DNA of 37,776 bases from Candidatus Kuenenia stuttgartensis (GTDB taxonomy: Bacteria; Planctomycetota; Planctomycetia; Planctomycetales; Planctomycetaceae), in contig CAMAVB010000045.1 of the NCBI GenBank assembly GCA_945861465.1, forward strand, positions 1 through 37,776, read 5' to 3'. Shown here one piece after another: positions 1 through 37,776 of this stretch. The first letter of the stretch is position 1, and each line of letters opens with the position of its first letter. Under the pieces are notes generated by a model that saw only the letters and a list, made by a program, of their open reading frames with translations, had not been told where the DNA came from and searched no databases. The position numbers and the translations under genes were made by a program.

Positions 1-1706
1 GGAAGTTTGCCGAACGCCCGACCGAATGCGGCCAAAACTTTCCGTGCATGGTCCAGATCAAACAGATCGGCGAGTCCCGTGTTAATGCCCGGCAGGAAGT
101 CCACTTCTAACTGAACACCGAAACGACTGACAGCCATCCAGAAGTCATCCCGCACCATCACAATGCACTGCACTCGGCCACCATCGCACTGCCGCAGAGC
201 TTGCACCAGCTCAGTGTTCGGCTCTTCCTTCTTCGCATGCAGCCATTGCTCGAACTGGTCGAGCACGATCAACACTTTCCTGCCGACCGGAATGCTCTGG
301 CCTCGTCGCAATGCCGCGAGCGTGTCTTTCAGGCTCAGGTTGTCTTCCAGTGCCGGACAACGTTTTCGCAAACCATGCAGGAGACGTGTTTCAGTTTCTT
401 CGGGCGTGGCCTCAATGTAAACAGTGATCACATCCTCGGACAGCCGAGGCAGCAGTCCCGCTTTGACCAGCGACGACTTGCCGCAACCCGAAGGTCCATA
501 AATCAGTCCGACGGAGAATGTGTTGTCGGGATCGGGCTCTTCAATGCGAATTTTCCAGAACCGCAGACTGTCGGGCAGGCCCTCGCGATCTCGGGGGCCG
601 GGCAGCAGTTCCAGGAAAAAGTCGGCATCGTGGGCGTCAAAAGACCGCAAGCCCTTCGGAATAATTCTGATGGGTTGGCTGTCCGAAGTACCTGTACGGG
701 CCGAAGACGATATGGGAGTTACGGGAGTTATGGGAGTCAATGGCGTTGAATCAGGCGTGGTTGCCTGGGTCTGGGCTGCGACGCCGCCCGGTGTCCGTCC
801 ATCCTGGATCACAGCCTGCTCGGTCAGGAAGACTCGCAGGTCTTCTGCCATTTCATAGCCCGAGGAATAGCGGTCCGACGCTCGCTTGGACAACGCCTTC
901 AGGCAAATCCGCTGAAGTTCCTTCGGCAATTTTTCGTCATATTGCAGAAGCGGCTTGGGCTCGTCGCTGGTAATCTGTTCCAGCAGCTCCGCCTGAGTAT
1001 CACCCCGGAACGGCCTGCGACCGGCGAGCAGTTCGTAGAACACCACACCCAGAGCGAAAATGTCTGACCGACCATCGACTCGATGGCCTTCCCCACGAGC
1101 CTGCTCGGGCGACATGTAGGCCGGGGTTCCAGCGTACCTCGACCCCTTGCCTCTGTTCTCTTCTCGCAGTGCCAGTCCGAAATCTGCCACGAACGGTCTG
1201 CCGCTCTTGTCAAGCAGGAGATTACCGGGCTTGATATCCCGATGGACAAGTCCCTGCTTGTGAGCGTAATGCAGGGCTTCAGCAACGGTGCTGACCAGTT
1301 CGGCAGCCTCGCGGTACGTCAGTCGATGGTGCTGGAGCCTTTTGGCGAGGTCAATTCCCTCGATGTACTTCGAGACAACGTAGCAGGGACAATCTTCTGT
1401 GCTGCCGACGTCATAGACGGGCACGATGCCGGGATAATCGAGATTTGCAACTGTCCGTGCTTCCGCCAGATACGCCTCGGCGTCTTCAGGCTTGGAGATC
1501 AGTTTCGCGTGCGGCACTTTCACGGCCACACGGCGATTCAATTGTTCATCGTGGGCCAGATACACAAGCCCAAAGCCGCCTGTACCGAGCACTCGCTCGA
1601 TCCGGTAACGACCGATTCGCTGAGGTTGTTCAGCAGCCGCACCGCCATTCGGGAAGGGATTCCCCTGCGGGGCAATCGTCGCGTCGTTGGAATTTGGGTC
1701 GTCCAA
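1..1706 (-). CDS. Serine/threonine protein kinase fused to a STAND/AAA-type NTPase (C-terminus outside window)
   Basis: About 568 residues are visible and the frame is still open at base 1, so the C-terminus is missing. The kinase domain starts near residue 32, with glycine loop GTGGFG (41-46), VAVK lysine, HRDIKPGN near 153, a DFG near 175 and an APE-like segment (YMSPEQA). After a Pro/Thr-rich linker comes an NTPase module with Walker A GPSGCGKSS near 400 and Walker B-like KVLIVLDQFEQW near 478, as in the nSTAND1 modules often fused to planctomycete kinases. The likely role is signalling, with ATP-driven assembly through the STAND part. Upstream in frame there is a stop at about 1766 and no ATG or GTG before the kinase domain; the first usable codon is TTG at 1706-1704, so the start is uncertain. 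No transmembrane segment is seen in the visible part. Confidence 0.85.
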   Translation of the reverse strand, partial: MDDPNSNDATIAPQGNPFPNGGAAAEQPQRIGRYRIERVLGTGGFGLVYLAHDEQLNRRVAVKVPHAKLISKPEDAEAYLAEARTVANLDYPGIVPVYDVGSTEDCPCYVVSKYIEGIDLAKRLQHHRLTYREAAELVSTVAEALHYAHKQGLVHRDIKPGNLLLDKSGRPFVADFGLALREENRGKGSRYAGTPAYMSPEQARGEGHRVDGRSDIFALGVVFYELLAGRRPFRGDTQAELLEQITSDEPKPLLQYDEKLPKELQRICLKALSKRASDRYSSGYEMAEDLRVFLTEQAVIQDGRTPGGVAAQTQATTPDSTPLTPITPVTPISSSARTGTSDSQPIRIIPKGLRSFDAHDADFFLELLPGPRDREGLPDSLRFWKIRIEEPDPDNTFSVGLIYGPSGCGKSSLVKAGLLPRLSEDVITVYIEATPEETETRLLHGLRKRCPALEDNLSLKDTLAALRRGQSIPVGRKVLIVLDQFEQWLHAKKEEPNTELVQALRQCDGGRVQCIVMVRDDFWMAVSRFGVQLEVDFLPGINTGLADLFDLDHARKVLAAFGRAFGKL

Positions 1707-1854
1707 TTTATCGTCCGATCTGTGGCCTTGATATCGATCGTCAGCAACGCAACAGGTTTGATTCTAGCGGCAATCGGGCCAGGCAACATCACGGTGCTGC
1801 CGTTTCTTTTCAATGGCCCGCTTAATGACTGGGGCAGATTTCCGAAACTCTCGT

Positions 1855-1916
1855 TTAACCCGTGGCCGAAAGGCCAGGCCGCACAATCACAACCTGGCCT
1901 TTCGGCCACGGGTTAA
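1855..1916. repeat. Perfect 24-bp inverted repeat
   Basis: Arms 1855-1878 and 1893-1916 are perfect reverse complements, separated by a 14-nt loop. The arms read TTAACCCGTGGCCG onwards and back. It lies upstream of the kinase gene, next to the decayed wHTH fragment. It could fold as a strong hairpin in either transcript. No T-tract follows it, so it is not a classical Rho-independent terminator. Confidence 0.8.
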
Positions 1917-1995
1917 GCGAATTGGGTTGTAATTCATCGGAAATAGAGCCTCTGCAATCCCAGCAATGAAGCGGTACGTTGATTATTTTGTGTTG

Positions 1996-2184
1996 TCACG
2001 TGACTGGACGGCTTGCAGCAGGGTAATGTTGATGGCGGATCGTGAGGATCGCGGACATGACCTTGTGGCCGTGTTTGGTGACTCGCCAGCGCCGCGTGCA
2101 CGGGACTTTGGCGATGAGGTTGTGGGCGTGAAGTAATTTCAGCAGTCGGCCAGTTCTCTTTCGGCGACGGCTTCGCCGAATTCT
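1996..2184 (-). pseudogene. Remnant of a winged-helix-like protein C-terminus
   Basis: The minus-strand frame between stops at 2185-2187 and 1996-1998 encodes about 62 residues, including RLLKLLHAHNLIAKVP followed by RRWRVTKHGHKVMSAI. The pattern (basic segment, LL-x-LH-x-H-x-LI-x-K-x-P, RW-x-VT-x-HG) resembles a small DNA-binding winged helix found at the C-terminus of some transposase-like or uncharacterised proteins. There is no start codon in front and nothing upstream continues it. The reading is therefore a gene relic rather than a working gene. The parent family is inferred from memory and was not confirmed by search. Confidence 0.4.
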
Positions 2185-2224
2185 TCACACTGTTGCTGGC
2201 ATGAAATTTCGAGGCTCCCTGAAG

Positions 2225-3193
2225 ATGAATCTCTCGCTCACACTCATGACGTCGATGCTTGCCGCCTTTCTAACGGTTTTGCAGACGCAGGCCGATGATG
2301 TTGTTCTCGGCGGCGGTGCGAAATTGGACGGTGACTTCACGGTTGAAGAGAACGACGATCGGCTGCTCATTTCGCTTCACGGGAAGGCAGTGGCGCAATT
2401 TGTGTTTCGTGACGCAAAGATTCTGAGGCCGTATTTTGCCAACGTCCATACGCCCAATGGTCTGCAGGTGACGCGCAATCATCCGCCGATTGACGGGACC
2501 GACGCGATCGATCATGACACCATGCATCCGGGCGTCTGGCTTGGTTTCGGTGACATCAGCGGCAACGATTTCTGGCGAAACAAGTCTCGCATCGTCCATG
2601 TTCGTTTTACCGAACCACCAGTCGCCGAAGGCGACAGGCTCATGTTTTCAACCGAATCGCAGTTGCTCACGCTGGACGGACAACCGCTGTGTCGTTTGAA
2701 CTGCCGGTTCACTCTGGCATCCCGACCATCCGGCTGGCTGCTGATCTGGGATGCGACATTTCACGCCGACAAACGCGATGTTCTGTTCGGCGATCAGGAG
2801 GAAATGGGCTTTGGTGCTCGAGTCGCCACGCCGATGACGGAAAAAAACGGTGGCCGCATCGTGAACTCAGACGGTCTGCAAACGGCTGCCGGAACTTGGG
2901 GACGGCCTGCGAAATGGTGCGACTATGCGGGCAAGGTCGGCGATCTCAAAGGAGGAATTACGATGATGGCAGCACCATCCAACTTCCGTGAGAGCTGGTG
3001 GCACAATCGCGACTATGGTGTCTTCGTTGCCAACCCGTTTGGACGAGCCGCGATGAAGCAGGGCGAAATGAGCGTCGTGACCGTGAAACGCGGCGAATCC
3101 CTCCGCATCACCTTTAGCGCGTTGATGCACGATGGAATCGGGATCGACACGGCCGCCGAGTTTGCCGAATTCGAAAAGCTTGTGAAGCTATGA
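2225..3193 (+). CDS. Secreted DUF6807 (PmoA-like) family protein
   Basis: 322 residues from the ATG at 2225; an in-frame ATG at 2201 would add eight residues, but only the 2225 start has a GAGG upstream and opens directly into a signal peptide (MNLSLTLMTSMLAAFLTVLQ). The mature part matches the DUF6807 family, annotated as PmoA-like in Planctomycetes. Recognisable segments are RPYFANVHTPNG, the HPPIDGTD/DHDTMHPG stretch, GVWLGFGDISGNDFW and a C-terminal WWHNRDYGVFVANPFG. The biochemical role of the family is not established; it is often found near sugar-degrading genes, and the methane mono-oxygenase name does not imply methane oxidation here. The stop overlaps the next start (ATGA at 3190-3193), implying translational coupling with the PSCyt1 gene. 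Confidence 0.85.
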   Translation: MNLSLTLMTSMLAAFLTVLQTQADDVVLGGGAKLDGDFTVEENDDRLLISLHGKAVAQFVFRDAKILRPYFANVHTPNGLQVTRNHPPIDGTDAIDHDTMHPGVWLGFGDISGNDFWRNKSRIVHVRFTEPPVAEGDRLMFSTESQLLTLDGQPLCRLNCRFTLASRPSGWLLIWDATFHADKRDVLFGDQEEMGFGARVATPMTEKNGGRIVNSDGLQTAAGTWGRPAKWCDYAGKVGDLKGGITMMAAPSNFRESWWHNRDYGVFVANPFGRAAMKQGEMSVVTVKRGESLRITFSALMHDGIGIDTAAEFAEFEKLVKL

Positions 3194-6100
3194 ATCAGAG
3201 AACTGCGACGATTTATCACAGCTGTGTCGTGATCGCGATGATCATGGGTCCATACAGCCTGGCCTTTGGCCAGGAGACATCGAAGATCGACGAGGCCGAA
3301 CGATTCTTTGAAACGAATGTCCGCCCTTTGCTGATCGAGCGATGTTTCAAATGCCACTCGGAAGCGATGACCAAAGGTGGGCTTCGGCTGGATTCCGGTG
3401 AGGCAATGCGGAAGGGAGGCGAGACGGGGCCAGCGATCATCGAGGGAAAACCGGATGAAAGTCTGCTGTTGAAGGCAGTGAAACATGAGAATGGGCTCGA
3501 AATGCCTCCGGACGGCAAGTTGACGGATATGCAGATTGCAGGGCTTGCCGAGTGGATCAGGGCCGGAGCTGTCTGGCCCGGTGCATCGATCACAGCGCCT
3601 GCGACCAACGCATCGAAACTCGCGATCTCGCCGTTTGCAGCTCCCAGCGAAGGCGAATTGGCGAAGTCGCTGCAGTTATGGCTGAAAGCGGATTCTCTGG
3701 CGCTCAACGATGGCGAACCTGTGTCTCTTTGGCCCGATCACAGCGGTCATGGGCGAGACGTGTCTGCGACGAAGGGAGTCCGCGCCGACGGAGTTGGACT
3801 TCCCGCGAAGTTTGCCAAAGAGAGTACGTTGATGAAACGCCCTGCTGTGCGATTTGAGACAACTTCGGGACTCGCCTCGTCACCGGATCTTCCATTCGAC
3901 ATTCGCGGCGATGCTGCGCTGTCCATCATACTTGTGATGAACCTGCAGCCGCATGAAGCTCAGCCTCCCTATGATGGAGTCTTCGGTTTTGGCAATCCCG
4001 CGAATCCTGGCGGTGATCCGGGTCGACCGCTTGCGGCTTTGATTCAGATCAATCGCGGCGATGATCACGCCCTTCATTTCGCCGGTGGCTGGAATCATGA
4101 CGCCTCCCTGGGCAGTGGTTCTTTCAAAGCTCACTACGGAAGGACGATGATTCTGACCGTGACCAAGCAACCTGGTCCCATGCGCACGACGACACGGTTG
4201 TTTCTCAACGGGGAACCAGCAGTTCGGCCAGCGGGGGAGCAGCTTGAAGGCCGTGACACTATTCCCGACATTCAACATCGTTCCGACATCGGAGCATATC
4301 TTGGCAAGGCCGTCACTTGGGCCGGCGCAATTCAGGGCGATGTGGGAGAAGTCATCGTTTACAACAAAGCGTTGGCAGACGGTGAGCGTCTGGCCGTCGA
4401 GGGACACCTCGCCGAGAAATTCGGGCTGACATTGCCTCGGTTCAGCGAGTTGGCTCCGAGTGCCACATTCACTGAAGACGAAACCGGCTTCTGGGCCTTT
4501 CAGCCCGTGCAGGACTCCGTTCCGCCGTCCGTGAAAGACGAAGCGTGGATTAAGTCGCCGGTGGATCGGTTTGTTCTGAAGTCCCTGGAAGATTCGGGGC
4601 TGAAACCTGCGCTGCCGGCCGACAGGCTTTCGCTGTTGCGTCGAGTGACTTTTGACCTGACGGGCCTGCCTCCGACTCCGGAAGAAGTGGCGGCGTTTCT
4701 GGCGGATGAGTCGTCGCATGCCTATGAGCACGTGGTGAATCGGTTGCTCGCATCGCCTCATTACGGCGAACGCTGGGCTCGGCACTGGCTGGATGTTGTG
4801 CGTTATGCGGAAACAACCGCAAATGATGCCAATGCCGTAATGCGGTATGCGTGGCGATATCGCAACTATGTCGTCGATGCGTTGAATCAGGATTTGCCGT
4901 ACGACCAGTTCCTGATTGAACAACTGGCCGGCGATCTGCTGCCACCATCAGATTCGGTGGAGACGAACACGCGGCGGACCATTGCGACGGGCTACCTGAT
5001 GGTTGGACCAAAGGCTTTGGCGGAGACGGACAAGGAGCAATCGCGTCTCGACATTGTGGATGATCAGATTGACGTGACGGGCCGAGCGATGCTGGGACTG
5101 ACACTCGCATGTGCCCGCTGTCACGATCACAAGTTTGATCCGATCCGGATCACAGACTACTACGCGCTGGCCGGGATCTTTCGCAGCACGGAACCGTTTC
5201 AGAATGAGGTGCGTAACGCGACGATGTGGTGGGAATTCCCGATTCCGCAGGGCGACGGGAAAGAACCAGTCATCGTCATGGCGCCCAAAGAAACAATGCC
5301 ACGAAACCTGCGGATCCACATGCGGGGGAATCGGTTCGCACTGGGTGCAACTGTTCCTCGCGGGTTTGTGCAGATTCTGGCGAATCACAACGCGACGGGC
5401 GAGAACCCAAGTGATGTCGCTGGCAGCGGTCGTCTGGAACTCGCTCGATCGATCGCGAGCCCTGACAACCCGCTCACCGCCCGTGTGATGGTGAATCGCA
5501 TCTGGCAGCACCACTTTGGCCGCGGACTTGTTGCAACGAGTGACAACTTTGGAACACGCGGTGAACGACCCTCACATCCGGAGTTGCTCGACTGGCTGTC
5601 CTCGCGATTCGTCGAATCAGGCTGGCGCGTTAAGGACATCCACCGGCTGGTCGTGCTGTCGAATGCCTATCAAATGCAGAATGCAGAGTCCGAAACGCAA
5701 AGTCTCGTCAATTCCACGATTCCTGCCCGGAGTTCCGCACTTTTGCATCGACGCCGATTGTCGGCCGAAGAACTTCGCGATGCGATGCTGGCGGTCAGCG
5801 GCAATCTGGATCGAATTCCCGGCACGAACGAAAGTGGTGAGTACCTTGTCAGTAAAGCCGAAAATATCGGGGCCATGATCTTGCCAAATCGCCTTTCCGC
5901 TGACGATCCCATCTACACAACATTTCTTAAACGCAGCATCTATCTTCCAATCGTCCGCAACGTGCTGCCGGACGTTCTGGCATTATTTGATGCGGCTGAT
6001 CCGAATGGGGTGACTGCCGTTCGCAGCGAAACTACAGTCGCCTCGCAGTCCTTGTTTCTGCTCAACAGTCCGTTTGTCCGCGACCAGGCGAACGCCATTG

Positions 6101-6339
6101 CCAGGCGTCTGCTCGCGGATGCGTCTCAAACCGATGCGCAGCGAATTGAACGAGTCCACCAGTTGGTGCTTGGCAGACATCCAACTCCCGAGGAATCCGT
6201 TCAGGCCAATGAATTCCTCACAGCCTATGCCGAGTCGCCGACTGCTCAGGCTCGCCCTGTTGAAACCCGCATTCTGATGGCCTGGCAGAGTTACTGTCAG
6301 GCTCTGCTCTGCTCGAATGAATTCCTGTACGTGGAATGA
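3190..6339 (+). CDS. PSCyt1-LamG-DUF1549-DUF1553 protein (planctomycete cytochrome c-like)
   Basis: 1049 residues. A signal peptide (residues 1-28) leads into a PSCyt1 cytochrome-c-like domain with a haem-binding CFKCH motif at 52-56. A LamG/concanavalin-like beta-sandwich occupies roughly 157-410 (LQLWLKADSL, LWPDHSGHGRD, IGAYLGKA). DUF1549 starts near 435 (FWAFQPV) and includes a second CxxCH, CARCHDHKFDP, near 640. DUF1553 runs from about 750 (NPLTARVMVNRIWQHHFG) to the natural end NEFLYVE. The protein is probably exported. Such proteins pair almost always with DUF1501, which follows here at 6933, and are proposed to act in breakdown of complex sugars, though no activity is proven. The LamG insert suggests glycan binding. 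The start overlaps the preceding stop by 4 nt. Repeat B1 begins immediately after the stop. Confidence 0.93.
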   Translation: MNQRTATIYHSCVVIAMIMGPYSLAFGQETSKIDEAERFFETNVRPLLIERCFKCHSEAMTKGGLRLDSGEAMRKGGETGPAIIEGKPDESLLLKAVKHENGLEMPPDGKLTDMQIAGLAEWIRAGAVWPGASITAPATNASKLAISPFAAPSEGELAKSLQLWLKADSLALNDGEPVSLWPDHSGHGRDVSATKGVRADGVGLPAKFAKESTLMKRPAVRFETTSGLASSPDLPFDIRGDAALSIILVMNLQPHEAQPPYDGVFGFGNPANPGGDPGRPLAALIQINRGDDHALHFAGGWNHDASLGSGSFKAHYGRTMILTVTKQPGPMRTTTRLFLNGEPAVRPAGEQLEGRDTIPDIQHRSDIGAYLGKAVTWAGAIQGDVGEVIVYNKALADGERLAVEGHLAEKFGLTLPRFSELAPSATFTEDETGFWAFQPVQDSVPPSVKDEAWIKSPVDRFVLKSLEDSGLKPALPADRLSLLRRVTFDLTGLPPTPEEVAAFLADESSHAYEHVVNRLLASPHYGERWARHWLDVVRYAETTANDANAVMRYAWRYRNYVVDALNQDLPYDQFLIEQLAGDLLPPSDSVETNTRRTIATGYLMVGPKALAETDKEQSRLDIVDDQIDVTGRAMLGLTLACARCHDHKFDPIRITDYYALAGIFRSTEPFQNEVRNATMWWEFPIPQGDGKEPVIVMAPKETMPRNLRIHMRGNRFALGATVPRGFVQILANHNATGENPSDVAGSGRLELARSIASPDNPLTARVMVNRIWQHHFGRGLVATSDNFGTRGERPSHPELLDWLSSRFVESGWRVKDIHRLVVLSNAYQMQNAESETQSLVNSTIPARSSALLHRRRLSAEELRDAMLAVSGNLDRIPGTNESGEYLVSKAENIGAMILPNRLSADDPIYTTFLKRSIYLPIVRNVLPDVLALFDAADPNGVTAVRSETTVASQSLFLLNSPFVRDQANAIARRLLADASQTDAQRIERVHQLVLGRHPTPEESVQANEFLTAYAESPTAQARPVETRILMAWQSYCQALLCSNEFLYVE

Positions 6340-6584
6340 TCTTGACGCGGGCTTCGCCCGCGATCCAAAGTAGTCGTCACTCTCTGAGTGACGCAATGCG
6401 ATTCATTTCGCCAGTTCAGACAAGCGTCACTGAGGCAGTCGCGTTCCGGTTGATCCGCCCTTATCCCAATCAATCGCAATTCATCACTCAGAGAGTGATG
6501 GCTACTTTGTACTCAACCAGGTGCTCTCCTGCTGGTCAGGATAAATCTTCTCAGGATAACAACAATCGCAACGTTTGCTGAGCA
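6340..6584 (+). repeat. Dispersed intergenic repeat B, copy 1
   Basis: About 245 bp that recurs in inverted orientation at 28867-29101 with many point differences and small indels. It starts right after the PSCyt1 stop with TCTTGACGCGGGCTTCGCCC (a GCGGG/CCCGC hairpin). It contains two short palindromes of the type CACTCTCTGAGTG (near 6377 and 6487) and ends at GTTTGCTGAGC. No coding potential is seen. Confidence 0.85.
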
Positions 6585-6654
6585 GTGTATTTATCTGTCC
6601 TACTAACGTTCAAGAACTTCGCGCGGCGCGCAAATCCCGGCACGCATAAACGGA

Positions 6655-6730
6655 GAACACTAATCGACACTGATCTTCACTGATGGAGAAATTGTCGTGG
6701 ATTAGCGCGGATCAGTGTCGATTAGTGTTC
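6655..6730. repeat. Perfect 21-bp inverted repeat
   Basis: Arms 6655-6675 and 6710-6730 are exact reverse complements (GAACACTAATCGACACTGATC-type arm), with a 34-nt spacer that itself holds shorter, imperfect echoes of the arm. It lies in the 593-bp gap between PSCyt1 and DUF1501. No gene is visible in this gap; its other contents are repeat B1 and the pair at 6745-6830. Confidence 0.8.
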
Positions 6731-6744
6731 CATGCATTTGTTAC

Positions 6745-6830
6745 TTTGGGTTGCGGGCGAAGCCCGCGTTGGGGAATCTGTGGTTAAAAACTCTTTCATG
6801 ATCATCTTTGGGTTGCGAGCGAAGCCCGCG
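6745..6830 (+). repeat. Two direct copies of a short GC-palindrome repeat
   Basis: TTTGGGTTGCGGGCGAAGCC plus CGCG occurs at 6745-6768 and again, with one change, at 6807-6830. The same word is the end of repeat B2 (29071-29094) and, in reverse complement and slightly altered, of B1 (6346-6369). These look like decayed solitary ends of the B family. The second copy is about 100 bp upstream of the DUF1501 start. Confidence 0.7.
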
Positions 6831-6932
6831 CTGTGGTTTAAACTGTCATTCTCGAAGTGTCGTGAAAGGTTACAACTAAACTTCCAATGTTTGCAGAGCG
6901 GGAATTCCTTTACAAACCGCCTTGAGGTCATC

Positions 6933-8336
6933 ATGACAAGAACCCGACGACACATGCTTCGCGAATCGGCATGCGGCTTTGGAAATCTGGCTTTGTTGAG
7001 CCTGCTCCAACCATCAGCCGTGGTTGACGCGGTCAATGCAGGTCCGCTGGAGTCGAAGTCGCCGCACTTTCCTGCCACGGCAAAACGCATTATCTTTTTG
7101 TTCATGCACGGAGGCGTGTCGCATGTCGATTCATTCGATCCTAAGCCGAAACTGACCGAACTCAATGGACAGCCGCTGCCCGTTGCCAAGCCGAAATTCG
7201 AATTCGCTCCGACCGGGAATCTGCTGGCTTCGCCGTGGAAATTTCAGCCGTACGGTGAGAGTGGAATCGAAGTCAGCGACTTGTTCCCGCAGATCGGATC
7301 GTGCATCGACGACATCTGTGTGATCCGTTCGATGAACGGAGGTGATCAGGTGTCACACGGCCCGGCACTGCTGAACATCAACACCGGCAGCGGAGTCTTC
7401 GCGCGTCCAAGTCTGGGAGCATGGACCCTGTATGGGCTGGGTACGGAGAATCAGAATCTGCCGGGCTTCATCAGTCTTAGTCCATCGCTGTATCACGGGG
7501 GGACGCAGAATTATGGATCGGCGTTCCTGCCTGCCAGCTTTCAGGGCACGCGAATCGGCGACGGCAGCACGAACTTCCGGGACACTCAATTGTCGAATCT
7601 CGCCCCTGGCGATGATCCGACTCTGCAGCGCCTGCAGCTTGACCTGTTGCTGCAGCGTAATCGGCAGCACATTGCCAGAGTCGGTGATGACCCGCAACTC
7701 GAAGCTCGCATCGCATCGTTTGAAATGAGTTTTCGCATGCAGGCTGAAGCTCCGGAAGTCATGGATCTCTCCCGCGAAACGTCCGAGACTCAGGCACGTT
7801 ACGGAGTCAACATTGAACCGACCGACGAATATGCGCGCCAGTGTCTGCTGGCACGCCGTTGCCTGGAAGCCGGTGTCAGATTCGTGCAGGTCAACTTCAG
7901 CTATCCTCGAAATTACTGGGACGCCCACGGTGACCTGCGGAACAATCACACAACCAACGCAAAGAAAGTGGATCAACCCATTGCTGCTCTGTTGCAGGAC
8001 CTGAAATCACGCGGCCTGTTTGAGGACACACTGGTCATCTTTGGTACGGAGTTTGGTCGCACACCAGCCGCTCAGGGTACCGACGGCCGGGATCACCATC
8101 CACACGCCTTCACGGTCTGGCTCGCCGGCGGCGGCGTTCGAGGTGGCATGACGTACGGCGAGACTGACGAATTCGGCTATTACGTGCAGGACAAAAAAGT
8201 CACCATGCCCGACTTTCACGCCACGATTCTTCATCTAATCGGTCTGAACCACGAACATCTGACCTACCGTCACGCCGGACGCGATTATCGGCTGACGGAT
8301 GTCTTCGGCAATGTGGTGAAAGACGTCCTGGTATAG
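6933..8336 (+). CDS. DUF1501 family protein (sulfatase-like fold), partner of PSCyt1
   Basis: 467 residues from the ATG at 6933, which has GAGG five bases upstream; a longer in-frame reading from 6732 runs through repeats and is rejected. The N-terminus TRTRRHMLRES followed by a hydrophobic stretch resembles a twin-arginine export signal. The DUF1501 body shows FLFMHGGVSHVDSFDPKP, a conserved FGTEFGRTP and GRDHHPHAFTVWLAGGG, features of the alkaline-phosphatase-like superfamily. The enzymatic activity of the family is unknown; it is consistently encoded next to PSCyt1/DUF1549/DUF1553 proteins, as here. The C-terminus appears full length. The TAG stop (8334-8336) is also the first three bases of repeat element E1. 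Confidence 0.92.
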   Translation: MTRTRRHMLRESACGFGNLALLSLLQPSAVVDAVNAGPLESKSPHFPATAKRIIFLFMHGGVSHVDSFDPKPKLTELNGQPLPVAKPKFEFAPTGNLLASPWKFQPYGESGIEVSDLFPQIGSCIDDICVIRSMNGGDQVSHGPALLNINTGSGVFARPSLGAWTLYGLGTENQNLPGFISLSPSLYHGGTQNYGSAFLPASFQGTRIGDGSTNFRDTQLSNLAPGDDPTLQRLQLDLLLQRNRQHIARVGDDPQLEARIASFEMSFRMQAEAPEVMDLSRETSETQARYGVNIEPTDEYARQCLLARRCLEAGVRFVQVNFSYPRNYWDAHGDLRNNHTTNAKKVDQPIAALLQDLKSRGLFEDTLVIFGTEFGRTPAAQGTDGRDHHPHAFTVWLAGGGVRGGMTYGETDEFGYYVQDKKVTMPDFHATILHLIGLNHEHLTYRHAGRDYRLTDVFGNVVKDVLV

Positions 8337-8446
8337 TGCACGGTCAACCGTGCTTTGATGTCTGCCACTGGCTCTGCCAGTGTTGTCTCCTGGCGTGAAA
8401 CACTGGCAGAGCCAGTGGCACACAACCCGTCACTGACAGAGCACTA
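8334..8446 (+). repeat. Element E1: terminal-inverted-repeat element containing the DUF1501 stop codon
   Basis: 113 bp from TAGTGCACGGTCAA (8334-8347) to CTGACAGAGCACTA (8433-8446), whose reverse complement is TAGTGCTCTGTCAG; the two ends match at 11 of 14 positions. Inside is a perfect 22-bp palindrome (arms 8363-8384 and 8399-8420, GCCACTGGCTCTGCCAGTG core). The first TAG is the stop codon of the DUF1501 gene. The interior resembles E2 at 10090-10210. Confidence 0.8.
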
Positions 8447-8559
8447 AGGCGAGCGGCAGATAAGAATTTACCTGCTGTACGACGGACATCCTTGTCCGTC
8501 GTTTGTTTCGGCGGACTTGGAAGTCCGCTGTACGGTAAGAACTAATCTGCCGCTCGCCT
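8447..8559. repeat. Nested palindromic element F between convergent DUF1501 genes
   Basis: 15-bp perfect outer arms AGGCGAGCGGCAGAT at 8447-8461 and 8545-8559 enclose two hairpins: CGACGGACA-tcct-TGTCCGTCG (8480-8501) and GCGGACTT-gg-AAGTCCGC (8511-8528). The inner part resembles the core of element E6 at the right edge of the window, although the outer arms differ. Together E1 and F fill almost the whole gap between the two convergent DUF1501 genes and could terminate transcription from both sides. Confidence 0.75.
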
Positions 8560-8581
8560 AAGTGAGAGCTCGATTTCCGTT

Positions 8582-10051
8582 TCAAGCCAGTATTTCCTGC
8601 AGCACATGCTGAGGTTCTACGCCTGTCAATCTCTGATCCAGACCCTGAAAGCGGTATGAGAACCGTTCGTGGTCAATGCCCAGGCAGTGCAGTAGAGTTG
8701 CGTTCAGGTCGTTTACATGACACGGCTTGTCGATAATGTTGTAACTGAAATCATCCGTCTCCCCGTAGACCGTGCCACCTTTGATGCCCCCGCCAGCCAT
8801 CCACATGCTGAAGCAGCGAGGATGATGGTCACGGCCATAATTTGTCGCGGTTAAAGTCCCCTGCGAATACACGGTGCGGCCGAATTCCCCGCCGCAAACG
8901 ACCAGTGTGTCCTGCAACAGCCCACGCTGCTTCAGGTCCTGCAGCAACGCGGCACAGGGCTGATCGGTGTCATAGCATTGATGTCGAATCTCGCTCGGCA
9001 ACGATCCGTGCTGATCCCAGCCGCGATGCAGAATCTGCACGGCACGCACACCGCGTTCCACCATGCGGCGTGCGAGTAACGCGCTGGCGGCAAATGTTCC
9101 GGGTTTTGAAACTTCTGGCCCGTACATCTCGAGCGTGGCCTGTGTTTCACCTGACAGATCGATCAGCTCCGGCACGCTGCTCTGCATCCGAAATGCCATT
9201 TCGTATTGTGCAATCCGCGTCTGTGTTTCCGGATCACCGAAGCGTTCAAACGTGCGCTGATTCAGTTCTGCCAGACTGTCCAGCATTGCCCGCCGATGAC
9301 TGGTAGAAATGCCCTCCGGGTTATCGATGTAGAGCACCGGGTCGCCCACGCTCCGCAGCGCGACTCCGGTATATCTCGATGGCAGAAACCCGCTGCTCCA
9401 CATCCTTGAAAACAACGCCTGAGCCGCCTGTTTCGATGTCCAGCGCGGTGTCAGTACGACGAAGGCGGGCAGATTGTTGCTTTCACTGCCAAGTCCATAT
9501 GCCAGCCATGAACCGAGACTGGGTTTGCCAGGCACTTCACTGCCGGTTGTGACAAAAGTACACGCCGGATCATGATTGATGGCGTTTGTATGCACACTGC
9601 GAACCAGCGCGATGTCATCGACGTGCTGAGCCGTATGATTCAGCAGTTCGCTGGCCCAGATTCCTGCCTGACCGTGGCGCGCAAACTTAAACAGCGACGG
9701 AGCCACTGGCAATCGCGCCTGGCCGCTGGTCATCGTTGTAATGCGCTGGCCTAACCGAATGGAATCCGGCAAATCTTTATCAAAATGGTCTGCGAGATGC
9801 GGTTTGTAGTCCCATGTGTCCAGCTGCGACGGCCCGCCATTCAGATGCAGATAAATGATGGCTTTTGCTGTGGGGGCGAAATGTGGAAACCCCGGCAACG
9901 GAGGATTTACCTGTTCTGCGAACGCCAATTCCTGAGCCGTCACCCGTTGAGCAGCCATCAGCGCCAATGAAACGCCCCCCATGCGCAACGCACCGTGTCC
10001 GAAGAACTGTCGTCGTGTCCGGGATAGTAGATAGTCGTCAATTGAGGTCAT
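8582..10051 (-). CDS. DUF1501 family protein with Tat-type signal
   Basis: 489 residues. The N-terminus [17 protein letters not shown] followed by a hydrophobic segment ending in VTAQE is a clear twin-arginine signal (RRQFF). Family motifs are [32 protein letters not shown] and [17 protein letters not shown]; the end [16 protein letters not shown] is typical. It is probably folded in the cytoplasm and exported to act with the PSCyt1 protein encoded upstream on the same strand (10208-13336). The catalytic role is unknown. It belongs to a different subfamily from the DUF1501 at 6933, so the two pairs are not a simple recent duplication. A GAGAG lies before the ATG. Confidence 0.92.
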
Positions 10052-10089
10052 GATTTCTCTCGATCTGTACGGGCAAAAACCCTATATCC

Positions 10090-10210
10090 AAGTGCACTGT
10101 CATGCATTCTTTGATGGGTTGTGCGCCACTGACTTTGCCAGTGCTCCCGATTTGCAGGAAGCACTGGCAGAGCCAATAGCACACAACAATATACGACTTA
10201 CAGAGCACTA
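10090..10210 (-). repeat. Element E2: repeat containing the PSCyt1 stop codon, inside the PSCyt1-DUF1501 gap
   Basis: On the minus strand it begins TAGTGCTCTGTAAG (10210 downwards); at the far end the plus strand reads CAAGTGCACTGTCA (10090-10103), matching the family end at most positions. Inside is an imperfect palindrome (about 10117-10145 against 10160-10187) related to the E1 core. The first TAG on the minus strand is the stop codon of the PSCyt1 gene. The element fills most of the 156-bp gap before the DUF1501 gene. Confidence 0.75.
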
Positions 10211-13200
10211 ATTTCTCATTACGGACTCATCCAGGTTCAGAATCAAATTTGCAATCATCGTCCACGCCGCAGTTGCAAGATCGGCGGCAACTTTTTTTGG
10301 TTCTGATTCGCCAACGTGAATTGCTTTGGTCGCAGCGTTGGCGTCGGCGGCAAACATTTCCAACTGTGTTTCCAGCGCGGATGTCACAATCCGGATTTCA
10401 TCTGCAGTCGGCTTGCGCGACAGCACGGTTCGATACAAAAACTCCAGCCGGGAATTGGTGTCCGCACCGCCTTCAGTGAGAACTCGTTCCGCGAGTGCTC
10501 TGGCGGCTTCAAAGTGCTGCACATCGTTCATCAACTGCAATGCCTGCAGCGGAGTGTTGCTGCGTTCTCGACGAGAACAGAACTGTTCGCGATTCGGGCC
10601 ATCAAAGTTTGTCATGAAAGGCGGCGGTGCGGTGCGCTTGATAAAACAGTACAGACTGCGGCGATAGAGATCGTCGCCGTGGTCCTGCATGTAGAAGCGC
10701 GTGTTGCTGTTCTCATAGCCGACCGGTTCCCAGATATCCGGCGGTTGATACGGCATTACTCCGCGACCTCCCATCGCTGAATTCAGAAGGCCGCTCACAG
10801 CCAGCGCATTGTCGCGGAGTTGTTCGCCGTCGAGTCGCAGACGCGGGCCGTGCGCCAGCAAGCGATTCTCTGGATCCAACTGTTGCAGTTCAGGACTGGT
10901 TGCCGAATCCTGACGAAATGTCGCTGAGGTCAGCAGGAGCCGGTACAACTGTTTCGTGTCCCAGCCGGATTCGCGGAAATGAATAGCCAGCCAATCGAGC
11001 AATTCCGGATGGCTGGGCAGACTACCCCTTGTCCCGAAATCGTCGCTGGTCTTGACGAGCCCTGTACCGAATAGCTGCTGCCAGACGCGATTGACCGTGA
11101 CGCGTGTCGTCAGTGGATTCTCTTCCGCCAGGAACCAACGCGCCAGATCCAGTCGATTGGCTCGCTGGTCGGCAGGGAATGGCTGACCGTCCGCAGTCTT
11201 CAGCGGAGGAAATTCCATCGGAACCCGCGGCTCGACTTTATCGCCCGGCTTGTCGTATTGCCCCCGCAGCATGATAAACGCATCTCGCGGCGCGGGCAGA
11301 TCATTGAAAGTGAACGTGCCGGGAATCGTGCCGTTGAGATTTGTCACGTCTTGATCCGCGATAGCCGCAACTTCACGCAGTCGGGCAATCGGCGATTCTG
11401 AGATGCGCTGCACGTTCTGCTGCCAGAATTGACGCAGTTTGCTGCGTTGCTCGGCTGCAACGGAATCGTTGGGTCCAGCAACTAACAGCGTCCGGAGTTC
11501 GCCACTGATGCCTGCTGGATTGGTTCCTTTGCTCATTTCCCACCAACGCTGGAAAGATGACAAGGGATCCTTCGCGCGATCCGTTTTTCCCGCGATTCGC
11601 ACGTCGTCGATCCACACTTTGCCGCCGTTCTGAATCATCACCATGCTCTTCACGAGGGAACCGGACTTTGAGCCTGCGGATTCGAAAGGCACTGAGACCT
11701 GAAGCCATTCACCGGCTGTCGGAATCGGTCCCATATCGGCATTTCCCTTATCAAACCCGATTGTCGATTTGTCGCCCCAGACGATGCGTCGATTCCCACC
11801 GTCGTTGTACTGCACCGCAAACGCCGTCGGAGGGTTGAATGGATCAATTCGCAGTCCGAATTCCAATCGACCGTCATTTGGTATGACCACAGGAATCAGC
11901 GTGAAATCCAGGTTCAGGTCATACTGCGAGCCGTACGCCAGTTCGAGTACACGCCGACCGGACTTCGCACCGAATGCCGGATCAAGCCGCCATGTCGTGT
12001 CGTTTCGCGATGTGTTACGTGTATTTGTCCCGAGCGGAAAACCATCGTCGATGAGTACATCGCGGACATCGACAATGTCAGCGGCAACTTCGGCAGCGGC
12101 GTTTGCCGGATCGGAATATTCGACCGCAGCGAGGGCGTCTGCCAGGGATTTCTTCGAAGTCACTGTCATTTGTTGAGCGGCTTCCAGGGCCAATTTCTGT
12201 TCGACCGTCGGCACTTTCAAGAACGGATTCGTCGTGCTGATATTCCCGTCCATCGCTGGATCGGATGTTGAATAGAAAAACGAATACATGGAATAGAAAT
12301 CCCGCTGCGTCACGGGATCATATTTGTGATCGTGACAAACGGCGCAGCCAGCCGTCAGTCCCATCCACGTCTGCATCGTCGTGCTGGTGCGATCGACCGC
12401 GTAGCGATACAGCCATTCTTCCGAGATGGCTCCGCCTTCACTTGTCGTCACATTGCAGCGATTGAATCCTGTGGCAATGAGTTGATCCTGAGTCGGTTCG
12501 GGCAGTAGATCGCCCGCGAGTTGCCATCTCGTGAATTCATCGAACGGCAGATTTTGATTGAAGGCTTTCACAACCCAGTCACGATACGCCCACATCTCGC
12601 GTTCATTGTCCAGATGCAGACCGTGCGTGTCGGCGTATCGCGCGACATCCAGCCATTGCCGTGCCTGTTCTTCTCCGAAATGCGGTGACGCCAGATACCG
12701 ATCCACCATTTTCGCATACGCATCGGCGGACGCATCATTCAGGTACTCGTCCACTTCAGCGATCTTTGGCGGCAGTCCTGTGAGCGTAAATGCCACGCGG
12801 CGAATGAGCATTTCACGATCCGCTTCACGCTGTGGGGCGAGTTTCTGTTGCTCCAGTCTGGCCAGGATGAACGCATCGACTGGATTTCGCACCCACGCGG
12901 CAGTCTGAACTTCCGGAATCTTCTGTGACTCTGGCGGTTCGAAGGCCCAATGCTTCTGATACGGTGCGCCCTGTTCGATCCAGCGACGCAACGTATCTTT
13001 TTCGACGTCGGTCAGCGTTTTTTTCGACTCAGGCGGAGGCATCACGACTTCAGCGTCCGCACTTGTAATGCGTCCCCAGAGTCCGCTTCCCGGCAGATCA
13101 CCCGGCTTGATCGCGATCGAACCATCGCGTTCAGCATAGGCTCCTGCTGCCGTATCGAGCCGCATCTCGGCCTTGCGTGTCTTGACGTCAAAACCATGAC

Positions 13201-13336
13201 ATTCAAAACAATTCGCCGCCAGAATTGGCCGCACATCACGGTTGAATTCAATCTCATCCTGCGCGCTCACACGCGGACAGAGAGTGAACAGCCATGGAGC
13301 CGTGCAACAAATCAAAAGCGTTCTGTGGTTCCACAT
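10208..13336 (-). CDS. PSCyt1-DUF1549-DUF1553 protein with an internal beta-sandwich
   Basis: 1042 residues. Signal peptide 1-25 (ending VSAQ), PSCyt1 domain with haem motif CFECH at 43-47 and a methionine-containing VVMPPPESKK segment. DUF1549 begins near 135 (HWAFEPPE) and includes GCAVCHDHKYDP near 328. Between the DUF domains, roughly residues 430-590, is a probable ligand-binding beta-sandwich (DDGFPLG, LEFGLRIDPFNPP, GKVWIDDVRIAG) resembling a carbohydrate-binding module. DUF1553 follows (NPLTTRVTVNRVWQQLFG) to the natural end NLDESVMRN. It probably works with the DUF1501 protein encoded downstream. GGAG lies eight bases before the ATG. The TAG stop is embedded in element E2. Confidence 0.93.
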   Translation of the reverse strand: MWNHRTLLICCTAPWLFTLCPRVSAQDEIEFNRDVRPILAANCFECHGFDVKTRKAEMRLDTAAGAYAERDGSIAIKPGDLPGSGLWGRITSADAEVVMPPPESKKTLTDVEKDTLRRWIEQGAPYQKHWAFEPPESQKIPEVQTAAWVRNPVDAFILARLEQQKLAPQREADREMLIRRVAFTLTGLPPKIAEVDEYLNDASADAYAKMVDRYLASPHFGEEQARQWLDVARYADTHGLHLDNEREMWAYRDWVVKAFNQNLPFDEFTRWQLAGDLLPEPTQDQLIATGFNRCNVTTSEGGAISEEWLYRYAVDRTSTTMQTWMGLTAGCAVCHDHKYDPVTQRDFYSMYSFFYSTSDPAMDGNISTTNPFLKVPTVEQKLALEAAQQMTVTSKKSLADALAAVEYSDPANAAAEVAADIVDVRDVLIDDGFPLGTNTRNTSRNDTTWRLDPAFGAKSGRRVLELAYGSQYDLNLDFTLIPVVIPNDGRLEFGLRIDPFNPPTAFAVQYNDGGNRRIVWGDKSTIGFDKGNADMGPIPTAGEWLQVSVPFESAGSKSGSLVKSMVMIQNGGKVWIDDVRIAGKTDRAKDPLSSFQRWWEMSKGTNPAGISGELRTLLVAGPNDSVAAEQRSKLRQFWQQNVQRISESPIARLREVAAIADQDVTNLNGTIPGTFTFNDLPAPRDAFIMLRGQYDKPGDKVEPRVPMEFPPLKTADGQPFPADQRANRLDLARWFLAEENPLTTRVTVNRVWQQLFGTGLVKTSDDFGTRGSLPSHPELLDWLAIHFRESGWDTKQLYRLLLTSATFRQDSATSPELQQLDPENRLLAHGPRLRLDGEQLRDNALAVSGLLNSAMGGRGVMPYQPPDIWEPVGYENSNTRFYMQDHGDDLYRRSLYCFIKRTAPPPFMTNFDGPNREQFCSRRERSNTPLQALQLMNDVQHFEAARALAERVLTEGGADTNSRLEFLYRTVLSRKPTADEIRIVTSALETQLEMFAADANAATKAIHVGESEPKKVAADLATAAWTMIANLILNLDESVMRN

Positions 13337-13600
13337 CAGACAGACTCCGGAAATCGATATTCAAAATCTTGTTTCTATGTTACCGATTTTGTCGCCCCAA
13401 TGCGACGCTTCCTGAACAATTCGCGAGTCCCCGATTTTCAGGAAAACAGGGCGATCCTTGACGATCCCGCAGCGGGTACGGTGGACCAAAAATCTCCACA
13501 AAGACGAGGCGTTCCTGAGTTTCATGCACACACATGTTCGGGCCGCGGACGGCAGTATTGTGCGTCGTGATATGGGAGATATGGCTCAGCGAGCTATCCG

Positions 13601-13883
13601 TTGCCGGCATCGTCACAAAACGTTGGGGATGGGTTTGCACTTGGCGGCTCAACCGAGAATCTGTTCCGTCACAAGGACGCCCATTTTTGGTTGCCGTGCA
13701 TGGACGAGTGGTACAAAGCGGCGTATTACAATCCCACGGCAAATGCTGGTATGGGTGGCAATGCGAATGAATGGGAAGAAACGCCCTTTGATCTGACCAA
13801 TAATCCATGTTCCGAAAATCATGTGCGCCGCGGCGGTGCTTGGCTCCAACCCTTCGTGTTGTCCTTGCGAATGGCGAGCGGTT
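13601..13883 (+). pseudogene. Decayed SUMF1/formylglycine-generating-enzyme-like domain
   Basis: One frame encodes FWLPCMDEWYKAAYYNPTA, then GGNANEWEETPFDLTNN, then VRRGGAWLQPFVLSLRMASG. These are the successive landmarks of the SUMF1 fold (LPTEaEWykAAYY; GNvwEWnE; RGGSW...LRssyR), but the stretches between them are far too short and the N-terminal half is absent. The frame then runs into the palindrome at 13874-13973 and reads antisense into the GH63 gene. It is interpreted as a truncated, internally deleted relic. The 264 bp before it (13337-13600), upstream of the PSCyt1 gene, show no other gene. Confidence 0.6.
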
Positions 13884-13973
13884 GGGCGTCAGCCCTCCGT
13901 GTCCGTATCAGCGTGTCGGTCGGGAAGACCAGCCCTTGCCAAACACACGGAGGGCTGACGCCCAGCCGCTCGC
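13874..13973. repeat. 29-bp inverted repeat at the 3' end of the GH63 gene
   Basis: Arms 13874-13902 and 13945-13973 pair with a single T/C difference (a G-U pair in RNA), with a 42-nt loop. It lies 10 bp beyond the GH63 stop. The arm contains TTGGGCGTCAGCCCTCCGTG. It probably acts as a transcript-end hairpin for the minus-strand gene. Confidence 0.7.
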
Positions 13974-13983
13974 GAGAGCAGAT

Positions 13984-16731
13984 TCACAATTCCGCGGACG
14001 CGGCAGCAGCGGCTTTGCCGGCGGCTTCCGCATTGCGGCGGTGCAGTTTACCGATCAGTTTCGCGACCAGCGCGGTCCAGCCGGTCTGGTGACTGGCTCC
14101 GAGACCCTGACCGGTTTCGCCGTGGAAGTATTCGTGGAACAGCAGCAGTTCTTTCCAGTGTGTGTCGTCCAGGAATCGGAGATCTGCTCCGTGGCATGGA
14201 CGTTTGCCATCTTCATCAGGCAGGAACAGACTGATCTGACGCCGCATCAATTCTTCAGCCACTTCCCCCAGCGTCATCATCACGCCCGAACCGGTGGGGC
14301 ATTCGACCTTGAAGTCTTCTCCGTAGAATTCGTCGTAGCGTTCGAGCGATTCAATCAGCAGATAGTTGAGAGGAAACCAGACTGGTCCCCGCCAGTTGCT
14401 GTTGCCACCGAACATGGATGAGTCGGAATCGCCGGGAACATAGCTGACTCGATGCTCGTGCCCGTCCACGTAAAACACGAACGGCTGGGTTTCATGAATC
14501 TGCGACATCGACCTGATTCCGTACGGCGAGAGAAACTCTTTTTCGTCGAGGAGATACGCCAACATCCGTTCCATTCGTTCGCGCGTCGGAATTGCCAGCA
14601 ATCGTATTCCTCGAACCGGACGCGTGGCATCAGCCTCTGCGGAACGCTGCAAGAAAGTGATGTTCTTTAGTCGATCTTTGCGGTGTTCCATGAACCATTC
14701 CATGCGCTGGCGGAATCCAGGCAGATTGTCGAGCACATGGTCGCTCAGAATAATCGACGAAAAGAGGGGGATGACACCCACCATGGAACGAACGCGGAGA
14801 GGAATGTGTTCGCCGCGGTTGTACAGATGGTCGTAGTAGAATCCGTCCTGTTCGTCCCAAAGCCCGACATCCGAGTGGGCATTCATCGCGTCGGCGATTT
14901 CGATGTAGTGTTCAAAGAATTTCGACGCCATGTCCGCGTACGCGGGATTCTGACTCGCCAGTTCAAGGGCCATCGTCAGCATGCGAGCGCAGAAGAATCC
15001 CATCCATGCCGTGCCGTCGGCCTGGTGCAGATGACCACCTGTCGGCAGTGGCCGGGATCGGTCGAAGACGCCGATGTTATCCAGCCCGAGGAATCCACCG
15101 GTGAAGACATGCTTTCCGAGCACATCTTTGCGATTCACCCACCAGGTGAAGTTCACGGTCAGCTTTTGAAATGTTCTGGCGAGGAAAAGTCGATCACGGT
15201 GCCCTGCAATCCCGGTTCGTTTGTAAACACGCCAGCAGGCCCAGGCATGCACGGGAGGATTCACGTCGCTGAAGTTCCATTCGTATGCCGGGATCTGGCC
15301 GTTCGCGTGCATATACCACTCACGCAGAAACAGGATGAGCTGATCGCGGGCAAAACGATTGTCGATGTCGGCCAGCGGCACCATGTGGAATGCCAGATCC
15401 CATGCGGCGTACCACGGATACTCCCATTTGTCCGGCACTGAAATGATGTCGCGATTGAACAGATGCTGCCATTCGTTGTTGCGAATCGGGCGGCGCGAGC
15501 CGGCGACAGCGGGCATGTTGGCGTCGCCATTGAGCCATTCACTGACGACGTAATAATAAAATTGCTTCGTCCACATCAGACCGGCATAGGCCTGCCGCAT
15601 AATTTGACGGGACTCGGCAGGCAGTTCGGCAGGAATCTTCCTGGCGTAAAAACTGTCGGCTTCGGCCTTTCGACGGGCAAAGATCTCAGAAAATGTCGAT
15701 CCAAATACCTCGGCTGGCTGTGAACCGGCCTCCGACAAACGAAGTTGCAGCGTGACTTCTTCACCAGCACGCAGCATGATGCGGAACATGGCTGCAGCTT
15801 TCGTCCCTTCATCCGCCGGATTGACGGCATCCGTTTTGTGATTGACCACGTAACGATGAAACGCATCCTTGGAATATTTCCCGCCCAGTTCCGGATCATG
15901 CAGATAAATGGGATTGGATTCGTTTTCAGTGAACAACCAGCGTACAGCTTTGCCGGGGGAAATTGACTCGGCGGCAAAATGATATCGACCCAGTGTTTGA
16001 TGTTCGGCGACAACCTGATTGTGTCCATCAAGGGACATTTGAGGTTTGCCCCAGCTACCTTCGTACTCGGAACCCCAGGTCCAGGTATTCCGAAACCACA
16101 GTGTCGGCAACACATGGATCGTTGCCAAAGCCGAGCCACGATTGGCGACCGTGATGCGAATCAAAATATCATCCGGAGCGGCTTTTGCGTATTCTGCAAA
16201 CACATCGAAATATTGGCTGCGGTCGAAAACTCCCGTATCGGCCAGTTCCACTTCCGGCAAACTCCGACTGCGATATTGATTCTCGGAAACCAGTTTTGTG
16301 TATGGATATACGGCCTGCGGGTACTTGTACAAAGCCTTCATGTACGAATGAGTCGGCGTGGAATCCAGATAAAAGTATTCTTCCTTAACGTCCTCCCCAT
16401 GATTTCCTTCGTGACCGTTGACTCCGAACAATCGTTCTTTCAGAATCGGATCGCGGCCGTTCCACAGTGCGAGCGCGAAACACAAGCGGCACTGCCGGTC
16501 GGTAATTCCCAACAGTCCGTCCTCGCCCCAGCGGTAGGCGCGACCGCGGGCATGATCGTGCGGAAACGAAGACCACGGCGTACCGTCGTGCGAGTAGTCT
16601 TCACGCACCGTGCCCCACTGTCGTTCCGAAAGATATGGCCCCCAGCGCTTCCAGTTTGCACCCTCTGCGCGGTTTTCTTCCTGTTCCAGTCGGAGCAGTT
16701 CGGCGGACTTGATGTCCAGGTTTTCCATCAC
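13984..16731 (-). CDS. GH63-type (MGH1-like) glycoside hydrolase
   Basis: 915 residues, no signal peptide or membrane segment, so probably cytoplasmic. The N-terminal part (KRWGPYLSERQWGTVREDYS, PWSSFPHDHARGRAYRWGEDG) and C-terminal barrel (EWLNGDANMPAVAGSRRPIRN, GNSNWRGPVWFPLNYLLIES, GQGLGASHQTGWTALVAKLI) match the large bacterial relatives of family 63 glucosidases: an N-terminal beta-sandwich plus an (alpha/alpha)6 barrel. It is expected to hydrolyse alpha-glucosidic or mannosyl-type bonds; the exact substrate is unknown. GGAGG is placed nine bases before the GTG at 16731 and twelve before the ATG at 16728, so either may be the start. The gene is followed by the hairpin at 13874-13973. Confidence 0.88.
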   Translation of the reverse strand: MMENLDIKSAELLRLEQEENRAEGANWKRWGPYLSERQWGTVREDYSHDGTPWSSFPHDHARGRAYRWGEDGLLGITDRQCRLCFALALWNGRDPILKERLFGVNGHEGNHGEDVKEEYFYLDSTPTHSYMKALYKYPQAVYPYTKLVSENQYRSRSLPEVELADTGVFDRSQYFDVFAEYAKAAPDDILIRITVANRGSALATIHVLPTLWFRNTWTWGSEYEGSWGKPQMSLDGHNQVVAEHQTLGRYHFAAESISPGKAVRWLFTENESNPIYLHDPELGGKYSKDAFHRYVVNHKTDAVNPADEGTKAAAMFRIMLRAGEEVTLQLRLSEAGSQPAEVFGSTFSEIFARRKAEADSFYARKIPAELPAESRQIMRQAYAGLMWTKQFYYYVVSEWLNGDANMPAVAGSRRPIRNNEWQHLFNRDIISVPDKWEYPWYAAWDLAFHMVPLADIDNRFARDQLILFLREWYMHANGQIPAYEWNFSDVNPPVHAWACWRVYKRTGIAGHRDRLFLARTFQKLTVNFTWWVNRKDVLGKHVFTGGFLGLDNIGVFDRSRPLPTGGHLHQADGTAWMGFFCARMLTMALELASQNPAYADMASKFFEHYIEIADAMNAHSDVGLWDEQDGFYYDHLYNRGEHIPLRVRSMVGVIPLFSSIILSDHVLDNLPGFRQRMEWFMEHRKDRLKNITFLQRSAEADATRPVRGIRLLAIPTRERMERMLAYLLDEKEFLSPYGIRSMSQIHETQPFVFYVDGHEHRVSYVPGDSDSSMFGGNSNWRGPVWFPLNYLLIESLERYDEFYGEDFKVECPTGSGVMMTLGEVAEELMRRQISLFLPDEDGKRPCHGADLRFLDDTHWKELLLFHEYFHGETGQGLGASHQTGWTALVAKLIGKLHRRNAEAAGKAAAAASAEL

Positions 16732-16753
16732 AATTCTATTCCTCCGAAGGTTT

Positions 16754-16827
16754 GGAAAAGGGGTCAGGAACCAATAGTACGCAGCACCCTGCGGGCCATT
16801 TGGCTATTGGTTCCTGACCCCTTTTCC
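16754..16827. terminator. Perfect 24-bp palindrome between S9 peptidase stop and GH63 start
   Basis: Arms 16754-16777 and 16804-16827 are exact reverse complements (GGAAAAGGGGTCAGGAACC-type), with a 26-nt loop. On the minus strand it starts three bases after the S9 peptidase stop (16831-16833) and ends about 10 bp before the GGAGG of the GH63 gene. The position suggests a transcript-end hairpin. There is no T-run, so the mechanism is uncertain. Confidence 0.6.
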
Positions 16828-16830
16828 CGA

Positions 16831-19236
16831 CTATTCCTCCGCAGCCTTCACGTACCGGTCAAACCACGTCACCATTTCCCACAGCGTATGTTCCACAGAT
16901 TCGCGGGCGACATAGCCGTGGGACTCATGCGGAAGTGTGACATAGCGAACGGTGCCGCCGTTGCCGCGAATAGCGTGATAAAGGCGTTCACTCTGAATGG
17001 GAAACGTGCCGGGATTATTGTCTGCTTCTCCATGGATGAGCAGGATGGGCGTCTTAATTTTGTGCGCGGCCGCGAAGGGTGACATCGTCATGTAGATCTG
17101 CGGAGCTTCCCAGAACGTGCGGCGTTCGTTTTGAAATCCGAACGGTGTGAGTGTTCGATTGTAAGCGCCACTGCGGGCCACACCGGTTCGAAACATCGTG
17201 GAGTGTGCGAGCAGATTTGCCGTCATAAACGCTCCGTAACTATGCCCTCCCACACCGACGCGATTGCGATCGGTCACTCCCATTTCCACCGCCTTGTCGA
17301 TGGCTGCCTGAGCACTCGCGACGACCTGCTCGATAAATGTGTCGTTCGCAAGTTCAGGACTGCCTACGACCGGCATCGTGGCTTCGTCCAGAATGGCATA
17401 TCCCTGTGTCAGCAGAAACAGATGCGAAATTCCACTGATCGAAGTGAAACGATTCGTGGAACCGGACACCTGGCCGGCCGTGGACGGATCATTGAATTCA
17501 CGTGGATAGGCCCACACGATCGTCGGCAGAGGTTTCCCTTTTTGATGACCTGGTGGCAGATACAACGTAAACGACAGCGGCACGCCATCGCTGCGTTCGT
17601 ACGTGACGAGTTCTTTCTGAATACTCCGCAGTTGCGGCATCGGGTCGGGAAAGTCTGTCAATGCTCTGCGTGCCTGTCCGGGGGCGTACAGAAATACGTT
17701 GGGAGGTTCGAGCGGAGATTCATGCTGCGTGATAAACTGTGAGCCATCATCCGCAATCAATGCCACGACTGACTCGTAACTGTCATCAGCACAGGCGAAC
17801 AGTCGAGTTGTTTCGCGCGTTGTCAGATCGAATCGATCCAGGAACGGGCGATCACCTTTCGGAGTCGCACCGGTGCTGCGCAGAAACACGGAGTTGCCAT
17901 GTTGCCACATCACGCTCTGACCGTTCGGCAGAGGTCTGCTGACCGGAGTTCCGGCATCTCCATAGCGATCGTTGACTGATCTTTCCCAGACCAGTGTCGG
18001 AGTCGTGTCAGGGTGCTCGGTGTTGATCTGCAGTGTGCGAGTCCAGCGACGGTCGCGATCATAATCGCGCACAAACGCCAATCCATCTTTTTCGCCCCAC
18101 TGGATTCCCGAGCAGCGCTGTGCGGTACGGACAAGTTCGGTCGGAGTCGAATCAAACGGCGCGGCAAGACTCAAAACCCGATCCCGATACGGCACCGTAT
18201 TCCTTGGATCGCCTTCATCCAGAGCTTCCATCCACGATAGCGTCGCAGGCTGATTCGGTTGCCATGTGACTGAACGCGGACCGGTCGGAACACCCTCAAT
18301 CGGAATGTTATCCTGCAAGGGAAGCGATGCCACCCGGTGCTGTGATTCGCCGCGACGGTTCCAGACATCAATCGACTGCGGGAAGCGACTGGCGGGAAAC
18401 AGATACGAGAATGGTTGTTGAATCTGAACCACCAGAATGTGCTCTCCATCCGGCGAAATTTCAACCGACGCAAACAGCGATGCAGAACCAATCGGCTCAA
18501 CGGACTTCGTGGCCAGATCAACGACTGCCAGTTGCGAACGACCGTAATATGCAAACAGATCTTCATCATGAAGGTTTTGCAGCAGATCCTGATAGGTCCG
18601 CACTGGCCCGGATCGTCCGGAGCTTTCTTCTATCGCGGGTCCCGGTGGAGCCTTCGGTCGTTCCGGTGGTGAGCCACGATCATTGACGATCCCCTGAACA
18701 AGGAGACCCGTACTGTCAGGCAGCCACTGCACCGGCACGCCGTACGCTCCGTTGATTGTCAGTCCCTCGATCTGCTGAGCGACGGCATCTGCGACAGGCG
18801 CGACCCATAACTGGATTGCGTTATTCGTGGTGATGGTGAATGCCAGTGACTTTCCGTCCGGCGACCATCCCTGAAATCCAATGTTGGCACCGTTCGGTAC
18901 AATAATCTGTCGCAGCTCACCGGTCGCGATCGTTTGCAGAATAAGCCCCGTACTGCGCGGAGCCAGGTGCGGTCCGTTTGTCTGCGGATTGATTCGCAGG
19001 CCCGCCAGTTTCAGCATCGGTGCCGCAAGATCTTCGATCGGCGGATAATTTGAGCGCTCGATCAACAGCAGGAATTCGCGAGTTGGACTAAGCGAAATTC
19101 CGGGTGTCGGTCCCACGTCCAGGATGTCGGTAATTTCTTTCGGCGGTCGCTGATAGCGGTTGGAGCTCACGTCGGTTTTTGCCTGACTTTGAAAAGCGAC
19201 TGCCTCATTTCCGATCAGGATCATGACGCAGGACAT
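16831..19236 (-). CDS. Secreted S9 prolyl-oligopeptidase-family peptidase, glutamyl-endopeptidase (S9D) type
   Basis: 801 residues from the ATG at 19236 (alternative at 19224); the frame is open further upstream, but that part runs through element D1 and antisense to DUF423. A short hydrophobic leader (MILIGNEAVAFQ) suggests export. A beta-propeller region with FQGWSPDGKSLAF-type repeats precedes the alpha/beta-hydrolase domain. The catalytic triad is visible: Ser in GGHSYGAFMTANLLAHS (near 666), Asp in LIHGEADNNPG (near 735) and His in PHESHGYVARES (near 770). The surrounding RSGAYNRTLTPFGFQNE and PGTFPIQSERLY are close to the chloroplast glutamyl endopeptidase group, so cleavage after acidic residues is likely. 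DUF423 lies upstream on the same strand. Confidence 0.87.
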   Translation of the reverse strand: MSCVMILIGNEAVAFQSQAKTDVSSNRYQRPPKEITDILDVGPTPGISLSPTREFLLLIERSNYPPIEDLAAPMLKLAGLRINPQTNGPHLAPRSTGLILQTIATGELRQIIVPNGANIGFQGWSPDGKSLAFTITTNNAIQLWVAPVADAVAQQIEGLTINGAYGVPVQWLPDSTGLLVQGIVNDRGSPPERPKAPPGPAIEESSGRSGPVRTYQDLLQNLHDEDLFAYYGRSQLAVVDLATKSVEPIGSASLFASVEISPDGEHILVVQIQQPFSYLFPASRFPQSIDVWNRRGESQHRVASLPLQDNIPIEGVPTGPRSVTWQPNQPATLSWMEALDEGDPRNTVPYRDRVLSLAAPFDSTPTELVRTAQRCSGIQWGEKDGLAFVRDYDRDRRWTRTLQINTEHPDTTPTLVWERSVNDRYGDAGTPVSRPLPNGQSVMWQHGNSVFLRSTGATPKGDRPFLDRFDLTTRETTRLFACADDSYESVVALIADDGSQFITQHESPLEPPNVFLYAPGQARRALTDFPDPMPQLRSIQKELVTYERSDGVPLSFTLYLPPGHQKGKPLPTIVWAYPREFNDPSTAGQVSGSTNRFTSISGISHLFLLTQGYAILDEATMPVVGSPELANDTFIEQVVASAQAAIDKAVEMGVTDRNRVGVGGHSYGAFMTANLLAHSTMFRTGVARSGAYNRTLTPFGFQNERRTFWEAPQIYMTMSPFAAAHKIKTPILLIHGEADNNPGTFPIQSERLYHAIRGNGGTVRYVTLPHESHGYVARESVEHTLWEMVTWFDRYVKAAEE

Positions 19237-19237
19237 T

Positions 19238-19338
19238 AGGACTGAGACAGAAATAAGTGGGGCACGATTCCATCGTGCCTGGCACGATGGAATCGTGCCC
19301 CACGTCCGGAAGACGAAATTTATTTCTGGGCTGGTCCT
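19238..19338 (-). repeat. Element D1: 101-bp palindromic element just upstream of the S9 peptidase start
   Basis: Bounded by AGGACTGAGACAGAAATAA on the left and, as reverse complement, AGGACCAGCCCAGAAATAA on the right (about 16 of 19 matches). The core is a perfect 23-bp palindrome with a 1-nt loop (19257-19279 and 19281-19303, CACGATTCCATCGTGCC). A second copy of identical length is at 31640-31740. It ends one base before the ATG of the S9 gene and separates it from DUF423. Confidence 0.8.
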
Positions 19339-19370
19339 TACTGCGGAAGAAAATTGTACGGAAGAAATCA

Positions 19371-19829
19371 TCACGCGGCATCTTTCATTCGGAACGCCCC
19401 GGAAGTCAGTGCCAGCCAGCCGATCATCTGCAGAGTTCCTCCGACAGGAACCACCATGCCCCAGGGAACGCCCAGCCAGCGAGGACCGCCAATCACCAGG
19501 ATGTACAACCCGCCGGAAAACAGGACAATGCCGCCGAGAAAACACCATGCGGCGACACTCAGACAACGCGACGGATGGTGCAGCATCATCAGCCCGGTTG
19601 CCAGCATCGCCAACGCATGCACCATGTGATACTCGACTCCCGTCTCGAAGTCCTGAGCGTACTTGTAACTTGCCGGAATGGAATGGCCCGCCACAATTTT
19701 CGGCGGAAGATTGGCATATTTGTCTTTCAGAAACTCGGTATCCTTCAGACGGTGTGCTCCGAAAGCACCCAAAAACACGGCGAGAAAACCGAGGCAACCC
19801 GCCAAACGCAAGCACATTCGTCCGTTCAT
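19371..19829 (-). CDS. DUF423 family small membrane protein
   Basis: 152 residues from the ATG at 19829; an in-frame reading from 19928 adds an unlikely N-terminus, and a second ATG at 19817 is possible. The FLAVFLGAFGAHRLKD segment near the N-terminus is the family signature. About four hydrophobic helices follow (YHMVHALAMLATGLM, AAWCFLGGIVLFSGGLYILV, PVGGTLQMIGWLAL). The protein sits in the inner membrane; its function is unknown. It carries an insertion before helix 2 compared with the usual 120-130 residues. It lies upstream of the S9 peptidase on the same strand and divergent from the kinase at 20042. Confidence 0.88.
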   Translation of the reverse strand: MNGRMCLRLAGCLGFLAVFLGAFGAHRLKDTEFLKDKYANLPPKIVAGHSIPASYKYAQDFETGVEYHMVHALAMLATGLMMLHHPSRCLSVAAWCFLGGIVLFSGGLYILVIGGPRWLGVPWGMVVPVGGTLQMIGWLALTSGAFRMKDAA

Positions 19830-20041
19830 TCTGAGCAGTCCAGTCCCGTAAGTCCCAATTTCGCTTCCACAAACCTCAAATCCGTCGTGAATCCGATCGA
19901 AGTCAGTCGGAATTTTAGCAGTCTGCATTGATGCAGTCTTCCGTCGCGCTGCTACACTGCGGATTCGACGCTCATGTTCCCGGAAATCGGGGCGGCGTGC
20001 TCCCCCATGCGGATGTCCAGCAAGAGTACCGAGTTCAAGTC

Positions 20042-21778
20042 ATGACAGAACGCAAGATCGGACCTTTTCTCCTTGGACGCCAGATCGGGGCGGGTGGGAT
20101 GGGTGTTGTCTATCTGGCGACGCATATTGAATCTGGAAAACAGGTTGCGCTCAAAGTTCTGCCACCGGCGTTGTCAGATGACAAAATGCTGCTCCAACGA
20201 TTTGAGCGTGAAATCGGCATCCTGAAACGCATGAAACATCCGAATATCGTCAAGTATTACGGCGGCGGAACTCATCAGGGAGAACGCTGGTACGCGATGG
20301 AATACATCGACGGTGGTTCGCTCCAGGACATACTGAAAAAGCGTAAACGACTCACCTGGGAGCAGGCGATTCAAGTCGGTCGGCAACTGACATCGGCCCT
20401 TGAACATGCTCATAATGCGGGCATCATTCATCGCGATCTGAAGCCTGGAAATCTGTTTGTCACAAAGAATGGACGAATCAAGCTGGGCGACTTCGGGATT
20501 GCACGAGACACCGAAGCGACGGCACTCACGGCGGCAGGCAAGACCGTTGGCACCTACGCTTACATGGCTCCCGAACAGATTCACGGCAACGCGCCAATTT
20601 CTCGCAAAACGGATCTGTACGCCACCGGCTGTCTGCTCTACGAACTGCTCGTCGGAGAAACGCCGTTCGTTTCGACCAACCCGGCTGAGATGCTGATGAT
20701 GCATCTGAATGAATACCCGTACAACCTCCAGGAAAAAGACGTCGAATGTCCCCTCGCACTGGATCAACTCGTCGAGCGTCTGCTGCAGAAGAATCAGGAT
20801 GATCGTCCCTTCGATGCGCTGGCGGTGAATACGGAACTGGAACACATTCTGAAATCAGGTCCGGAATCCAGTGAGGATGTTTCACAGGAAGCAGCGGTGT
20901 CCGCCAGTGCGTCGGCGTCACAGTCCGGATCAGTTGCACCGGCACCTGGTGATGTCGTGGTGAAAAAGAAAAAGAAGAAAAAAAAGGACCTGTCGCAGTT
21001 TTATGAAAAGACGTGGTTTCTGTTGGCCTTTCTGGGACTGCTGATTGCGACCGGTATGTGGCTGGCACTGCCGGCGAGCGAGGACAGTTTGTACATCCAT
21101 GCCAAAGAAGCGATGTCCACGGCTGATCCGGTCGCTCACTTTGACGCTCGAAGTCGTTACCTGCGTCCATATGTCGAACGATTTCCTGACGGAAAGCATG
21201 CTGCAGAAATGCGACGCTGGCTGGACGTTGTCGAAGTGTCGTTGATTGAAGCGCAATTGGATCGACGCATGCAACGACCGGGCGATGGCAGAAATCGCTT
21301 CGAATCTGCGTGCCTGAAGGCAATGCGGACAGCGGCTGATCCTGAGCGCAATGCGTTGGAATCACTGGAAATGTTTCAGGCACTGATTGAATCGCTGCCC
21401 AAGGACGACCTCGCGGAAATCGGGGCCTCAGAACCAGCTGACAACAAAGCAGATCCTGAAGTGGATGCGTCGGATGATATGATCTCCGTGCCGCGATTCT
21501 GGAAAATCATCGCCGAAAAAAAACGTGATTCCGGCAGGCAGATCCTGCTGTCTGATCCCGAACGCATCAGGATTATCAGCGCACGCATGGCCGCCGCCAA
21601 TCAACTGCGACAGGATGGAAAGACTGCCGAGGCGGAACAGGTTTTTCATCTGTTCCGTGAAGTGTTCTACGGCGAAAGAGAGCTCGAAGACTGGCTCGAC
21701 TACGCCAAATTTCGACTCCACGGCGACGCCGTCGAAATGCCGGCTCAGCCGGAACTGCCAGCCACGGAGAACAAATGA
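20042..21778 (+). CDS. Membrane-anchored serine/threonine protein kinase
   Basis: 578 residues from the ATG at 20042, chosen because the kinase domain starts five residues later; the open frame to 19928 has no family similarity. The glycine loop GAGGMG (from residue 17), VALK lysine, HRDLKPGN near 130, DFGIARD near 149 and YMAPEQ show an active PknB-type kinase. After the kinase comes a Ser/Ala-rich stretch, a run of eight lysines, then one transmembrane helix (about 323-343). The C-terminal region of about 235 residues contains short helical, TPR-like segments (HFDARSRYLRPYVERFPDGK, ANQLRQDGKTAEAEQVFHLF) and probably lies outside the membrane as a sensor or docking part. It is followed by the heptamer repeat and the convergent DUF1559 gene. 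Confidence 0.92.
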   Translation: MTERKIGPFLLGRQIGAGGMGVVYLATHIESGKQVALKVLPPALSDDKMLLQRFEREIGILKRMKHPNIVKYYGGGTHQGERWYAMEYIDGGSLQDILKKRKRLTWEQAIQVGRQLTSALEHAHNAGIIHRDLKPGNLFVTKNGRIKLGDFGIARDTEATALTAAGKTVGTYAYMAPEQIHGNAPISRKTDLYATGCLLYELLVGETPFVSTNPAEMLMMHLNEYPYNLQEKDVECPLALDQLVERLLQKNQDDRPFDALAVNTELEHILKSGPESSEDVSQEAAVSASASASQSGSVAPAPGDVVVKKKKKKKKDLSQFYEKTWFLLAFLGLLIATGMWLALPASEDSLYIHAKEAMSTADPVAHFDARSRYLRPYVERFPDGKHAAEMRRWLDVVEVSLIEAQLDRRMQRPGDGRNRFESACLKAMRTAADPERNALESLEMFQALIESLPKDDLAEIGASEPADNKADPEVDASDDMISVPRFWKIIAEKKRDSGRQILLSDPERIRIISARMAAANQLRQDGKTAEAEQVFHLFREVFYGERELEDWLDYAKFRLHGDAVEMPAQPELPATENK

Positions 21779-21848
21779 CGTGGCCGATACCGCGCGCAGT
21801 TGAGGTGGCACAGTCGTTTAACCGCGTGGGCAACGCCCCGCGCTTTGT

Positions 21849-21953
21849 ATTTCAAATTTCAAATCTCAAATCTCAAATTTCAAATCTCAAATCAAAAATC
21901 TCAAATTTCAAATCTCAAATCAAAAATCAAAAATCTCAAATCAAAAATCAAAT
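21849..21953 (+). repeat. Fifteen in-phase heptanucleotide repeats
   Basis: 105 bp made of 15 consecutive 7-mers drawn from three variants: ATTTCAA, ATCTCAA and ATCAAAA (the last unit is ATCAAAT). With A, B and C for these, the order is A A B B A B C B A B C C B C C. The tract is very AT-rich against the GC-rich surroundings and lies between the kinase stop and the DUF1559 stop. The in-frame translation rich in QISNLKS is spurious. Confidence 0.9.
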
Positions 21954-21968
21954 CTTGACGGAGCACTA
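21954..21968 (-). repeat. Element E3 end containing the DUF1559 stop codon
   Basis: On the minus strand the DUF1559 gene ends TAC TAG and continues TGCTCCGTCAAG, matching the E-family end TAGTGCTCTGTCAA with one change. The TAG (21966-21968) is both stop codon and element end. Beyond it lies the heptamer repeat; no convincing opposite end was found before the kinase stop, so this copy may be partial. Confidence 0.7.
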
Positions 21969-22982
21969 GTATTCGCCAACCACTTCCCCGCCGCCGCGCG
22001 TTCCCAGTGCACGCCAGATGCTCAGGTCAATGTTGTTGGAAATTGTTCTTGCTGAACCATCGACGAGAGCGACCTGAACGATCCCGGTGTGGTAGCTGCG
22101 TGATGTGATCATGGCATAGGAAGGCCGTCCGTTGATGCCATTCCTGCCTTCCTGCCACGAATTGTAGTCGCAGTCGTAAGTCACGCCGGCATTGACACAG
22201 GGTACGTTTGAATTTGGAGGCAGCGTTGTTGTGAAACCCTCGTGATGAACTCGACCATCCGGCCATTCCGTGTGACCGGTGTCCTTAAATTCCGCACCCG
22301 ATGCGACGACCACTGCCGCGTCGGCAACATTCGCGGGAATAGCCACTGTCGGCGGGCCACCATTCCGCCGATAGGGGGTCCATGCTTTGACTTCTCCGAC
22401 CAGCAATGTGTGACTTGTGCCGTCAGTGAACGCAGCAAAATTCAACTTTGAATTCGGATAAGTCGCTCCGTCACCACCAAGGCCAGTGACAGGACTCCAA
22501 ACGTACCAGGTTCCAAAACCGAAACCGTAGGTCGTCGGATAAAGAATTGCGCGCCCTCCACCTGCGTCACGAGATTGATCACTCTTTGGATCACTGGGAC
22601 ACGCATATCCCGAAATCTTCAGGCCGCTGATCGATTGCTGAAAATCCCAGGCGATGCTGAGGTCGATGTTCGAATAGAGATTACCCTGCTCAAAATAGGG
22701 CAGAATTCTGCCATGGATACCCCAGGAACCATTATTCCCTGTGGCTGTCAGGGAAGGGTTGATGCAGGCGCTTGGCGGCAGCAATGTAAAGACGTCTGCG
22801 TAGTTGTGTATGGCAAGTGCAATCTGCTTGAGATTATTTCGGCATTGAGTCCTTCTGGCCGCTTCTCGTGCCTGCTGGACCGCAGGCAATAGGAGTGCAA
22901 TGAGGATGGCGATTATCGCAATGACCACAAGGAGTTCGATCAAAGTAAATGCCCGACGAGGACTATTCAGCATGTGATTCAT
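21966..22982 (-). CDS. DUF1559 family pseudopilin-like protein with type IV prepilin N-terminus
   Basis: 338 residues from the ATG at 22982 (or 22973). The N-terminus [20 protein letters not shown] is a classic prepilin/pseudopilin cleavage and helix motif, processed by prepilin peptidase before the F. It is followed by [18 protein letters not shown], the hallmark of DUF1559 (SBP_bac_10) proteins. The body has [15 protein letters not shown] and [17 protein letters not shown], and ends with the conserved [12 protein letters not shown]...GGEVVGEY. These proteins are greatly expanded in Planctomycetes and probably form type II/IV-like surface fibres. A longer frame from 23114 exists, but a sigma-54 promoter match at 23098-23114 overlaps that start, favouring the shorter gene with a leader of about 105 nt. 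Confidence 0.93.
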
Positions 22983-23097
22983 GATCTGATTCTCGACTCC
23001 AGCACAAATCGGCGGACCAGCCCTCGCTTGTCCACCTGCGACAAAACAAAACTCGATACCACCGGAACAGGACCAAGGTGATCGGTGATTCATTCCT

Positions 23098-23114
23098 CGC
23101 AATGCATGTGCCAA
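23098..23114 (-). promoter_or_regulatory. Sigma-54 (RpoN) promoter for the DUF1559 gene
   Basis: The minus strand reads TTGGCACATGCATTGCG: TTGGCAC, four-base spacer, TTGC, with exactly ten bases between the -24 GG and the -12 GC. This fits the RpoN consensus YTGGCACRnnnnTTGC. Transcription would start near 23088 and run into the DUF1559 gene at 22982. The divergent genes encode a histidine kinase and a GAFTGA-type sigma-54 activator, the protein type needed to fire such a promoter. Confidence 0.7.
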
Positions 23115-23134
23115 TGCACAATTGCTTGATATCC

Positions 23135-23148
23135 TGCTAAAATCAGCA
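23135..23148. promoter_or_regulatory. Possible activator-binding palindrome upstream of the sigma-54 promoter
   Basis: TGCTAAAATCAGCA is a short inverted repeat (TGCT, 6 nt, AGCA) about 20 bp upstream of the -24 element. It sits within the shared 255-bp region between DUF1559 and the histidine kinase. It is close to the promoter for an enhancer site and very short, so this is a weak call. Confidence 0.25.
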
Positions 23149-23237
23149 TCACTGTGAGCGACGGCGACGGTTCGATCGTCATCCGGGCGGAAAAACCGCC
23201 AATCCAGACTTAGCGACTTCCTTCAATTTGAACCAAC

Positions 23238-24626
23238 ATGCACTGGCCCATTCGCAATCAGATTCTGTTGCCATTTGCAATGTTGCAGGGGCTTGCAATC
23301 GCCGTAATCTCGCTGAGCGCTTCATGGATTGCCGCAGATCGGGCGGAACGGGAATCCATCGCCCGACTTGATCAGGTTGTGGGAACTCTGAGCGCATCGA
23401 GTTTTCCGGTACGAGGTCCCGTGCTCGAACAGATGAAAGGACTTTCTGGAGCTGACTTCATTGCTGCCAGTGATTCCGGCACGATCACAGCCACGACGCT
23501 ACCGGAGTCCACTGCCACAGGGATCATTGCCGCACCACGAACCGTTTCAACGGATTCAAGGAAGCTGGGCGAGTTCCAACCTTTATCGATCAATGGCGAA
23601 AGGTGGCTTGTGGGCGGAGTTCAGGTGCTGCGTTCATCGGAACTAAAGGAACTGCTCGTCCTGGTCCCCGAACGCGAATGGCAGGCCGTCCGACGAGAAG
23701 TCATCCTGCCTCCCTTGTTGATTGGCGGCTGTACAATGCTGGCGATGGTGGTCCTGTCCTGGGTGATCGCGGCGAAACTGGGGGCGAGGCTGGACCGCAT
23801 GCAACATCATGTGGGGAAACTGGCAACGCTGCAATTCGAAAATCTGTTGCCAGTGACGGGCCACGATGAACTCAGCAGCCTGGCCACTTCTATCAATCAC
23901 ATGGCGCAGGGACTGCAACAGGCGACGCAGCAGATTCGAATGGCAGAGCGCACGGCTTTGATCGGTCAGGTCGCTGGCGGCCTGGCTCATCAACTTCGAA
24001 ATTCAATCACCGGAGCGCGCATGGCGATCCAGTTACATCTGCGCCGATCGCACGATGCCAACAAAGAGAGCCTGCAGGTTGCAATTCGGCAACTCAACCT
24101 GACCGAGAATCAGATTTTCGGACTGCTGAGTCTGACACGCGACTCCCGGCAGCCAGTCGTTGCCGGACACATTCACGAGATCATGAATACAATTCGCGAA
24201 CTTCTTGAACCGCAGTTCCAGCATTCAGAATCCAGTCTGGAGATCGAACTTTCTGCCGAGATAATGCAGGATCAATTGGCTGTGAATGATTCGGAGCAGA
24301 TCCAGGCGGCACTGCTGAACCTGGTGCAGAATGCGTTGGAAGCCAGTCGCCCGGGAGGTTCGGTACGAGTGATCGTTTCGATCCTCGAGTCAATGATTCA
24401 GGTCGATGTGCTTGATAATGGTCCGGGAGTTGCCGATGCTGTACGCGGAAAGATCTTTGATCCTTTCGTCACGGGAAAACCAGAAGGTGTGGGACTAGGA
24501 CTGACTCTCGCGGCTCAGGCGGCAGAATCCAGTGGTGGATCTCTGAACTACCTTCGATTGGACCAGTGGACTCAGTTTCGTTTCCAGGTGCGCCGACATG
24601 TCTCGGAGTTGACATGTGAGAATTGA
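23238..24626 (+). CDS. Membrane sensor histidine kinase (NtrB/PilS-like)
   Basis: 462 residues. Two transmembrane helices (about 9-34 and 155-178) enclose a periplasmic sensor of some 120 residues; a HAMP-like linker (LGARLDRMQHHVGKLA) follows. The dimerisation/phospho-acceptor box contains GGLAHQLRNSI with His251. The ATPase part shows the N box NLVQNALEAS (361-370), VLDNGPG (391-397) and GVGLGL. It should autophosphorylate and pass phosphate to Asp52 of the regulator encoded 9 nt downstream. It is divergent from the pseudopilin gene with the sigma-54 promoter between them, which resembles PilS-PilR control of pilin genes. No strong ribosome-binding site is seen before the ATG. Confidence 0.92.
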   Translation: MHWPIRNQILLPFAMLQGLAIAVISLSASWIAADRAERESIARLDQVVGTLSASSFPVRGPVLEQMKGLSGADFIAASDSGTITATTLPESTATGIIAAPRTVSTDSRKLGEFQPLSINGERWLVGGVQVLRSSELKELLVLVPEREWQAVRREVILPPLLIGGCTMLAMVVLSWVIAAKLGARLDRMQHHVGKLATLQFENLLPVTGHDELSSLATSINHMAQGLQQATQQIRMAERTALIGQVAGGLAHQLRNSITGARMAIQLHLRRSHDANKESLQVAIRQLNLTENQIFGLLSLTRDSRQPVVAGHIHEIMNTIRELLEPQFQHSESSLEIELSAEIMQDQLAVNDSEQIQAALLNLVQNALEASRPGGSVRVIVSILESMIQVDVLDNGPGVADAVRGKIFDPFVTGKPEGVGLGLTLAAQAAESSGGSLNYLRLDQWTQFRFQVRRHVSELTCEN

Positions 24627-24635
24627 AAGTTGTCA

Positions 24636-26045
24636 ATGTCGCATGTTTTAATTGTGGATGACGAGCCAGCGATCTGCTGGGCATTTCGCGAATGCCTGAC
24701 GGACGAAGGATTCTCCGTCGATATTGCAGGAACTGCCGAACAGGCGATGACGATGGCGGAACGAAAATCGCCGGACGTCATTGTCATGGATGTGCGTTTG
24801 CCCGGGATTGACGGCTTGCAGGCGATGCAGCATTTTCGCCGGAAATCAAACTCCGTGCCGATCATCATCATGACCGCCTTCGGCAGCCTGAAAACGGCAG
24901 TGAGTGCGATTGACGGCGGAGCTTTTGACTATCTCACAAAGCCCATCGACCTCGAAAATGCAGTTTCTATTGTGCGGCAGGCGACTTCGATTTCGAGGAA
25001 AACTGCTCAACCCGAAATGGCGGCAATCGACGACGAATACATCGTTGGCAGCTCTGCACCGATGCAGGAGGTGTTTCGCAAAATCGCACTGGTTGCCGAA
25101 CGTGCGGTTCCAGTCCTGATCACCGGCGAGAGTGGAACAGGCAAAGACCTGGTCGCCCGAGCAATTCATCAGCACAGCCATCGCAAAGGCGGGTTCGTAC
25201 CGATCTGTATTCCGGCGTTAAGCGAATCCGTTGTCGAGAGTGAATTGTTCGGTCATGTCCGAGGTGCATTCACCGGCGCGGATCAGGATCGGTGCGGATT
25301 GCTGGAACTCGCTGACGGCGGCACGGCGTTCGTTGATGAGATTGGTGATGTCCCGCTCAATCTGCAGGCAAAGCTGTTGCGTGTTCTGGAGTCCGGTGAA
25401 CTCCGACCCGTCGGCGGCAGTGATTGCCGACTCGCATCCTTTCGCCTGATCGCCGCCACGAATCGAATTCTTGAACGGAGAGTTGCGGATGGCGAATTCC
25501 GAAGTGACCTGTTTTTTCGACTCAACGTTTTTCGTATCGAATTGCCGCCACTGCGGGATCGCATGGATGACATTCCAGCATTGGCTGACAGATTCCTGCG
25601 AAACGCTTGCGGAAGTGACACCCAGCGGCTCCAAATCTCTCCGGAAGCCTTAGAGGAACTGCAGTCGCGCAGATGGTACGGCAATGTCCGGGAGTTCCGC
25701 AACGTGCTTGAATCTGCCAGCGTAATCTGCCGGGGTAATACGATTGGTCCGGAACACCTGCCCGGTCCTGTTCCGTCATTGACAAACACAGGTCCGGCAT
25801 CAGCGCAATCCCCAGACGACCGACTCTTCAATGCCGTGCAGGCATGGACTAAAATACAACTGGAAAAACGTGGACCGGCTTGCAGCGATCTCTATGAGAG
25901 GTTTCTGAAGGCCGTTGAGCCTCGACTCATCGACGCAGCGCTGAAACACGTCAACGGACAACGGGGCGAGGCGGCAAAATTACTGGGTATCCACCGCGAA
26001 ACGCTGCGCGAAAAACTCCGACGGCTTGACGAAGAGCGGGCGTAA
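24636..26045 (+). CDS. NtrC/PilR-type sigma-54-dependent response regulator
   Basis: 469 residues from the ATG at 24636 (an in-frame TTG lies at 24630). The receiver domain (1-115) has acidic D8/D9, phospho-acceptor D52 (VMDVRLPG), T80 and K102. The AAA domain has Walker A GESGTGKD (164-171), the sigma-54-contacting GAFTGA loop (210-215), ELADGGTAFVDEIG with Walker B, and RSDLFFRLNVFRI. A C-terminal Fis-type helix-turn-helix (HVNGQRGEAAKLLGIHRETL) binds DNA. All residues needed for sigma-54 activation are present. It forms an operon with the histidine kinase. The nearby DUF1559 promoter is the obvious candidate target, by inference. A perfect 33-bp hairpin follows the gene. Confidence 0.95.
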   Translation: MSHVLIVDDEPAICWAFRECLTDEGFSVDIAGTAEQAMTMAERKSPDVIVMDVRLPGIDGLQAMQHFRRKSNSVPIIIMTAFGSLKTAVSAIDGGAFDYLTKPIDLENAVSIVRQATSISRKTAQPEMAAIDDEYIVGSSAPMQEVFRKIALVAERAVPVLITGESGTGKDLVARAIHQHSHRKGGFVPICIPALSESVVESELFGHVRGAFTGADQDRCGLLELADGGTAFVDEIGDVPLNLQAKLLRVLESGELRPVGGSDCRLASFRLIAATNRILERRVADGEFRSDLFFRLNVFRIELPPLRDRMDDIPALADRFLRNACGSDTQRLQISPEALEELQSRRWYGNVREFRNVLESASVICRGNTIGPEHLPGPVPSLTNTGPASAQSPDDRLFNAVQAWTKIQLEKRGPACSDLYERFLKAVEPRLIDAALKHVNGQRGEAAKLLGIHRETLREKLRRLDEERA

Positions 26046-26073
26046 ACCCTATGGCTGACGAGTCTGTGAATTC

Positions 26074-26150
26074 GTAGGGTGGGACAAGCGGAGCGCCGGC
26101 CCACCAGATCGGACAAATGGTGGGCCGGCGCTCCGCTTGTCCCACCCTAC
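26074..26150. terminator. Perfect 33-bp palindrome between convergent regulator and AAA genes
   Basis: Arms 26074-26106 and 26118-26150 are exact reverse complements with an 11-nt loop (arm starts GTAGGGTGGGACAAGCGGAG). It lies between two genes that converge, about 28 bp past one stop and 26 bp past the other, and could end both transcripts. The same kind of GGTGGGCCGGCGCTCC word is a common dispersed sequence in several bacterial groups. Confidence 0.65.
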
Positions 26151-26163
26151 ATACAGTCGTTGT

Positions 26164-26178
26164 CTCGATAAAGCACTA
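26164..26178 (-). repeat. Element E4 end containing the AAA ATPase stop codon
   Basis: The minus strand reads ATG TAG TGC TTTATCGAG. TAGTGCT and the following TCGAG partly match the E-family end TAGTGCTCTGTCAA. The TAG (26176-26178) is the stop of the AAA gene. A weakly similar sequence (CTATGGCTGACGAG) lies at 26049 on the other side of the palindrome. This is the most divergent member of the family. Confidence 0.45.
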
Positions 26179-27957
26179 CATCCTATCAACCATCGCACGC
26201 ATCTGAGTGAATTGCTGCTGCAGGGTCGCGCGACCGTTGCTGGCCTCAAGACGTGTACGCCATTCCGGGGTGAGGAAATCAAGTTGCGTGCATTCAAGGA
26301 CTGCGGCAGCTTCCTGCATGTCCTTTTCAATTCCCTGCGCCGAAGGGATGAAGTCGGCAAGCGCCTTGACGATGTCGTCCTGCGTCACGTCCTTTCGATC
26401 GGCGACAAGGGCAAAACGTCGCGCAGTGAGCACGACGCTTTCAATGTCGGCTCCGCTGAGTGTCTGATGGCGTTCGCTGAGCGTCAGCGTACTGGCATCG
26501 AGCTGGATTCCATTCTTGCGTCCCATGACGCCGAACATCGTGCGAATCTCTGCTTCACTGTGCGGATAAAACAGAGGGATATGCACTTCCGCTCGTCCCT
26601 GACGTTTCAAGTCGATCGGCAGCAGATCCGGGCGGCAGGTGAGCAGCATCCAGATGATTCGACCTCGATACCGTGTGTCGCCCATTTGCTGCGCGATCAT
26701 CGAAAAGATTCTTCCACTGGTCCCGGAATCGCCATCCTGATTTCGATCGCCCAGTGACGCATCCGCTTCGTCGATCATCACGACGACCGGCCCCAGACTG
26801 CGCAGCACTGTGAGAACACGTTGCAGATTGCCTTCGGATTCGCCGACGAACTTTGATCGGAAGTTCCTGAGCTTGACGCAGGGGATACCAATCGAACCAG
26901 CGTAGCATTCAGCCAGAAATGACTTGCCCGTGCCGACCGGACCACAGATCAGATAGCCCATCGGGGCCGCTTCCTGATGACCGTTCGTGATCAGGCTCGC
27001 GTCATCTCGCAGACGTTTCACAGCCGCTTCCTGGCCGACGACCAGATCCAGTTTGTGTTTCGGTTCGACAAATTCCAGATAGCCGCCGCATTGGCGTTCA
27101 ATGGCGCTCTTCTTCAGCTCCTGAAACTGCCGTACCGTGACCCCGCCGGAGCGGGATGCCAGTGAGATCAGGTGATCAAGACTCAGCAAACTCAACCCGT
27201 TCGACGAGGACGTCAGCTGAGCGGCATTCATCACGTCTGCCGCCGGAGTTCCTTTGGTGGAGTTCGTGCGAAATCGTTCCGCGATAAAACTCGCGCGGGC
27301 CGCAGCATCCGGCATGGGGATTTCGACGGTGGCCACGAACGGGCTGGACGTCAGGCGTTCGTTGAGTTCGGACAGGCTTTCACTGACGACACAAAACGCC
27401 ATGTTGACCCGGCGAATCCACGGATTTCGTGCCCAGTCGAGAAACCGCACGACTCGTGAAGCGACGCGACCGGCGATTTGAGCTGCGTCACCGGGAGGCA
27501 CAAGGTACTGACCAAAATCAAACACCACCGCCATGCGTCGGCGCTTTTTCGGGTCGTCTTCGATCAGCGTGCGTTCGATCATCTGGTCAAGCGTCAGCAG
27601 GATATCATCCGGATCGCGCGACCAGTTTCGATACGGACCGAACAGGTCGGTCAGTTCCTTCATCATTTTCGTGTGGCGATCCGGACTGCTTCCCGCCAGT
27701 GCCTGCAGACCCTGGCTCAGATTGTGCTCAAGCACCAGATCCCATTTGGCAAACAGATGTTCGCCGAGGAATTCGGACAGGCTCAGGAATTCCGTGCCTC
27801 CGTCTTTCGGAACCGGAATCAGGTCATGCACATTGCCGTGAACGACAAAGAAACATGCCGTCCCGGAAAAATACTTCTGCGCCAGATCATTGGCCCATGC
27901 CGGGAACCACGCAGGAAGATCTATCGTCGGTGCAGCAACCTCAGGCGTATTGGCCAT
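26176..27957 (-). CDS. Two-module AAA ATPase with degenerate first module, partner of PspA
   Basis: 593 residues, soluble. The C-terminal module is a classical AAA domain: Walker A GPVGTGKS (339-346), pore-loop region around KFVGESEG, Walker B VVVMIDEAD (391-399), sensor TCRPDLLPIDLKRQGR and a helical lid (SGADIESVVLTARRFAL). The N-terminal half (about 30-235) also looks AAA-like (FFVVHGNVHDLI, MAVVFDFGQYLVPP, FCVVSESLSELNERL, VEIPMPDAAARASFI) but lacks a Walker A, so it is probably a dead module. Such ATPases remodel or disassemble protein polymers. The PspA gene ends 2 nt before this start, so the pair is a tight operon; a Vps4-like role on PspA filaments is inferred. The TAG stop lies in element E4. 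Confidence 0.88.
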   Translation of the reverse strand: MANTPEVAAPTIDLPAWFPAWANDLAQKYFSGTACFFVVHGNVHDLIPVPKDGGTEFLSLSEFLGEHLFAKWDLVLEHNLSQGLQALAGSSPDRHTKMMKELTDLFGPYRNWSRDPDDILLTLDQMIERTLIEDDPKKRRRMAVVFDFGQYLVPPGDAAQIAGRVASRVVRFLDWARNPWIRRVNMAFCVVSESLSELNERLTSSPFVATVEIPMPDAAARASFIAERFRTNSTKGTPAADVMNAAQLTSSSNGLSLLSLDHLISLASRSGGVTVRQFQELKKSAIERQCGGYLEFVEPKHKLDLVVGQEAAVKRLRDDASLITNGHQEAAPMGYLICGPVGTGKSFLAECYAGSIGIPCVKLRNFRSKFVGESEGNLQRVLTVLRSLGPVVVMIDEADASLGDRNQDGDSGTSGRIFSMIAQQMGDTRYRGRIIWMLLTCRPDLLPIDLKRQGRAEVHIPLFYPHSEAEIRTMFGVMGRKNGIQLDASTLTLSERHQTLSGADIESVVLTARRFALVADRKDVTQDDIVKALADFIPSAQGIEKDMQEAAAVLECTQLDFLTPEWRTRLEASNGRATLQQQFTQMRAMVDRM

Positions 27958-27959
27958 GT

Positions 27960-28706
27960 TCAGTTCGTTTCCTTCGTCGTCTGAGGACCGAGCTGCTTTT
28001 CTTCCTGCGCGACTTTCGCTGTTCCCGGAGTCAGATAACCCATCTCAGCCTCGAACTGTTTGAGTGCGTCTTCAGCCATCACACCTTCGGCCGCTGTTTC
28101 GCGCAGAATGTCGTCAACACCTTGCTCCGACAGATCCGCTGCGACTCGTACTTTTGCGCGGTTCTTATTGATCTGATCCTGCAGAACCTGTTCGATCTGC
28201 CCCATATCTGTGGTGATGTCGAAGTTCAGCGACCCCGTGAGTTCGGCCATTTCCGCTTCGGCGCGACTCATCTTGAGTTCCGCGTCGTACATGTGCATCT
28301 TGTCCTTGATCTCTCCCACCTTCTTTGTGGCGTTCTTGATCTTCATGACGTTGTTTTCATACGACGTTTCATGCATCTGCATCTGAGCAACCTTGTCAGC
28401 CAGACTTTCCTTCGCCTTCTGCAGGTCCAGTGCAAACTTTGCTGCGGTCGCGCGATCACCTGCCTGCAGGTAGGCCTTGACACGGCTTTCCAGTTGAGCA
28501 ACACGGGATTTTTCGGCATTGGCCTGCTGTGAAACTTTTTCCACTAGTGCGCGGTACTGTGCGAGGCCTTCCTTCCCGCCCTTCAACTGCTCGACGGCCT
28601 GGTCGTATTCGTACTGCATCTGCGCGATCGGATCGGCTGTCCAGAAAAAATTTGCCAGCTTGTTCATCTGAGCCTTAAAACTGCCCCAGAGCTTTCCAAT
28701 GATCAT
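27960..28706 (-). CDS. pspA: PspA/IM30 (Vipp1) family ESCRT-III-like membrane-stress protein
   Basis: 248 residues from the ATG at 28706 (AGGA upstream); the frame is open to 28802, but that extension is not family-like. The N-terminal amphipathic helix (MIIGKLWGSFKAQMNKLANF), then an almost continuous coiled coil (EYDQAVEQLKGGKEGLAQYR, KVSQQANAEKSRVAQLESRV, LDLQKAKESLADKVAQMQM) and the late MSRAEAEMAELTGSL helix match PspA/IM30. Such proteins form helical rods or rings that bind and stabilise membranes under stress. The C-terminal tail is rich in acidic and glutamine residues. It is joined to the AAA ATPase by a 2-nt gap. No pspBC or pspF is present here. Confidence 0.92.
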   Translation of the reverse strand: MIIGKLWGSFKAQMNKLANFFWTADPIAQMQYEYDQAVEQLKGGKEGLAQYRALVEKVSQQANAEKSRVAQLESRVKAYLQAGDRATAAKFALDLQKAKESLADKVAQMQMHETSYENNVMKIKNATKKVGEIKDKMHMYDAELKMSRAEAEMAELTGSLNFDITTDMGQIEQVLQDQINKNRAKVRVAADLSEQGVDDILRETAAEGVMAEDALKQFEAEMGYLTPGTAKVAQEEKQLGPQTTKETN

Positions 28707-28866
28707 GTTGCTGTCCTGTCGTGCCGTGCAATGTGTTTTGAAATGAACGATGAGCGCAAGAACGCCGGGCCTATTGTCACGGATCAAACTGCATTCCAAC
28801 AATCCGTCAGGCCCGGAAAATCGGATTTTTCTTCAGGCTGTGGGTTTTTCCGGCGCTTCAGACTTT

Positions 28867-29101
28867 GCTCAGCAAACGCTGAGAGTGTTGCTATTCTGAG
28901 AAGATTTGGCCTGACCAGCAAGCGAGCACTTGGTTGAGTTCAAAGTGGCCATCACTCTCTGAGTGATGAATTGCGATTAAGGCGGATCAACCGGGACGTG
29001 ACTGCGTCTGTGACGATTGTCTGAACCGGGCAAATGAATCGCATCGCGTCACTCGGAGAGTGACGTATACTTTGGGTTGCGGGCGAAGCCCGCGTCAAGA
29101 T
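28867..29101 (-). repeat. Dispersed intergenic repeat B, copy 2 (inverted relative to copy 1)
   Basis: Read on the minus strand it follows B1 (6340-6584) from ATCTTGACGCGGGCTTCGCC through both CACTC/GAGTG palindromes to GTTTGCTGAGC, with scattered substitutions and a few indels. It lies in the 419-bp gap (28707-29125) between the unknown protein gene and pspA, about 24 nt past the stop of the former. Its far end also forms a CTCAGC-aaac-GCTGAG hairpin (28868-28883). No gene is seen in this gap. Confidence 0.85.
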
Positions 29102-29125
29102 TCCTGTACCTTGGACATTCGATCG

Positions 29126-30238
29126 TCAGGAACGACGATCCAGCATATCAACGACGGAAGCCATCCAGGACCGAAGCAGAGCTGTCCCGAGGGCACCTCT
29201 GAGGAACAGGCCGGACTCGTCTGCTTTAAGCACGAAGCTGAACTTCTTTGAGCCACTCAATTGCAGCGCCCGGAATGTGAGGCCCGGGTTACTCTCTGGT
29301 TGATCGGGGCCGGACCCAAACACAGTGTATACTCGAATCAGGTATTCCATTGCATCGCAGCAGATTGGCGAGATGGCGGTCAGTCCGGCAGCATACGATT
29401 CTCGGAGTGCCGCACCAGCTGCCTTCCAATCGTCGGGAAGATGCACAGCGACGTGCAGTGTTGCAGCAGCGGCCTCGTCATCGTGCTGCTGAAGCTCCGA
29501 CCCGGCTGCGGCACTCAGGACATCCCACCCAAGCTGCCGGAAGCCCATCGGGATGCGATCCGGGTAACATGACAGCTGACCGTTGAGTTCTGCATCATTC
29601 TGGCCCCGAACCACAGCTGTTGAGGGCAGATTCATTTCCCAGAGAACTTCCGAATTGCTGGTGAACATGAAGCCATCGTGATATCGATCGTAACTCGACA
29701 GTGTAAATGAGTTATCGCGAAACCGGTGTCCGTTTTCTGCGACGATGCTATCGGAAACGTCGGTCGATGAACTTGAGGCGCCGAAAGGCCCAATCATGAC
29801 GCTGGTCTGGTATCCCTCAGGAATGTCCACATCCCCTGATTCCGAGGCTGGGGCTGGTGCCTCCGTTTTTGATGACGAGACCTGCTTCACAGGGATTCCA
29901 CTCTCATCGTCCGAAACTGTGACCTCAACCGGTTCATCCTTGATTTCAGCGCGTACGACCGTTGTGTGGACGAACTTGTACTTGTCAACTGAACCATCAA
30001 GAACTGCCAACTCGCCAAGTTGCGCCTTCTTCGCCCGGACAAGTTTTTCAAATTCATCCTGACCGGCAACTTCAGAATACTGAATCGGCTCAACCGCAGG
30101 AATCAGGCCGCGACGCAGATAGACCAGGAAGCCAGAGGCCGGTGTCTCGACAGTGGAAGTGGGGACTACTTTGCCCGCCTTTTCGATCGCGTCTGTGAGC
30201 TTTGAACCAATCTGCAGGTTCTGGTTGAGATCGCGCAC
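29126..30238 (-). CDS. Uncharacterised 370-residue protein upstream of pspA
   Basis: No family is recognised. It is a soluble, acidic protein with no signal peptide or membrane helix. The first 110 residues include SGFLVYLRRGLIPAVEP and KYKFVHTTVVRAEIKDEPV; a Ser/Ala/Pro-rich acidic linker (about 120-155) separates them from a C-terminal region with WEMNLPSTAVVRGQND, CYPDRIPMGFRQLGWDVL and LYLR-like amphipathic stretches (SGLFLRGALGTALL). The start used is GTG at 30238, the first possible one: the frame is open upstream to 30410, but without ATG, GTG or TTG. A competing ATG (30302) is in another frame. It is on the same strand as pspA and the AAA gene, separated by repeat B2, so a shared role is possible but unproven. 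Confidence 0.7.
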   Translation of the reverse strand: MRDLNQNLQIGSKLTDAIEKAGKVVPTSTVETPASGFLVYLRRGLIPAVEPIQYSEVAGQDEFEKLVRAKKAQLGELAVLDGSVDKYKFVHTTVVRAEIKDEPVEVTVSDDESGIPVKQVSSSKTEAPAPASESGDVDIPEGYQTSVMIGPFGASSSSTDVSDSIVAENGHRFRDNSFTLSSYDRYHDGFMFTSNSEVLWEMNLPSTAVVRGQNDAELNGQLSCYPDRIPMGFRQLGWDVLSAAAGSELQQHDDEAAAATLHVAVHLPDDWKAAGAALRESYAAGLTAISPICCDAMEYLIRVYTVFGSGPDQPESNPGLTFRALQLSGSKKFSFVLKADESGLFLRGALGTALLRSWMASVVDMLDRRS

Positions 30239-30313
30239 ACGTGTGTGATAGGAAATGCGAGTCGGCGGAGCGACATCGCCTACAATCGATGCACTCTGGC
30301 ATTTCGAATGTAG

Positions 30314-30335
30314 CTCAGTCGCTCCGACGACTGAG
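30314..30335. repeat. Short palindrome CTCAGTCG/CGACTGAG
   Basis: Two 8-bp arms with a 6-nt loop, in the 245-bp gap (30239-30483) between the unknown gene and the CHRD gene. It lies about 75 bp upstream of the GTG start. It may be a relic of a dispersed palindrome or a small hairpin in the leader. Function unknown. Confidence 0.5.
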
Positions 30336-30370
30336 ATTTTCTGGTGACAGCGTCGATATTGCGATGTCGC

Positions 30371-30406
30371 TTCAAGGAGCCTGTCAGGAGTGACAGGCTC
30401 CTTGAA
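30371..30406. terminator. Perfect 16-bp hairpin downstream of the CHRD gene
   Basis: TTCAAGGAGCCTGTCA (30371-30386), loop GGAG, and its exact reverse complement (30391-30406). On the minus strand it lies 77 bp after the CHRD stop and before the next gene. It is compact and very stable, the most terminator-like hairpin in the window, but it is not followed by a T-tract. Confidence 0.55.
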
Positions 30407-30483
30407 CTACAGTCCGTCTGCGCGAAGAATCCCTGCGACACGATTAATCAGCGGAAGGCAAAATGATGCACCGTTCGGTTCCT

Positions 30484-31095
30484 TCAACGGGATGCCATTC
30501 GTTTGCGTTTTACGAAGCGTCTCCCGAGCAACACGCAACCTGCTCCAATGGCCAGCGACGCAAGGCTGGTTGGCTCTGGAACCGCGTGCAGAAAGCCACG
30601 AATCTCGCCGCCGGTAAAGGCGCTCGTATGGATGTTGAAGTAGGCCGTCCCTGCCAGCAAACTGGAAAGCAAGGCCGCCTCAGCGGTCGTGGGCGTTCCA
30701 CCGTTAGCGGTAATAAACCCGGCACGATAAGAGCTGGCCATGGTCATGTCGAATGTGGTATCCATCGAGCCAAACGTCACACTCAGAGGGAAACCGAGGA
30801 ACGACGGTGTCTGTGTGGCGACGCCCGCTGTCCCGACACCCGGCACCGTCGTGGCAGCGTGGATATGAGACGCTGTTGTCAGGCCAGTCAAACCCATAAA
30901 GCTTGCCTCAACCCGCATGGTATGAAGCCCGGTATTAAAAGTCACTTGCGCAAACCCCGTCCCCAGAGAAGCGTTCGGCGGCGACTCATTCGGACCGCTA
31001 AGATTTGCGGTGAACACCATAATGCCTGCCTGGGATATTTGCGAACCAATCCCCAAACCGATTCCCAGAGCTAAAAGTACAATGCATTGCTTCAT
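30484..31095 (-). CDS. CHRD-domain protein with PEP-CTERM sorting signal
   Basis: 203 residues. A signal peptide (MKQCIVLLALGIGLGIGSQI...) is followed by a CHRD domain: TANLSGPNESPPNASLGTGF, ASHIHAATTVPGVGTAGV and TAYFNIHTSAFTGGEIRGFL are its conserved strands. The C-terminus has VPEPTSLASLAIGAGCVLLG and a basic tail RRFVKRKR, a PEP-CTERM signal that an exosortase (not in this window) would cleave, leaving the protein at the cell surface or in the matrix. The CHRD fold is proposed to bind or act on extracellular ligands; its activity is unknown. An AAGGGG precedes the ATG. It is a single-gene unit with a hairpin downstream. Confidence 0.92.
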   Translation of the reverse strand: MKQCIVLLALGIGLGIGSQISQAGIMVFTANLSGPNESPPNASLGTGFAQVTFNTGLHTMRVEASFMGLTGLTTASHIHAATTVPGVGTAGVATQTPSFLGFPLSVTFGSMDTTFDMTMASSYRAGFITANGGTPTTAEAALLSSLLAGTAYFNIHTSAFTGGEIRGFLHAVPEPTSLASLAIGAGCVLLGRRFVKRKRMASR

Positions 31096-31639
31096 GATGT
31101 TTTCCCCTTAAATAACAAGGATCAGACCACAAACACGTCAGGAGAATAATCGGGCCAACGCAGGTATGCAAGCGATGGTCAGTTGTTGTCAATCGCATAA
31201 ACCACTCATGCATTGCCGCGCGGGATGGAAATCTTCTCTGCAAAGAATGAAAATCTGGTTTTCATGAGAAGATTCCTGCTGCTAATGGCGTTGTGGGCAA
31301 AGCCCGCGCCAAGATCAAAGTCCGCGAGCGAAGACTGTTGCAGGGTCAGGAGAACGGCTCCAAAAGGGCAGAGCGGCGCGAAACAGCGTGCGCAACTGTC
31401 AACGGAATGGCGAATCGGGAAGAACTTTCAGAAATTCTGATGGGTTTCAGTCTCGGTTTACGAGTGTCGGTTTAGAGACAAAGCACATGAACTGGTCGCT
31501 GGATTCAGCCTGGATTGATATCATATGATTGCGATAACTTTTTCCTTTCCAACCGCAGCGAATTTTGCTCGCATTTTTTCGAACGTTGTTGTTCGGGATT
31601 TCGGATTTCGAAATTCGGATTTGCGGCTTCGCCGCGCCA
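31096..31639. other. 544-bp gap without a recognisable gene
   Basis: Together with D2 this separates the divergent CHRD and sigma-factor genes. It contains a decayed copy of the GC-rich B-end word (GTTGTGGGCAAAGCCCGCGC, near 31290), a small ATGAAAA/TTTTCAT hairpin (31247-31265) and a GCGGCTTCGCCGC hairpin next to D2. Open frames here are short, overlapping on both strands and unlike any family I recognise. Promoters for both neighbours should lie here, but none is clear. Confidence 0.5.
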
Positions 31640-31740
31640 AGGACCGGCGCAGAAATAACTGTCGTATTCAGGACGTGGGACACGTTTATAACGTGCCCGG
31701 CACGATGGAATCGTGCCCCACTTATTTCTGTCTCTGTCCT
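31640..31740 (+). repeat. Element D2: second copy of the 101-bp palindromic element
   Basis: Starts AGGACCGGCGCAGAAATAA and ends with TTATTTCTGTCTCTGTCCT, matching the reverse complement of D1 along its full 101 bp. The right half of the core (GGCACGATGGAATCGTGCC) is intact; the left half has drifted (GTGGGACACGTTTATAACG), so the long palindrome is broken. It lies about 41 bp upstream of the sigma-factor ATG, oriented to its gene as D1 is to the S9 peptidase gene. Confidence 0.78.
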
Positions 31741-31781
31741 CAGTATGGCTCTTTGCCACGTTCCGGTATCGGAAAGCCACA

Positions 31782-32405
31782 ATGTCGGACGAGCAGAATG
31801 AGCATTCAGTGACGGATTGGATTGCCGCATTGAAGCAGGACCATTCGATGGCAGGCCAGCGATTGTGGGAACAGTATGTCGAGAAGCTCGCGCGGCTGGC
31901 TCGTAAGAAACTTGGCGACCTGCCGAGGCGGGCGGTCGATGAAGATGATGTGGTCGCAGAAGTGTTTGCTGACTTTTTGCAGGGAGTCCAGGAACAACGG
32001 TTCGAACGGCTCCACGATCGGAACGACCTGTGGCAGGTTCTTGCCATGTTGACGGAACGAAAGGCCATCGACCTGATCCGCCGGGAGACGAGTGCTAAGC
32101 GAGGTGGCGGCCATATCGTCGGCGAATCGGCCTTTGAGAACCCGTCGGCAGGATCCTCCGCTGCCCCCGGCATTTGCCAGGTGCCTGGATTTGAACCCGA
32201 CCCGGCGTTCGCGGCCGAACTGACAGATCTGCTCGGACACCTCCTGCGTTTGTTAGACAACGACATGCTGCGTGCCCTTGCCCGGGACAATCTGGCTGGC
32301 TACACGCAGGAAGAAATGGCAGTCAGAAATGGCATCGCGCTGGCCACAGTTCAGCGCAAATTGAGACTGATTCGTGAAAGATGGAATCTTGAGGTGACTG
32401 TATGA
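31782..32405 (+). CDS. ECF-type RNA polymerase sigma factor linked to a kinase
   Basis: 207 residues from the ATG at 31782 (MSDEQNEHSV); the in-frame ATG at 31713 would overlap element D2 and is unlikely. Region 2 is visible in RLWEQYVEKLARLARKKLGD, DEDDVVAEVFADFLQG and DLWQVLAMLTERKAIDLIRR. A Gly/Ser/Pro-rich linker leads to region 4: LDNDMLRALARDNLAGYTQE followed by EEMAVRNGIALATVQRKLRL. No anti-sigma factor gene is adjacent. The stop overlaps the next start (ATGA, 32402-32405), coupling it to a large kinase. Planctomycete ECF sigma factors of this type are typically encoded with serine/threonine kinases and are thought to be controlled by phosphorylation. Confidence 0.9.
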   Translation: MSDEQNEHSVTDWIAALKQDHSMAGQRLWEQYVEKLARLARKKLGDLPRRAVDEDDVVAEVFADFLQGVQEQRFERLHDRNDLWQVLAMLTERKAIDLIRRETSAKRGGGHIVGESAFENPSAGSSAAPGICQVPGFEPDPAFAAELTDLLGHLLRLLDNDMLRALARDNLAGYTQEEMAVRNGIALATVQRKLRLIRERWNLEVTV

Positions 32406-35400
32406 CTCATGCTGGCAACACTGTCGATGCGGAAGCTTCGTATCACAAACTTCAACGTATCGATTCGGTATGCGATGAATTTGAGCGGGCGTGGAACGAG
32501 CGTTCCTCTCCGAGCATTGATGTCTTCCTTGAAACGTACCCGGAACTGCCGCGGCCACAGCTTCTTTTCGAACTGATTTCTCTGGAGCGCAGTCTTCGCC
32601 ACCGCGCCGGGGAATCTCCGGAAATGGACGAATACGTCCGGCGATTTCCCCATGACAAGACGCCTGTCGAACTTGTGTGGTGCCAGGCAACTGAGTTGTC
32701 TTTTGCGGTTGCAGATTTGGCGTTGCCGGTTCCCGAGATTTCATTAGCGGAGCAGAAAACTCAACGCAGCGACCAGCGGGAACTCCCTGACAAAATCGGT
32801 GAATTCAGGATTCTGCGGGAACTTGGGCGCGGTGGTATGGGGATCGTGTACGAGGCGTTGCAGGAGTCCTTAAATCGTAACGTCGCGCTCAAGGTGTTGC
32901 CGCTGCTCGGGCGCTGCGATCAGCGGCAAATTCAGCGATTTCAGAATGAAGCGAGTGCTGCGGCACAGCTCCATCATGAGAATATCGTTCCGGTGTACTC
33001 AGTCGGGTTTGATGACGGAGTTCACTATTACGCGATGCAGATGATCGATGGGTATGATTTGTCTCATTACATCAGCCACGCGCGAAGTCTGGTGGAGTCG
33101 AAATCTGATCGCCCTTCAGGCGAAACGCCACAGTTGGCGGGTGAAGCAACCGTTGTCGGTCAACCAGATCGGATCCCTGAAGACGATCCTATTCTGGCCT
33201 GGCACAGCGGGATCACCGGCGTCTCGTACCCGTCGGCGGAATTCGTCGAAATGATGTCCGGTAAGAAATGCTCGATGATGGTCAACGATGTGTTGCTGCC
33301 GGTTGTCCAGATCGGCATCAAGGCCGCCGAAGCGCTCCATCATGCGCATCTGCTTGGGGTTGTGCATCGAGACATCAAGCCGTCCAATTTGCTGATGGAC
33401 CACGAGGGGAAAGTGTGGGTCACAGATTTTGGACTGGCTCAGGTTCAGGGAGTTGGTGCGCTCACGATGACCGGTGATGTGGTGGGAACGCTGCGCTACA
33501 TGAGTCCCGAACAGCCACTCGGGCAGCGCGTGCTGGTCGATCAGCGGACGGATATTTATTCGCTGGGAGTCACCCTCTACGAACTTCTGACGCTGAAAAA
33601 GGCCTACGATGGTCAGACGCCAAAAGAGATCATCAGGCAGGTCTGTTTCGATGAGCCGACATCAATCCACCGACTGAATCCCAGAGTTCCGGATGATCTT
33701 GAGACGATCGTGCTGAAGGCCATGTCCAGAAATCCCGACGACCGTTATCAGACGGCGCAGGAGCTTGCCGATGATCTGAAGCGGTTCAGCCAGGACGAGC
33801 CGATTCTGGCTCGCCGGCCAACCCTGATGCAGCGATCCCGGCGCTGGATCCGGCGGCATCTGGTGCTGGCATCATCGGCCGCCGTGGCGGTCGTTGTACT
33901 GTGCCTGACATCGATCGGCGCATCGGGGGTAATCTGGAACTCACTGATCGCCGAGACACAGCAGCGCAGGCGTGCGGAGTCGTTACTGGAAAAATCGGAG
34001 GGACTCCGTCTGTCTGTGAACTCGTCGCTCGAGCGAGACAGGAATCCGGGCCTTGCATTGGCGCTTGCAATCAGAAGCGCGGAAGTGAGCCCTGGCATGG
34101 ACGCCAACGCAGCTTTGCTGACCGCGATGCGCAGCAACCACGAGCTGAAAACATTCTCGCCGGGCACAGAAATCGCGGATCAGGTCTCGATCAGTCCCGA
34201 CGGACAACGGGTTGTCACAACGGTCTCGCGAGCATACTTCGGGGGAGGCAATTATCCGGCAATCGAATCCGATCCGATGACTGGGCAGACCTTGCGGACT
34301 TATGATGATGGCACCGCCATTACGTCCGCCGCCTACAGTCCCGATGGCAAACTGCTGCTCGCCACTTCAAGTCCGTCTCGTAATCTCGCGGGGAACGATG
34401 CGGCACCGGCATCCAGCATACACACGAATGCAACCGATGCGGTTCCAACGGTCTGGAATGCAACAACCGGCGCGAAGATAATTTCACTGAATGATGCATC
34501 GCTGGATGTGGTTGTCGGCACGATGTTCTCGCCTGATTCACAGCGAGTCGCTCTGCCGGGCCGCGATAACTCCATCAGAGTCTACAAAACTGCCGATGGT
34601 CAACTCGACAAACGGATGATAGGGCACACGGCTCAAGTTATCGCCGTGACCTTCAGTCCGGATGGAAAGCGATTGGTTTCTACGGCATTAGATCAAACTG
34701 TTCGCGTCTGGGATCTGGAATCTAGTGCGGAACTGGAGCAGTTTCCGGTCGAGACCGCGCCGAGGCCGGAACAGACTGCCGTGTTTGCCGATTCGGACAG
34801 ACTTGTGATTTCCACAAACGCGGGTACAAAGATCGTGTCTGTCAGCTCTAGGAAGCAGGACAATCCGCAACACTGGCCGGAATCAGCATCCGCCGTGAGC
34901 CGAGATGGAAGGCAGGTCGCGCTGCATTTGCCTTTCGGGACACACGTGGCAATACGGGACACTCTGTCGTTTCGACTGAATGCCGAAATTGACGCCGACG
35001 ATTCCATCGTTTCCATGGAGTTTAGCAGTGACGGAAGACGAATCCTGGTAACGACGGTCTCTCACGCGACCGTCTACAGTTGCGAGGATGGAGGAATCGT
35101 TGCGAAATTGCAGGGTCACACCGGAAGATTGCGGGCCGGCCGATTTACGCCTAACGACGAAAATCTCATCACAACTGCCGCCGATAGGACCGTTCGGTTT
35201 TGGTCTGTACGAAATGGCGAAGCACGTCTGAGACTGGCTGATGACCCTGCGCAGATCGCTCCTTCGCCATGGAACTTCAGTCAGGATTCTGCATTTGCAG
35301 TCATCGCGACGCAGCCCACGTGGAACTCGAAGGTTTTTGACTTCGCTGGCCGCCCCTCATCCATTGAGTTTTCCGGCAGAGTCAGCAGTCGCACAGTGAA

Positions 35401-37414
35401 TACGCATCGCCTTGTGACGATCGATGATCATCATGTCAATGTCTGGCATGCTCCATCGTCTGGAAGAATTGCGTCGCTCTCGTTGCAGTCGAAGACAGTT
35501 GTTGCCGCGATGCTTGTGCCGGGGACCGACGTGGTCGTGGTACTCACGGACAACGCTGCCGCAATTCTCTGGAATACAAAGACGCAGGATCGCATGTTGA
35601 TTGGGGACCCCGACGACGTGCCACTGGATGTTGACGTCCATCCGACAAACGGCAGCATTGTGCTCGCACTGCAAAATGGCATCTGCCACGTTGTCGATGC
35701 TGTCACGGGAACCATCAGCCGCACGCTGCCGCACGACCATGGCGTGCTTGCCGCAAACTTCAGCCCAACCGGAACCATGGTGCTTACAGTCGATACATCA
35801 AACACTGCGAGAGTATGGTCTCCGGACAACGATCTTCCTCTACAGACATTCAATACGGGCGGCGGTCCGATCGATCGAGCCCAGTTCTCTTCGGACGAAT
35901 CGGCGGTTGTTACCTGGAGTATGGAAGAACAGGACGCCGTGTCCGCATGGCAAATTGAGACCGGCGCGCTCATCGCCAGGACGGAAGCCATGGTGAGGCC
36001 CCGAGTCCTTGTCCATCCCTCGCAAGCCATTGCGGCGATTGCTTCCGCAAAGAATGGATTGATGCTGTGGAACTGGGAAACTGGTGAACAGCGGCGACTG
36101 TCTGACTCTCCCGCCAAATCGCCCATCTTCTTTGGGGACCATATCATGTCAATCGAGGCGGTCCCGGGGTTCCACGTCGCGAACTCCACTCTTCCAGGAA
36201 TTGGAGACAGCCCCGAATTTGCACGATCTGTGCTCATGATCCGTGATGTAGCGAATGCCGAAATTGTTGCCAGTCAGCCACTGGATTCGCAACCGGGGAA
36301 ACTGACACTTGATCTGGACACTGGGCAGGTTCTACTTTCCTGTATGACCCACAATGTGACTCTGCTGCGTATGCATGACCGTCAGAAATTGCCGTCAGTG
36401 GGTCATCATGCGGCTCCCATTGTTTTTGAAGCGATCACCGGGGATACCCAGAAGACTGTCTGTGCATCTTTGGACGGGACCGTCAGCGTGTGGGATCTCT
36501 CCGGAAGGCAATTGATTCCCCCGCTGGTACACGATCATCCGATCGTGAATGCGGCAATCAGCCCGGACGGAATTCGGCTTGCAACTTTTGATGCGACGGG
36601 AGCCGGAATACTCTGGGATTTGGAGAATGGCGAGAGAATCATGGAATTTCCGGGCCATGCTGGAATCGTTCCGATCATCCGATTCTCAGGTTCAGGCAAA
36701 CAACTGCTGACGTCCGGATCCGATTCGACCATTCACATCTGGGATCTGATCTCCAGGACGGAAACTCAGCTGAATTTCGAACCGGGAGTGATAGGTGCCG
36801 AATGGTCGCCGGACGACAGTCAACTTCTGGTCGTTACCGGGGAAGTTCAAAATGCGTTGAAAGATAAGGCTCGTCCGGCGGAATCGCTGCTGCCTTCAGC
36901 AGCATACCTGGTGGAACTCCGTAGTGGCGCAAGAACGAAGTTGAATGTCGAGAGCACGCCCAGGTTCGGTTGTTTTCGGCCGATCCTGGACCAGTTTGCC
37001 ATCGTTTCGGAAGACCGAAAAGTGACATTGTATGACATCGCCACTGGCAAAGCGGCCACCAAGTTCAATCCGAACCGACGCCCCATATTCAACGTCGCAT
37101 TCAGCCCGGATGGACAGGATCTGCTCGTCATGCATGATGACGAACTCTCACTTTGGGATCTCGATGTGGGTGACGAAATTATCCGCATTTCGAAAACGGA
37201 ATTGTTTTCTGGGGAACGATCATCGCTCAAAACACCAAGCGTTTGGAATCCGTTCAGTCCCGATGGTCAATGGATCCTCTCTTCCAGGCTGCATTTGGAA
37301 ATGTGGCCGCGTGACCCGCTGAAGGAAGTCCTCAAGCAGGTTCCGCGGCCATTGACAGATGCCGAGAAACGCAGATTCTCAGTCGATTTGATCGCTGAAG
37401 GTGCAAACAAGTAG
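32402..37414 (+). CDS. Membrane serine/threonine kinase with C-terminal WD40 repeat region
   Basis: 1670 residues. An N-terminal helical region (CDEFERAWNERSSPSIDVFL, EMDEYVRRFP) typical of planctomycete kinases precedes the kinase domain: glycine loop GRGGMG near 142, VALK lysine, HRDIKPSN near 321, DFGLAQ near 342, YMSPEQP. An unusual insertion of about 70 residues lies in the kinase between the hinge region and the HRD loop. A single transmembrane helix (about 487-510) follows. The remaining 1100 residues hold many WD40 repeats (VTFSPDGKRLVSTALDQTVR, RFTPNDENLITTAADRTVRF, IRFSGSGKQLLTSGSDSTIH), enough for two propellers. The propellers presumably face the exterior and sense or bind a partner. 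The start overlaps the ECF sigma stop, so the sigma factor is the likely kinase client. The TAG stop here is not in an E element. Confidence 0.93.
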   Translation: MTHAGNTVDAEASYHKLQRIDSVCDEFERAWNERSSPSIDVFLETYPELPRPQLLFELISLERSLRHRAGESPEMDEYVRRFPHDKTPVELVWCQATELSFAVADLALPVPEISLAEQKTQRSDQRELPDKIGEFRILRELGRGGMGIVYEALQESLNRNVALKVLPLLGRCDQRQIQRFQNEASAAAQLHHENIVPVYSVGFDDGVHYYAMQMIDGYDLSHYISHARSLVESKSDRPSGETPQLAGEATVVGQPDRIPEDDPILAWHSGITGVSYPSAEFVEMMSGKKCSMMVNDVLLPVVQIGIKAAEALHHAHLLGVVHRDIKPSNLLMDHEGKVWVTDFGLAQVQGVGALTMTGDVVGTLRYMSPEQPLGQRVLVDQRTDIYSLGVTLYELLTLKKAYDGQTPKEIIRQVCFDEPTSIHRLNPRVPDDLETIVLKAMSRNPDDRYQTAQELADDLKRFSQDEPILARRPTLMQRSRRWIRRHLVLASSAAVAVVVLCLTSIGASGVIWNSLIAETQQRRRAESLLEKSEGLRLSVNSSLERDRNPGLALALAIRSAEVSPGMDANAALLTAMRSNHELKTFSPGTEIADQVSISPDGQRVVTTVSRAYFGGGNYPAIESDPMTGQTLRTYDDGTAITSAAYSPDGKLLLATSSPSRNLAGNDAAPASSIHTNATDAVPTVWNATTGAKIISLNDASLDVVVGTMFSPDSQRVALPGRDNSIRVYKTADGQLDKRMIGHTAQVIAVTFSPDGKRLVSTALDQTVRVWDLESSAELEQFPVETAPRPEQTAVFADSDRLVISTNAGTKIVSVSSRKQDNPQHWPESASAVSRDGRQVALHLPFGTHVAIRDTLSFRLNAEIDADDSIVSMEFSSDGRRILVTTVSHATVYSCEDGGIVAKLQGHTGRLRAGRFTPNDENLITTAADRTVRFWSVRNGEARLRLADDPAQIAPSPWNFSQDSAFAVIATQPTWNSKVFDFAGRPSSIEFSGRVSSRTVNTHRLVTIDDHHVNVWHAPSSGRIASLSLQSKTVVAAMLVPGTDVVVVLTDNAAAILWNTKTQDRMLIGDPDDVPLDVDVHPTNGSIVLALQNGICHVVDAVTGTISRTLPHDHGVLAANFSPTGTMVLTVDTSNTARVWSPDNDLPLQTFNTGGGPIDRAQFSSDESAVVTWSMEEQDAVSAWQIETGALIARTEAMVRPRVLVHPSQAIAAIASAKNGLMLWNWETGEQRRLSDSPAKSPIFFGDHIMSIEAVPGFHVANSTLPGIGDSPEFARSVLMIRDVANAEIVASQPLDSQPGKLTLDLDTGQVLLSCMTHNVTLLRMHDRQKLPSVGHHAAPIVFEAITGDTQKTVCASLDGTVSVWDLSGRQLIPPLVHDHPIVNAAISPDGIRLATFDATGAGILWDLENGERIMEFPGHAGIVPIIRFSGSGKQLLTSGSDSTIHIWDLISRTETQLNFEPGVIGAEWSPDDSQLLVVTGEVQNALKDKARPAESLLPSAAYLVELRSGARTKLNVESTPRFGCFRPILDQFAIVSEDRKVTLYDIATGKAATKFNPNRRPIFNVAFSPDGQDLLVMHDDELSLWDLDVGDEIIRISKTELFSGERSSLKTPSVWNPFSPDGQWILSSRLHLEMWPRDPLKEVLKQVPRPLTDAEKRRFSVDLIAEGANK

Positions 37415-37503
37415 CGGCTTGCCTCGGTGGTCGCAGCGTTTGGTTCAGCAACGTGCCCGGCAGCCAAATTCGCTTCCACCTGGACAAGCCAGTTGGGAAG
37501 CAG

Positions 37504-37646
37504 CTAGTGCATCGTCAAGTCAACGAATTGGGGTTGAACTGCAGGCCGAACCAAGCGAAGCGCCGTTCCGGCAGGTCGGCCAATTGCCGGAACTGAGCTT
37601 CGCTTGGTCCGGCCTACCCTAAAATCAAGTCTTGGCGAAGCGCTAG
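37504..37646 (+). repeat. Element E5: free-standing terminal-inverted-repeat element
   Basis: 143 bp. The left end CTAGTGCATCGTCAA (37504-37518) and right end TTGGCGAAGCGCTAG (37632-37646) are imperfect inverted repeats. The core is a 30-bp palindrome with three mismatches (37544-37573 and 37585-37614, contains ACCAAGCGAAGC). It is tandem with E6, sharing CTAG at 37643-37646. It lies about 90 bp past the kinase-WD40 stop; the intervening bases show nothing recognisable. Confidence 0.8.
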
Positions 37647-37776
37647 TGCTCTGTCAACCTTTAAAGTTGGGGTTGAATTGTATTTGTACGACGGACTTCC
37701 AGTCCGTCGGCGGTAACCTTTGTCGACGGACTGGAAGTCCGTCGTACCCGAAAATTGAGCCTTGACAGAGCACTAG
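37643..37776 (+). repeat. Element E6: terminal-inverted-repeat element with perfect 15-bp ends
   Basis: 134 bp from CTAGTGCTCTGTCAA (37643-37657) to its exact reverse complement TTGACAGAGCACTAG (37762-37776, the last bases of the window). The core is a perfect 24-bp palindrome (37686-37709 and 37724-37747, GTACGACGGACTTCCAGTCC). It shares TTGGGGTTGAA near the left end with E5. This is the best-preserved member and the reference for the family. Confidence 0.88.

Follow-up and report, generated by a model that had tools for sequence, protein, structure and literature searches.

Short inverted-repeat elements at TAG stop codons of a planctomycete genome are very probably IS630-type MITEs

The window, i.e. 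the complete stretch of 37,776 nucleotides under study, is contig C45 of a draft genome of 8.22 Mb in 474 contigs. Pfam confirmed the gene names of the original prediction, DUF1501, PSCyt1 (together with PSCyt2 and PSD1), DUF1559 and AAA. The short palindromic elements of the window are collected in Table 1. Four of them, E1, E2, E6 and E7, are two-ended copies of one family; two of these four are located exactly at stop codons, and a remnant of the family is found at a further stop. At E1, the DUF1501 gene (called from 6954 to 8336) terminates in frame with the TAG at 8334-8336 on the plus strand, and the TAG at 10210-10208 on the minus strand ends the PSCyt1 gene in frame at E2, both as originally predicted. 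The DUF1559 gene likewise genuinely ends with the TAG at 21968 (minus), where a single element end is preserved beside a simple repeat of the ATTTGAG type (about 21849-21960). A distance of 231 nt separates E6 from the end of the nearest called gene. E6 has the CTAG at 37643-37646 in common with E7 and is directly followed by the contig end at 37776, as is expected for a break behind a multi-copy repeat. The TAG at 26178 (minus), the stop of the AAA ATPase gene, had been named as a weaker case and is not supported as a member of the family: with three mismatches, the match is of a kind expected about twice per window by chance, the partner end was not seen, and the TAG stop is kept in all three relatives compared (G011, G014 and G012), in which the 250 nt shown gave no sign of the element.

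Table 1. Palindromic elements of the window; family members are given as MITEs according to the reading favoured in the text
Feature	Position	Strand	Remarks
E1, 109-bp MITE (G...C)	8336..8444	+	TA at 8334-8335 and 8445-8446
Second palindromic element, ends GGCGAGCGGCAGAT	8448..8558		TAA on both sides (8445-8447, 8559-8561); abuts E1
E2, 117-bp MITE	10092..10208	-	TA at 10209-10210; AA at 10090-10091, taken as decayed TA
One-ended MITE-end remnant, about 27 nt	21942..21968	-	At TAG stop of DUF1559 gene
Palindrome GTAGGGTGGG...CCCACCCTAC, probably not a family member	26074..26150		33-bp arms, 100% complementary; adjoins AAA gene stop 26176-26178
E7, older 137-bp MITE copy	37507..37643		7 of 24 TIR letters changed; not at a stop
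E6, young 128-bp MITE, C TA[...]TA G	37646..37773		TIRs intact (24 of 24 letters); away from stops

The inverted-repeat family is real. With up to three mismatches, the 14-mer TAGTGCTCTGTCAA has nine matches in the window (shuffled sequences: mean 1.99, largest 7), and with up to two mismatches it is found 234 times in the whole genome as compared with 47 matches for the reversed control; 44 exact 14-mers were listed. As predicted, it is exact at both ends of E6 (37644-37775), but this best copy is not situated at a stop codon. When up to one mismatch is allowed, 32 of the 59 genomes searched contain the sequence, with 102 matches in the genome studied here (G000) and 96 in G004 from the same genus (1 and 5 in the control), and none in the genomes G001, G007, G009, G010 and G013, also of the same genus. 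A megablast comparison of E6 with 72,556 plasmid records gave no match.

Complete copies were collected from a sample of 2.34 Mb in 81 pieces, comprising the window, 12 pieces picked for holding matches (L123–L132, L138, L142) and a remainder taken by contig number. This sample contains 59 two-ended copies as opposed to six for the reversed control (at most 6 of 24 mismatches in the terminal inverted repeats, TIRs, and an inner stem of at least 9), with lengths of mostly 117 (20 copies), 128 (12) and 138 bp (4). The unit is a short, non-coding hairpin bounded by terminal inverted repeats, GTGCTCTGTCAA…TTGACAGAGCAC, mostly of 109–138 bp and flanked by a duplicated TA that typically lies in CTAG. 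In its young form of 132 bp it reads C-TAGTGCTCTGTCAA … TTGACAGAGCACTA-G. Inner hairpins vary among copies and the ends of one kind are kept. In three copies (L130 ~192, L131 ~15794, L135 ~18828) the inner palindrome is interrupted by a sequence starting GTTAAAAAT, which may represent a further mobile element exploiting the MITE palindrome.

Both the duplication of TA and the preference for CTAG are evident from the copies themselves. Among the 59 copies, 20 have an intact TA on both sides, 21 on one side and 18 on neither, and the outer base is C in 70 and C or T in 77 of the 96 ends of copies away from stops. The ten copies with unchanged TIRs are all enclosed by C…G, eight of them with TA at both ends. 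Additional copies with an exact 29-nt end were taken from 39 named stretches of three metagenome-assembled genomes, 'Candidatus Kuenenia stuttgartiensis' ME-08apr19-56, Planctomycetota ZH-3NOV15-plancto2 and RH-20APR16-plancto1. In this MAG set TAG continues at 29 of 37 readable far ends (the near C was part of the search pattern). A four-base-pair CTAG duplication of the IS5 type was considered for the C…G-flanked copies with intact TIRs and set aside, since the G and C of the element itself are retained in copies within TTAG, ATAA and CTAA contexts, which have only TA in common. These copies suggest that the unit runs from G to C and that TA is the duplicated target.

The same terminal inverted repeats occur in related genomes on elements that encode a DDE_3 transposase. 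At the end of contig C147 of genome G032, an IS630-like element (L252, 1–1310) is bounded by two TIR matches at a distance of 1.3 kb and has HTH_32/HTH_23 in a first frame and DDE_3 (PF13358, E 1.5e-20) in a second; judged by these two separate frames, the element is probably inactive. Relatives of the second frame are present in 36 of 120 genomes of the family and no match was obtained in G000 (E ≤1e-20 in both cases). At 11 of 30 homologous loci (L253, L254, L261-L264, L267, L268, L272, L274 and L279, the last from the same genus) both ends are within two mismatches of GTGCTCTGTCA, mostly with C..G outside, while the other 19 have different TIRs, one matching end or no end that could be found. 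The likeness extends beyond the 12 core letters: 52 ends of MITEs of 109-118 bp agree with the left end of the G032 element at 11.0 of 16 positions (4.9 after shuffling) and 24 ends of 128-bp MITEs agree with a left end from G011 at 10.6 of 16 (4.3 after shuffling), the remaining length classes matching these two ends less well. Judged by these end sequences, at least two IS630 lineages are the likely sources of the MITEs.

In the genome itself, no intact IS630 element with these ends was found, a statement that applies to a draft in 474 contigs and is thus no proof of absence. PF13358 has two matches there, one with ends TAGACCT... (by eye) and one a fragment. The sole longer IS630-like gene found (L041, 1308-2845) has ends TAGACCT... 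and adjoins a MITE copy at 2885-3001. Three pairs of TIRs 1.2–3.8 kb apart were noted in the pieces scanned; the pair at C5 spans one called gene and the other two span three and four. Among 29 IS630 loci examined, none has TIRs with at most two mismatches at both ends, and four of them (L146, L150, L156 and L157) start with TA-GT and have C..G outside. Many MITEs occur without a resident partner.

Sites lacking the element in related genomes point at insertion. The PSCyt1 gene ends with …MRN-TAG followed by the element in our genome, and with …MRN-TAG, a single TA and no element in G011 (L193), where the downstream sequence resumes. In a search that took in 13 of 14 prepared sites (3,876 of 4,172 letters), flanks joined with one dinucleotide also aligned across the junction at C5 in G014 (a 1-nt gap lies close by) and in G011, at C96 in G011 and G014, and at C61 in G011 (with only 15 nt on the left). 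The relatives read TA, CT, CC, CA and TA at these junctions, such that TA is present in three of the six cases (PSCyt1/G011, C5/G014 and C61/G011) and CT, CC or CA in the others. C58 corresponds to TGA and a local gap in G011, G014 and G012 and to CTAG in G005 and G003, at C69 the alignment starts at the junction, and at C23 G014 has CTA at the junction with a poorly aligning outer flank; C23, C58 and C61 were compared at the nucleotide level. Descent of the TAG independent of the element, named in the original prediction as a point against it, is seen in part. Eight relatives shown for PSCyt1 have TAG twice (G011 and G005) and TGA six times, and the gene at 26178 has TAG in three of three, but in relatives of DUF1501 and DUF1559 (four for the latter) a TGA or TAA stop occupies the corresponding position; the gene end could not be read in G005 (DUF1501) and G001 (DUF1559). 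The site of E1, which is abutted by the second palindrome with TAA on both sides, may have carried a TAA stop before insertion.

Taken together, the repeats are very probably non-autonomous MITEs of the IS630/Tc1-mariner type, with their placement at stops a by-product and not the target. They make up a further case of a known type of element, IS630-related MITEs having been known before. IS630 reportedly prefers CTAG as a target. A close counterpart in form is RUP from Streptococcus pneumoniae, described as a 107-bp element with 108 intergenic copies, TIRs very similar to those of an IS630 element and a TA target, and thought to be moved by IS630-Spn1 (PMC2229807). Size class, IS630-like TIRs and TA target are alike, whereas TIR letters and host differ and the insertion sequence of RUP resides in the same species, unlike here, where none was found in the own genome; a link of RUP to stop codons was not met in the portion of PMC2229807 at hand. 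The Correia/NEMIS elements of Neisseria are portrayed in the same source as small, with TIRs, TA ends, a target duplication and stable RNA stem-loops (PMC2229807). They are likened to the MITEs by description and not by sequence, and differ in their reported RNase III and IHF motifs. For the IS630-family transposase of ISY100/ISTcSa, which has HTH and DDE domains, TA insertion with duplication is documented in vitro (PMC2170065); IS630 and ISY100 encode a transposase and the MITEs do not. The original prediction held that no element with such a stop-codon placement had been described. This does not hold in general, as GTAG-REPs, which are often close to 3' ends and are reported from the PVC group as well, have a TAG terminus that often supplies the stop codon of flanking genes (PMC3733652). 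They are the only direct parallel for the placement in the literature considered, although they are palindromes of 20-40 nt tagged at one end and the MITEs are longer and two-ended (PMC3733652).

How closely the family is tied to stop codons was assessed for 57 of the 59 copies, the other two being inside called genes. Eleven of the 57 are located exactly at a called stop, where 5.2 are expected from context-weighted TA sites (p 0.013), and 26 lie at a distance of 0–60 nt downstream of a stop, compared with an expectation of 12.9 (p 1e-4), which leaves 15 for the zone of 1–60 nt (7.7 expected from the weights). The value of p at stops depends on the thresholds, with extremes of 0.09 at ≤5 mismatches and 8e-5 for a strict gene set. 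None of the 12 copies with at most one mismatch is at a stop, as compared with 11 of 45 older ones. The samples differ in this respect: of the 40 copies of the MAG set, all with an exact 29-nt end, ten coincide with a stop (p 0.018 against the 12% derived from our genome), 16 are within 0–60 nt and six in the zone of 1–60 nt; four of the 40 lack a second end in reach. The genome-wide excess at distance zero that had been predicted is therefore present and nominally significant, but modest. Part of it is probably due to genes missed by the simple gene caller: 80.7% of the sample was called coding, and the null model may count missed genes as free space and thus understate the expectation. Of the 11 stop copies, three (C55, C56 and C58:8146) are without a credible second end. 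In the other eight, the second dinucleotide is followed by A in three cases and by G in five, as predicted for former TAA or TAG stops, which is weak evidence since about 80% of non-stop ends (77 of 96) have A or G anyway.

One could imagine that the elements are dedicated 3'-end cassettes, i.e. terminators or hairpins for RNA 3'-end processing, as had been proposed originally, or protection hairpins, that are kept by selection behind stops. The hairpins are indeed very stable (RNA fold z of -7.1 for E1 at 8334-8446, -7.9 for E2 at 10090-10210 and -13.5 for E6 at 37644-37775) and the accumulation of copies within 60 nt behind stops would be in keeping with such a function. A terminator scan restricted to positions 8200-10400 returned a weak terminator-like match at the left end of E1 (8338-8353) and another within the second palindrome (8479-8502). 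However, the combination of a GC stem-loop with a directly following U-run that defines intrinsic terminators was not found for the main hairpins of the three copies folded, E1, E2 and E6. Furthermore, most copies are located elsewhere than at a stop (46 of 57 and 30 of 40), 31 and 24 of them, respectively, are not even within 60 nt behind one, the null may understate the expectation as outlined above, and the element is absent from the same stop in relatives. We therefore consider this explanation quite unlikely.

Another original proposal was a mobile palindrome with TAG as its target, which may be widened to stop codons as such. Mobility is borne out by the IS630-like ends, the duplicated TA and the element-free sites, but the target is TA, mostly in CTAG. 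The fractions at stops (11/57 and 10/40) are about twice the expectation for all non-coding sequence, and ten of the 16 MAG copies within 0–60 nt are at distance zero (p 0.06 against 0.40 and 0.23 against 0.50). On the other hand, the ten copies of our genome with intact TIRs reside in CTAG-type sites and none of these is a stop, the duplicated unit is TA and not TAG, and the earlier stops deduced include TAA. Of the copies 0–60 nt behind a stop, 21 of 42 are at the stop itself (11 of 26 from our genome and 10 of 16 from the MAGs), which equals the share among element-free CTAG sites of the sample in the same zone (36 of 74), so that the choice of CTAG alone accounts for the share of copies at stops. 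A looser [CT]TA[AG] target gives an expectation of 0.398 at distance zero (p 0.12 with 0.40, both sets). The local comparison leans on the CTAG preference, since plain unweighted TA has an expectation of 0.287 and predicts 12 of 42 instead of the 21 observed. Given that preference, there is no sign of stop-codon choice beyond it; the link to stop codons is real but secondary, and targeting of stops as such is very improbable.

GTAG-REPs are not known to show a TA duplication and go with RAYTs. A family of REP/REPIN-type palindromes that owe their movement to a RAYT (Y1) transposase, as assumed for GTAG-REPs, is a highly improbable alternative: palindrome, TAG end and stop-codon use look the same (PMC3733652), but the units are not palindromes of 20-40 nt with GTAG at one end; they span about 109-138 bp, with paired inverted ends in common with DDE_3 transposons and TA outside.

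For the preferred reading, insertion of IS630-type MITEs into TA, the following course of events is conceivable. An IS630-family (Tc1/mariner-type) transposase would recognize the terminal inverted repeat GTGCTCTGTCA..., excise the MITE and join it into TA, preferably within CTAG, whereupon the TA would be duplicated. With G at both element ends, a TAA or TAG stop that receives the element in its TA would become TA+G and hence TAG in frame; a TAA stop hit in this way would also read TAG because the G belongs to the element. The protein would not be changed and the insertion would survive, while insertions inside genes would mostly be lost. Roughly every second CTAG site found shortly behind a gene end is itself a C-TAG stop, so that a fifth to a quarter of the surviving copies would come to lie on stops. 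A preference for stops would not be needed, since CTAG choice and loss of insertions inside genes would suffice. The transposition chemistry would be that described for IS630 and ISY100, and both mobility of the MITEs at present and purifying selection shaping their distribution are presumed.

An odd pattern, repeats starting at stop codons, may thus be explained by target choice alone. We infer the simple rule that a TA-duplicating element with a terminal G regenerates TAG, a statement not met in the parts of the literature on IS630, RUP and GTAG-REPs at hand. TAG stops and 3' ends in such genomes could consequently be rewritten by insertions, and a MITE family from planctomycete MAGs is linked to likely IS630 donors. 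It may even be speculated, although we regard this as unlikely, that the terminal G is a kept adaptation, that it makes TAA and TAG stops safe harbours in which TA-duplicating MITEs starting with G can last near gene ends, and that their hairpins may come to serve mRNA 3' ends.

Other repeats of the window deserve mention. The second palindromic element next to E1 may have entered a site reading GTA TAA GTG. TAA as its duplication is unproven, since among 337 loose matches to its family's ends (GGCGAGCGGCAGA) in 2.34 Mb AAC most often precedes (37 cases; TAA in 31). Two of the 31 TAA-preceded ends are at a called stop, and no link to stops was seen among the 337 matches. The letters of the palindrome at 26074-26150 differ from the MITE ends; this inverted repeat (GTAGGGTGGGACAAGCGGAGCGCCGGCCCACC) begins with GTAG, as GTAG-REPs do. 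An array of ATTTGAG/ATTTGA-type simple repeats at 21835-21960 adjoins the MITE remnant, and on contig C129 (L191) the stop codon of a DUF1501 paralogue is succeeded by a similar simple-repeat stretch containing the same GGGCAACGCCCCGCG motif. Finally, longer repeats in inverted orientation, 85-87% alike, are present at 6339-6584 and 28866-29101 and at 19238-19346 and 31632-31740.
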